This document shows positions 1-64,000 of a stretch of 64,000 nucleotides of DNA, one piece after another. The notes beneath the pieces were generated by a model. The model saw only the letters and a list, made by a program, of their open reading frames with translations. It was not told where the DNA came from and made no database searches. A program made the translations under genes and the position numbers. Every line of letters starts with the position of its first letter. Position 1 is the first letter of the stretch. Source of the DNA: Cristatella mucedo (Eukaryota; Bryozoa; Phylactolaemata; Cristatellidae); contig WPIO01000055.1 of the NCBI GenBank assembly GCA_009760855.2, positions 2,023,501 through 2,087,500 on the forward strand. Direction: 5' to 3'.

Positions 1-652
1 CTCCCTTGGCTGGTCGGCCATTGTTGACTGTGATCTGCGGGAGAAAGCTCGGAGTGCTACGGTAGGCTGGGTCGCGGAGTAGGAATAGGGCAGGAACCTG
101 CCGGAGAGACGACGGCGTGCCTGGGCTGCTGCAGCCGCTGCCCGTGTCTTTCGGATGGAGGCGCCCCTCGGGGTGACAGCGACCAGTGACATGCTGACAG
201 TGACAGCGACCTCGCCGGGCCTGGTACAGGTTGGGTGCTGGCCTCGGGCTGCTCACCGGGTCCGACACTCACTCGCGATTTCGTGCATCGTGCAGCCTTG
301 GCTCTGCCTCGACTGTATTTTGCCTCAGCTGTGCCTTCTTCGTCTTTTTTCTGCATGCGCCCTGCTGCTGTCTGCTCAGTGCCTGCATCTTTTGATTGGT
401 CGGCGTTCTTTTCGTGCATCGGTATTATTAATACTTCTATATTAATTATCGGTATTATTAATTAATTAATTGTAGTATTTGTTATTCTATTATTAATTAT
501 CGGTATTATTAATACTCAAGGATTCATCCCCGTGCCGTCCCTGTGCTAGCGCAGCTTCTGTGCCTGCATTGGCTCGCAAGCACCGTGCATGCTAACTGCA
601 TGCCTTTGCTGAATTCGTAGACTGCTGTCTGCCGCGAACGGCACTCCTCTAG
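1..652. other. Left edge, intron of WRN copy 1
   Basis: There is no recognised exon. The zinc-cluster exon expected before RQC was not seen. A short block of near-identical TATTATTAATTA units lies at about 420-510. Confidence 0.5.
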
Positions 653-717
653 AGAGCAGCAGCAGCAGCAGCGTGGACCTGGGTCCCGAAGCAAAGCTTT
701 TGCTCACCGCAGTCAAG
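653..717 (+). CDS. WRN: WRN copy 1 exon a: start of RQC domain
   Basis: The exon encodes a serine run followed by VDLGPEAKLLLTAVK, which aligns with the WRN segment just before the RQC winged helix (WDFGPQAFKLLSAV in human WRN). The donor is AAG|GTAAGC with phase 0 exit. The acceptor is uncertain: CTCTAG at 651-652 gives phase-1 entry, and an alternative acceptor at 619-620 would add LLSAANGTPL and give phase-2 entry. The zinc-binding cysteine cluster that normally precedes this segment was not found in bases 1-620, so it is probably encoded further upstream. Confidence 0.75.
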
Positions 718-1878
718 GTAAGCTTTTAGATGCAAAGGGCAGGCAGCACATCGCATACTTGCTGCCGAGAATCGGCTATTGTGCAAGAGCTCACGCCCTG
801 CGCAAGCCTGCGAGTGAAGTGCTCGAGCGCGTCTGAGCAAGCGCTGGCTGGTTTTAGCCTGGCCTTGCTTTTTTTGTTAATATTCTATACAGTGGGATCT
901 CAGGTTACAGACAGTTTGGGTCACGAACAATGCGGATTGGCAAAAGAATTACCAGGGTTACGAATCTGGTTCGGGGCTCAGAATCGAGCCCAGTCCTTTG
1001 TGGGGATATTTATCGTGCTTTAGAAAGAGATTCGGTTCTCTCGTGGGGCTATACAATCGTATCATTATGGTTATTATTACTACTACTAGTATTGTTAATG
1101 GGCTTGTAGGAGCTTTAAAAGTGTGTTCGGCATAATAAAGCCTTTGAATGTCTGCTCTCCCGTGTTTCTAAAAACAGCGCCGACAAAAGAAAGACAAAAG
1201 AATGCATTCTCATTGAATGAGCTCTAAAATAAATCTTGCAGGTGCTAGCAAGGTACCAATAAAGCACAAGGGTCGTAGGAGGGTAGGTTAAAACCTCTGC
1301 AATGAGGAAAGAAACCCAAATGCTCTTCTGCCGTAAGGGGGGAATCATTTTAAATATTGGTTAGTGCTTTTCTTTAATCTTGTTTAATGCCGGAATAATT
1401 TATTGCCTTGCTCCTGGAAGAATTAAATTTTTGTATAGTACCCTATGGGAATCACGATCTGGGTTAGGACTAGCCTGGGTTACGAACCTAGTCCCAAAAA
1501 AAAAAACAGATTAGTTCACAGTGAGGGATCCTATTGTATTATTATTTTGTCAGTATCGTTTTTATCAGCACAACTCGGTTTTTGTTTACAGTCGGCTGAC
1601 TCGTGACCTGCGATAGGTTTTCGACCAGCTGGTCAAATATGTTGCAATGATTGAGCTTAACACCTAGTATTACACCGTCCCGATGCCCATTTGCTCTGTC
1701 TGAAACAGTGCTCGACTTTCTTACAGGGTCAGCTCATTTTTTTCAAAGGTAGCTTGTAGCTGTTGTAGGAACTGTTGCCGGTGGCTCACTCCCCCAAGCG
1801 GCCGTCGAGGCGGCTTGGCTGATCGGTCGATGGTAGGACATGTCGGCGTTGGTATCATTCGATTGTGTACCTTGCCCC

Positions 1879-1952
<74 letters not shown>

Positions 1953-4871
1953 GTCTCTCGTGTTTGCAGTTGCAGTGCAATTGTTTATGCTTTCGAATGC
2001 AATTGCCCAATGCGGTCTTGGTAATTGCAATGTGCCTGCTGTCATTGGGATATTCCTGGTGGCTTGTTGGTTCCTGCAGTGCAGTGTCTGCGTCGGCTCT
2101 TTGATTGGCATTTGCTCTTATGCTTGGCCGGTCTGTTGTGCTTGGGTTGTTAAGTCTGTGCTCGTGCTTTGTGGTGCACGGTGGCTTTTGCCGTTGCCTT
2201 AGTAGAGAGCTGTTTTTTTCAGACGCTCGGGCAGCGCTTCGGAATCACAGCACCGGTTCTGTTTCTGCGCGGCTCACGGAGTGCAAACTTTACAGCAAAA
2301 GTTCGCAATGCAGAAAAGAAACCCGGCTTTGGCTCAGGTCGCCATCGCTCCGAATCTTTCTGGAAGGCACTTGGTAAGGGACCTTTGGGGTGCTCGGTAA
2401 GGGACCTTTGGGCATGCCATCGCGCACAATGTCTGTGTTGTGCCCCCCCCCTGCCATGCCTTCGTTTGCTTTCGTCATCGGAGTCCTTGCTCAGCTCATG
2501 AAGCCATTTGAACACAGTCACGCAGAATAATATAGGAAAAATACTGTCGAGTCTTTCGTGTAGCAACCAAAGGGAACCGAATCTCTATCCTTTTACATGC
2601 TTTATATGCATGCTTTAGACCGGCATGCAAAAGCATTTAACTAAGATGTAAGATTAGTTAGCCAAAGCGATCGAGGCAACCCTAGTCACACTTGCACCAC
2701 GTACTTCCTTGTCTGCGTGCTAGCCCTGTTGGCCTGTGCAGCTGTGCCGAGTCCCTGCTCAAAACGGTCTGCTGTAGCTACGTCAATTCGTGCGTTCGGC
2801 ATAAAACGCGCCTAGCCGGCCCCTGCGTCTCCCAGCCTGCATGTTCTTAGCCTCTCTCACCTGTCGTTGACCCCAGTGGTTGGACACTTTCGAGGCGCTG
2901 TCACAAACTGAGGTACTCGATTGATTGTACTTGGTTTTTTGTTGTTTTTCTCTCAACTTTCCAGCTTACTCTGCTCTACAACTCGACTTAACGCAAGTCT
3001 GTTTGCCTCGGTCCGGCAGCATCTGCCCGTAGCCCCGAAAGCCGATACAGGGCGTTGGTGCAGGGATTTGCGAATTCGCGCGGTCCGGACCGACTGGCGC
3101 GTCTCTTTTTTTCATTGCCTATCGGTTCTGAGCCACGCCACTTTGGCCGACAGTCAGAAAGAACTGTCGGCTATGAAGTCGAGGCCCGCTTGGCTGCCCT
3201 GCCCCGTCCCCTTCGAGGGATCTGGCACGTGTGCACTAACGAGCGGCGTCCTCCTGCGAAGCCTTCTTCCGTTTGACGCCACTCGGTCAGACTGCACCAC
3301 GTGCTCCTAGGGCTCCGCCGTTCGACTCGAGACTGCCGGTTCGCCGCCTCGATCGCTGTCGTTTGCCAAAAGCGCAGCAGCTGCAGAGGCTGGGGTGACG
3401 TCTGAGCCTGTGCCCCCCCCCCCCCACCCTTGCCTCGGTTCGAATCGCCCACCTCCACCTGACGTCGCCAGCGCCCAGCTGATCTCCATCGCGAATTGCC
3501 GCGCGCCTCAGCTCACGGTGACGGAGCGGCGGCAGCAGTGTCCAATCGAACGGTTTTGCAGCACGGCAGCTCGTGTCCGACAAGTACCTGAAGGAGCAGT
3601 TCGTGACGTTCGGCTCCGTGATCGAGCTCACGGGTGCCGGCGAGAAGTACTGCTCCGAAGCGAGCAGCAGCAGCGGCGCCGCCGCTGCGCCACCGCTGCT
3701 GCTCGCGCCAAACGCCGAGCTGCTCGCCGAGCTGCGGCTCGTCGACGGCATCGCCAAGCTGAAGCCCGCCGCCTGTGGCGGCGCTGCAGCGGGGGCACAG
3801 AGGCATCTACTCGGCGAAGACGGCGTGCCGCTGCCGTCTGGCGGCGGCAGCGGCACGCTCTCCCAGCGGTACGTGGCCGGCCGAGCGAGCGTTGGGCGAT
3901 CGATAGATACCAGACTCTCTTTTTGTTTCAGCCTCTCCTTCGCCAGTCCTCACCGAGAGGAGACCTCCTCCCCCCCCCCCTTCGCCCATCAACCGTAACT
4001 CGTGTCGCGCCTGTGCGCCGAAGTTGGCGGTTCGTTGTCGTCTTTTTCGCCAGCGGCACGACCGTGGCCTTGGCTGGCTGAGGTCTGGAAGGACTTGTGT
4101 GGGGTGAAATCTGTCGTAAAAGTCCGTGGCCGTCGCCGCTGGCTGCCTCGCACTGCTGGCAGCCGGGGCTGCTGCCTGGCCACCTGACCGCTGACGCCTG
4201 CTCGCAGCTTTTCGAGGCGTCCGTCCGTCTGCTCATTGGTCGCCGCCGTCACTCGGGTTTCGCTTGCAGGATATTGCCGTGCGTCCAGCGGACGACGTAC
4301 GTGGCTGCTGCTAGCGACATCCTGTCGGGTAGAGATGTGGTCGAGGAGGCCCGGGAGCGAAAGCTCGAGGTAGGCGCGGCTATGCGCCTTCGGCATGCAA
4401 GCAGCCGTTGGCTGCAGCTGCTGCGTGTGTGCACGGCCCACTTATAGTCGAAACAGCCGCACGAACTTGTCTCGAGTGCAAGCTAGCATCGAACCAGTCA
4501 TGGCTGTGCCTGTGTGACAGTTTGGAGTCGAGACCAGCCGCGTTGTGCACCGGCATTAGCTGGTACATCCGGTTTCTTATTTGGCACCGAGAGATATCTT
4601 GGGAGTTGGGAGGTCGGAAAGTTTCTTGTTTAGTGGCAAATGGAAGCAACAGGTATTCACGGACACGTACACAGTATCTGCTGCCTCCCACCCAAAAGGA
4701 AATGCTACTCGCTGCCGAGATAGTGTAATGCTGGTGCTGGAATACGGTGCAAGGAGGAAGCGGAACTCTTGCAGTCCTGCAAACTGGTCTCCCAGTTCAA
4801 TGCGTCTCTATCAAGGCGTCTACCATGTTGTCTTTTCAGTGCATTGGGTCACGAGCCTCGGCCACTGACTG

Positions 4872-4930
<59 letters not shown>

Positions 4931-7900
4931 GTCTGTCTGTCTGTCGCTGGAGCCACATCCGCGAAGCATGTCTGGGAATTGGACGGCTCGTGGTGGTGAG
5001 GCATTTGCCTTCAGCTTGCCCGTGCAGTGCTCACCTTGCCAAGGTTCCCACAGTTCCCACAGTTCCCCTCTCTTTCCCTTCTTCTTGCCGTCGTTTGGCT
5101 GTTTTTTATCTTTACTGGTCCGTCGGGTGTTGACCTGCTTCCGTTGGCACATTGTTTTGCACAAGCAATCAGGCGGTAGGGCGTGCGTACGAGCTGGCTT
5201 GCTTCGCTTCGCGGCGGCCGTGAGCTATTTCTGCCCGCTGTGCGCACCAGTGCACTCTGCTTGTGCCAGTTGTTTCCCTCGGCCGAGTAACTAGTGTGCG
5301 CGCATGTAACGCTCCGTGGCAGGCGGCCCTGTATCAGAAGCTTTTCGAATACCGAGACAGAATCGCCAGCGAGACAGAATACCAGTACTCGACCCATATG
5401 ATTGCTACCAACAAGAACCTGCTGGACCTGGTGCGCATCAGGTAACAGGAATTCCGGAGCCGGAAATTTGCTGCTGCCTGTTGGCCCGCCCTCTGACGTC
5501 GGGGGGGGGGATGAAAACACTGAGCTCAGTATCTGCAGCAAATTGTCGTTGACAGCTTCTCGTTCTTTTTCCATTCGCAGCCGCTCATCGTGTTGTGCAT
5601 CGCTATGTCTCTACCGAGCACCTCGGTCAAGTGGGCCACTGTCACGTGCCAGCCCGGCGCCAGTGGGTGGCATGTTGTTCTGTGTTAGCGCGAGTGCGCC
5701 CTGCGCGCGCTTTCCTTTTTAGGCCAACCACGCTGGACAGTCTGCTCAAGGTGGACGACTTGCCCAAAGCCAAGGCCGAGAAGCTGGGCGTCAACCTGCT
5801 GCAGATCATCAAGGCCTTCTGCCTGCAGAATAAGCTGAAATCCGACGTGTTCGTCCAGGACTCGGCGACGAGCACCTTGAAGGTGAACAGCACTTAACCT
5901 TTAACCTTAGCTTGTCGTTGTAGTTGCTCTCCTCCGGACGCTCTATCCGAAATATGCAGAAATATAGAGCAGACGCCAAGCTCAAGTTGTGCTGTGCCAC
6001 AACCGGTCTCGCTAACGCCCCCCAGTCCATCTGGCAAGCGAACTCTTGTCAGATGAGGGAGGCGGGTAGCCTCTAGATGAGGAGCAGGGCTTGCATAATA
6101 TCCACTCTCTGCACTCTTCTCAGCTTCATGCATGGCTCTAGGTGCATCTATGTGCTCTCTGCATCTATTTACTCTGCGCACCGAGGTGCACTCAGCATGC
6201 CACTGCTTCCGGTATTTGATACGGCAGCCTTGTAACCTAGCAACCTTAACCTAGATAACCTAGCACCCAGAGATGCCGGGCTCTCCACTCATTCGTCTAT
6301 TTATGTCGATAGATGCTCCAGTGTGTGTCCTTAATTTCCTCGATGATGAGCAGTTTCTGTTTTTTTGCACAACAGCTCTATTTTCCTAGTTTTTCTATTG
6401 CCGAAGTCACAAATACTCGAGTTGATTCAGATTCCATTTAGCTATACAAACAGTTCTGTATTTGCATCTTTGGTAGACCTTTATGATAACAATGATATTA
6501 ATAATAATGATAAATTTGTATATCGCCCTCAGAGAATTCAATCTCTTTCTAGGCACTTTAGATTTGCTGCAAAGGAAGCACGATCGAATGGTTGTTGGTG
6601 GCATGCTCAATGACAACAAGCATAGCATGGTTAGAGGTGACATGCATGGGGCCAGCATGCAAGCATGGTTAGTTACAGCACGCACTTGTGTCAGCACGCA
6701 TTAGTCAGTGTGCGTTTATAAGCTTGAGTAAGTGTTTGAATAGGTTGGCCAGAGCAAGAGAATGGTGGAGATGGAGAACAGCCGTGGAGGGAGCCGTAAG
6801 CAAAGGTCAAGTCTCGTCGAGTCTTTTAGAGAGGGGCCATAAGCGGACCGTTTAGGTACTCGGTGACTGATCAGCCCAGCTAGACGAGACTTGACCTCGT
6901 GCGGTGCAAATCGAGTTCTTTCTGACTGGTTTCTAGCCATGTTTGAACCGTGTCATGTGAATCGAGAGTTCTCAGTCGTAAAGTACGATCTGGTAATCGG
7001 TGGTATCAAATGTTCGTCGACAAGTCCGAAGGGTGGGCCGAGGTAATCCTGCCATCTTTATAACTACCTGTGTGTTCGTTGTGCTGTATGGGTGGTTCAG
7101 TTGGACGGTGGACCTCAATCTTGACAGAAAATTCCCTGATGAGTTATAGTATATCCCACACAAGTTATATAGCAACAAAGTCTGTATCAAAGAGGATTGA
7201 CGATAAGGAGAAACCGTACCGAGCAGGGAACCTACTTGCCAAAATATCGGGGCCTAGTTCTTTTTAGCTTGTATGAAGTGATAGCCTATTGGATGGCTTT
7301 GAAATGACACACCTTTCGACAATGGAGGCATTGAAACCCGAGCTTTGATCTGCTGCTTGTTTGTTGCCAAGATCAGGTGAGGGGAGTGATTGGAATTGAA
7401 TGTGGAGGCTTTGAATGGCTCCCTTGGTGTCATAAATTATCGTAGCTACTCCATCTGAGGAAGGCGAGACAAATTTTGCTCGCAGTGCATTTTGTAGGAC
7501 CTGACGTCGGACCAACGGGCCTGTCTGCATACCCTGCCCGACACCGTGCAGACGACCTATGTCATGCTGCAGTGCGAAGGCCAGAGCCTGGTAAGCACAA
7601 GCCAGATGCCGGCTGGCCAAATGCCAAGCTCAATCGCGTGCTTTGCTGCCCATCGGCGACCAAAACTTGTATAGGCCTGAATTCGAGAGGCGCTGCTGAT
7701 CGCTTGCCTGCATGTCTCTTTCAAGGAGTCGGTGGCTGCATGCCGAGGCTTTAGAGTGTCGACCATTGTCGGCCACATGGCTGATGCCATTAGGATTGGC
7801 CTGCCGGCCGATCTAGTGAAGTTGGGCGTCACGGACAGCATGCGGCGCTGCATCACGGAGGGCATCCGTTCGCCTCCCGTCAACTCAGGTAGGACGTCAC

Positions 7901-9501
7901 TCGAGGAGATTGTGGACGAGGCACCGATCAGCACCGCTCTTGTCCACCGTTCTTGTGCCGGCTCATTTTTCTTCACATGAGACAGTAGTGCCACAGCCTC
8001 CTATGCTATGCCAATCCTCTCTCGTCGTCGCCTCGCCATCTTCCTCCTGTTCTTTGTGCTCCACCTCGTCCACCTCGATATGCTTGGGTGACCTGTGGGC
8101 CTAAAACTAATCTATATGACCCTGGATACTTTTTTTCTAACCAGGTCGCTTGGCAAAGGTGTAAGCTAAGGGCTATCGTAGCCCTTAGCTTATATATTTA
8201 TAGTTATATAACCTAGGAGCTCTTTCATTCTGTGCAAGCTCAACTTATCCGTGGATGGTTGGGCTGCTGTCATTGCTGCATGCAGCCTGCGTGCTTTTGT
8301 CCTTGTCTTGCTGTTCATGTTTGCTAATGGTACAGATAGTATAATTTAATAGCAAAAATATAGAACTGAATTGCTCACTGCAAAGTTCGATTGCGGTGGT
8401 TTACCGTTGTTGCCTTCAATCATTCTCGTAACAGACGTATCCAGACTGTCGGCAATTAAAGCTGCATTGCCTGACTACACCTACGAGCAGATTAAGGTGG
8501 TCGTCGCCATATTGGAGCACGAATATGGGTTGGTGCCGTCTTCAGGAACTGGCCGCCTAGTGGCTCCTGAAACAAGCGAGAATCAGTCTGGATTGGCAGT
8601 GACTGTACCATCTGTGGCATCTCAGCCGGTGTCAGTTTCCAGCCAAAGCAGTAGCAGCATGGCCACAACCGTGGCTCGGACCAGCGGTGCCGTGCTGTCA
8701 CAGCAGCAGCACACAACCCACACTTTGCCTTCTCCCACTGCTTCTAACGATGTTGGTTTTCTTGCTGGTGGGGCCACCAATGCGATCTTGTCGCAGCCTG
8801 CCAAAGGAACGGTTTCTCGTGTACCTGCCCAGCTGACAGCCAACGCTGGTGGCTCTTTGGCATCCGGGCTGCAGCCGTCCGGCCGTGTCACCACCAGGAG
8901 AGCAGTAGAGAGCAGGATGCTAGCAACGCCTCACACTCCGACTGTGGCCTCGAAATCTGCTGGTACATCTGGCTTGGCAATGTCGGCAGCAGCTGGTCGG
9001 GCACAACCTGGCACCTCCGTGCTAGCCGATGCCACAATAGCCACTCAGTGGACCATTGACGGCTCGGTCACTGGCCCACGTACTGTGTCCGGTAGTTGGA
9101 CGACGCCGGCAAATCAGCACGATCCAAGCTCTGGCCTGCTTACTGGCAGCCGGCAGCTCGACCGGCCAGGCCAGACAGCTGCAGCCTCAGCGTGCTCTGC
9201 TCGTGTGGGTAGCAGCAGTCAGCAGAATGACATTGGGCCTGCACAGTGTAGAAGCGGAAGCATGGCAGATCTGAGGGAGAGCACTCAGCTAGGGCAGCTG
9301 TCGCACAGGCTCGGTCGCCCTCTCAAAGAAGAGCCGGTGCTTGCCGCACAGCCGCCCAGGCCAAGCCAAAGTACTGAGCTGCCCAAACCTGATTCGAATG
9401 CAGCAAAGCGACTGCTGCCTACGTGGTTTAACAGTGGCAACCCAAGGTCGGAGCCGCAGCAGTCTCAAGTTAAAAAGAAAAAGGGTGTCTTTTTGCCTTA
9501 A
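653..9501 (+). CDS. WRN: WRN-like RecQ helicase gene, 3' half (copy 1)
   Basis: This is the C-terminal half of a Werner-type RecQ helicase, a nuclear 3'-5' DNA-unwinding enzyme of replication and repair. Exons by eye: 653-717, 2223-2373, 3562-3868, 4270-4369, 5323-5441, 5723-5882, 7498-7590, 7726-7888 and 8435-9501. All introns are GT-AG and the phases join without a stop; from 2223 the coding sum is 2160 nt (719 residues plus stop). Domains in order are the RQC winged helix (PVLFLRGS, SFWKALARQL, VIELTGAGEKY), HRDC (ATNKNLLDLVRIRPTT to LKSDVF), the WRN C-terminal HTH (VSTIVGHMADAIR, IRSPPVNSD), a Ser/Thr/Ala/Gln-rich linker of about 300 residues, and a terminal KRLLPTWF plus basic tail. These align along the whole length with vertebrate WRN from memory of the family. 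The helicase and any exonuclease domain must lie before base 1. The gene is intact as far as seen, and the family assignment is firm. Confidence 0.9.
1878..1958. repeat. (CT)n microsatellite in WRN copy 1 intron
   Basis: About 70 bp of almost pure CT in the intron before RQC exon b. Confidence 0.95.
2223..2373 (+). CDS. WRN: WRN copy 1 exon b: RQC winged helix, first half
   Basis: This is a 151-nt exon after TTTTTTTCAG, with phase 0 in and phase 1 out. It encodes TLGQRFGITAPVLFLRGS through GSGRHRSESFWKALG, very close to the WRN RQC motif (LGEKFGIGLPILFLRGS ... GTGKDQTESWWKAF). The donor TTG|GTAAGG is duplicated 23 nt downstream (see findings). The exon has the same length as its counterpart in copy 2. 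Confidence 0.92.
3562..3868 (+). CDS. WRN: WRN copy 1 exon c: RQC wing and linker
   Basis: The acceptor is TTTTGCAG and the donor GCG|GTACGT; phase is 1 in and 2 out. The exon encodes ARQLVSDKYLKEQF and VIELTGAGEKYC, the second half of the winged helix with its beta-wing. A Phe in VTFGS falls where human WRN has its strand-separating wing Phe. After about residue 35 the exon runs into a low-complexity Ser/Ala/Gly linker with GC-rich codons, where the human protein also has a poorly conserved linker. Confidence 0.9.
4270..4369 (+). CDS. WRN: WRN copy 1 exon d: RQC-HRDC linker
   Basis: A 100-nt exon between CGCTTGCAG and GAG|GTAGGC, phase 2 in and 0 out. It encodes ILPCVQRTTYVAAASDILSG and then an acidic/basic stretch, EEARERKLE. 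No domain was recognised; it is the linker between the winged helix and HRDC. Support comes from good splice sites, the open frame and exact phase agreement with both neighbours. Confidence 0.75.
4870..4945. repeat. (GTCT)n microsatellite in WRN copy 1 intron
   Basis: About 18 tetranucleotide units with one interruption, in the intron between the linker exon and HRDC exon e. Confidence 0.95.
5323..5441 (+). CDS. WRN: WRN copy 1 exon e: HRDC domain, first half
   Basis: The exon encodes AALYQKLFEYRDRIASETEY and MIATNKNLLDLVRIR. It matches helices 1-3 of the WRN HRDC domain (LYGKLVEARQKHANK ... ILATNKILVDMAKMR), a helical module proposed to bind DNA or partner proteins. The acceptor is GTGGCAG and the donor ATCAG|GTAACA; phase is 0 in and 2 out. 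Confidence 0.92.
5723..5882 (+). CDS. WRN: WRN copy 1 exon f: HRDC domain, second half
   Basis: A 160-nt exon after CCTTTTTAG, phase 2 in and 0 out, donor AAG|GTGAAC. It encodes PTTLDSLLKVDDLPKAKAEK and LLQIIKAFCLQNKLKSDVF, the second half of HRDC (human [20 protein letters not shown]). The exon has the same length as in copy 2. Confidence 0.92.
6485..6705 (-). mobile_element. LINE-B 3' end fragment in WRN copy 1 intron
   Basis: TCGCCCTCAGAGAATTCAAT, TTTGCTGCAAAGGAAGCACG and GGTGACATGCATGGGGCCAG are the minus-strand LINE-B 3'UTR. It lies in the intron between HRDC exon f and HTH exon g. Confidence 0.82.
7498..7590 (+). CDS. WRN: WRN copy 1 exon g: start of C-terminal HTH
   Basis: A 93-nt exon (31 codons, phase 0 in and out) after CATTTTGTAG, donor CTG|GTAAGC. 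It encodes LPDTVQTTYVMLQCEGQSL, matching the WRN segment LSQSMAITYSLFQEKKMPL that opens the C-terminal helix-turn-helix. It lies about 1.6 kb after exon f; that intron carries a truncated LINE-B. Confidence 0.85.
7726..7888 (+). CDS. WRN: WRN copy 1 exon h: C-terminal HTH core
   Basis: The acceptor is TCTTTCAAG and the donor TCAG|GTAGGA; phase is 0 in and 1 out. The exon encodes ESVAACRGFRVSTIVGHMAD, LPADLVKLGV and ITEGIRSPPVNS, matching human [20 protein letters not shown] and IRNPPVNS. This is the HTH (Pfam HTH_40-like) region near the WRN C-terminus. Confidence 0.92.
8162..8192. repeat. Perfect 14-bp inverted repeat (hairpin)
   Basis: Arms TAAGCTAAGGGCTA and TAGCCCTTAGCTTA separated by TCG, in the last intron of WRN copy 1. 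Confidence 0.9.
8435..9501 (+). CDS. WRN: WRN copy 1 terminal exon: end of HTH, linker, tail
   Basis: A 1067-nt last exon. Codon GAC is completed across the splice (CTCGTAACAG acceptor), giving DVSRLSAIKAALPDYTYEQI and ILEHEYG, the last helices of the HTH. A linker of about 300 residues rich in Ser, Thr, Ala and Gln follows, with no recognised domain. The protein ends KRLLPTWF ... QVKKKKGVFLP, matching the conserved WRN terminus (RKRRLPVWF followed by a basic stretch) that holds the nuclear-localisation region in vertebrate WRN. Stop TAA at 9499-9501. No clear AATAAA poly(A) signal was spotted nearby. Confidence 0.92.
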
Positions 9502-9894
9502 TTCGTTGCTTAACGGGTTTTTTTTTAGCTTCTTATTGTAGTAGAGGATGTGCTTGCTGTCTGCAGCTGCCTACTTGCCACTAAAAAATAGTGTGAACTT
9601 GCTCATTTGCAGCTCTAGTCTGCTGTCGATGTCCTTGTTTGCACATATTTGATAGCTTCGAGCCATTGAAGAAAAAAAGACCAAATCGACGAGGATCGAT
9701 CGGTGCTTGTTGTTGTGTACATCTCTCCTAGCTCCTTCTCTTGCATGCATCTTTGGGCTGATGCCACAGATGAGTTGCCTTAGAAAACGCAGGGAGATCT
9801 TCCGGGGATCATGGCGTCTGTATTTCATGTGAACCGCTCGGAAGCTCGACTCCATGCGAATTTGCTTCAGTCACGGCGTGATTTCACGCATTCA

Positions 9895-9936
<42 letters not shown>

Positions 9937-10558
9937 GATTCACCTGCTATGATGGCTGTGATGACTGTGCTTTCTGCAGGAACTTGACTTTCGTTGGCCT
10001 ACTTGTCTGTCTCACCAAAAGTGGCAGAGCCGTGGCCATGTCTTGGTTCAAGTAGGCTATAATGAAAACCAAGATTCTTAATTCCTTATCCGATTGCCAT
10101 AAAAAAAAAAAACATTTAAGATGTGGCAGCAGCGTTTTTAAGTACCTGGCCATTGACTTGTAGCTCTTCTGGAGGTGTTTTGACTCTCATAACTGGGGGC
10201 TACAACAGGAATGTGCTAAGCCAATAGATGCATAGTTTTGCATTCTTATAACCGTATTTGAATCGCCTTGCTATTTCGCCGACTCATGCTTACGCTTTAT
10301 TGAGCAAACGATTTACCTCTTTTCAGAACATCTGATTGTTGCACGGTAATATTAGTCCCTGAAAGTAACACAAAAGTTGGGCGTGTGGGTAAGGAGACAG
10401 AAGAACCTTTTAACTCCCATTCGCGAGCTCACATACTTCGTGAATGTGAGTGAGCATAGATCTCTGGGCGATCTCTGTTAAGTAGCATGTCGAAGCAAGC
10501 AGTTCATATGTCAACTGTACAGTTTGCCAAATAGCACTGAAAGCATTACCCTAATTGT
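9502..10558. other. Downstream of WRN copy 1: 3' UTR and intergenic
   Basis: Contains the (GCT)n tract and no recognised gene or element. The end of the 3' UTR could not be placed. Confidence 0.5.
9897..9934. repeat. (GCT)n microsatellite
   Basis: About 12 GCT units, roughly 400 bp downstream of the WRN copy 1 stop codon. It may lie in the 3' UTR. Confidence 0.95.
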
Positions 10559-10748
10559 GCGTATGCGTGCTGCCACTAACCGTATTTGCATGCTGACCCT
10601 GTGCCTGTAACCTCTAACAGGCTTCTAGGCTTGTCATAGAGCATGCTACCACTCCATCATGCTACCTTTGCAGCAAATGTAAAGTGCCTAGAAAGAGATG
10701 AGTTCTCGGAGGGCCGCTATAACAAATGAATTGCTATTATTATTATTA
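10559..10748 (+). mobile_element. LINE-B 3' end fragment
   Basis: TGCATGCTGACCCTGTGCCT, TTGCAGCAAATGTAAAGTGC, AGAAAGAGATGAGTTCTCGG and an ATTATTATTATTA end. Confidence 0.8.
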
Positions 10749-11327
10749 CCACCTGCCCATGGGCGTCTGGAAGGGAGGGGGACAGTAGGCCTACTTGGAC
10801 CGACGTGTAAGGTCATATTAGACGCCGATTAAATCTTGTTATGAAATGATTGGCTGAAACTTGCAGGGCCTAGGTCATTGGCTTTATCCTGGTCCCAATC
10901 CCAAGCTGCTCTTTCTCTGTCTTGTGGTGCTATGCATATCATTATTGTTACAGTAAAAATTCACTGGATACCGCAAGCATTGCCCCGACCTATTTCCTTA
11001 ATTCCTACCTGAACTGCTTCGCCAGCTCTGGCCTCAGGATAATAAACTAATATCTTATAATTTATGTATAATTGTAATACTAACTTCTTTCACTTGAAGA
11101 CTTGGATACAGAGGCTTTTGCCCTGGACTATGAAAGGGAACTGTTGTCTTCAGTACTAGCACAGCATTAAAATTTCTCTGGCTTTTGGCACTGGCTCTTA
11201 CTTTTTCGAGGTCCTGAGCTGCTTCTTGTTTGCTACCTACTCGACTGTCCTGACCCTGCTTCGCCATCGTCTTAGTTTCTTGGGATGAAGCCCTTTGGCT
11301 ACAGTCAAATCGATTCATGAGCAGGAT

Positions 11328-11502
11328 GTGTGAATTTGCATGCTAACCCTATGCATGTCAACTCAAATCATGTTATGCTTGTTGACATAGAGCATACCTA
11401 CTACTAGTCATTTGATCGAGCTTCCTTTGCAGCAAATGTAAAGTGATAGAAAGAGATTAAGTTATCTGAGGGTTCCATACAAATGTATTATTATTATTAC
11501 TA
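11328..11502 (+). mobile_element. LINE-B 3' end fragment
   Basis: TGCATGCTAACCCTATGCAT, TTGCAGCAAATGTAAAGTGA, GAGATTAAGTTATCTGAGGG and a TATTATTATTAC end. Confidence 0.8.
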
Positions 11503-11624
11503 ACGGCTGACGTCCATGTGGTTTTGTCCTTCATCTGGCGATCGAACCGCACTGTACCATCCTTGTGACGACCTTTGTGTACTGATATGTTTTCTGACGG
11601 AGCTACGGCTGCGAGTCATATCTC

Positions 11625-11748
11625 TAACCATATTATGCATGCTGACTGCATGTTACTACTAAGCATTTAATTGTGCTTACTTTTCAACGTACACAGTGCC
11701 CAGAGAGAGAGGGTCCCGTGCAAATGTATAATCATTATTTTTATTACT
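11625..11748 (+). mobile_element. LINE-B 3' end fragment, degraded
   Basis: TATTATGCATGCTGACTGCA, CACAGTGCCCAGAGAGAGAG and an ATCATTATTTTTATTAC end. This is the third plus-strand LINE-B tail in 1.2 kb. Confidence 0.6.
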
Positions 11749-12136
11749 GTTTAATCTCCGGTCAGGCATTCGGCTTACATGAGTGCTCTCGCGTTCCCGA
11801 TGCGGTGTATGTAAAGTGAAAGTTTGAGCTGGTCGCGAAACCCATTACACATACTTGCCAACGTAGCCACAATCGTAGACCAGTGTCCACCAACGAGTGC
11901 ACGATTAATTTTCAAATCTCCAAAGCTGATCAAAATCAAACGGCACTCTCAATTGCTAGAGAATCGCTGCAAGTCCAGCATGCCCTCTAGCAGATGGAAA
12001 GCAGCAAGACAGTGGAAGATACGCTGTTACGCTACGAGTACCCTCGTGCAAAAGCACTGCCTATCCCGGTGCACGATTGTTTCTTGGTATTTTAAAGGCG
12101 ATAATGACAGCCTCATCCGGTGTTGCCAGGATAGGT

Positions 12137-12628
12137 CCTTAATGATAATAATAATAATGCACTTGATAAAGCGCCCTCAGAGAACTTAATCTCTTTCTAG
12201 GCATTTTTACATTTGCTGCAAAGTAAAATGCAATTGAATGGTAAGTAAAATCATGCCTGAAAAACAAACAAAATGAATAATATGGTCAGGGGTGACATGC
12301 ACAGGGTCAGCATGCAAATGTGGTTAGTGGCAGCATGCACAGTGTCAGCACGCATAAGCACATGAAGGACGAATCACAGGGACCCGCTAAATGCTGTCCT
12401 AAATAGGTATGTTTTTAGGTTCCTTTTAAATGTGGTCAGGTCAGGGGATGTTCTGACGCAGGTCGGGAGGAAGTTCCAGGCTTTGGGAGCATACGAACTA
12501 AACGCACGGTCTCCAAAGGATTTGAGGTTTGTAAGGGGTATTTGTAGACTGCTAGGATTCCGAAAAGCGGGTGGTACGATGCTTGGCCTGGTGGGGGAGT
12601 AGATCTGGGAGATAGGCTGGAGCCAAAG
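12137..12628 (-). mobile_element. LINE-B 3' part
   Basis: From AATAATAATAATGCACTTGA to the C-terminal coding text ([39 protein letters not shown]) on the minus strand. Confidence 0.85.
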
Positions 12629-15079
12629 AATGATTCCATTGATGGCATTATTTGCTAGATTCATGAGCGAAGAAACGCGACGCAAAAGCAGAAGATATGC
12701 TCGCAAGAATAGGTATACTCACAAGAATAGACCAAATAGGCTAAGAGTCCCGCACCTCCGGCCAGAGCCAGCAAGCTTATGCAGCTCGTCTTCATCCTCA
12801 GCTCCTCGACCAGTCCGCTGAACGCCGGCGTCCGCATTCTGACACGTGACGTGCAAGCGGTGCCATCCTTAGCCGCAGCAGAAGGCCGACTCCTGCCCGA
12901 ACGCCAGTCAATCTCCGGTCTCGAATCGAATGCTAGCGCATGCAATGGGGCAATTAGTGGCTTCTTGTCTGCAGTGCTCACCTACCAGCACCCGCCCGCT
13001 TGGCCCTGTAGTGATAGTAACGATAATACAAACAATAGGTCGTTTGTATGTAGCCAGAGGAGAACTCAGCGTAATGCATCTTATTCTGTAACTTCGTGAG
13101 CTCGCAAGAACTAAATGGGTCCTGTTCTGGAGAGCCAACAGACTTCATATCAAACGACAAAGAAACGCGAGGAACATACACGTTGAATCGGAAGTGCAGT
13201 CAAGGAAGTGAATTGAGTGAAAGTAATGGCTCAGGACGGCTGGAAAAGATCTGCCGCAGTCAGCAGCATGAGAGGATGTCATTGCGTAAGAATTGTGGAG
13301 CTGAGCTCAGGCCATCAGTAAACTTGACTTAACAGGCTCGTCGTACAACGGTAACGTTCAGTCATTGCTTAAACGTAGGACGTTGCAACGAGTGACCACA
13401 TCCAAATGATCCTTGCCAGTATAGTTCCCGGGTCGTCGTTCAAAACTGGCAGACAACATACGGCCCAAATAATTGATCATACTACACTCCGTATGGTGGC
13501 ATCACTTGACAAGCAGAATACGATGCCTGCACGAGTGACACTATGGCTGAGTGACTGCTTGGCTGGGCTATATTCGCCCGGCGTTGGAAGTCGAAGGACG
13601 AGCATGATTTAGCGCAATTTCCTCCGGATGCCATTTGTTAATGTCCCCTGCAGTACACGATCGCTGAGCGGTCGAGTCGTCCACCGCCGCTGCACGCTAC
13701 CACTGTACTGCTCCCTACCACTGCACCGCGGCTGGCGAAAACGATTTTACCATCAACATTTCGCCAGGAAACGCGAACTCTTTTCAAACTCTTCCGTCTT
13801 CTTTAAGACGTTCACGGCATGAAAACCGGGGGCTCGGGGGTTAGATAATTCATGCTTGATAAACAGCTACGTGCAACCTGGCCTGAGCAGTTTGCTGCTA
13901 GCAGCCTGTGCTCTGGTGTCTAGGTAGGCTTGCTGCTGCTAGTTACGGTTTCGATGAGGGGCCCCGTCAGGACGCCACCGCAGGCCACAGCGACTACCAG
14001 CATACCATCGGTCGTTCGATTGTGCTAGTTTGGTTAGGGTTCGCGGTAGAGCTTTCGAGGGACTGCTTAATGGCGCATTACCACTACATTTCTTTAAGCA
14101 GAAATCCTTCTCAGCCGTTAGGAGTAGAGCGCAGCTGAAGCCGTGGGGTTAACAAACCCGGCCTGTCTGCCGGACGTCGATTGTCGCGTATATCAGAGGA
14201 TAGGAGAGGCAGCTCAGGTGCCGCGACCGCTACGTAACGCAAAGAAAGCTGTTTTTACTCAGTGGCTCCTCAGCAGCAGCACCTCGGACAGCAGCTACTC
14301 GGACGTCCCCTCCAAATAAACTGTCCCGTCCAGGCCCAGTCCGAGGCCGCGCTTGTTTCGGTTATGTCTCAGCAGCCGCCCTATAGCTCAATCCGGCGCT
14401 GCTACTGGCTTTCGTCAAGCTGCTTAGCTTTCCAAAGAGCTCAGTGCTGACTGCTTGCTTAGCCCCTACGGAAATGTCTCATAGTTTCGGTTATGTCTCA
14501 GCAGCCGCCCTATACGAGGAGGAGGGAGAGGCTTTCCGAATTATGTCGCATTAGCCCTCCCTACAAGGGTGGGGGTGGCTAAAAGGGGCAATGGGCAAGG
14601 CTACAGCTCTGCTAGGGTGCGTTAGACGGCTCGGTTGGACGTCCAGCTTGAAACCTCCGCGGTTAAATTGTATTGCTCCAGCTTGCAACGGGCAATTCAC
14701 AATTGCCTGCTGCAGGACTGTAAGTCGCGACCGGATCGCTAAATTCGCGTACCTTGCCCCTAGGCGAAGGCCCATAAGTCGCTACATAAATGAAGCTGCT
14801 TAATCAGCCGACCTTTACTTTATCCGAGTCAGCTGTAGCTAAAGATCATTGCTGGGATCTAGCTAGCTTGTTTGCATAGCTTAGTCAGTAAGACAAATAC
14901 TTCTGCATAGCCTGCACAGGGCAGATGGCTTGTCTAACTAATTCAAAATGTATGCGTGGTTTCATAGTTTTAAGCGACGGTCTGGCGTCCGTTTAGGGCT
15001 GAGCTTAATTCGCTATCAGCCTTTATTCTCCCCCCACCCACCATTCGATCGTCGAAAACGCGAGCACCTCACGATAACT
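12629..15079. other. Intergenic or intronic, mostly unassigned
   Basis: A degraded LINE-A piece (13130-13310) and a 31-bp direct repeat (14355-14385, 14484-14514) are present. No gene was recognised; short open frames look random. Confidence 0.5.
13130..13310 (-). mobile_element. LINE-A 3' fragment, degraded
   Basis: It contains AGCCAACAGACTTCATATC and GCGTAAGAATTGTGGAGC, matching the minus-strand 3' region of LINE-A in the same order and spacing. Confidence 0.6.
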
Positions 15080-16035
15080 TAATAATAATAATAATAATAA
15101 TAATACACTTGGTAAAGTGCCCTCAGAGAACTCAATCTCTTTCTAGGCACTTTACATTTGCTGCAAAAGAAACACGATCGAATGGTGAGTGGTATCATGC
15201 TTGACGAGCAACATGAATAGCATGGTTAGGGGTGACATGCACAGGGTCAGCATGCAAGTGTAGTCAGTGGCAGCATTCAGCGAGCGTAAACACATAAAGG
15301 ACAAATCACAGGGACCCACTAAATGCTGTCATAAATAGGTGAGTTTGTAAGTTCTTTATAAATGTAGTCAAGCAAGAGGATGTCGTGATGCAAATCGGGA
15401 GTGAGTTCCGGGCTTTGGGAGCATACGAACTAAATGCACGGTCCCAAAAGGATTTGAGGTTTGCATGAGGTATAGGTAAACAGTTGGGTTGGTCCCGCGG
15501 TTAAGGTGCTCGCCCCGACTAAGTGAAAGCCTAGATTATGCTTGGCAATCACATCGGCAAGAGGGAGAGTATAAACCGTGAAAAGAACCGTACCAAGCAC
15601 GGAGCCCTGAGGTACCCCATATTTCAGAGGTACCTCGGATGATCTTTGTCCGTTCACATCAATACTCTGGAGTTTTCCACTGTGATAGGACCTGAACCAT
15701 TGCAGAGCAGTGCCAGTGATGCCCAGGCGAGATGAGAGGCGCTCAAGAAGGACTTGGTGATCAACGGTATAAAAAGCTGCCGAAAGATCGAGCAAAACAA
15801 GCAGAGATGCTTTACCCATGTCTGCATTCCTAAATAGGTTGTTGTACACCCGAAGTAATGCTGACTCTGTGGAGTGATTAGCTCTAAAGCCAGACTGGAA
15901 CTTACTAGCATGGTTTGAAGTATCAAAAATGAGTTTAGCTGGTTCAGCATGAGTTCAACATAATCTCTATCCAGGTTTTGTATAGCTCGCAAGAAGCTGC
16001 TGAAATGGCGATGCAAGAGAATCAACAACCCAGAG
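15080..16035 (-). mobile_element. LINE-B with internal junction
   Basis: A minus-strand 3'UTR and C-terminal end (15080-15480), then a short SINE-1-like stretch (15484-15525), then the RT core (15540-16035: [33 protein letters not shown]). The FYADD region and most of the RT C-terminus are missing at the junction, which points to a deletion associated with the SINE piece. Confidence 0.83.
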
Positions 16036-16209
16036 TTAGTGACATGCATGGAACAATCATGCAAAACCAAGCAGGTATCATATTAGACCAGCATGCTAAA
16101 GCTAAAATGAAGACTACCCAGGGCCACTCACTTATGGCCTCCGGTTAGTTACCTCCGGCTACTAACATGCACCGAATAATTCGCAGGTATGCACAGCACA
16201 CCGGAACCA

Positions 16210-16580
16210 ACAATTCAAACAAGTTTACTTAGGCAAAGAGAAAGCTGACTGGATCGGACGCATCTTTAGCTGTGACTTGATAGATGCATGGTCGTTGGTG
16301 GTATTGACCATAGTTGAAAGCAAGTTCCAGGCTCCTGAAAGGCTCGATCACCAAAAGCTGTAAACTTAGTGTGAGGGTAAATGACCGATGCTTACGAGCC
16401 GATGGAGCGGAAACACGCAAAGTGAACAAAGAGAAACGAGGCTGATGCAAGTGAAGTGAGGTGTAAGCCAAACTGAGGATGTCTTGAAATCAATTTACTG
16501 CTTGATAGAAGCCAGTGAAGCTCATACAGAAGTGGTGTGAGGTGGCTGCTATGCCGTTGACGACAGACCAGACTGGCCTC
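16210..16580 (-). mobile_element. Third LINE family, RT C-terminal fragment
   Basis: Minus-strand text contains CRQRHSSHLTPLLYELHWLL and LRVSAPSARKHRSFT followed by a GDRAF-like stretch, the general L2/CR1 C-terminal pattern. The wording differs from LINE-A and LINE-B. It is degraded, with a frame break near GDRAF. Confidence 0.6.
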
Positions 16581-16624
16581 AGTTAAAAAGATATATAATT
16601 CATTTGTACTGCCCTCTAAGAGAA

Positions 16625-17095
16625 GGTTTTGTCGCTCACTTTGAGGTCACTTCATTTCTTGGCTCCAGCCTCTCTCTCTCAGATCTACTCCCCCACCAGG
16701 TTAAGCATCGTACCACCCGCTTTTCGGAATCCAACGGTCTACCAATACCTCGTACAAACCTCAAATCTTTTGGAGACCGTGCATTTAGTTCGTATGCTCC
16801 CAAAGCCTGGAACCCACTCCCGACTTGCGTCAGAACATCCCCTGACTTGACCACATTTAAAAAGAACTTAAAAACACACCTATATAGGACAGCAATTAGT
16901 GGGTCCTAAACTAATCACATTTGCATGCTGACCCTGTGCATGTCATCCCTAACCATGTTATTCATGTTGTTTATCAAGTATGATATTACTCACCATTCAA
17001 TCGTGTTTCCCTTTGCAGCAAATGTAAAGTGCATACAAAGAGATTGAGTTCTCTGAGGGCACTTTATCAAGTGTATTATTGCTATTATTATTATT
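16625..17095 (+). mobile_element. LINE-B 3' part
   Basis: Plus strand: [40 protein letters not shown] and a tail GAGATTGAGTTCTCTGAGGG with ATT repeats. It is followed at once by a minus-strand SINE-1 scrap. Confidence 0.85.
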
Positions 17096-17145
17096 ATTCA
17101 GGTGCTTCACATATGCCACGGGGCCCCCGAGCCCACGACTGCATC
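17093..17145 (-). mobile_element. SINE-1 middle fragment
   Basis: TTCAGGTGCTTCACATATGC, ACGGGGCCCCCGAGCCCACG. It directly follows the ATT tail of the LINE-B at 16625-17095. Confidence 0.6.
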
Positions 17146-17714
17146 AGTTTCTGATGATCAAGCTCATGTCAAGAGTCCTAAATAAAGGAAACAACAATAC
17201 TCAGGCTAGTGCTCAGAAGGTAGCTCGTCGGCCGACAGCTTTATGCTAGGGCATGCATTAGCACAAGCATGATCAAACGTAGGGCATTAAGAAGTTCCAC
17301 TAGGGTTTTAGAGCTTATCACTCCACAAGAGTCAGCAGATTGTAGAATGTGCAAGTGCCGAAGACCTCGGGAATGGAGCCCTAGGTAGAGAGTCTCTCTG
17401 CTTGTTTTACCGGATCTCTCAGAAGCGTTTGGTATCTCAGTGGGATACTTCAGAGCACGGATATCAGCAGGCACCGGTCATCAGGGAAATTTTAAAGATG
17501 GGGCACCATAAATATTTGTGCTTGGGCCACGTCGGTTCACAATCTATATGCTTCCTCTTGTCGATGTAGTCAGCTAGCACAATACAGGATTTCATTTTTA
17601 TGCAGATGAAACACAGCAATGCCTGTGCTGTGATCTCTTCCTGCCTTTCAGTGCTCTCATAACACCTGGCTGCATGTATATTGCTGACATTCATAGTTGA
17701 ATGGAAGCAAACTT

Positions 17715-18022
17715 ACACACTACGACTGTGGAACTCGCTTCCAAAATTCTTACGCAACGACAACTACTCTCCTGCTGCCGACTATGGCTCATCCTTTTCA
17801 GTGGTCCTGAGCTGCTACTTCCATGCTACTTACTACCTCAACTGCTCTCCTGACTCTGCTATGCTTCCCTCTTTCTCATTGTTACGTGAGACGAAGTCTG
17901 CTGGCTAACGCATGCGTACCGAAAGCCGCTTAGGCTGTGAGTGCGCTATAGACTCTCCTGCGTAACCACCACATAGTCTTTATGACTTTGTGGTTACAGA
18001 CGGAGATACATTACATTACTAG
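17715..18022 (+). mobile_element. LINE-A 3' end fragment
   Basis: It contains [32 protein letters not shown] and a tail TTTGTGGTTACAGACGGAGA followed by ACATTACATTAC, the LINE-A end. Confidence 0.82.
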
Positions 18023-18349
18023 TCATGGGCAAGCCTAGTAATATTCAGAAATAGGAAAGCTTAGCATGAAAATGGGCTGGCAAGCATATTTCCGGTGGCG
18101 TCAGCAGGCAATCGGCATGATTAAACAGGTGTCGACAAAGTGTGCTGCCAACGGGACCAATGGCGAAACACAGCCACTACCCACTAATCTTGTTAGGCCG
18201 CTATGCTCATACGACTGTGCCGAGGAGCCGGTGACTCCTTCGTGCTAGTTAATTTCTCTCATTCGTCTGGTCAGAACATGGACGCAAACGCAGCGCTCGT
18301 AACGGCGATAGTCTCAGCCGACGCGCGACGAATCGAGCCGGCGAGCTAC

Positions 18350-18880
18350 TTGAAGGTGCTTCACCAATGCACGCAGATATGCCAACTGCAGCAGGAAATC
18401 GGCAGCGACAAACAGCGCTCATATCTTAACCTATCAAGTCCATATCCACAATGTAGACAAGTCTAGTTGACAGCATCGGGCAGCTACAGACGTCCAACAG
18501 CGGCCACCGACGTATGCCGACGGCTGTCGGTGGCCTAGAGCCAAATTCAGCTCCGATGCTAATGCCGAGGTTGGAGTCCTGACTGCCCGCCTATCTCCGG
18601 GGCCAGCCTTTTATACGGCCTCACGAATGAACTATCGCATCGTCGAATAATCGCGAATACTTATTATACGCCATAATCCGACTGGTTTAGCTGGTGCCGC
18701 CGTGTTTTCAGCTGGAAAGGAGGCAGCACGAGAGTACATGTCACAACTGCCTGCCTGCCTATCTCATGGTGCCAGATTTTATACGGCCTCGGTCATTAGA
18801 GTATCGGATAATTACGTATTCGCGAATAATTATTATCAGCCATAATCTGGGACGGGGGAGGGTGTTCAGCTGGCGCTACA
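18350..18880 (+). repeat. Unclassified interspersed repeat, two tandem-like units
   Basis: Unit 1 contains CACCAATGCACGCAGATATG, GACAGCATCGGGCAGCTACA and ACTGCCCGCCTATCTCCGGG, followed by GCCTTTTATACGGCCTCACG. Unit 2 (about 18745-18870) repeats the CTGCCTGCCTATCTCATGG, TTTTATACGGCCTCGGTCAT and ATAATTATTATCAGCCATAA part. The same text occurs inverted at 22290-22690. No coding sequence was recognised. Confidence 0.7.
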
Positions 18881-21071
18881 ATTCCAAACGGAAGGCACAC
18901 ACTGGCTAGCCCGGCCAATCCGCCCCCGGGGACCCGGCGGCGACAGACACTGATTCCGGTCGCCTACCTCAGCCGGTATGGCTTATTGAGCGTCAAGAAA
19001 TAGCAACACAACTAATTAAACACAATTAATTTAAGCTCACGCGAGGGAGGACAGTGCTCTGATGGAATTGCACACTACCGACCCGTTATAGACCGACAGG
19101 AATTTCTGCTGCGGAGCACGACGGCCTTGAACTTTGTCTGCCGCGAGCAACCGCTCTGCGTTTTAGTTAGTACGATAGGTAGCTAAATCGCTAGCAACGA
19201 ACATTCCATAATATTATCCTTAATAATATACTATCTTATTAATATACATCTTATTAATTTGGGGGACATGAAAAATCTGGATAAAGATCAGTACAACTAT
19301 TACAGCCCAACGAATGGCTGGGAGTGGCGGCGCACTCCTGTAATCCTGCTACTGGGAGGCCGGAGTTGTCGGATGGCTTACGCTCGGGAGCACTCCCTGA
19401 CGTTGTCCTATGTCGATCGGGTGTCCGCACTAAGCTCGGCGCCAATATGGCCCCTCTGGGGGAGCCCGGAGGCGACCAGGTTGTCTAACGAGGAACGTAC
19501 CGGCCGAGGGCGGAAACGCAGCAGGCAAAAGTTCCCACGTGGAGCAGTAGTGGGATCGCGCCCGTGAATAGGCGGCGTCGAGGAGCCCGAGTTGTTGAGA
19601 TGGACGCAACTCTTTTTTTTTCTCCATTTACTGAATCTAGGTGTGTGACAAGATCTGGAAATGTCGTAAGGAACACAGCGAATATGACCTTTAAGCAGTT
19701 AGGACGTTACATTTAGGAAGATGCCGTCGGTACTAAACGACAGCTCGGAGAACGCGGTATCTATACAAACAATCTAGTTTTACCTAGGTTACATATGGGC
19801 AAGCAATGGAAAGATGATTATAGCAAGCGATGCTAGACGATAGCTCGGAGAACACGATATCTATGCATTCCGATTTTAGTTGTAAGAGTCCCGAGCAGCT
19901 TGGCAGACGGGCCAGTGTACATACAGCTGGTACAGCCAAATGATGGCGATCAATAGAACAGAGTGCTCGGGACGGACGGCTCGAGCGTGCTGTGGCAACA
20001 CGTACGTGTTTTACCAGCAAGTGACATTTGCCCGCGAAGTTAATGCGCTCATTACGTTGAAGTGAATGAGAATCAACTGCAGCCTTGTGGGTAGGGCTGC
20101 TCCTATACGTAAGTAAAATGCACTCCAACAGCTCGAGCTTCGCAGTGCCCCACCCCGAATGGCACAGCAAAGAATAGCGAGCGCATCGCGAAGAAATTCA
20201 CGCGCGGAGCAGCTCAGCTGCCCCAGAAGTGCACTTTTGCAAGTAAATAGCGGCCAAGTTCTTTAGCCGGCGGGCGGGGCGTTCGTGGAATGGTGGCGCT
20301 TGCGCGTCGTAGGTTTGCGGTTCCGCTCGTAATTGTTTAGCAGCGGAGCGAGGCTGCGAACGGGTGCATGGGCTGGCTGCCGTAGCGGTTTTAGCCGCTA
20401 TGTCAACTATCCGTAGCAATGCTACAGCCTGAACGATCCAAGTGCATGCCAGCGTTCGTTCCATGACATTTAACTGCCCGTTCTACGATTGCCTGACGGC
20501 AGGCTGGCACTCAGGCGAGCGCGCTTCAGGCGAGCCGAAGCTTTGAAATGCCGGTGTCCGTCTAGTGGCGTGACATGGGCTGCGCTGCGTGCACTGCCTA
20601 CGTCCACGCGCTCAAGGATGTAATGTAATGTATGGATGCTGACGCTGTGCCTAAGCTCACTATCCACACGTGCTTACTAAGAGATTAGATTATCCCAAAA
20701 CACTCTGAAAACTGTCTTATTACTGTTAAAACTACTATTACTGAAGCGACAATGTCTAAACCGACGAACTCGCTAATCATTCCACCGACTCGCGTCCAAC
20801 GTTCAATCTCGAGGCCGCGGTAAATGCTTTACTTCCGTTTCCGCCGCCTACCGGATTCGGCTCATGCAGGATTTTCGTGCCTGCTATCTCGGCGATTGCT
20901 AGCCGGCCGTGGCTGAATTGCTGGTTTTGCGACGGCCTGCTGACAGCGCCGCGTGGCCCGCCGCGCCGCGCGGCCTGCTGAAGTAGCGGAGCTTGACGAA
21001 CGACAGGCACTGTAGCACGCCGCCGCCGCTTTCGCGACCTCTTAGGCGTCGCTTCCGCCGTAGAAGCCGTA
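18881..21071. other. Unassigned stretch
   Basis: No protein match or element recognised. Short open frames on both strands show no known motif. Confidence 0.45.
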
Positions 21072-21255
21072 GATAATAATAATGACGATACATTTGTGCT
21101 ATTGCGCCCCCGGGGAACTCAAATCACTTTCTAGGCACTTTATATTTACTGCCAAGGAAGCGTGATCGAATGGTTAGCGATAGAGCGCTCAATGACTACG
21201 CAGCGCAAATAGCATGGTATAGGGTGACATGCGCAGGGTCTGCGAGCAGATGCGG
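21072..21255 (-). mobile_element. LINE-B 3' end fragment
   Basis: GATAATAATAATGACGATAC, GGGAACTCAAATCACTTTCT and GGGTGACATGCGCAGGGTCT on the minus-strand 3'UTR pattern. Confidence 0.75.
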
Positions 21256-21414
21256 CTCCGAGCAGTCGGCTATCGGTTAGACGTGCGGCCGGTGCTGATT
21301 GGTTGGCCTGCCGGTGCTGGTGCTCTTCCTCTTCCTGCTGCTTCCCGGTTGCCGTTTGCAAACGTGCCCCGAAGTACCGAGAGAACATCGCGCAGACCAC
21401 TGCGAAAACTGTTC

Positions 21415-21724
<310 letters not shown>

Positions 21725-21797
21725 AGTTTGCAAAGTGGCGAGGGAGCTCTCGAGAGCTGTTTCGGGAGCAAGCGGTGAATGCCGACCTAGATCGGAC

Positions 21798-21892
21798 TTA
21801 CGCTGACCCACAAGGCCTGCCTGCCACGGCCTGGCTCCTTCATCCATAGCTGAACTGCTGCTCCAGTTTCAGCCTCATCGTGCCTCAGGTCA
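21798..21892 (+). mobile_element. LINE-A internal fragment
   Basis: A short plus-strand piece matching the LINE-A segment coding [20 protein letters not shown] (here CTTACGCTGACCCACAAGGC onward). It directly follows the (GA)n composite repeat. Confidence 0.65.
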
Positions 21893-22289
21893 TTCTTCAT
21901 GCTTTCGGTGCTTGATGCCGTCCATGTCACTCACATCGTGGGTAATGATTCTCTTGCAGGAGGCTGTAAGATGCTTGGTTAGTCATGGAAGGCTCTCTCA
22001 CAGTGTCATACAAACGATCTGTTATTATTATTGTTGCTATTGCTATAGTCGTCATTATGCCTCCGATCTGCCATTTTTTTAGTCCCCCTCCTCTCCTTGC
22101 TAGGTCGTCCCCTCTGCACGTTGCTGGCCTGAGCGATCTGCCGTAGCTCGGGGTGTGCATCTGATTTGCCCACAGAAGGCCCCCCTTGCAGAGAGTGCAT
22201 GTGGGCTCAAGCTTGCTCAAACTTGCCCGCCTGCACGCACGCATGACCAGTTGTAATTTTAATATTTAAAAATGGCGGTTAGTTGCTAT

Positions 22290-22690
22290 TTGTGATTGCG
22301 CGATAGTTTATTGCCGAGGAAGTATACAAGTATGGCACCCTGAGATAGGCGGGCAGTGAGGATTCGAGACTCGGTGCATTGGCATTGGAGCACTGATTGA
22401 AGCTCTGGGTCACACAGCCTTTAATGTACGTCGTGGATGCTGTTGAACGTCTGTAACCATCCGATGCTGTTAAATAGACTTGTGTGCATTATGGATACCG
22501 ACTCGATATGCTAAGGTAGACGACCGAAACGATACCGAGCACTTGCGTAGCGGCGCACACACGCAAACAGCTCAGCTACCACGGGTGGCACAGCCAGCAG
22601 GCTGAAGACTGGGCGCTCGTCGTAGCTAGCTGCCCGGGGTTCTGCCACTGTCGGCATATCTGCGTGCATTGGTGCAGCGCCCACAAGCAG
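22290..22690 (-). repeat. Inverted copy of the 18.35-kb repeat
   Basis: Minus strand: CACCAATGCACGCAGATATG (22658-22677 region), CATAATGCACACAAGTCTAT, AACAGCATCGGATGGTTACA and CACTGCCCGCCTATCTCAGG, in the same order as at 18.35-18.6 kb. Confidence 0.7.
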
Positions 22691-23126
22691 CTAGCCGTGC
22701 TCCAAGGTTCAGGCGTCTCCAGTATTTGTGTCGCGAGTCGGTTATAACTAGCTCCGTTGCGAGAGCTGCATTTGTGGCTTAGTTGCGACCGGACGTGGAA
22801 GCTGCACATGGAGCGTTTGTGTAACACAGTTGTTGTCTCTCTGTAGCAGTTATGGCCGTCTGCGGTCTGTATCGCTGTGCCGTGCGCACGAAGGGGTTTA
22901 ATCGTACGAGTTCTGCTGCCTTGACCTCTGATGAAATGTGGCTCACTGCTTTCATCTCGTCCTCTCGTTTCTGCACGCACGTGACCGCCTTCGCATCTTT
23001 GAATCAGAGCCGTGCAGGTGAGTGAGGGCCGTTGTGTTGCATAGCACACACACGCGGCAAGTGATGCCTAAGTTGAGGCATCGCTCTCATCGCTTGCGTC
23101 GCTTACGCATCGTTGCTTGTTGCGTG

Positions 23127-23240
23127 AATGAATGATGTCTGCTGGCTAGCGTGTGAGCATCAAAAGTCACGCGGGCTGTGAACGGGCTCTAAGTCATGGT
23201 GGCTTTGTGGAGATATAGATATAGATAAAGATATTTCTCT
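23127..23240 (+). mobile_element. LINE-A 3' fragment, degraded
   Basis: TCTGCTGGCTAGCGTGTGAG, GCTGTGAACGGGCTCTA and GGCTTTGTGGAG parallel the LINE-A tail (CTGTTGGCTACCGAATGCG ... TTTGTGG). Confidence 0.5.
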
Positions 23241-23289
23241 ACTTTGACCTTGAGGCTGACCTTAGACTAGTAGCTAAGCAGAGGGAACA

Positions 23290-23775
23290 TGCTCTAGCTA
23301 CCAAAGAGGGTTGAATCTCTTTCTAGAGGCTTTATGTGTACACTTGCTGGAAAGGAAGTGCATCAATGGGTTAGTGATGGCTTGCACAAAATTGAGCATG
23401 CATAAGCACACTTAAGGATAATTCACACGGACCCAGCCACTGCAGTGATTAGCTGGTGGGCTTAAACATTTTTATAGATGTCTTTAAGTCGTGGGGGAAG
23501 GAAGTTGTGACATCCGTCGATGGTGAGTTTCAGGTTCAGGGAGCATAGGAACGGAAGGCATGGTCATTAAGGATTTCGAAGTTGATTAGAGGCACAGCTA
23601 AACGGTTTGAATCCGAAGTGTAGCTGGTACGTTGCGAGGCCTGAGTAGGAAGTATTTTTTTCAGATCGGCCGGAATAAGTGAATGAAGGGGGGGTCTTAA
23701 AGTGAGTTGTCAGAATCTTGAAGTCGATCTCTCATTTGATGGGGAACATTTACCTGTGTCGTATCTATCTAAGCT
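23290..23775 (-). mobile_element. LINE-B 3' part, degraded
   Basis: GAATCTCTTTCTAGAGGCTT, GCATAAGCACACTTAAGGAT and AATTCACACGGACCCA follow the LINE-B minus-strand order but with many changes and no open frame. Confidence 0.6.
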
Positions 23776-25437
23776 CTACTGGCTGTCTATCTTGTTAGTG
23801 CTCAGACCTCTATCTTGCTTTTTATCATTAAGATCACTTTTTGTCAGCAGTTTCTAACGATGACTTATCCCCCCTGCTTTTGACTGAGCTCTCGGAAGAC
23901 CAATAAAAAAAACCTAAAAACACCAATGTGCACGGCTTCAGCAGACCTTTGAAGAGTGATTTTAAAATGACACCGACTGAAGCAATTGCAGTGGCAATGT
24001 AGCAGCAGTTGCAGGAGTATTTCTCGGGCGTGACAAGGAACACAAGGCTTTAGTAAATGCTGCTGTGTAGTCCAGCTCTGCATATCTGACATTTTAACAG
24101 TCATCCGGTTGCCCATGACAAGTACCTCTCACTTTGGCATGGAGCCATATGTCCCAGGGAATTCTTTGGCTGTTTCCTGCTGAATGCAAGCATACTAGCA
24201 GATCAGTTTTAACATCCAAAGGCATTATCACCGATGCTACGTTGTGCAAAGTTGCAGGTCCACAGTTGAAGTGGTGCTTTCAGCACGTTCAACTTCTTGA
24301 CAATAATGCTCCTTGGGATGGCCAATCACCTGCCAATTGCTCATTCGATGCATCATTGCCAATTGCAACTTCTCCATGTCTGTCATACCAGTCGTCGAAG
24401 CCGCAGCATATGCACGAGTGACTCTTTCTCAGCCACTTTGTTCGATTTTCTACCGAGGCACTTCCGGAGGCTGCATTGGGTTGGGTAGGAGTTGGTGCAG
24501 ATGCTGCGATGCCCTCCTGCTTCTAGCATCTGTCTGCATCTACGTTTTTGTGTTCCAATACGTAAAATTTGAAATTTAAGCACAGAATCATTCCTGGCAT
24601 TGGTCAGTGTGATATCCAATGAAGCTACCCCTACAGATCCCGACCGATGCTCATTCAAGGCTCGTTTTTTATTGCATTGTTGATCTTTTGCTGCAGTTCC
24701 TCCATCGGCAGTGGTCTGTCGTTTAAACCACAAGCGCATGGGCATTTTTCGTTATGCTGCTCGAACCTTCGGGGCTGCTCTGTTTGGTTGCCGTGGCTGC
24801 CACACCACGGTTTGGCCTCAGGCACACCATCGACAAGCTGCAGCAGGTAAGGCGATTGTGTGACGGAAGTGCTAGGGAAGTTGGGTGGCATTGAACAAGA
24901 GTGGCAAGAAGTGTAGATGTTTTCTTTCAGGCACATCTGTGACCACGAGTGGGCAGATGTTTCCAACATCGATTTCACCAGTGCATGCAGATGTTGTTGA
25001 TGCCTCAGTGCACCAGCTCGTCTCTTCTGTTCTCGTCTGTGCCTCTAGTGAAGCTTGCTTGTTTGATGTAGGAGGTACTATAGTGCATGTACAGATATGT
25101 GCTTACTTGCCTGTGCTTCCCCTCCTCACGATCGAAGCACAGTTACTCACTGCCGTGTCTGCTCGTAGTGCAGAGCAGCTGACTCTTTTTGGAAGACGGG
25201 AGGGGGCACGATGCTTATGCTGTATGTGCAGCAGCAGCACAGGGCCTTCCCATAGAATGGAAACCTTGACGTCGGTCGAGTGATGGGTTTACAGCTTTGA
25301 GCATCCACCGATTCACACTGGAAAATGTGTCAAAGTGACGAGGGCGTGACAGGAGCAGCAGCGGAGAGATTATGCCGATGTCGGCATGTGGCCTTGGTGC
25401 CCCCCACACTCCGCCTGCAGCGTGCATCCATATTTTA
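23776..25437. other. Unassigned stretch with minus-strand open frames
   Basis: Minus-strand frames at 24978-24655 and neighbouring frames to about 23850 are Cys-containing and look like a decayed coding sequence, but the family was not recognised. A plus-strand frame at 24885-25283 carries a CLCCMC cluster (see findings). Confidence 0.4.
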
Positions 25438-25775
25438 TGATAATAATAATAATATATTTGATAAAGTGCCCTCAGTTAACTCAATCTCTTTCTAGGCGCT
25501 TTATCTTTGCTGCAAAGGAAGCATGATCGAATGGTTGGTGGTAGAATGCTCAGTAAACAACAAGAATAATATGGTTAAGGGTGACATGCACAGGGTCCGC
25601 CTGCAAGTGTGCTTAGTGGCAGCATGCACAGTGTCAGCATGCATAAGCACATAGAAGTCGAATCACAAGGACCCCCTGAATACTGTGATGAATAGGTGCA
25701 TTTTTAATTTCTTTTTAAATGTGGTCAAGTCAAAAGATGTGAAGCAAGTCGGGAGTGAATTCCAGCCTTCGGGAG
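25438..25775 (-). mobile_element. LINE-B 3' end fragment
   Basis: Minus strand from ATAATAATAATATATTTG through GTGCCCTCAGTTAACTCAAT to AATTCCAGCCTTCGGGAGCA. It lies about 140 bp upstream of the putative copy 2 ATG. Confidence 0.83.
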
Positions 25776-25913
25776 CATATTTTAGCGTGGATGAGCAGCG
25801 TGCATGTTTTAGGTCACCGTCGGCGGCTGAAAACTCGCTTGCATGTCACCTGTGGCGCGCACTTGCCGAAGCTCGATCATTCGGGGTCAAAGCCCACTGC
25901 GCCATAGGGTTTT

Positions 25914-26192
25914 ATGTTGGCGTCAGCAGCATTGGTTCGAGCAGTCACAACTGTTGATATTGTGCATGGAAGTTTACTAAGAAGCAGCCGTACCTTTGCA
26001 GGATCTGGTCGGTGCACTATCGTATTTGACAGACTGCTTTCAACAGCAGGCAAAGAGTCGTCCGCCTTGCCGCCATCGTCTGTCACTCCTTCGTTGCCTG
26101 CTGCCCAGCTTCCTGCACCCCGAAGGAATGCCGAGGAATCGCCGATGATGGATCTGGGTGGCGAAGTGCGAGATTTGCTGACGGCTGTGATG
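25914..26192 (+). CDS. Copy 2 exon a: possible start and RQC entry
   Basis: The exon ends [22 protein letters not shown], matching copy 1 VDLGPEAKLLLTAVK and human WDFGPQAFKLLSAV, with phase 0 exit. The frame is open back to ATG 25914, and an in-frame TAG lies at 25905-25907, so 25914 is the earliest possible start if this is a first exon. Alternatively the acceptor CCTTTGCAG at 26000-26001 starts an internal exon at 26002 with phase-1 entry, the same phase as exon a of copy 1 if that begins at 653. The Pro/Ser-rich middle part is not recognised. Confidence 0.6.
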
Positions 26193-29100
26193 GTAATTTG
26201 CTTAGCTGCTCACTTCATCTGACCCGTGAAAGATAAGCTACTGTTCGTTCGTCCTTGACCTTGACTCCATGACCGTACAAGAGATGTTGCATGCATGCCG
26301 TAGCTGCTCGTCGGTTTGTTGTGCCGCCTCTACCGATCCCTGACTGAGTAGTGGAACGTTTATGAACGAAGCCCGTACTGTTTATAATGTCTGGCTAGCC
26401 GACCGCGAAATAGTGCAAGCTCTCGGGCGCAGGGCACGAGTGTGGCTGGCTGTATAGTGTGGCACCAAAGTTTGCCGGTGTGGTACCGAGGTCGAGCCAA
26501 CAGTGGCATGACCGTTAATCCTGTGGCCTACAGGCTAGAGAAAAAACTCAGCTGCTTTTATGCATCCACAGGCTGATCCCAAATCTGCCATATCATAAGA
26601 TGCTCCTTAGGTGTAAACCTGATGTCTCTTTATTGAATTGAGTGATACATGTAGGTTCGTGCACACCCTTCGTGTCAGCCAGGCAGGTGAATGTATCTCC
26701 GTCACTAACTCCACAAAGTCATAAAGACCATGTGGGTGTTACGCAGGAGAGTTTTGTATAGCCCACTCACAGCCTAGGCGGCTTTCGGTTCGCATTCGGT
26801 AGCCAACAGACTTCGTCTCACGCAACAAAGAGAAAGTGGGAAGCATAGCAGAGTTAGGAGAGCAGTTGAGGTAGTGAGTATCATGGAAGTAGCAGTTCAG
26901 GACCGCTGAAAAAGATGTGCCGTAGTCGGCAGTTGGAGAGTAGATGTCGTTTCGTAAGAATTGTGGAAGCGAGTTCCACAGTCTAGGAATGGATAGACTG
27001 CCTCTCATTGTTGGTGTGTTGAATGGCTGGTGGGTAGGGCACGTTTTCGTAGTATCTAGATTGTGACACAGCTTGCTCCTGCGTCTGTCGAAGCAAGTTT
27101 TTCTTTACAACAATTAAGCCCTGCCACCCGTGCATGCCGTGCCGATGAGTTTTCTTACGCATGAAAGCCCGTGTGACTAGCAGCCAACTCGTCCTCTAGC
27201 TCTAGTCATCCGTGCTCCCAAACTACAACTGCTGCTTGGTGGATGAATCTCTTGGTGACTGGTCCATAGTGTTAGTCCTAGACTGTGGAACTCACTTCCA
27301 CAGTTCTTACGCAACGACCACTAAAAATAAAAAAATAAAATCTTAGGTGATTAAACAGCCTCTTTTTGTATAGCGACAGAAGAGCCTTTACGGCTATCAC
27401 CACCGCTTGCAGTGGCGATAAAGAATCGCCCACCGCAGGAATCGAACCCACGACCTCGGGCCGAGGTCGTGAAAAGCAACCGCCTAATCCCAGTGAGCCA
27501 TTGCGGCTCACCGTGAGTAGTGTGATTAACGCGTTGGATCAAACCAAAGTTCTCCAGAAAGTTGAGAAATGAGCTGATCTGGCTTCCGCATAATAATTAT
27601 ATTTGTATTGTTATTATTATTTATTGTTATGTGATGCAATGATTTTAATATTTCTTGTTGCGATTCAGTATAATTGGGGTCTTGCAAATACAGATTAGAG
27701 TTGTTTATTATAATTATAATAAATAATTTAATAAATAAAAGCCTCATTTACATAGCATTCTTAGAGAACTTGATCTCAATCCAGGTGCTTTACATGTGCC
27801 GAAGGGCTTTCCTCCCTGCGCTAAAGAGCAGCCTCGGGCGACTCCTAGCGTGGTGTACACCTTTACTTGATTACTCCGTAATACCTTCGGGTATTCCGCT
27901 GCTATCTTCGCTGTGACTTTTTATGAGCTGTCCTTGGATATGCTACACAAAACAGGACCTGCTTAGCATAAGATGCGATGTCGCCATTAGTCGATACCTA
28001 CCGGCGGGCCTTCTCCGGCGGGTCAGTGAGAACCTTCCTGCATCCTGCGTTCGCCCTATCAACAGCTCGGCTATCAAACCTACGACTCGTAAGTTTAAAG
28101 CGCTAAATAGTACTTGTTGCAGTAGTAGCCCACCCGACGTAGCCCAGCAAGTTGTGAAACGTCGTCCGACGGCCGTTACCAAGGTCCAATTCAAATTCGA
28201 AGAGCCAGCATCCGTCGGGCTAGACGCAAACGGTAGAGAATACGAGCCACTTCATCGCCGTCGCCCAGTTGTTGGACAGCCTTTTAAATTCCGCCTACTA
28301 AATATCCGCTCGCTAAAAACCAAGGGGTTACTTACCCGCAATTAGGTGGTCCAGGAGAAGCTAAATGCATTTCTGCTTACCGAAACTTGGATGACGCCTT
28401 ATTCCAGTAGCTGTATTCCTGAGACCACTCCACCCGGGTTCTCATTCTATCAGTCCATTCGTTCTGACAAGGTTGGTGGCGGGGTTGCAATTGTTGTTCG
28501 CGAATCGTTTGGCTATAAGATGTGCAGTTTCTCGCATGGGCCATCGTTTGAATCGGTTGCTATCAGGTCTTCATCAAAGACAATGCCTCTCACTGTTGTG
28601 ATATACCGGCCTCCCTTCTGGCTGTCTGTCTTAACTTGTTTATAGAGGAGTTTTCAGAGTTCCTCGCTAAAATATTTGTGTGTGACAGGCCGTTACTAAT
28701 TGTAGGAGACTTCAATATTCACTTTAAATACCCTAGCAACAGCCAGGTCCGCTCATTTCTTGACTGTCTGGAGAATCTTGGTTTGGCCCAACACGTTAAT
28801 CATAGCTCCCACGTTGGTGGCCACATTCTAGATCTCGTGATCACTAAGGATGTCCTCCCCACTGACCTTGTGGTGTGCCCACTGACCCTCTCAGATCATT
28901 GTTCGGTCTCGTTTACTGTTCCTGCTTCCTCGTACGTACAGGGCAATGTCGAATTCTTCAAACGACGTAACTTACAAAGCATTGACGTGGACAAGTTTTT
29001 GAAATCTGTTTGTGATGCAGGCCTTCTTGATCTGCATTCAGACTCGACCGACAGCCTCGATACCCTCACTGATGCGATGAACATGATACTCAGGAGTGCT

Positions 29101-32100
29101 CTTGACAAGCATGCCCCCGTTTGCTCTATCCGTGTTCAAAGTCGTCGAGATTGCTTTCAATTTACAAAAAAACTCCTTAAGATGCGCCGTGTTAAGCGCA
29201 GGCTGGAACGTCGCTTCAAGAAATCCGGGTCTGAGGCAGACCTAGTCAATTTTAAAGACTTCCTTCGAGTTTACACCCGAAAGCTTAAAAAAGCCAGGGC
29301 TTATTTTTTCATTAGAAAGCTGAATATCTGCCAGTCGGACACTAAACAGATTTACAAGACAGTAAATCATTTACTGGCCAATGCTGTGAGGTCTGACTCC
29401 CCAGATATTAAGGGCTCAGCCGAAAAGTTTTCAGCCTTCTTTAATGAAAAAAATGTGCACATTTGTGCCTCCATTAAGCCCCCTCCGACCAAAGCAATCG
29501 CCGTTCCTCAACCTGTGATCTTTCTTAAAAGGTTCTTCGATGTTTCTGCCTGTGATGTGGCTACCTTAATAAGGTCTAGCAAAAAGAGCTCGTCTCCTGA
29601 AGACCCTATACCTTCATCTCCGTGGTCTTCACTGGCAGTCGAACTTAGCCCTGCCATAACCCAGATTTGTAATGCTTCTTTGGGAAAAGGGGTCGTCCCC
29701 AAGTCCTTCAAATCGGCAATCGTTAGACCTATTCTTAAAAAGCCTGGATTAGACACAGAGGTCCTAGCAAACTATCGTCCAGTTTCCCTTCTTCCGTTCT
29801 TATCAAAGATTCTTGAAAAAATTGTTGCTAAGCAGCTAGTTGAACGTATTGAAAATAATGGAATGTCAGAAACATTTCAATCAGGGTTCAAGAGGCAGCA
29901 CTCCACTGAAACTGCTCTCCTCCGTGTTAACAATGACATTCTACGTGGCAACGACGATGGGAATGTCACTGCCCTGCTAGATCTGTCTGCTGCCTTCGAC
30001 ACCATTGATAACGAAGTTCTGCTTGAACGATTGAGAACAACGATCGGTCTGGCAGACGAAACACTGGCGTGGTTTAAATCATACTTGTCTGATCGTGTTC
30101 AATCAGTGTGGGGTCAGGTCTCAGACACGAGAAGGGTCACCTGTGGAGTCCCTCAAGGGTCTGTACTCGGTCCCTTGCTGTTCTCTATTTATACACAACC
30201 TCTGGGAAAAGTGATTAATGCCCATGGAATAGGATATCACTTCTATGCTGACGATACTCAGTTGTATTTGTCATTTAAACCGTCGGAATCTGCTGCAGCA
30301 ACTGAGAAACTGAATGCATGCCATGCCGATATTCGATCCTAGATGTCGGAAAACTTCCTGAAATTGAATGACGATAAAACCGAACTGCTGCTCATAGGAC
30401 ACCCTAAGCGTGTGGCTGGATGAAAAGGCTTTGCTCTTCTAATAGGTGATGCTATTGTGCGACCTTCACCACATGCTCGTAATCTAGGTGTCGTGTTCGA
30501 CAGCTGCCTCAATTTCAAAAGCTTCATTCAGAAGACTGCCTCTACAGCTAGCCATCACATCCGATCCCTATCCAAGATTAGAAGCTGTCTCCCACAGTGG
30601 CTTGCAAAAAATTTAACTAGCTCTTTAATTCTGTCTCGGCTTGATTATTGTAATTCCCTTTTGGCTGGGCTGCGAAAGAAAGCTATTATGCCACTACAGC
30701 TGACTATGAATATGGCTGCAAGGCTGGTCTTCAAGTCCCAGCGGTTTGTGCACGTGTGTCCTCTGCTGAAAGAGCTAGAGGATGGTTGCCGGTTGAGCAA
30801 AGGATACAGAGCAAAGTTCTTATGCTGACCCACAAGGCACGCCACGGCTTGGCTCCTTCGTACCTAGCTGAACTGCTGCATCAGTTTCAGCCTGTTCGCG
30901 CCCTCAGGTCCTGTGTGGACAATACATTAGCTGTCCCATTTCTCCGCTTAAAGACAGTTGGCGATAGAAGCTTTAGCTCTGCAGGTCCTAGACTGTGGAA
31001 CTCGCTTCCACAATTCTTACGCAACGACTCTCCAACTGCCGACTATGGCACATCTTTTTCAGCGGTCCTGAACTGCTACTTCTATGCCACTCACTACCTC
31101 AACTGCTCTCCTGACTCTGCTATGCTTCCCACTTTCTCTTTGTTGCGTGAGACGAAGTCTGTTGGCTACCGAATGCGTACCGAAAGCCGCTTAGGCTGTG
31201 AGTGTGCTATACAAAACTCTCCTGCGTAACACCCACCTGGTCTTTATGATTTTGTGGAGTTACTGACGGAGTTACATTACATTACATTAGGGCTGGAACC
31301 TGTGGCTCTGGTTGTTTAAGGCAGGGCACCAGTGGACCAAACCAGGGTGGCATAATTACAGTGCTTCCGTAGATTATATGTAGTTATCAAATAGTTTTAT
31401 ATTATATAATATTTGTATTATAGTTTATTATATAGTTCATGCCTCGAAGCAGTGCATCGTCAGCACTGCCCTCCGAGTTCAGCTTGCTGGCGATGTTGAG
31501 AGTGGTGCAGTTACCGGCTGCAGCGTGCCTTTCTCGAGAGCATAGCTGTGACAGCAATAAGCCGACCGTCTGACGTTTAAGAACCGTTGAAGCTGGCACG
31601 TGGCTCTATTGAGTGGTATTTTGGGTCGGGAGCAGTCAGAAGCCTCTACCGATAGTTGACTGGTTGCTTATGAGCCACGTGGCTTGGATGCTTCGAGACC
31701 ACGTGCTTGCATTCTTCAGGTCATGCATGAGAGGTTCGGTCGACATACGGTGGCACAATTTCTACGAGGTGTCAGTACGCCGAGTCTGGCCAGCAAGATT
31801 GGGAAGTGCGTGTCTCTGCCCGAGTTTGGCTGTGGCAGCTACCGCTCGGAAGCCTTCTGGGTCGCTCTGGGTAAGCAGCATTTGGCCTTGACTTTGTCAT
31901 CTCGTCTCTCCCCTGAGACGCTGCCTGCTGCTCTACAATAATGCCGGTCGCGTCCTTGATTCTTTCAGGAGTTTAGGGTTGTTACCTTAGAGCCAGATTG
32001 CAATTCTGCGTTTAGTCATGCAGTCAGTTTGAGAAGAATGCCAAGCCATTTACCATTACACCGGCACAATAGTATACTTTAGTTTACTGTCGTCTGTTTG

Positions 32101-35100
32101 CAGTTTTTAGTTGCCTCGTAAGCCGTGTCTCATTTGGCTGTGATTGTGGCCAGCCCGATATTACTTTATAGTAAAATAAAAGAAAATAAGGTTTGCTGAT
32201 GTAACTTAGTAATAGTAATGATACAGCGTATATATATGGATACAGCGGATATATTGCTGTGGTTTTTTGCTCTCTTCTTCTTTTTTTAATGGCCACAATT
32301 CAGCAGACGTCGCTATATTTTTTGTAAGTGTGTTGTAAGCTTCGGAAGCATTAGAACTGCTTTTGCATTTGGCATCTCCTTGCATTCGATCGACACATCT
32401 TAGCTTCAACGTTTTGCTTTCTAAGCAAAGTTGTGTTGGGATTTTGACACCACCTCCGGGTTGTTCACAGCTCTGCTGCAGCCAAAGGCTGTATGCACAC
32501 ATGGTCGGCTTGACTAGCGTTCCAAGATCCGGCTACTCGTTACTCCTCATGTTCTTTAATAGCAAGGATAATAATGATACATTTTTATAGAACCCTTCAG
32601 AGAACTGAATCTCTCTCTAGCCACTTTACAGGTGCTGCATATAAAGCATTACCAAATGTTTGGTGGTAATATCCGCAAGCAGCAGGTATAATGTGCAAGC
32701 ACGTACATGCACACGAAGGGCGAATCACGAAGACCCACAAAATCACGAAGACCCACCAAATTCTGTAATAAAAAGGTGCATTTTAAACTTCTTTTTAATT
32801 ATCATCATGTCAGGGGACATTGTGACATGCGTCGGTAGTGAGTTCCAGGCTGTGGGAGCATAGGAACTAAAGGCAGGGTCTCCAACGGTTTTGAGGTTCA
32901 TACGAGGTATGGCTAAACGATTCGAATCAGAACAGCTGGTCGTACGATTCTTGGCCTGGTGGGGGGAGTACTTATAGGTAGGCTGGAGCCAGAGAATGAA
33001 GGGACCTAAAAGTAAGGGACAGAATAGTGAAGTCAATGTGCTGCTTGATTGCGAGCCAGTGCAGGTCGGTGAGAAGTGATGTAATGTGGCAACTGCTACG
33101 AACTCACGACAGATGAGCCTAGCTGCAGAGTTTGGCACCAGTTGAAAGGCTCCTAATTGCATGCACTGGTAGACCAGCAAGCAATGAGTTTCTTTGAGGG
33201 CAATCTTTGAGCTGCCTGATTGTTGAAGTAATGCTGGTAGTGTACATAGTGGGAGCCTGCCTTGTAATGTTGTGCTGAACATGTTCAAGTCGTCAAACGT
33301 CTTCAGCATCACGTGACTGCCTTTTCTTTTTGCAGCCGACCAGCTGATTGCTGATGGCTTCCTGAAGCAGCGATACTACGGCCATATGCCTTGCCTACAG
33401 CTGACCAATGCGGGCCTCAAGTGGCTGAGCACAAACATAGAAGGAACGTTACCGAAAACTATGATGCTTCTACCAAAAGCAGCCTTGATGCATGCACTGG
33501 CTATCAGCAAGACCGATCCTTTGCCATCAATTAGCAGCAATGTGGCTGCTCTCCCGGATGCGCCTGCAACTGATGTTCCGATTTTGCCACGGTAATTTCC
33601 ATGATCGTCAGTGCTGTTTTGCATTTGTGCTCAGCCAGTACCACTAGGCAGCGATGATGGCAAGTATTGTTTACGAGTCAAGGCGTTTTGCTTAATCGAC
33701 GGCAGGCTACTTGGTTTATTGTTGCTCTGCTCTCAAAGAAAAGTTGTGGCACTAGAAAGAAGGGATCTATCGTCATTTGCGTTTGAACTCGCTACCCGAT
33801 AGCAGATACGGAAGCTGCCAGGCTGGGTTATTTGACACTCGGCAGGCTTGATGTCGACTCTTTCCAGCTTTCCATATTCTCGATGGTGTGAGGTACTAGT
33901 TCGATCTGACCAGTGTGCTGGAGAGTTTCGGATTTTGCTAGCTGCTGGATGACCTCGTGGCTCATTGGGCCTATCATCTGTGCTCGGTTCTACATGGCAT
34001 CTGTTTGGTTCCAGTCACCGTTGCGCTCAGCTGGGAATTGCATGCATCTGGTTGCATAGAGCTGGGGCTGACTCTAGTCTGCAGAGCATCGATGCTGCAG
34101 CGGCATGTTGTTGCAGACACACAGCTTCTAGCAGCCCGACCAGCATGCCGTCCTCAGCAGGCAGAACAGGAACGATCATGTCAAACGGTGCGAGCAGTGA
34201 CAAAGAGGTGAGAGAAAGATTCGGCAATCTTATTTTTTCGTTATTTTTGCACTCACTTCCCTAGAGTGCTGCCAGATGGTGACTCGAGAAAATCGCAGGA
34301 CATTGCTTGCGGTGTTAAAGTGCAAGGTTCTGGACCTGCCTCGAACTAGTTGCCTCATGATTGGTACCGACACCAGGCTCTTGCAGTGCTGGCCAAGCTT
34401 TGGGTAACTCAGCCCTTGCAGGAAGATGCTACTGGTGCAGTACGACTGCAAGCGATCATGCAGCGGTGGCCACGTACTGCCACAAGAGAAGCTTCTAGGA
34501 AGCAAGCCATCAGGGTCAGGCTGCTAAGCCGTGATGTAGCTACCCGTGCCAGGCGATCTCCTGTCTGAATCTCGATTTGTCTTGGCTGGGAAGTAGTGCA
34601 GTATCAGACTGCGCCGATGTGACATCATTTGGAATTATTGCAGTGACACAGATGCTCGATACTTGCGGATTGGTATAGCATCACAGGAGTTACGTAGCTG
34701 CATTAATGCTTCAGCAGAGCAATACAAACCTGTTCAAATATGCACGAGGCATAAGCAAGCAGCTTTTTTGCTTCGGATTTTGCAGTTGATAGGCTGTGCC
34801 GGTTGTGAGCCCATTAACACAAATGATGTGAAATGAGGCTGCACTAGAGCTACCTAGCAAGGGTGCGACTGCATTATTGAAATGCCGGAACCATCACACT
34901 TGGTCAAATTATTAGTGTTAGAAATTCTTAGCAGTTTTAGAATTGTAAGCATCATGAACCATGAAACATGTCATAATCTGTTATTTACAAAGTATCAAAT
35001 GCCTTAGTGATGGTTAGTCAATGGTACTTTGGGCTTCGAGTTGTTGCATGCCGAGTTTTACGCTGTGGCTGGTGCTGTCCACGTGCGCCTCTCTATGGCT

Positions 35101-38100
35101 TTAGAGTATACTTAGCTCTGTTTAGCATTTAGCAATGTTTGCGGCTTCAACTTTTTTTTTTATTGAGGTTGTAGGGCGGTTCTGCTCTGCTGCCGTGCAC
35201 TTCTACCTTCGGTGTATGTACCTCTATGTATTGGGGCTGTGCTTACTACTCTGTTGCTGTGCTTCGAGGTGCTAGCTCTACCAATTATAGGGCATGCATC
35301 TGTGATAGTTAGCGTCATTACTTGCCTTGTATTCATGACTTGTGAAGGTGAAGGACTCGAAGCTCAGTGCCCGTTGTGACGCATTCCTAACGCTAATGCC
35401 GGCGATGATAGGTAGTACTGAGGCATTTGTTCATGCACCAGTGCTTATGTTGAAGGGGAATTGCGAGTTATGCCCCCACCCCTATAGGAAGGAGTATTAC
35501 AAGAGTAATGTCCCTTAAAACACTTTTATTGATATTTCTTAAATACTAATTGACCGATAGGCATGCAAATTTGCACAAACAACAAGGGCAGCACTATCTA
35601 TTTTTTTATATAACCATAGTGTCACCATGACCTTCTGATGACCTGTAAAAGTCAAGGTCAAAAATTTGCTTTGGTATATCCCATCGGTTTTATTCAGACA
35701 GATTCATTACAATGCACTGTAGAAATATGTTAAACCTCTCAAAAAGATGCAGACCACTTTTTTACCCTGGGATAATTCTAAAAAGTAAATAAAAAAAATT
35801 CTGACGTTTAAAAAATCACATTATAATAATAATGCACTTGATAAAGCGCCCTCAGAGAACTTAATCTCTCTCTAGGCGCTTTACATTTGCTGCAAAGGGA
35901 AATGCAATTGAATGGTGAGTAATATCATGCTTGATAAATAAACAAAATGAATAACATGGTTAGGGGTGACATGCACAGGGTCAGCATGCAAATGTGGTTA
36001 GTGGCAGCATTCACAGTGTCAGCATGCATAAGCACATGAAGGACGAATCACAGGGACCCACTAAATGCTGTCCTAAATAGGTGTGTTTTCAAGTTCTTTT
36101 TAAATGTGGTCAGGTCCAGGGATGTTCTGATGCAGGTCGGGAGGGAGTTCCAGGCTTTGGGAGCATACGAACTAAAGGCACGGTCTCCAAAGGATTTGAG
36201 GTTTGTACGGGGTATTTGTAGACGGTTGGATTCCGAAAAGCGGGGGTGGTACGATGCTTGGCCTGATGGGGGAGTAGATCTGAGAGATAAGCTGGAGCCA
36301 AAGAGTGAAATGACCTAAAAGTGAGCGACAAAACCTTGAAGTCAATTCGTTGCTTGACTGGTAGCCAGTGCAGGTCGGCGAGAAGTGGAGCAATGTGGCA
36401 ACTGCGACACTCACGACAGACAAGCCTGCTCACGACAGACAAGCCTAGCCGCGGAATTTTGCACCAGCTGCAATCGCCTGATCGCACATGCTGGTAGGCC
36501 AGTAAGCACACTAGGTAAGATGGTTGCTTTCACGATCTCGTTCCCGAGGTCGTGGGTTTGATTCCTGCGGTGGGCGACCCTTTATCGCCACTGCCAGCTG
36601 TGGTGATAGCCGTAAAGGCTCTTCTGTCGCTATACAAAAAGAGGCTGTTTAATCAGCTAGGATTTATTTATTTTATTTTTAAGCAGTGAGTTGCAGAAGT
36701 CGAGACGGGATGTCACGAATGCATGGGCCAACTTGGACGTGGTATCCTTATCTAAACAAGCCCGAGTTTTTGCAATGTTATGAAGTTGAAAATAGGCAGA
36801 TTTGACTGTGGAGCTGATATGGTCGTCTAACGAGAGGTCGCTTTGGAGTATGACACCTAGATTTCGAGCTGATTCAACTGGAGATATGCTGGCAGAGCCA
36901 ACTTTGAGCGCCAGCCTTTCCAGATTGGTCATCTATGTTTTACATTAATCAGGAAAGGGTCGATCATGCGACTGTGTTATACATTAATCAGGAAAGGGTC
37001 GATCATGTGACTTTGAAGGACAGTGGCAGAATGCTCACTTGACATACCACCAACTTGATAAATCCATGGGTGAAGCAAGTCGACTAGAGTATATATTCCA
37101 AATTTCAAGTCGATATGGCCATAGATGACCAATCTGTAGCATCTCAAAGGCTCAAAGCCTAATTGTTCAGGAAACACCAGCTGGCAGAACATACCTTGGT
37201 GTCAAAAAGCCCATAACCGTCATAGCATATTGCCAATACTGTCAATATATTTCTGGAGGAGCTCAGAGTTGAAGCTGTCATCATGGATGATGAACTTGAG
37301 GTTTGCCATCCCTCTGCCAGCATTCATCATTGCAGCCTTTAGAACATAAACCAGAGGTTTAGGCAATTGCAAAGACAACCAACGACCAGGAGACAGTCGA
37401 CGATCAAATTAGGTACCAAGCTGGCATGTATTAGCTGTCCAAGCTGCAGGATGAACAGACACATGCCTTGAAAAAGGCATTTCCCTGTCTAATAAAGACA
37501 GTCTCTCGGCTCTGAATAAGACAGTACAGTAGGTGGCAGACAGGCACGTGATCAGCATAATTCGCTATTTCTTCCAAGCTATACAATTAATTCCCGCAAA
37601 GCTTTTTTAATTTTTTTAGGACTAACTGGGGCTTTTTAAGGGTGGGCGTGCCACCCTTAAAAGTAAGGGTACACACGGCGTTTTGCGAGCCCATTTTTTG
37701 CATCTTCTCCTGAATTTAGTCAATCGTCAAAAATTAAGATTGCATTTGTAACATATATTCCTACTAAAAGGAAAGAAGAAAAATAATATTTCGACCCATT
37801 TTTTTTATTTCCCCCTTGAGTGGTCGTTGAGTTTCCTGCCTTGGCACATTGTCAGTCCGCTTTATCTGCCATTGGCATGTGGTCACAGTAGTGCAGCCAA
37901 GCAGCTAGCATAGCTGCAAGTAGTGTTGCTCATGCCTGGATCGAATTGCTGCTGCTACGTGGTTGCTTATCTGTTAACACTCGTGAACTGCTGCTCATAG
38001 GACACCCTAAGCGTGTGGCTGGATTAAAAGGCTTTGCTCTTCAAATAGGTGAAGCTATTGTGCGATCATCACCGGTGCTCGAAATTTTGGTGTCGTTTTC

Positions 38101-41100
38101 GACAGCTGCCTAAATTTTATAAGCATTCGGAAGACTGCTTCTACAGCTAGCCATCACATCCGATCCCTCTCTAAGACTAGGAGCTGTCTTAAACAGTGGC
38201 TTGAAAAACAATTTAACTAGCTCCTCAGTTCTGTCTCAGCTTGATTATTGTAATTCTCTTTTGGCTGGGCTACCCAAAAAGCAACCAGGCCACTGCAAAT
38301 GGCTGTGAATATGGCTTCAAGGCAGCTAGTTTTCAAGTCCCATAGGTTTGACCATGTGACTTATCTGCTAAAAGAGCTGGGATGGCTGCCGGTTGATCAA
38401 CGGATACAGAGCAAAGTTCTTACGCTGTCCCACAAGGCCCGCCACGGCTTGGCTCCTCCATACCTAGCTGAACTGCTGAACCAGTTTCAGCCTCTTCATG
38501 CCCTAAGGTCCTGTATGGACAATAAATTAGCTGTTCCATTCCTCTGCTTAAAGCCGTTGGCAACAGAAGCTTTAGCTATGCAGGTCCTAGACTGTGGAAC
38601 TTGCTTCCACATTTCTTAGGCAACAACAACTCTCCTGCTGCCGACTATGGCTCATCCTTTTCAGCAGTCCTGAGCTGCTACTTTAATGCTACTCACTACC
38701 TCAACTGCTCTCCTGACTCTGCTATGCTTCCCACTTTCTCTTTTTTGCATGAGATGAAGTCTGTTGGCTACCGAATGCGTACCGAAAGCCGCTTAGGCTG
38801 TGAGTGCCCTATACAAAACTCCGTCCTAACACCCACATAGTCTGTATGGCTTTGTGGAGTTACAGACGGAGATACATTGCATTCACTTCAACTTTCGCCG
38901 TGCACCGTGCACGGAGTAAGAAGGCACTGATCAGCGTCAACTACTTGTCACTTTTGTTGTTGAGTTTCAGCGGATAACCTTTCGGAGTTCGGAACTCGAG
39001 GCTTCGGTTCCTGTTGCTCCCATCTCCCGGTGTACGATCAGACGATATTTGCTCCATCCAAGGTGCTTTGTGGATCCGCCCGATGCACCTGTGTCTTATC
39101 TATTTGTTTCTACGTGCCGTTTGTCGTATCTTGCTTCTCAAGCGATAATGTACTAATGAATGCTTGTTGACTAATCTACATTAGAACAGAAGAATAGCAA
39201 TTTCTTTTTTCTTTTACGTGACTTTCTTTTATTAAGATTAGCAAGATGGTACTCGGAGTCTTGGCTGCTTATTGCAAAAAGAGAATAAAAGATCGCGTAC
39301 CAGACGTCAGAGACATGCAGGCACTTGCAAAGCACAGGTATGGGGAGCTCCATTCTTGCGCATGCAAACCTGCTCCAAGAGCTGTTTACCCCGACGTTAT
39401 GTGCTGCACATAAGGTCGGCCGAGTTTAGGCATTCTGTGCATTCTGGCTCGTGGCATTCCTGCATGCATTTATGTCAGTATGCAGCCCTTATATCGCATG
39501 CAAGCTCAGTCTCTCCAGACATCTCGCAGGTACTCTATTGATTTAATACTGTTGGCAGAGGCTTTTATTACCAGCTAGTCACATGAGGTGGACTTCTGCA
39601 GTTTTCTCTCGATAATACCTTCTGTCGGATGCTGCTTATCCAGAGCTCCAAACGAGGGTTTGCAGTTTGACTATATTTTGCAGACACCACTATTAATTCC
39701 GGCCCACTGCCACCCACTTCGATATATGCGTATGTATGTATGCTAAAATTCGGGATTGTTTAGATAAGAATACCACATCTAAGTTGGTCCATGCATTCGT
39801 GACATCCCGTCTCGACTTCTGCAACTCACTGCTCGCTGGCCTACCGGCATGTGCGATCAGGCGATTGCAGCTGGTGCAAAACTCAGCAGCTAGGCTTGTC
39901 TGTCGTGAGCGTCGCAGTTGCCACATTGCTCCACTTCTCGCCGACCTGCACTGGCTACCAGTCAAGCAACGGATTGACTTCAAGGTTTTGTCGCTCACTT
40001 TGAGGTCACTTCATTCTATGGCTCCAGCCTATCTCTCAGATCTACTCCCCCACCAGGCCAAGCATCGTACCACCCGCTTTTCGGAATCCAACAGTCTACA
40101 AATACCCCGTACAAACCTCAAATCCTTTGGAGACCGTGTATTTAGTTCGTATGCTCCCAAAGCCTGGAACTCTCTCCCGACCTGCGCCAGAACATCCCCG
40201 GACCTGACCACATTTAAAAAGAACTTAAAAACACACCTATTTAGGACAGCATTTAGTGGGTCCCTGTGATTCGTCCTTCGTGTGCTTATGCGTGCTGAAT
40301 AACCACATTTGCATGCATCCCCTGTGCATGTCACCCCTAACCATGTTATTCATTTTGTTTGTTTATCAAGCATGATTTTACTCACCATTCAATTGCATTT
40401 CCCTTTGCAGCAAATGTAAAGCGCCTAGAGAGATTAAGTTCTCTGTGGGCGTTTTATCAAGTGCATTATTATTATTATTATTTTGCTGTTCGAAGGACTA
40501 GCGATTGTGTATTACATTGCACAGTGTGTGGCGATTATCCACAAAATTTCGCGGCCTTGTACCCTAGTATCTGAACATTCGTGTGAAAATCAACTGCCCA
40601 TATTTCATGGCAAGTGAGTGGGGCTGGCAAGCTATCTAGATGAACTTATGGTGGATCGTGGTTAATCTTGGTTAATCGTGGGATTTATATTTTGAGATTG
40701 TGTTCAACTGCGATGGAGCAGTCACACTTCCTACTTTCTTTAATAATAATAATAATAATAATAATAATTCACTTGATAAAGCGCCCTCAGAGAACTTAAT
40801 CTCTCTTTAGGCGCTTTACATTTGCTGTAAAGTGAAATGCAATTGAATGGTAAGTAAAATCATGCTTGAAAAACAAACAGTATGAATAACATGGTTGAGG
40901 GTGACATGCACTGGTCAGCATGCAAATGTGGTTCTTTCTGTCGATGCAGTGCCTGGTGCTCCTGCTTAAGTGCATATCTTCGATTCAAAGTGTGCATGCA
41001 TCTTGCAGGCCCACTTCTCAAGAGAACCTGCGAAGAATCGGCAGCCTTTCGGCAGCCAAGATCGAGTTCTTAGGAGACAGTGTCCTGAAGCTCATGCAAG

Positions 41101-44100
41101 AGTTGTGCTCTGATAGGGGTCTTCAGTCGGACGTATTTGGCGACGACGGTACGTCGTCAGTCCCTCAGGTAGGAGACACAATGTTTCCTCCCGTGGATTT
41201 CCTTCCCTTGAATACCGGGCAGATAAGCACTGCAACTTGACGATGCTCCTGAGACCCTTGGGGCATGGTGCTGGCACTGTGTATTCAACATGGCACTTGG
41301 TGTTTAATTAAAACTAATCCAGAACGTTACAGTACCTAATGCAATGAGCTTTTGCAAAGACAGCAGCTTTCTTTTCAAACGAGGCTATAGGCCTAAGCAT
41401 GCTGCTAAGCGTATTCAATATTTTCTCGCTACACTAGTGCATTTAATATAGGCTCATTGGATAAAGGAATGACTTAGTCAGTCTCCAGACCCGAATAACA
41501 TTTTAGTGTCTCAGAGGTGAAGTGGATAATAATGATAACATAATTTATTCGTGTATAGTATATAGCGCTATATAGCGTATATAGCGCCCCAAGAGAACTT
41601 AATCTCTATTCAGGCGCTTCACATATGCCTCTGGGCTCGAGCCCACGACCTCAGCCAGACCTTGGTCGGGTGGGGGGGGGTGAGCACCTTAACCGCTGGA
41701 CCAAACCAGCTCTCCGGATAGCAGCAGAGACGGATTTTCATTTGGCTGACAAGACCTGCAAATTTTTTATGTAGGGGACAACGACCCACAAGACGTTCGT
41801 GTGGGCGTGGCTAGATTTGCAATTATTTAAAAATAATTGCACACTAAGTCATAGTGTTTATTTCGCATACCTCGGCAGTTGTTCATCGAGTGGAATTAAG
41901 ACATAATTTCGTCCAGGTTGCAGCCCTGCTGTCGGAGGGGGACGCAAGTGTCCCCTGCCTGGTTCCCCCTGGTTCGGCCACTGGATAGAGGGCTTAGAGC
42001 TTAAGTGGGTCGCAGGACGTGTAAAGGCTAGCTTTTCCCAAGTTTTCAGGACGTTTCGAGAACTATAAGGTCAAATGTTTGCGAATTGTTATTTTGCTCT
42101 CTTCTCGGGCAGCCGAGACAGGTTATTGGGAATTGTGCTGCATAGCTTCATTTTAGCACTAGAAATAAATATACATGTACTGAAATTTTGCTTAAATTTT
42201 CCATAATCTTATTACATATATTGCGAATGAGCGCAGCAGGTTGCAGTAACACTTTTTTTAACCCAGAATTGGAACTTATTTTTGGATCCAGCCATCGTTT
42301 TAGGCAGCCTCTCTGATACTTTGGCCCTCGAATGTTTGTACACTTCAAATTTCTGTCGTCAGAAGGCAAATATCATTGACACCTTCTGTGGAGCAACGAC
42401 GTAGTACTGCATTTTCAGTTACCAAAAACTGGGAATTGGCTCTCATCGCCCCATTCAATTTATCTTCAGTCGTCGATGGTCAGGTGAACTCTCGCTCTAG
42501 CTCACTCCAAACGAGCCACTTTATTCTGGCCGGGCAGAAAGAAGTCTTCTTTTCTTTAGCATTTCGAGCAATCATACCTTATTCATCTGGTCGACGTCTG
42601 ATCGTTTATGCCAGATTTGGTGCTGTGTAATGGCAGTCGTCAAAGGCATGCCGGTTGGCGATTGTGTGAGGCTAGTCGGTTCTCTGTCGTTTTCATACTA
42701 CTGCTACACACTTGCATACTACTACCTACTACTCCATACTACTGTCATTTCCAAGTACCTCCAAAAACGGACAGTACAGTCATTTGGAAGGCACTGGGAA
42801 AAGGTGGACATCTGCCTTATGTAAAAGAATGTTAAGGGTCGAAGATGCTTTCTCGCGTTAATTTTTTGTTGTATACACTAGTTTTCTGAACGCACCGTCA
42901 TTAAAGGCATTATGTTAATTGGGCATATCTGTTCTTTGTCCGTTGGTCTAATTTTCACAGCATATTACCTGCTACTTAAAATAAGTCGCTGATATTGTTT
43001 GCGCTGGAATGTATATGTATGCATGCTCGTGTGCGTGTGCGTGCGCTGTCTCGAGCATGAGTGTATGCGTATGTGTGTGTTTGTGTGATTGCGCACGTGT
43101 ACATGAGCAGATATATCTAGTTATCTTAAACAAGATTCTGCACAGCATAGTTGAAACATCGATTGGTGAGGCTGTATGCCAAAATCTACTAACCCAGCAA
43201 ATGAGTATGATGGCATATGATAAATGCATGGCTGTGCGTGCAATAACTGTAACTGAGAGCAGATGTTTTTGTATACTGCTGTTCAAGGAGTGGGTGGGAT
43301 GAAGAGGTGTGGAAGAAGGAGGACTTAGCCTGACGTCTATTTCTTTCTAGTTTCCAGCCGTCTCAGCAGAACTTTGACTCCTTTTGTAGTTTCACTCCGA
43401 CAGGGATACCACATCCAAGCTGGCCCATACATTTGTGACAGCCCGTCTTGACTTCTGAAACTCACTGCTTGCAGGTTTTTCGGCCTCGTCAATAAGGTGC
43501 TTACAGTTAGTGCAAAAAGTCGGTAGCCAGGCTTGGCTGTCTTGAGCTTCGTAGTTTTCTAATTATACCTATTGTCACCAACCTGAACTGGCCTCCCCCA
43601 TCAAGCAGTGTATTGACTTCAAGGTTGTTGTCACTCACTTTTAGGTCCCTTCTTACAGGCTCTTGCTGCAGCCTGCTTATTCGAACTGCTTCCCTATCAG
43701 CATAGACATCGTACCCTACCCGTTTTTCTGGCTCAAGCTTTAGCTGTGCTTCCAACTAACCTCACATCCTTTGGAGACTGCGTGTACTGCTTGTATGCCC
43801 AGTAGGCCCAAGTCTGTGGGCTACCGATTTTGAGCTTTGGCAGAACTCATAGATATCGACCTGCAGTCTCGTCAAGTGATACTAAAGTCTGCACCCATGT
43901 TGCCATATTTGGTAGTCTTATCGATATTTAGATATCGATAGTAGCCTTTTGCAATACCCTTGGAGCAGTCTTTCGAATTGATTGTCTTGATTTCACCCGA
44001 AAACAAGCTACCGATGGTGGCAGTAGTCTGTCGCCTACCAGGTACCAAATCTTCCTTTATCTCAGATTTCTCCGATCTCATTTCGATTCTGCATGCAAGA

Positions 44101-47100
44101 AATCGATTCTTCCTCGTTATGCATGATTTCAAAATTCACTGTGATATTTTTTCTGACCCCTTCAGCACTGAATTTTGTGCATTGACTGACTCATTGTCTC
44201 TTGTGGCTCATGTGCATGGCCCTACTCACATCAAGGGTCACACACTCGACACATTTTCTCATACAACTGTACTTTGTCATCACCAATTATTACCAAATCC
44301 TGTTTATCTGACCACATTCAGATCTCATCCAGTCTACAATGTGTGCCCTCTTCCTCCTCTAAAATCACCTATAAATCGCAAAGCCTCAAGACCCTTGACA
44401 TCGATGCCGTCCGTGCTCAGTCCCCCTTCCGTTCTGTCATCATTGGTAGATAGCTACAACACGACACTAGCTGACATGCTCGACAACTTTGCACCTCTGG
44501 CTAAGCGCACTGTCCACCCCCGACCAGATGGCCTATGGTTTAAAACAGACATTAAACTAGCTAGGTCTACTAAGCGCAAGCTTGAAAAAGCATACACAAG
44601 ATCAGGACTAACTGTCTGTCGGCAGGCATACGAGGACTACTGTACGTCATGCCAATCGATCATAGCAAAGGCCAAGTCTAGCTTCTATTAAAACATTGTT
44701 GGCTAAGTCTAGCTTCTATTAAAACATTGTTGAATCACAGGTGCACAATCCAAAAATGCTGATGTCGACGATATATAAAAATTAAAAAATATAATTCATT
44801 TGAATAGCGCCCCAAGAGAACTAAATCTCTATTCAGGCACTTCACATATGCCTCAACCGATGGACCAACCTAGCTCGGCAATCAACCATCTCCTCAACTG
44901 CTCCCAGGTTAGCTCCTTACCTTATGATCCCTGTGATGATCTAGCTGATCGCTTCTCTAGCTTCTTGGTCTAGAAGATTGACAAGATCAGGGAGTCTATC
45001 CCTGCGATGGCAGCATCCCCCCTTGAATGTTGTCCCTCGATTCCTGGCTGCACCTCAATGTCTACATTCAAGCAGGTCACTAGTGATCTCGTCCTGAAGC
45101 TCATATCCCAATCGAAGAAGACAACAAGTCCTCTGGACCCTATTTCCACTGTCCTGCTCCTACGTTGCATTGATCTGCTGCTGCCATGCAAACGAACGGC
45201 ATCAATATGTCATTAGCCTCAGGTCATGTCCCAGCACCTTTCAAAAAAGCTGTAGTCAGGCCACTACTCAAGCCAACGACACTAGAAGACCAAGAGAACT
45301 TGAGCAACTATTTATTTATTTATTTAGCATATTATTAATAATTAAGTAATTACCGCCCAGTCTTCCTTCTACGATTCCTATCAAAGACGCTGGAACGGGT
45401 CGTGGTAGACCAGCTGAACACGTGTTGAAACTTCAAACCTTGCTAGTAAGTTCCAGTCTGGCTTTAGAGCTAATCACTCCACAGAGTCAGCATTGCTTCG
45501 GGTGTATAATGACCTACTTAGGAATGCAGACATGGTTAGAGTATCTCTGCTTATTTTGCTCGATCTTTCGGCAGCTTTTTATACCATTGATCACCAAGTC
45601 CTTCTTGAGCCCCTCACATCTCACCTGGGCATCGCTGGCACTTCTCTGCAATGGTTCAGGTCCTATCACAGTGGAAAACTCCAGAGTATTGATGTGAACG
45701 GACAAAGATCATCCGAGGTACCTCTGAAATATGGGGTACCTCAGGGCTCCGTGCTTGGTACGGTTCTTTTGACGGTTTATACTCTCCCTCTTACCGGTAC
45801 GATTGCCGGGCACAATCTAGGCTTTCACTTCTATGCGGATGATACTCAGTTGTACCTTTGCTTTGATCCCTCCCAGCCTTCGAGCACCTCGAATTCTCCC
45901 AACTCACGTGCTGCATGTATTGATGACATCCGCACATGGATGGCAGCAAATTTTCTTAAATTGAATGATGATAAAACTACCTTACTAGTTATGGAAAAAC
46001 CAAGTGTGATTCAGAATGTGGAAAGGCTGATGCTAAAAATTGCCTCTGCCAGTATAACTCCTGTTGAATCAGCTCGAAATCTAGGTATCATGTTCCAAAG
46101 TGACCTCTCGCTAGACGACCAAATCTGCTCCTCAATAAAGTCGGTCAACCTTCAGATACATAAAATTGCTTAAATTCGGGCTTGTTTAGATAGAGATGCA
46201 ACATCTAAGTTGTTCCATGCATTTTTGACATCCCGTCTCGACTTCTGCAACTCACTGCTTGCTGGCCTTCCGGCATGTGCAATCAGGCGCTTACAGCTGG
46301 TGCAAAACTCTGCAGCTAGGCTCGTCTGTCGTGAGCGGCGCAGTTGCCACGTCACACCCCTTCTCGCAGACCTGCACTGGCTACCAGTCAAGCAACGGAT
46401 TGACTTCAAGGTTTTGCCGCTCACTTTTAGGTCTCTTTATTCTTTGGCTCCAGCCTATCTCTCAGATCTACTCCCCCACCAGGCCAACCACCGTACCACC
46501 CGCTTTTCGGAATCCAGCAGTCTACCAATACCTCGTACAAACCTCAAATCCTTTGGAGACCGTGCATTTGGTTCGTATGCTTCCAAAGCCTGGAACTCAC
46601 TCTCGACTTGCGTCAAGATATCCCTTGGCTTTACCACATTTAAAAAGAATTTTAAAACGTGCCTATTTAGGACAGCATTTAGTGGGTCCCTGCGATTCGT
46701 CCTTCATGTTCTTATGCGTGCTGACACTGTGCATGCTGCCACTAACCACACTTGCATGCTGAACCTGTGCATGTCACCCCTAACCATGCTATTCATGTTG
46801 TTCGTCAAGCATGATACCACTAACCATTCAATCGTGTTTCTTTTGCAGCAAATGTAATGTGCCTAGAAAGAGATTGATTTCTCTGAGGGCACTTTGTCAA
46901 GTGGAATATTATTATTATTATTATTATTATAGTTATCTGGCTTCCGTTCTTGGCAACGCGAATACTTTGATGACTCCCCTTTGTTGTGTGTTAGTGTGAG
47001 TGAGTGTGCAGTCCATTACTAGACTGCAGCCGGAGAGAGTGGGGCTGTTGAGCCAATTATACATTTGCCTGTTCATTTGGGGAGTCATGTTTTTAACAAT

Positions 47101-47293
47101 TCAATTATGTCATGTTCGGACTCCGAGGTCGGACACACCTTTTGTATCTTATGCTGCTTTGGCAGGCTCGAATTGCGCCCTTGTTGCTTCGTGGTATGCC
47201 ATCTATTGTCAAGGTCGATTCAAACCGGCACACCCAGTGTCCCTTCAGTTCGTTGTGGACGCGTGTGTATTGCTGAGTCTCCCAGTTCTGGCT

Positions 47294-47330
<37 letters not shown>

Positions 47331-49147
47331 CATTAGGCAGGCCGTTGTATGGTATAGATCGACGGAAATGTGACAGTTGCTCTTCCGATTAAAGTTGAAA
47401 GTCAAACTAGTCAACGGGATAGCCCTTTGCAATGCCTGACGATCTGCATTTGACGACCAGACTCCTTGTGCATTTTAGTGCTTAGCGGTTGGCAATGTAA
47501 AGTGAAGCATCGTATCATCGTGCAGTTTTGAGCTCTGCTTTTTTGCCAGATCCGATGGTCGGCTCCATAGCTCCGTTGCTGACTCGTGCAGCGCTACGAT
47601 TGCAGCAGCTGGGAGTGGATCCGTCACTACACGTGGCATTCAATGCCTTACCCAAAACCGTCCAGACCTCGTACAATTTGGTGAAAAGCAAAGCAGCTGG
47701 CGTGGTAAGTCTATGCTTTGATTAGCTCCGGCTCGGATGATCCTGCAACTATATGCTGAGCCGCGATGCGCCAGCTGTCCTCGATACCCATCGGTCCTGC
47801 AGTTTGTGCATCCGCTTTATTGCCAAGCATTGCCTAGCTGAAAAGTTTGTAGAATAAAACGATGGTAAGAGGAGAGAGGCAGAAGAGGGGAGAGGAAGTG
47901 TACCTTTTTTACACGATTGCAGGAATTTGCAGCCACGCAAAGGGGACTTCAGCCCATGACAATTACGAAGCACGTGCTAAAGGCGATGGCATCCGGTCTT
48001 CCCGTGGATCATCGAGACTTTTTAATCAGCGATGACATGCTTCGCCGAGCCGAGCAAGTCTTGCGTTCACTGCCACCGACGGCAGCAGCCAGTGAGCAGT
48101 TGTTGCATGCAATGTGTTATCGACATCGTTAGGGACGATAGAACGTGAAGTCGTGACAGAAAACGTGGCATCTGCCGTCTTTATTTGCCAATTAAGCACA
48201 GATTTTTCAGACGTGAACATGCATACTTTGCCGAAGGTGTCATGGAAGTGGCCGGTTCCTCGTGGCAGGCATGCACGTCTGCCTGCCATTTTATTCATCC
48301 TTGCATCTGTCGTTGGTGATGACCATGTCCGTAATGTGGCACACTCGAAGGTTGCTAGAGTTGCTCAGTCGCTGGCAGCGCTCACAGCTAAAGCTTTACC
48401 TGCCGGCACAGGTATATTCGCACGTGCTCGCCTGTGGCTGTATTCAAATAGGGTAATGTTTTGTATCCCAGTCTAGAACTATGCGCAAATCCGCAAGGAC
48501 TATGTTTGTGTTACACAGTGGTGGCTCACTAGGTAAGGTGGTTGTTTTTCACGACATCGGTCCTGAGGTCGTGGGTTCGAAGCTTTTGGTGGGCGATCCT
48601 TTATTGCAGCTTCAAGCAGTGGTGATGGCCTTTAAGGCTCTTTTGTCGCTATATAGAAGAGTTTTCTACATTGCACTCAAATCCCAAGTGACTTTCGGTA
48701 CATATGTGGTAGCTTGCAGACTTAATCTCACATAGCATAGATACAATGAGAAGCATAGCTGAGTCAGGAGGGCAGTTGGAGAAGGGAGTAGCATGGACGT
48801 AGCAGCGCAGGACGTCTGGAAAGGGCAAGCCATAGTCGGCAGCAGGAGTGTAGATGCCGTTGTCTAAGTAAGAGTAGTGGAAGTGAGTTCTACACTGTAG
48901 CACCTTCAGAGCAAAAGCTGTCACCAACGGTGTTAAAGCGGAGGAATGGACCAGCTAATTTATTATCCATAAAGGACCTGCGGGCATGAGGAGGCTGAAA
49001 CTGGTGCAGCAAGGGTTGCCAAGCTGTGGCGGGCCTTGTTTGTCAGTATAACAATTTCGCTCCGTGTTTGTTGATTACCCAGAAGCCATCTAAGCTCCTT
49101 CATCAAAGGAGACACATGGCTAGCTTCTGTTATTGTCTTACCTTGCA

Positions 49148-49225
<78 letters not shown>

Positions 49226-50636
49226 AACACACACACACACACATACACACACCTACCTACCTAAAGCAACGATGAACAATCCGAATGATCCAAGATTGCT
49301 GCCTTGCAGCCCGTGTTTTAGTTTGTAGCTGGCAGGTGTTATGCTGGCAGCCGGCTCTGTTGAGCTTAGGACGAGAACAGGCTGCAGTGCTGCATGCGGT
49401 GATGCCTTCGCGGTCTTCGTATGCACTCACGAGATCCATTTGAGCTGTGCTGTAAGGAGGCCATCTTCACAGCGAGTATTTCTGCTCCTGGGGCACGTTC
49501 TGATCGTCGGCTGCTCAATCAGAGTAGCTCATTGAGGTTCAGCTATGTCTGCTGCTAAACTCACTGAGCGTGTAAATGGTTTTGATCTGTTGACTTTTGA
49601 TGCAATGAGGACGTGAGCATCGTGCATGTTGGCGGCTTTAAATCGCAAGGCTCACATCATTTTTTGTGCACACCGGCGCTACCGTATCTTGTGCACGGCT
49701 CTGGTAGTCCTGTCGTGCTAGTTCGGCACCCGGTTCGGCCAAGCTCTCGCTAATGACTTCCAAAGTGCTACATGTGCATGCTCTACTTCTTGTTCACATT
49801 CTTCATCGATGTATTCTGCAAATGCATCAAGCATTCGTCTGTGGTATTCGTACTAGTACATTCACACATTACACTGTGATCAGTGTCTGCATCTAAGAAC
49901 GTAATGTCAGTCCTTTTTTGTCTTTGTAAGACGCTTTTTTTGCAGCGACTACTTTTACATGGTTCAGTCATGCTTCCTTTGCAGCATGTGTAAAATGCCT
50001 AGAACGAGATTTAGTTCTCTGAGAGTGCTATACAAATTATTATTACTAGTATTATTCTGTTTGTTCGTGCCTATCGGTTGGGTACGTGCTTGTATGGGCT
50101 TATGGTGTATGCTTAATGATGCACTCGCTCGGATGCTCAGATGTCTACTTTGCTGTTAAACGGTTGGATGACTCAGTGCTGCTAACTTCTTACTAGATCA
50201 TTCGCAGTAACACGGTCAGAGTTGATTCATTAATTCGTTGATGAACCGAGCGATCGTCTAATTTTATCTCCCAGGCTAATGTTTTGCAGTTTGGCACCAG
50301 CCGAGGCAGCTATGCCTAGTAAACAGCTATACAGCTGTAGTATCGCTGCAGTGAGCTGAGAACCCCAACTCTTGTGCTGCAGACTCTTGTGCTGTAGCAG
50401 CTTGTTCTTGTCCAGCTGCTTTAATGCTTCCCATCTGCCTTTTTCTTTTTATTACAGACTCGTCCAAATGGCGAGGCATGACAGAAGCCCTGCCCGGCTT
50501 CAAGCCTTATCAGATTATTGCTGCATTGTCCTTGCTGAGGCGCAGTGGCGCCGGCATCACTGTGCCTCAGCAAGGAGGCAGTGATGCGTCCGTCAGAGCG
50601 TTGTACTTTTATGGTCCAGATGGTCCTACCCATTGA
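25914..50636 (+). CDS. Second WRN-like RQC-HRDC-HTH gene or module (copy 2)
   Basis: Nine exons by eye: 25914 (or 26002)-26192, 31720-31870, 33336-33591, 34117-34207, 39237-39337, 41009-41168, 47606-47704, 47923-48091 and 50458-50636. Each aligns in order with copy 1, with the same intron phases (0,1,2,0,2,0,0,1). Two exons have identical length (151 and 160 nt). From the ATG at 25914 the coding sum is 1485 nt, giving 494 residues and TGA, with no internal stop. Domains are RQC, HRDC and C-terminal HTH; protein similarity to copy 1 is moderate, so the duplication is old. No DEAH helicase or exonuclease exons were recognised between 9.5 and 25.9 kb. It may be a helicase-less paralogue, an alternative C-terminal module of the upstream gene, or a duplicate with an unrecognised 5' part. 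The long Ser/Thr-rich linker and LPTWF tail of copy 1 are missing. Confidence 0.75.
26690..27010 (-). mobile_element. LINE-A 3' end fragment
   Basis: A minus-strand LINE-A end ([40 protein letters not shown]). Small further pieces of the same family follow: 27268-27322 (+, ACTGTGGAACTCACTTCCAC) and 27508-27595 (-, endonuclease region), the latter two flanking a SINE-2. Confidence 0.8.
27323..27505 (-). mobile_element. SINE-2 (tRNA-like), inserted in LINE-A debris
   Basis: Read on the minus strand: GCAATGGCTCACTGGGATTA (box A-like), GAGGTCGTGGGTTCGATTCC (box B-like), GCGATTCTTTATCGCCACTG, AGCCGTAAAGGCTCTTCTGT, and a tail CGCTATACAAAAAGAGGCTG followed by an A/T-rich end. There is no match to SINE-1 beyond the tRNA-like boxes. 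Confidence 0.8.
27722..27815 (-). mobile_element. SINE-1 tail fragment
   Basis: AAATAAAAGCCTCATTTACA, AGAGAACTTGATCTCAATCC and GGTGCTTTACATGTGCCGAA: the 3' half only. Confidence 0.6.
27810..31290 (+). mobile_element. LINE-A, near full-length L2/CR1-like retrotransposon (broken)
   Basis: An apurinic-type endonuclease is followed by reverse transcriptase. Endonuclease motifs seen: [38 protein letters not shown] and [11 protein letters not shown] motifs seen: [66 protein letters not shown] and [13 protein letters not shown], then the L2-type C-terminal region ([34 protein letters not shown]). It ends in a short CATTA-type repeat at about 31265-31288. It is dead: stops at 28343, 30340 and 30421, and frameshifts near 28630 and 30790. 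It sits in the copy 2 intron before exon b. Its 5' limit is approximate. Confidence 0.9.
28636..30342 (+). pseudogene. LINE-A endonuclease C-terminus plus reverse transcriptase ORF
   Basis: The longest open stretch of the element (568 codons). It covers the GDFNIH and SDH endonuclease motifs and the RT core including FYADD. It stops at a TAG where sister sequence has a Trp codon before [13 protein letters not shown], and it is frame-shifted relative to the upstream endonuclease part. The L2/CR1-group assignment rests on motif wording and the 3' repeat. Confidence 0.88.
31720..31870 (+). CDS. Copy 2 exon b: RQC winged helix, first half
   Basis: 151 nt after ATTCTTCAG, donor CTGG|GTAAGC, phase 0 in and 1 out. 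It encodes [18 protein letters not shown] and [15 protein letters not shown], parallel to copy 1 TLGQRFGITAPVLFLRGS and GSGRHRSESFWKALG. It lies just after a near full-length LINE-A that occupies the preceding intron. Confidence 0.85.
32560..33240 (-). mobile_element. LINE-B 3' part, degraded
   Basis: Minus-strand C-terminal text ([26 protein letters not shown]) and tail ATAATGATACATTTTTATAG. It lies in the intron between copy 2 exons b and c. Confidence 0.8.
33336..33591 (+). CDS. Copy 2 exon c: RQC wing and linker
   Basis: The acceptor is CTTTTTGCAG and the donor CACG|GTAATT, phase 1 in and 2 out. The exon encodes [32 protein letters not shown] and then a linker. It corresponds to human RQLITEGFLVE ... 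KICALTKKGRNWL. The wing residue aligned with human Phe appears to be His here (YGHM). Confidence 0.85.
34117..34207 (+). CDS. Copy 2 exon d: RQC-HRDC linker
   Basis: A Ser-rich linker exon ([18 protein letters not shown] ... SSDKE) between TTGTTGCAG and GAG|GTGAGA, phase 2 in and 0 out as in copy 1. There is no domain and no detectable similarity to the copy 1 linker, so support is only from position, phase and splice sites. An in-frame acceptor at 34133-34134 is also possible. Confidence 0.5.
34208..35821. other. Copy 2 intron, unassigned part
   Basis: Between linker exon d and a LINE-B. Nothing recognised. Confidence 0.5.
35822..36512 (-). mobile_element. LINE-B 3' part, left of a SINE-2 insertion
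   Basis: From the AATAATAATGCACTTGATAA tail into the RT C-terminal region ([18 protein letters not shown] on the minus strand). It is interrupted by SINE-2 at 36513-36672 and resumes at 36673-36935. Confidence 0.85.
36513..36672 (+). mobile_element. SINE-2, inserted in LINE-B
   Basis: AGGTAAGATGGTTGCTTTCA, CGAGGTCGTGGGTTTGATTC, TAGCCGTAAAGGCTCTTCTG and an A/T-rich end. It splits a LINE-B copy cleanly. The extreme head (TGGCTCA part) is weak. Confidence 0.82.
36673..36935 (-). mobile_element. LINE-B RT fragment, right of the SINE-2 insertion
   Basis: Minus-strand coding for [40 protein letters not shown] and [13 protein letters not shown]. It is collinear with the piece at 35822-36512, so one LINE copy was split by a later SINE insertion. 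Confidence 0.83.
36936..37977. other. Copy 2 intron, unassigned part
   Basis: A tandem duplication of about 40 bp (ATTAATCAGGAAAGGGTCGA at about 36942 and 36982) and an open minus-strand stretch 37192-36977 without a recognised domain. Confidence 0.45.
37978..38885 (+). mobile_element. LINE-A 3' part
   Basis: Plus-strand 5'-truncated LINE-A from [13 protein letters not shown] through the L2-type C-terminal region ([31 protein letters not shown]) to the GGAGTTACAGACGGAGATAC tail. Several frameshifts. It lies in the copy 2 intron before HRDC exon e. Confidence 0.85.
39237..39337 (+). CDS. Copy 2 exon e: HRDC domain, first half
   Basis: It encodes [20 protein letters not shown] and [11 protein letters not shown], an HRDC-like first half (general pattern VP...L..IA..R). 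Phase is 0 in and 2 out; the donor CACAG|GTATGG joins the next exon to restore the RPTS motif. The acceptor used is CTTTTATTAAG at 39235-39236. This exon is shorter and more diverged than its copy 1 counterpart. Confidence 0.65.
39741..40482 (+). mobile_element. LINE-B 3' part
   Basis: Plus-strand LINE-B C-terminal region ([57 protein letters not shown]), open to 40269. The 3'UTR ends GAGATTAAGTTCTCTGTGGG and ATTATTATTATTA. It lies in the copy 2 intron between HRDC exons e and f. Confidence 0.87.
40741..40935 (-). mobile_element. LINE-B 3' end fragment
   Basis: Minus strand; begins with a TAA repeat, then GCGCCCTCAGAGAACTTAAT and CAAATGTAAAG-complement motifs. It lies just before HRDC exon f, nearly head-on with the LINE-B at 39741-40482. 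Confidence 0.82.
41009..41168 (+). CDS. Copy 2 exon f: HRDC domain, second half
   Basis: 160 nt after CATCTTGCAG, donor CTCAG|GTAGGA, phase 2 in and 0 out. It encodes [20 protein letters not shown] and [19 protein letters not shown], clearly the second half of HRDC and equal in length to copy 1 exon f. A second possible donor (GACG|GTACGT) lies inside the exon but breaks the conserved phase. Confidence 0.87.
41525..41718 (-). mobile_element. SINE-1
   Basis: Tail TATAGCGCCCCAAGAGAACT, then CATATGCCTCTGGGCTCGAG, CCACGACCTCAGCCAGACCT and AACCGCTGGACCAAACCAGC. It is a full-length copy with a poly-G slip in the head and an expanded TATAGCG tail. It lies in the copy 2 intron after HRDC exon f. Confidence 0.85.
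41719..43374. other. Copy 2 intron with a possible RQC exon relic
   Basis: Mostly unassigned. 42608-42800 carries short matches to the RQC exon (see findings). A GT/TG-rich patch lies at about 43015-43100. Confidence 0.4.
43375..43830 (+). mobile_element. LINE-B C-terminal fragment, degraded
   Basis: ACCACATCCAAGCTGGCCCA, GTCTTGACTTCTGAAACTCA and CTTTGGAGACTGCGTG match the LINE-B coding strand in order; no reading frame survives. Confidence 0.65.
43955..46925 (+). mobile_element. LINE-B, longest copy (broken non-LTR retrotransposon)
   Basis: Endonuclease C-terminus (43960-44691; [24 protein letters not shown]), a SINE-1 insertion at about 44770-44880, then RT ([18 protein letters not shown]-like text, [59 protein letters not shown]) and the L2-type C-terminal region ([41 protein letters not shown]). 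It ends in ATT repeats at about 46903-46928. The endonuclease GDFNIH motif is decayed to HDFKIH, and there are several frame breaks. It lies in the copy 2 intron before HTH exon g. Confidence 0.88.
44765..44880 (-). mobile_element. SINE-1, internally deleted, inserted in LINE-B
   Basis: ATAATTCATTTGAATAGCGC, AACTAAATCTCTATTCAGGC and CGATGGACCAACCTAGCTCG are present; the box B region between them is missing. A 27-bp direct repeat (44674-44700 and 44704-44730) lies just upstream. Confidence 0.75.
47296..47330. repeat. (AAT)n microsatellite
   Basis: About 11 units of ATA/AAT, not attached to a visible LINE-B tail. Confidence 0.9.
47606..47704 (+). CDS. Copy 2 exon g: start of C-terminal HTH
   Basis: 99 nt, phase 0 in and out, after GATTGCAG, donor GTG|GTAAGT. 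It encodes [20 protein letters not shown], which lines up with copy 1 LPDTVQTTYVMLQCEG and human LSQSMAITYSLFQEKK. The frame is also open further upstream, but only this acceptor keeps the conserved phase. Confidence 0.78.
47923..48091 (+). CDS. Copy 2 exon h: C-terminal HTH core
   Basis: The acceptor is ACGATTGCAG and the donor GCCA|GTGAGC, phase 0 in and 1 out. The exon encodes [20 protein letters not shown] and AMASGLPVD ... VLRSLPP, parallel to human [21 protein letters not shown] and VIRNPPVNS. The frame reads on to a stop at 48132 if the donor is not used. Confidence 0.83.
48520..48664 (+). mobile_element. SINE-2
   Basis: GTGGTGGCTCACTAGGTAAG (box A-like), GAGGTCGTGGGTTCGAAGCT (box B-like), TTTAAGGCTCTTTTGTCGCT. 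It abuts the LINE-A fragment at 48665 and lies in the copy 2 intron before the terminal exon. Confidence 0.8.
48665..49148 (-). mobile_element. LINE-A 3' fragment, degraded
   Basis: On the minus strand: LWxxLP-type text, [13 protein letters not shown] and GGCGGGCCTTGTTTGTCAGT. It runs from the (AT)n tract back to SINE-2 at 48520-48664, in the intron after copy 2 HTH exon h. Confidence 0.7.
49151..49252. repeat. (AT)n followed by (AC)n microsatellite
   Basis: About 75 bp AT with a few C interruptions, then about 25 bp AC. It abuts a LINE-A fragment on the left. Confidence 0.95.
49955..50055 (+). mobile_element. LINE-B 3' end fragment
   Basis: CTTTGCAGCATGTGTAAAAT, GAGATTTAGTTCTCTGAGAG and a short ATT repeat. 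Confidence 0.75.
50458..50636 (+). CDS. Copy 2 terminal exon: end of HTH
   Basis: After TTTTTATTACAG, phase 1 in. It encodes [20 protein letters not shown] and IAALSLLRR, matching copy 1 DVSRLSAIKAALPDYTYEQI and ILEHEYG. A short tail of about 30 residues ends at TGA 50634-50636. The long linker and LPxWF/basic tail of copy 1 are absent; a further exon cannot be excluded but none was seen. Confidence 0.78.
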
Positions 50637-51289
50637 GTACTGGCCTGCCTATATAGCAGGTAGCAGCACAGGAAGCAAATCTCTGGTCTCACTTGGAGGC
50701 CACTGTGGCTCTGGAAGGACGGCCGAGTGGTCTAGGTCATACAATGAGAGGTCACCGAGAGGTCAACAATGAGAGGCCACCGGTGGCCTGAGCTTGCACC
50801 GATGCTTGTCTAGCCAGCGGATTCTGTGTACCTGCAATGTGCTGCAATGCTGACTGCTGAATATCGCTTATGCTGCACTCGTGGGCATGTCAGTATGTCG
50901 TGTGCCGCACGTCCAGTAAGCTGTCATCCACGGCTGGACTGCATCCTTTACGAACTTGACGATAGAAACCATCATGAGAGCCATTTTGCCTTTGCCCATA
51001 TCTTCTGTCTCTGTGAGTCTCCTTACATCATGTGCAGTTTTGGTACGGCGTGTAATTAAATGCAGTTTATTTTTCGACAATAACTATTCAATCAGCGGAT
51101 ATTGACTTTTATACCGATCTGTCACAGCTGTCAGCCTGAGTAATTGCTCTGGATGCAACCTCTAACAGCTGCAGGCAATCGGTAACAGCTGAGCAACCCC
51201 TTAACCCCTGCACCTAAGCTGTCCAATATTAGGGTCCTGCAGACATTCCGATTTGTACACCAAAGTTTTTGTTTGCGTCAGACTGAACT

Positions 51290-52450
51290 TCTCACAGGAA
51301 CCCTATGGACAAAGATCATCTGAAGTACCTCTGAAATATGGAGTACCTCAGGGCTCCGTGCTAGGTCCGGTTCTTTTCACGGTTTATACTCTGCCTCTTG
51401 CTGATGTGATTGCCAAGCACAATCTAGGCTTTCACTTCTATGCGGATGACACTCAGTTGTACCTTTGCTTTGATCCCTCCCAGCCTTCGAGCACCTCAAA
51501 TTCTCTAAACTCACTAGCTGCATGCATTGATGAAATCCGTACATGGATGGCAGCAAATTTTCTTAAATTGAATTATGATAAAACTACCTTGCTAGTTATG
51601 GGCAAACCCAGTGTGATCCAGAGATTGGAAAGGCTGACTCTCAAAATTGGCTCTGCCAGCATATCTCCAGTTGAATCAGCTCGAAATCTAGGTGTCATAT
51701 TCCAAAGCGACCTCTCGTTAGACGACCATATCAGCTCCACAGTCAAATCCGCCTATTTTCAGCTTCATAACATTGCTAAAATTCGGGCTTGTTTAGATAA
51801 AGATACCACGTCCAAGTTGGTCCATGCATTCGTGACATCCCGTCTCGACTTCTGCAACTCACTGCTTACTGGCCTACCAGCATGTGCGATCAGGCGATTG
51901 CAGCTGGTGCAAAACTCTGCAGCTAGGCTTGTCTGTCGTGAGCGTCGCAGTTGCCACATTACCCCACTTCTAGCCGACCTGCACTGGCTACCAGTCAAGC
52001 AACGGATTGACTTCAAGGTTTTGTCGCTCACTTTTAGGTCCCTTCATTCTATGGCTCTAGCCTATCTGTCAGATATACTACCCCACCAGGCCAAGCATCG
52101 TACCACCCTCTTTTCGGAATCCAACAGTCTAGAAATACCTCGTACAAACTTTAAATTCTTTGGAGACCGTGCATTTAGTTCATATGCTCCCAAAGCCTGG
52201 AACTCCCTCCCGACCTGCGTCAGAACATCCCCTGACCTGACCACATTTAAAAGGAACTTAAAAACACCTATTTAGGACAGCATTTAGTGGGTCCCTGTGA
52301 TTCGTCCTTGATGTGCTTATGTGTGCTGATACTGCATGCTGCCACTAACCACATTTGGATGCTGACCCTGTGCATGTCACCCTAACCATATTATTCATTT
52401 CGTTTGTTTTTCAAGCATGATTTTACTTACCATTCAATATTATTATTATT
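51290..52450 (+). mobile_element. LINE-B, 5'-truncated, well-preserved RT C-terminal half
   Basis: An open frame (to 52275) from [20 protein letters not shown] through [34 protein letters not shown] and [20 protein letters not shown] to [19 protein letters not shown] and [19 protein letters not shown]. It is the least decayed LINE-B RT in the window and ends with ATT repeats. It lies downstream of copy 2. Confidence 0.88.
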
Positions 52451-52954
52451 AACCCTAAAATGGTAGAGAAACGACTCTGGCGTGTGTACGGATCCTGTTA
52501 TCATATAAAGCAATAGCTGGGCCATCGTCGAATGATGAAAAGCCGGGGACTCGTAAATGATATTAGTAAGCTGAGACTGACAGACACCAGAAGTGAGTGT
52601 TCCAGAGTGTTTATGCATACGATGAGGGCCAGATCATCAAAGGTTTCAATTAAGTGCAAAGAACTTACGAGACGATCGGAAGCAGAGGAGCCGACAGTTC
52701 GAGAGCACGTCAACGGAGGTGGAGGTGCTCGGTTTGGCAGGGCGGGTTCGAGGACGAGTGAACCGACCTTATGGCCGGTTTGAGGGGGTCCCGGTCAAAC
52801 TCAAGAAAGAAGTTGAATGATGTAGCTACTGATTAGCCGATGACGACAGACCAGACGAGCTGCTCAGTCCGCTCAAGTTGCCGACGATTAAGGTACTAGC
52901 AGTGAGTCCTGAATTCGCGGCATCTCGGTATTCTAGATGAGATGGAGTGACATA

Positions 52955-53437
52955 TGAAAGCCGAGACTGCGTTTGGCGACGGTAATAACAGTAGTAATAT
53001 GACATTTGCATAGCACCCTAACAGACTTGCATCTCTTGGCACTTTATTGTAACTGCGACTGAAGCTGTAACTGAAAAAGTCATTACGGATAGCTATAGCA
53101 TGCACAGAGCCACCCCGTACAAGCACACAAAGGACACTTTGCAAGAACCTAGCAAATCAAATGTAAGGAACAGGTGCACTTTCAGCTTTTTTAAATGTTC
53201 TCAAGTCTGAGTATTTCGTGACGTCAGTCGTATATGAGTTTAAGGCTCTAGAAGTGTATATATAAATATATATAATTCATTTGTATAGCATGCGAACTTA
53301 GGGCGCGATATCCAGATTTCGAGGCTAGCTGAACGGTTTGAGTCAGAAGAGTGGGTGCACGATGCCAAACCTGTTTAGAGCTCGGTTCCGTTTGATAGGT
53401 TGGGGCTAGAGAATGAAGGTAAAATAAAAGGGACCCT
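52955..53437 (-). mobile_element. LINE-B-like 3' part, degraded
   Basis: TTGCATAGCACCCTAACAGA, TGCACAGAGCCACCCCGTAC and GAGTTTAAGGCTCTAGAAGT follow the LINE-B minus-strand order. A SINE-1-like tail (ATATATAATTCATTTGTATA) is embedded at about 53262-53295. Confidence 0.5.
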
Positions 53438-53637
53438 TTTAGCTCTCCCTCTACTCCTGTCTCTCCCCTCCTGTCTCTCTACTCCTGTCTCTCTACTCCT
53501 GTCTCTCTACTCCTGTCTCTCTACTCCTCCTGTCTCTCCCCTCCTGTCTCTCTACTCCTGTCTCTCTACTCCTCCTGTCTCTACTCCTCCTGTCTCTCTA
53601 CTCCTGTCTCTCTACTCCTCCTGTCTCTCTGCTCTCG
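53438..53637. repeat. Minisatellite, unit near CTCTCTACTCCTGT
   Basis: About 14 imperfect units of 14-17 bp, lying between a degraded LINE-B and a LINE-A tail. Confidence 0.9.
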
Positions 53638-53639
53638 TC

Positions 53640-53765
53640 TCCGTCTGTAACTCCATAAAGACCGTGTGGGCGTTACGCAGGAGAGTTTTGTGTAGCGCAC
53701 TCACAGCCTAAGCGGCTTTCGGTTCGCATTCGGTAGCCAACAGACTTCATCTCACGCAGCAAATG
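53640..53765 (-). mobile_element. LINE-A 3' end fragment
   Basis: A minus-strand LINE-A tail (CTCCATAAAGACCGTGTGGG, then the AGCGGCTTTCGG and AGCCAACAGACTTCATC motifs) abuts the longer copy at 53776. It lies directly after a CTCTCTACTCCTGT minisatellite. Confidence 0.8.
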
Positions 53766-53775
53766 TAATGTAATG

Positions 53776-56700
53776 CATGTCCGTCAGTAACTCCACAAAG
53801 TCATAAAGACCACGTGGGCGTTACGCAGGAGAGTTTTGTATAGCACACTCACAGCCTAAGCGGCTTTCGGTACGCATTCGGTAGCCAACAGACTTCGTCT
53901 CACGCAACAAAGAGAAAGTGGGAAGCATAGCAGAGTCAGGAGAGCAGTTGAGGTAGTGAGTGGCATAGAAGTAGCAGTTCAGGACCGCTGAAAAAGATGT
54001 GCCATAGTCGGCAGTTGGAGAGTAGATATCGTTGCGTAAGAATTGTGGAAGCGAGTTCCACAGTCTAGGACCTGCAGAGCTAAAGCTTCTGTCGCCAACT
54101 GTCTTTAAGCGGAGGAATGGGACAGCTAATTTATTGTCCACACAGGACCTGAGGGCGCGAACAGGCTGAAACTGGTGCAGCAGTTCAGCTAGGTATGAAG
54201 GAGCCAAGCCGTGGCGGGCCTTGTGGGTCAGCGTAAAAACTTTGCTCTGTATCCTTTGCTCAACCGGCAACCATCCTAGCTCTTTCAGCAAAGGTGACAC
54301 GTGCTCAAACCGCTGGGACTTGAAGACCAGCCTTGCAGCCACATTCATAGTCCGCTGTAGTGGCATTATAGCTTTCTTTGGTAGCCCAGCCAAAAGGGAA
54401 CTACAATAATCAAGCCGAGACAGAACTAAAGAGCTAGTTAAATTTTTTGCAAGCCACTGTGGGAGACAGCTTCTAATCTTGGATAGGGATCGGATGTGAT
54501 GGCTAGCTGTAGAGGCAGTCTTCTGAATGAAGCTTTTGAAATTGAGGCAGCTGTCGAACACGACACCTAGATTACGAGCACGCAAAGAGAAAGTGGGAAG
54601 CATAGCAGAGTCAGGAGAGCAGTTGAGGTAGTGAGTAGCATGGAAGTAGCAGCTCAGAACCACTGAAAAGGATGAGCCATAGTCGGCAGTAGTAGAGTAG
54701 TTGTCGTTGTGTAAGAATTGTGTATGCGAGTTCCACAGTCTAGGACCTGCAGAGCTAAAGCTTCTGTCGCCAACGGTCTTTAAGAGGAGGAATGGGACAG
54801 CTAACTTATTGTCCACACAGGACCTGAACAGGCTGAAACTGATGCAGCAGTTCAGCTAGGTACGAAGGAGCCAAGCCGTGGTGGGCCTTGTGGGTCAGTG
54901 TAAGAACCTTGCTCTGAATCCGTTGGTCAACCGGCATCCATCCTAGCTCTTTCAGCAAAGGAGACACGTGCTCAAACTTCTGGGACTTGAAGATTAGCCT
55001 TGCAGCCATATTCATAGTCAGCTGCAGTGGCCTAATCGCTTTTTTTGGTAGCCAAGCCAATAGGGAATTACAATAATCAAGCCGAGACAGAACTAAGGAA
55101 CTACTTAAATTTTTGCAAGCCACTGTGGAAGACAGCTCCTAATCTTGGATAGGGATCGGACGTGATGGCTAGCTGCACAAGCAGTCTTCTGAATGAAGCT
55201 TTTTTGAAATTTAGGCAGCTGTCGAAAACGACAAGTAAATTTTGAGCACGTGGTGATGGTCGCACAACATTATTAGAAGAGCAAAGCCTTTTAATCCAGC
55301 AACATGCTTAGGATGTCCTATAAGCAGTAGTTCGGTTTTTTATCGTCATTGAATTTCAGGAAGTTTTCTGACATCCAGGATCGAATGTCGGCAAGGCAAG
55401 CATTCAATTTTCAGTTGCTGCAGCATATTCCAATGGTTTGAATGACAAATACAACTGAGTATCGTCAGCATAGAAGTGATATCCTATTCCATGGGCCTTA
55501 ATCACTTTTCCCAGAGGTTGTGTATAAATGGAGAACAGCAAGGGACCGAGTACAGACCCTTGAGGGACTCCACAGGTGACCCTTTTCGTGTGTGAGACCT
55601 GACACGACACGGATTGAACACGACCAGACAAGTACGATTTAAACCACGCCTGTGCTTCGTCTGCCAGACCGATCGTTGGTCTCAATCGTTCAAGCAAAAC
55701 ATCCTGATCAATGGTGTCGAAGGCAGCAGACAGATCTAGTAGAGCTAGGGCAGTGACATTCCCGTCGTCGTTGCCACGTAGAATGTCATTGTTAACACGG
55801 AGGAGAGCAGTTTCAGTGGAGTGCTGCCTCTTGAATCCTGATTGAAATGTTTCTGACATTTCATTCTTTTCAATATATTCAACCAGCTGCTCAGCAACAA
55901 TTTTTCAAGAATCTTTGACAAGAAAAGAAGAAGGGAAACAGGGCGATAGTTTGCAAGAGCCTCTGTGTCTAATCCAGGCTTTTTAAGTATGGGTCTAACG
56001 ATTGCCGATTTGAAGGACTTGGGGACGACCCCTTTTCCCAAAGAAGCATTAAAAATCTTGGTTATGGCAGGGCTAAGTTCGACTGCCAGTGAAGACCACA
56101 GAGATGAAGGTATAGGGTCTTCAGGAGACGAGCTCTTTTTGCTAGACCTTATTAAGGTAGCCACATCGCATGCAGAAACTTTGGAGAACCTTGCATGGAA
56201 GGTCACAGGTTGTGGAACCTCGATTGCTTTAGTCGGAGGGGGCTTCATAGAGGCACGAATGTGCACAACTTTTTCATTAAAGAAGGCTGAAAACTTTTCG
56301 GCTGAGTCCTTAATATCTGGGGAGTCAGACCTCTCAGCATTGGCCAGTAAATGGTTTACTGTCTTGTAAATCTGTTTAGGGTCCGACTGGCACGAATTCA
56401 GCTTTCGGATGAAAAAATAAGCCCTGGCTTTTTTAAACTTTTGGGTGTAAGCTCGAGTGAAGTCTTTGAAATTGACTAAATATAATTTATATATAATTCA
56501 TTTATATAGCGCCCTAAGAGAACTTAATCTCTATTCACGCGCTTCACATATGCCTCGGGGTTCGAGCCCACGACCTCGGTGAGACCTTGGTCGGGGCGAG
56601 CACCTTAACCGCTAGACCAAACCAGCTCGACTAGATCTGCATCAGACCCCGATTTCTTGAAACGACGTTCAAGCCTGCGCTTAACCCGGCGCATCTTTAG

Positions 56701-57560
56701 GAGTTTTTTTGGAAATTGAAAGGAATCTCCACGACTTTGAACACGGATCGAAAGAACGGGAGCAAGCTTGTCAAGAGCACTCCTGAGTGTCATGTTCATT
56801 GCATCAGTGACAGTATCGAGGCTGCCGGTCAAGTCTGAATGTAGGTCAAGAAGACCTGCATCGCAAACAGAGTTCAAAAACTTATCTGTCAATGCTTTGT
56901 AAATTACGTCGTTTGACAAGTTCGACATTATCCTGTACGTACAAAGGAGCAGGAACAGTAAACGAGACCGAACAATGATCTGAGAGGGTCAGTGGGCACA
57001 CCATAAGGTAAGTGGGGAGGACATCCTTAATGATCACGAGATCTAGAATATGGCCACCTACGCGCGTGGTATGATTAACGTGTTGGACCAAGCCAAAGTT
57101 CTCCAGACAGTCAAGAAATGAGCGGACCTGGCTATTGCTAGGGTTGTCAACGTGAATATTGAAGTCTCCTACAATCAGCAACGGCCGGTCACACACAAAT
57201 ATTTTAGCGAGGAACTCTGAAAACTCCTCTATAAACAAGTTTTGACAACCAGAAGGACGCCGGTATATCACAACAGTGAGAGGCATTGTCTTCGATGAAG
57301 ACCTAATTGCAACCGATTCAAACGATGGCCCATGCGAGAAACTGCAAATCTTATAGCCAAACGATTCGCGAACAACAATTGCAACCCCGCCACCAACCTT
57401 GTCAGGACGCATGGACTGATAGAATGAGAACCCGGGTGGAGTGGTCTCGGAAGTACAGCCACTGGAACAAGGCGTCATCCAAGTTTCGGTAAACAGAAAT
57501 GCATCTAGCTTCTCCTGAACCGCCTGATCGCGGATAAGTAACCCCTTGGTTTTTAGCGAG
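53776..57560 (-). mobile_element. LINE-A, second near-complete copy, rearranged
   Basis: A minus-strand copy of the element at 27.8-31.3 kb. It holds endonuclease from about 57550 to 56640 ([21 protein letters not shown]) and RT from about 56400 to 55400 ([54 protein letters not shown]). It carries a SINE-1 insertion at 56474-56633. The 3' part is duplicated: a full 3' end (54816-54597) is followed in frame by another RT C-terminal segment and a second 3' end, leaving one open frame at 53821-54816. The 5' end stops at a minisatellite junction. Confidence 0.88.
56474..56633 (-). mobile_element. SINE-1 (tRNA-like head, LINE-B-like tail), inserted in LINE-A
   Basis: Read on the minus strand: GGTTTGGTCTAGCGGTTAAG (box A-like), GAGGTCGTGGGCTCGAAC (box B-like), then AGATTAAGTTCTCTTAGGGC and an AT-rich tail. 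It lies inside the LINE-A endonuclease/RT region; GACTA occurs at both edges, consistent with a short target-site duplication. This is the most complete SINE-1 here. Confidence 0.85.
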
Positions 57561-57597
57561 CGGTCCTCTCATTAAGTTCGCAATGCCGAAAGACCTG

Positions 57598-57845
57598 TGA
57601 GTAGTGAGTAGTAGAGTAGTGAGTAGTAGAGTAGTGAGTAGTAGAGTAGTGAGTAGTAGAGTAGTGAGTAGTAGAGTAGTGAGTAGTAGAGTAGTGAGTA
57701 GTAGAGTAGTGAGTAGTAGAGTAGTGAGTTGTAGAGTAGTAGAGTAGTGAGTAGTAGAGTAGTGAGTTGTAGAGTAGTGAGTAGTAGAGTAGTGAGTAGT
57801 AGAGTAGTGAGTTGTAGAGTAGTGAGTTGTAGAGTAGTGAGTTGA
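57598..57845. repeat. Minisatellite, unit near GTAGTGAGTAGTAGA
   Basis: About 16 units of 15 bp, some with TTGTAGAG. The right edge runs without a break into LINE-B sequence of similar wording (see findings). Confidence 0.92.
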
Positions 57846-58690
57846 AAAAATCGAGAAGGAAAGTCACACACGCATGGTGGACCAACTTGGTGGCGGTGTC
57901 CCTGACTAGGAAGGCCGGAATTTGTCTGACGTTACGCACCTGCAAGTGGATAGAATTTACTTTAGGAGTCGATGTGCTCCTCTAGCGATAACTCTCTATA
58001 GGTCAAGAAACCTAGATTTCGCGAAGATGCTACACAGGATGCTTTGTCTGAGCCAAATTATATTTAGGAATTGGTTTTTCAATCGCTGAGTAACATTGGG
58101 TTTCCTCATAGCCAGTGAGTTGGTTTCATTTCCCTCAATTTGAGAAATGTTTTCAAAGTGAAGCTTTCTGATTTAATAGCCTCATACTTATGAGGGTGAT
58201 AAAGTAGTCTTAACGGCTATCACTATCACTTGCAGTAGGATCGTTCACTGCAAGACTCAAATCCACGACGTGAAGGGCAGGCACCTTATTCCTTCAGCTG
58301 AGATCCGAGTACGCATATCAGCATTACATTCTGCAAGGGAGTTGAGAGAGTTCGACATGCCGGAAGTCGGTGAAAGATCAAATCATAGGCTGTGTCATCT
58401 AATATAAATTAATGACAGCATAGATTGTGCTTAGCGATCGCATCGGCATCGGAGGGTGGGTGCACAGTGTGAAAAGAACGTTCCCAAAGCATTGATCCCT
58501 AGCGGTAGCACGTGGCACTTGGGAAGCTTCTTGAACGACTGTTACTCTTCTTGACGTCAATGCTCTGAGGCCTTGCAATGAGATAGGACGTAGACCATTC
58601 CTGCGCAGTGCCCAGGCCAGTTGACAGGTATTAAATAAGGACAGGCGATCACTAGTATCGAAAGCTTTTGAAAGAGCCAGCAAAAAAGTA
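57846..58690 (-). mobile_element. LINE-B RT fragments around a SINE-2, degraded
   Basis: Minus-strand pieces at 57846-58030 (GTGGACCAACTTGGTGGCGG) and 58400-58690 (LALSKAFDTSD, cf. [10 protein letters not shown], and an NVLFTLCTHP region cf. VLFTVYTLP), with SINE-2 at 58185-58310 between them. The left end merges into a minisatellite derived from the same LINE segment. Confidence 0.65.
58185..58310 (-). mobile_element. SINE-2, degraded
   Basis: CTTAACGGCTATCACTATCA, TGCAAGACTCAAATCCACGA and AGGCACCTTATTCCTTCAGC in minus-strand SINE-2 order. Confidence 0.65.
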
Positions 58691-59747
58691 GAGAGACTAC
58701 CTACTCGTACGAGGATCCGACACGGAGCTCGGTCGATTATCTAGACAGCCATTGGGAGCGAAGACCGGAAGTATAGCTTCGAAGAAACAGACGCCGGCGA
58801 ACTCGTTTCGTTGCAGAGCGATGCGGACGATTTTGAAGAGCATATATACACATCTTGGGGTCACATGTATACACATCTTGGGGTCATCTATACATATCTT
58901 GGGGTGACAGGGTCACAGAGTCGCGGAGCTAAAGGGTCACAGGGTCGCCGAGTTACAAGTCTCGGAGCTGTGCTTTCAGTTTTCGACGTTCTTGGCCGAG
59001 TTCGGAGTGAAAGCACGAGCCGAAGCTATCCGTAGCTATCGTAGCTATCGTGTCGCCCGCGGCCGATAGTCCGTGAACAGCGGCGGTCGATTTAGGCACG
59101 CCTGTCAACCCGAACCGCTCTGTCATGAGCGCTTTTTCAAATAATTCAATGCAATCAAGAAGCAGTTCCCGAAAGGTCAAGGGTGGTCAGGCGTCTAGCT
59201 TCGCTTCGCTCGCAAGCACATTTCGAATCGCTACGCCGACTAGGCGTGCAGCCGAAGAGGGGCGATCGTCGGAATGGTCAGCGAAGCGAAAAGCGAAAGG
59301 TCAAGGGCGAAGAACTGCCCTCCCCTCGGTAAAGGGTCCGCCGCGGTCCGACGCGACGGGTGGAGCTGAGCGTGCGTCGGCGGAGCAGCACGAGGGTGAG
59401 AGAGAGATAGAGAGAGAGAGAGAGATCGGCTCGGAGTTGCCGCGAAGAAGTTAGCGCGCTGCAAAAGAGCCGCGGGCGAAAGAGCCTGCCGCTCGCGAGG
59501 CCGAGACTCTCGCGGATTCACTCGCCAATGGGAGCGTTACCACGTGGCCCGGCCACGTGATGCACAGACTCCCCCGACCGCGGAGGCGAGCGCTCCGAGC
59601 GTAGCCGCATGCACCTTCTGGCATGGCGTCGTCCGCTTCGAGAGCGAAGCGGAAGCGAAGCAGCCGCTAATTTTCATCGCCTTGGCAAGAGAGGACGGCT
59701 CACTGAGGCGCGCTTGGCTTTGCCGGCTGCACGCGCGGGCGAAGGCG
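58691..59747. other. Start of GC-rich right end
   Basis: Short TCACA/TCTTGGGGT tandem units at about 58845-58960; no gene recognised. CpG content rises from about 59000. Confidence 0.5.
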
Positions 59748-59890
59748 CCGCCTACGCCGCCGCCTTCGCCGCCGCCTTCGCCGCCACCTTCGCCGCCACC
59801 TTCGCCGCCGCCTTCGCCGCCGCCTTCGCCGCCGCCTTCGCCGCCGCCTTCGCCGCCGCCTTCGCCGCCGCCTTCGCCGCCGCCTTCGTC
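59748..59890. repeat. GC-rich minisatellite, unit TTCGCCGCCGCC
   Basis: About 12 units of 12 bp. Because the unit is a multiple of three and lacks stops, several frames on both strands stay open; these are not taken as genes. Confidence 0.92.
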
Positions 59891-60619
59891 TTTTCGAAGA
59901 CAACGCGTCGGTGCTTCGACGCGAGCTTCGTCTGCAGCTCGTCCTGCGCCAGATTTCGCCTCGGCCAAGCCACCTCCGCGCCTCTGCCAATAAGCTCGTC
60001 GCGCCCCGACGGCCGGCTTCTGGCAGCTTCCCTCACTCGTTGGCCGCGCCTTCCGACGGCGACGCTGCTGCCGTACCCTATTACTGGTCCCCGGGAGCCG
60101 GGCCCCAACTTTGCTAGCATCCTTTATGGTAACTTCCTGACTCTGCGCCACTCAAATCTGGGCTGCTCTGCGTAATTGCTATTCTTGCCAACGCCAGACC
60201 GCGAATTCCGGAAGCGAGCTCGATTGGAAGCGGGGCGCCGATCTACCTTGTCGCGAGACCTGGCGTTTGCTTGTCGAACTGTAAGCGCAGCGCCGTGCCA
60301 GGACGTGGCTAAGCGCCGTTGCCTCGCGGCTAGCACTGCTCGCTACGAGAAACTGTCGCTCGTTTTTCAAAACGCCAGGATAGTGGGCGCTACGAAATTC
60401 GCTCAGTAGTGAATGCAGGCAGCGCCGCCAGCAAGAAGTCATGCGGCCTTTTCCAGATGTCGCCGACGTCGTGCATAAAATGCAGACAAGTTGAGCTGCT
60501 CACCTTGCGACTTACTGTATGCACACGTTCGTGTCGAACGCATTGCGACTTCGATTGGTTGGCTCCGAGGACGTGACTTCATACTGGACTCAAAGATTGA
60601 GACCGGCAGCCGCCGCATA

Positions 60620-60710
60620 CAAAAAGGTCAAGGCTGATTTAGCAGCCTCATTTAGAAAGCGGCAGAAGAGCCTTCGCGGTTATGGCGACCGCGCGACCGG
60701 CGACCAGCGG
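60620..60710 (-). mobile_element. SINE-2 tail fragment
   Basis: CAGCCTCATTTAGAAAGCGG, CAGAAGAGCCTTCGCGGTTA and GGCGACCGCG parallel the SINE-2 minus-strand tail (CAGCCTCTTTTTGTATAGCG, CAGAAGAGCCTTTACGGCTA). Confidence 0.5.
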
Positions 60711-61183
60711 TGAAGAGAGAGCATTTTACCCCTGTAAGGGGGGCTAAGACTTAGGGGCAAATAAGCCTAGGTAGCTTAGGTCAGCTTGATGCGTAACTTC
60801 GAGACAACTTTTACCCGAGTTTCGCCCGAGCAACCCGCTCAGATTTTCAGTCAGAAATTCGCGATGCCGTTTCAATTGCGTTACCTTCGTGACCTTCACA
60901 TTTATCGTTGCTACCTCACAAACTCATTTCGCGGTGCAGCTCACAGCGAGCGATCTCTTGGGAGCTAATCGCTGCGGAGCGTTTACTTACGCTAATGAAT
61001 GGGGGGGGGTATGCAGCTCACAGATGTTGTCGGATGAAAAGGCCGCGAATTAGGTCGCGTGCTAGAATTCGATCGCCCGTCGGCTTCTCTATTTCGCGGG
61101 GCGCTTAGCACGCCGTTAAACGAAATTAAGAGTTCACGCATAATGGCGCTCGAGACTGCCGTCAGCTTGAGCTCAGCGAGGGA

Positions 61184-61304
<121 letters not shown>

Positions 61305-61599
61305 GGAGCACTTCGGTGTGGGCTCTCCTGCTCTCGCAGAGCTGCTGCGGAGCGCAGCGGTCGACTTGGCTCAATCTCGGGCGACTTTTCCAGTCTAACG
61401 TCAAGCACCTTGCGATAGTCAAGAGTCATTCCGTGGTTATTGCTGACCTCGAGTGCTGCACCGAAATCTACCGAAATAGCGAGCATCGGTAGTCTCAGAT
61501 GAATATGAAATCTAGCCGCGGCGCGAGTCCGAGCATCCAAGGACGCAGACGCCTGGGAAACTCCCTCGAGATGTTGGTCTCGCTGCAGAGGAGGAGATT

Positions 61600-62150
61600 T
61601 CAACAATCATGAAGGAAAGCACAGACTATCACCGACGAGAAAATACATCAAGGTTTCCCCGGCTCACAGATGTTGATGCCAACTTTGGTTTCTTATTGGA
61701 AGTTGAGCAGCTTTTGTAGACACTTGACCGCAGAGCAAACGCAGCCGGCAGTGTTTAGATCTTGAAGGCATCTATTGTTCAGACGTAGATGAAACAGAGC
61801 TGTAAAACCAAACATGTAACTGCAAAATGCATCTTGCCACACGTCACGACTCTGCACTAAAGACACCACCGGAACTCATGTTTTTCATTGTCATTTATGG
61901 AGGAGACATGTTTCCTAATTTGAGAGCTGCCTTGCAAGTTCTCACTATAGCTGTATCAGTTGCCGGTCATGAACGTTCCTTTTGCAAGGTGAAGATAATT
62001 CTGTCTTATCTGAGAGTATCGTCGGGGAGAGATCGACTCGCTGATTTGGCCTCGTTAAGCACAGAGAAAGAAACACTGGAAAATATTGACTTTCAAACTG
62101 TAATAGAGCAGCTGACCACGTTCAAGGCCAGAAAATATTCCCTAAGCTAA
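61600..62150 (+). pseudogene. hAT-type transposase C-terminal relic
   Basis: The frame at 61827-62150 contains FPNLRAALQVLTIAVSVAGH, ERSFCKVKIILSYLR, DRLADLASLSTEKE and FQTVIEQLTTFKARK. This is the hAT dimerisation region found in ZMYM/ZBED-like proteins and hAT transposons. Upstream at about 61610-61715, SRFPRLTDVDANFGFLLEVE also fits this protein family but is separated by stops. No DDE core, zinc finger or terminal inverted repeats were found, so it is a decayed 3' piece. It lies in the GC-rich right end of the window. Confidence 0.75.
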
Positions 62151-63460
62151 AACTATGATAGCTATCTTGTACCTCTACTACAGTTAATACTCGACTCGAT
62201 ATGCCTGCAAGCGTGTTTTTTGCATCTCTTTTGCGGCGGAGCTATTTTGCAGCAATTTTTGACACGGGGAGGTGGCGCCATTTGTTGCTTTGTTCCCGGG
62301 CGCTGAAAGGTCTCATTACGCCTCTGCGGAGGGTCAAGCCTGCCCTGGGACGTCCTAAGCGCTACGTCGTTCGAGCAAACGAGCAGCCGCTCAAGCGAAT
62401 TTCCGATGCCGTCCGCAGAGCATTCTCGCGAGGCGCGAAGATCCAGGCGGCCGCTCCGACCAGCACAGCCCGCTGCCGATAGCCGCCAGCCTCGAGCTCG
62501 TGGCGGACGGAGATTTCCGCTCTCGGAGCTCCGGATGCTCCGAGGCGCCTCCGCCTCCTGCTCGCGGCTCGCCATTTTTATCGCTGCGAGCTGAGCGGCG
62601 GCCTGCGCCCGAGCGGCGGCCGAATGAGTGGCGGCGGCGCCGGCGGCGGCGGCCGGCGCCGTCTCTTGCGAGCGATGCGTTAGTTAGATAGCTGGCTGCT
62701 CTGCCTTCCCGTCGACCCAGTAGTCGCCGAAATGCCAGTCGCCGAAAGTATAGGCCGACTGGTTCCGACGCCGACTAATCGGCTTTTACAGCAGGCTGGA
62801 GCCTCAGGTGTGCCGGCCAATCTGGACCGCCTCAGCGGCGGCGGCGGCAGAGGGCATCGATAAGCACTAATGCGACTGCACTGGTCCGAGACGGCGGAGC
62901 CGACCGGGGTGTGATCAGTGCCGGCGAGCGAAACGATAAAGCAGCCGGCACCGAGCACCGGCGGCGCTGCCCGAGGCCGTCGTAGCGTGCGTTACTGATT
63001 AAGTAACACTTGGTTTTCTTTATTAATCGAGGAGACGTCATTTTAATGTTTATATTGGAGCAATTCGTTTTATGCACTCTTTTATGACAGGGCAATTACT
63101 TTTATGCTTCCACCTCACTCCTAGTCGCCGGGCAGTGCACGCGGCTAACCGATGGGCATACGACCTGCTGCATTCTTACCAGTGGCGTCGAAGGCGTGGC
63201 CGACGCGGCGCAGCGGCGGCGGCAGCTGCCTCGGGCCACAAACTAGGCCTCACCCGGCGTTATGGCTCGCTGGCGGCGGCGGCGGCGGTGGCGGCGAAGC
63301 TTCGCGGATCCGGCGCTCTGACGCGGCTCTGCCAGCGGCGAGAGAGCCGCTTAATGCTCTGCAACGATTTGCAACGATGCGCCGACGCTTTGCAGCGAAC
63401 GCTTTGATATCGATTTGATCTTCCCAGGGCTCGCGGGCGTTGGGTCACGGGTGATTTTTG

Positions 63461-63462
<2 letters not shown>
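62151..63462. promoter_or_regulatory. CpG-rich, possible promoter/CpG island
   Basis: Dense CpG and GGC/GCC runs (for example 62628-62670 and 63265-63300). No protein domain was recognised in the open frames. It may be a promoter of a gene outside the window; this is inferred from composition only. Confidence 0.3.
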
Positions 63463-63540
<78 letters not shown>

Positions 63541-63547
63541 CCCCTTC

Positions 63548-63642
<95 letters not shown>

Positions 63643-63748
63643 CCCCTTCTACCTCTCTCTCTCTCTCTCTCTACCCCCTTCTACCCTTCTCTCTCTCTCT
63701 CTCTACCCTCTTCTACCCCTCTCTATCTCTCTCTCTACCCCTCTCTCT

Positions 63749-63797
<49 letters not shown>

Positions 63798-63830
63798 TCT
63801 CTCTCTCCCCTCTATGTACCTCTATCTCTT
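63463..63830. repeat. (CT)n composite microsatellite, about 370 bp
   Basis: Long CT runs broken by ACCCCCTTCTAC-type spacers repeated about six times, giving a higher-order array. Confidence 0.95.
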
Positions 63831-64000
63831 CTCGTTCTCTCTCTTAGTCTGCATTCCTCTCACACGTCTGCCGGCACCGGACGGACGGAAAAGAGTCAGC
63901 AGTTGACATTGACTTCGACGTCAATTGCAACCTCTTATCCAAGCGGATAATAAGACGCTTTCCGAAGACCACTCCGGCAGTCTGAACACTCTGGCTGCGG

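Follow-up and report, generated by a model that had tools for sequence, protein, structure and literature searches.

A WRN-type helicase locus of the bryozoan Cristatella mucedo with two tandem C-terminal modules and one detected helicase exon set

The WRN-type helicase locus of Cristatella mucedo contains one detected set of helicase and zinc exons followed by two tandem nine-exon sets, copy 1 and copy 2, each of which encodes the C-terminal half of such a protein. The window analyzed here is a stretch of 64,000 nucleotides (assembly GCA_009760855.2, contig WPIO01000055.1, positions 2,023,501 to 2,087,500 of the forward strand), and coordinates are given as window positions, with negative numbers lying upstream of base 1. 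With a probability of roughly 0.55, we propose that an old partial tandem duplication of the 3′ half of the gene gave rise to one helicase gene with two alternative C-terminal modules, both served by a single helicase and zinc exon set. The shared last exon, ending in phase 2 (..CG/GT, with the slash marking the splice boundary here and below), would be spliced to copy 1 at 621 across a 2.5-kb intron, or the same zinc exon would be spliced to 26033 across a 27.9-kb intron, bypassing copy 1 and its 3′ end. The result would be two helicases that share a motor but differ in their RQC-HRDC-HTH_40 halves, the copy 2 half having diverged about sevenfold faster, with changed DNA-wedge residues and without the WRN-like tail.

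Copy 2 is a chain of nine plus-strand exons (26033 to 50636) that is open throughout and encodes RQC, a sub-threshold HRDC, and HTH_40. Spliced at canonical sites, it yields a product of 464 residues, the first of which is incomplete. Exon 1 (26033 to 26192, 160 nt) follows the zinc module and contains the start of RQC; its acceptor reads gacag/A, and it is entered in phase 2 and left in phase 0. The RQC winged helix is encoded by exon 2 (31720 to 31870, 151 nt, phase 0 to 1), and the RQC beta-wing and linker are encoded by exon 3 (33336 to 33591, 256 nt, phase 1 to 2). Exon 4 (34085 to 34207) encodes linker, exon 5 (39242 to 39337) contains the start of HRDC, and exon 6 (41009 to 41168, 160 nt, phase 2 to 0) also encodes HRDC. 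HTH_40 starts in exon 7 (47606 to 47704, 99 nt, phase 0 to 0) and extends through exon 8 (47923 to 48091, 169 nt, phase 0 to 1). The last exon, exon 9 (50458 to 50636), ends in a TGA stop codon and lacks a C-terminal WRN-like tail; an ATTAAA is found 3′ of it at 51055.

Copy 1 (621 to 9501, plus strand) encodes a spliced product of 752 residues, again with an incomplete first residue. Its exon 1 (621 to 717; acceptor cgtag/A, phase 2 in) is followed by an RQC exon of 151 nt (2223 to 2373) that is the partner of copy 2 exon 2. Exon 3 (3562 to 3868) is the partner of copy 2 exon 3, while exon 4 (4270 to 4369) is only weakly similar to its partner, as is the first of two HRDC exons (5323 to 5441) to copy 2 exon 5. 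The second HRDC exon (5723 to 5882, 160 nt) pairs with exon 6, and the two HTH_40 exons (7498 to 7590 and 7726 to 7888) pair with exons 7 and 8. Exon 9 of copy 1 is long (8435 to 9501), and it is its start that pairs with copy 2 exon 9. It ends in a WRN-like tail (KRLLPTWF...KKKKGVFLP) whose match to the human WRN tail is weak by itself (37.5% identity over 24 residues, E value of 1.7).

A sequence-only reading of this DNA had described the nine exons of copy 2 as matching those of copy 1 one for one and in the same orientation, and this description stands. Six of the nine exon pairs were detected, collinear and on the plus strand, by an unspliced tblastn comparison of the window against itself (E values of 5.9e−11, 2.5e−8, 2.1e−5, 3.0e−4, and 0.007, with the exon 1 pair reaching only 0.12), and exons 4, 5, and 9 were paired through order, frame, and spliced alignment. 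The spliced proteins share 27% identity (124 of 457 columns) with an E value of 9e−41. Together, the self-comparison and the spliced alignment rule out a chance likeness of the two copies. The equal lengths that had been noted were borne out for exons 2 and 6 of the two copies. The further claim of identical intron phases holds at the other junctions, but the exon 4/5 junction of copy 2 can be built in two ways: 34187 joined to 39237 matches the phase 0 of copy 1, and 34207 joined to 39242 gives phase 2. Of these sites, 34207 is the stronger donor and 39242 the weaker acceptor.

Splice sites were scored with matrices of approximate metazoan frequencies that were not trained on the host genome. 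Each of the eight donors in copy 2 outscores more than 95% of the GT sites in the window, and the nine acceptors range from 70.5% to 100%, with those of exon 5 (70.5%) and exon 7 (78.0%) the weakest. Three boundaries, the start of exon 5 and the start and end of exon 7, were set so as to keep the frame. Copy 2 is therefore open across its junctions partly by choice, whereas its openness within exons is not by choice, and confidence is lowest for the exon 4/5 junction and the junctions of exon 7. With the junctions chosen with frame in mind, copy 2 contains none of the stops, frameshifts, or lost splice sites that would mark a pseudogene.

The search for helicase exons covered 194 kb in all, made up of the window, 80 kb of upstream flank, and 50 kb of downstream flank. 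The queries were human WRN and Escherichia coli RecQ sequences and the helicase peptides of the locus itself. The human WRN query detected one WRN-type helicase and zinc exon set at about −14.7 to −1.8 kb, with up to 63% identity exon by exon and with the motifs GYGKSLCYQ, VDEAHCVSQWGHDFR, VAFGMGIDKPDV, QEIGRAGRDG, and CCDNCRQR. Within the window, the best match of this query to a helicase part had an E value of 2.9 and contained a stop. The absence of helicase exons noted in the sequence-only reading holds across the window and the next 50 kb downstream, but one helicase set is present upstream of base 1. No further helicase exons were found with the human WRN and E. coli RecQ queries at an E value of ≤0.05 at −80 to −15.3 kb, 9.6 to 25.9 kb, or 50.7 to 114 kb. 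DEAH-box exons between the copies, one of the refuting observations set beforehand, were not detected at 9.5 to 26 kb. The helicase peptides of the locus, searched to +74 kb, gave short matches only; the best, a 22-residue minus-strand match of a zinc-exon peptide (E value of 0.007) that overlies exon 7 of copy 2, is taken as chance. For the first helicase exon, the stretch between the copies was covered by the human and E. coli queries alone. Across the 194 kb, searches for a third C-terminal set gave only low-complexity matches, and no WRN exonuclease exon was found with the human query at an E value of ≤0.05 within 80 kb upstream.

Copy 2 alone does not appear to be a self-contained RecQ helicase, as no DEAH-box motifs or zinc module of its own was found in the window or to +114 kb. 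It might belong to a full-length WRN paralogue with helicase exons located elsewhere or diverged past recognition, a form of the duplicate with an unrecognized 5′ part that had been considered before. The human WRN query detects even the C-terminal exons of copy 2 only at E values of 9e−4 to 0.57, and a helicase part as diverged as these exons might be difficult to recognize. As a rule, however, the helicase part is conserved better than the remaining exons, and the identical queries that find the upstream exons give no helicase match at 9.5 to 26 kb or on to +114 kb. We consider a full-length paralogue very improbable; a whole duplicate with its own helicase is unsupported across the 194 kb examined.

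The single zinc exon can be joined in frame to either copy. Its donor at −1846 (contig position 2021654; ..TGC AGG CAG CG/GTAAAG) is in phase 2 and in frame with both 621 and 26033, homologous acceptors that each read AG/ACTGCT. The predicted joints are R-LLSAANG for copy 1 and R-LLSTAGK for copy 2. In acceptor scans, 26033 scored highest (5.7) of 6 frame-keeping AGs at 25880 to 26145, with 26126 second (5.3), and 621 scored highest (4.2) of 7 at 400 to 690. The first exons had previously been placed at 26002 for copy 2 and 653 for copy 1. We revise these starts to 26033 and 621, which are more probable, being in frame with the upstream zinc exon. Joined to that exon, acceptors 26002 and 653 give the wrong frame, and 26002 yields a stop. 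Among the meanings that had been put forward for copy 2, that of an alternative C-terminal module serving one helicase has the best support, by virtue of the single zinc exon in frame with both first exons, and both junctions are probably used. Several observations run against this two-module reading. There is an in-frame ATG at 25914, and acceptor 26002 taken alone has a better score (8.2) than 26033. Two of the acceptors in copy 2 are weak, three boundaries were revised, and the HRDC of copy 2 is under the Pfam cutoff; the 3′ end of copy 1 must also be avoided and an intron of 27.9 kb is needed.

In the main rival explanation, copy 2 would be an independent WRN-C gene without a helicase, translated from ATG 25914 directly into the RQC exons or from an ATG pair (26145/26148) following a private or trans-spliced leader. 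Its product would be a free DNA- or partner-binding fragment, for example, one that regulates the helicase. The frame that starts at ATG 25914 is open and continues in register into copy 2 exon 1, so an independent start of copy 2 is possible; about 40 codons lie between the two (25914 to 26032, plus strand). This open frame is unremarkable, however, with a probability by chance of about 15% on a rough estimate. The 46-residue stretch that begins at this ATG contains 5 basic and 2 acidic residues, a composition that is possibly organelle targeting. The ratio of observed to expected CpG is 1.08 to 1.29 at 20 to 21.5 kb against a median of 0.76, with other stretches high too, and this CpG-rich stretch is a possible private promoter of copy 2, although a promoter is not expected to come along with a partial duplicate. 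That WRN RQC and HRDC fragments have been solved on their own (3aaf and 2e1e) also favors a free C-terminal protein. On the other hand, a helicase-less gene needs neither the phase 2 acceptor at 26033 nor the AG/ACTGCT identity of that acceptor with copy 1. We regard a separate gene as a tentative and rather unlikely explanation, and retain two modules behind one helicase as the preferred one.

In codon comparisons, copy 2 shows the pattern of long-term coding constraint. The alignment spans 420 codons with 124 identical residues, and the copies match at codon positions 1, 2, and 3 with frequencies of 0.479, 0.533, and 0.343, compared to 0.272, 0.255, and 0.264 expected by composition. NG86 estimates between the copies were 0.80 for dN and 2.30 for dS, the latter near saturation. 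When neutral drift to 30% identity was simulated, 0 of 200 runs from copy 1 and 0 of 200 runs from copy 2 were stop-free. The runs contained a mean of 14.0 stops from copy 1 (minimum of 4) and 15.9 from copy 2 (minimum of 6), compared to none in the real copy 2, and the simulation rules out that copy 2 was a pseudogene throughout its history. The sequence-only reading had taken the surviving open frames as a sign of selection; the codon-position pattern and the drift simulation support this indirectly, although the branch of copy 2 is about seven times as long as that of copy 1. A young pseudogene, functional for most of its history and still intact in appearance after a recent loss of function, would fit that branch and the two weak acceptors, and 38% of 400 runs were still open when neutral drift was limited to 0.02 substitutions per site. 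With drift of 0.10 substitutions per site, however, about 1% of 400 runs were free of stops, and all 464 codons of copy 2 are stop-free with a canonical splice site at every boundary. We consider recent loss of function improbable.

In a five-row tree, the two copies group with support of 94/91, just under the level that the tool stars, with branch lengths of 2.48 for copy 2 and 0.36 for copy 1; the few rows and long branches make the placement of long rows unsure. This grouping and these branches suggest that the duplication is lineage specific and that copy 2 is fast-evolving, and the long copy 2 branch is compatible with relaxed constraint, too. No relative of copy 2 was found among the 8000 candidates scored in each of two protein database searches and the 213 scored in a third, and a 25-base copy 2 pattern matched only itself. 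Pfam searches of the genome itself, which are weak for exon-split domains and missed even the copies in the window, gave no match for HTH_40 and, for RQC, only a helicase on another contig. The latter (C221, 2965451 to 2965705, minus strand) is another RecQ helicase gene in this genome, with an RQC exon of 56.4 bits, and by eye it is BLM-like.

Both copies contain the Pfam domains RQC, HRDC, and HTH_40 in this order, with the HRDC of copy 2 slightly below the curated cutoff. In copy 2, RQC (residues 39 to 138) scores 49.6 bits against a cutoff of 23, HRDC scores 22.4 bits against a cutoff of 23.8 and covers only profile positions 32 to 67 of 68, and the HTH_40 that follows scores 29 bits against a cutoff of 27. 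Copy 2 matches the WRN HRDC structure 2e1e with an E value of 0.0038. The best match of both copies in the PDB is human WRN; for copy 2, the closest entry is WRN 9hzg (E value of 1.6e−18), and the best non-WRN RecQ entry is 4tmu (E value of 0.0012).

The copies differ at DNA-contact residues. Aligned to human WRN, copy 1 retains R987, S989, K1016, and F1037, whereas R993 is replaced by N and M1038 by G. In copy 2, R987 and M1038 are retained, and the residues aligned with S989, R993, K1016, and F1037 are V, S, V, and H, respectively; the last is a wing position at which BLM has Asn. The net charge of RQC is +1 in copy 2 versus +7 in copy 1 and human WRN. The HTH_40 region is basic in copy 2, with a net charge of +8 compared to −2 for copy 1 and 0 for human WRN. 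In human WRN, F1037 and M1038 cap the wing that splits the duplex (PMC4212688), and R993A or F1037A abolishes forked-duplex binding and strongly reduces unwinding (PMC3409678). As copy 1 also lacks R993, residues of the R993/F1037 type alone do not decide activity. The two products may prefer different DNA substrates.

A full-length metazoan SRP RNA (7SL) gene (19317 to 19615, plus strand; 241.6 bits, model positions 1 to 299 of 299) sits between the modules and, were copy 2 joined to the helicase exons, would fall within the 27.9-kb intron. Broken LINE-type reverse transcriptase and related frames were recognized by eye on both strands at 15.4 to 16.0, 28.5 to 31.2, 32.7 to 33.4, 39.7 to 40.3, 43.9 to 46.9, 51.2 to 52.3, and 53.8 to 57.6 kb, and such fragments occupy the introns of copy 2 and adjoin it. 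The stretch from 59.0 to 63.5 kb is GC and CpG rich, with a ratio of observed to expected CpG of 1.15 to 1.4 in 8 of 9 500-base windows and with long simple repeats, and is possibly the start of a neighboring gene. Beyond the window, at about 70.6 to 71.4 kb in window coordinates, the minus strand contains an open frame with a partial homeodomain, which by eye we take to be an even-skipped (Evx)-type homeobox gene.

Human WRN has one C-terminal module. The order RQC-HRDC-HTH_40 and the best PDB match tie both copies to the C-terminal half of WRN, and copy 1 keeps the WRN-like tail; in contrast to human WRN, the locus described here has a tandem pair of C-terminal modules downstream of a single helicase set, and no exonuclease exon was detected within 80 kb upstream. 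In Drosophila, mod(mdg4) and lola have common 5′ exons and many short alternative zinc-finger tails, partly trans-spliced. Shared 5′ exons and alternative 3′ parts are common to these genes and the arrangement proposed here, but the alternatives here would be two homologous enzyme halves.

C-terminal swaps by tandem duplicated exons are already known as a class. They account for 77 of 236 human events of tandem duplicated exon substitution (PMC9741552). As in the events described there, homologous tandem exons in the same phase are present here (the exon 4/5 junction being ambiguous), and both copies can be joined in frame to one upstream exon. The unit differs from those events in being a nine-exon, multi-domain module of about 460 residues with about 27 to 30% identity, and mutual exclusion of the two modules is a prediction here. 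The chelicerate sDscam genes have 5′ tandem cassettes with alternating promoters, most cassettes comprising two or four exons (PMC4835542). Multi-exon tandem cassettes with one constant part are a shared feature, but the cassettes of the present locus are 3′ and follow a common 5′ part. No report of a duplicated or alternative C-terminal module of WRN or RecQ was found among the papers listed by the literature searches, which cover few subscription journals.

Substrate choice by RecQ helicases is thought to be due largely to the RQC and HRDC parts. One splice choice may swap this whole DNA-recognition half, giving one motor two modules with different DNA-wedge surfaces and two substrate preferences, a proposal for and against which we find the balance even. 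Should copy 2 encode a C-terminal protein of its own, that protein would be a WRN relative without a helicase, and to our knowledge, such relatives are known only as laboratory fragments. If the two-module reading is true, the locus would be a natural domain-swap experiment in which the recognition half has been doubled behind one motor and the products can be compared directly, and C-terminal tandem-exon substitution would be extended to a nine-exon, multi-domain module.
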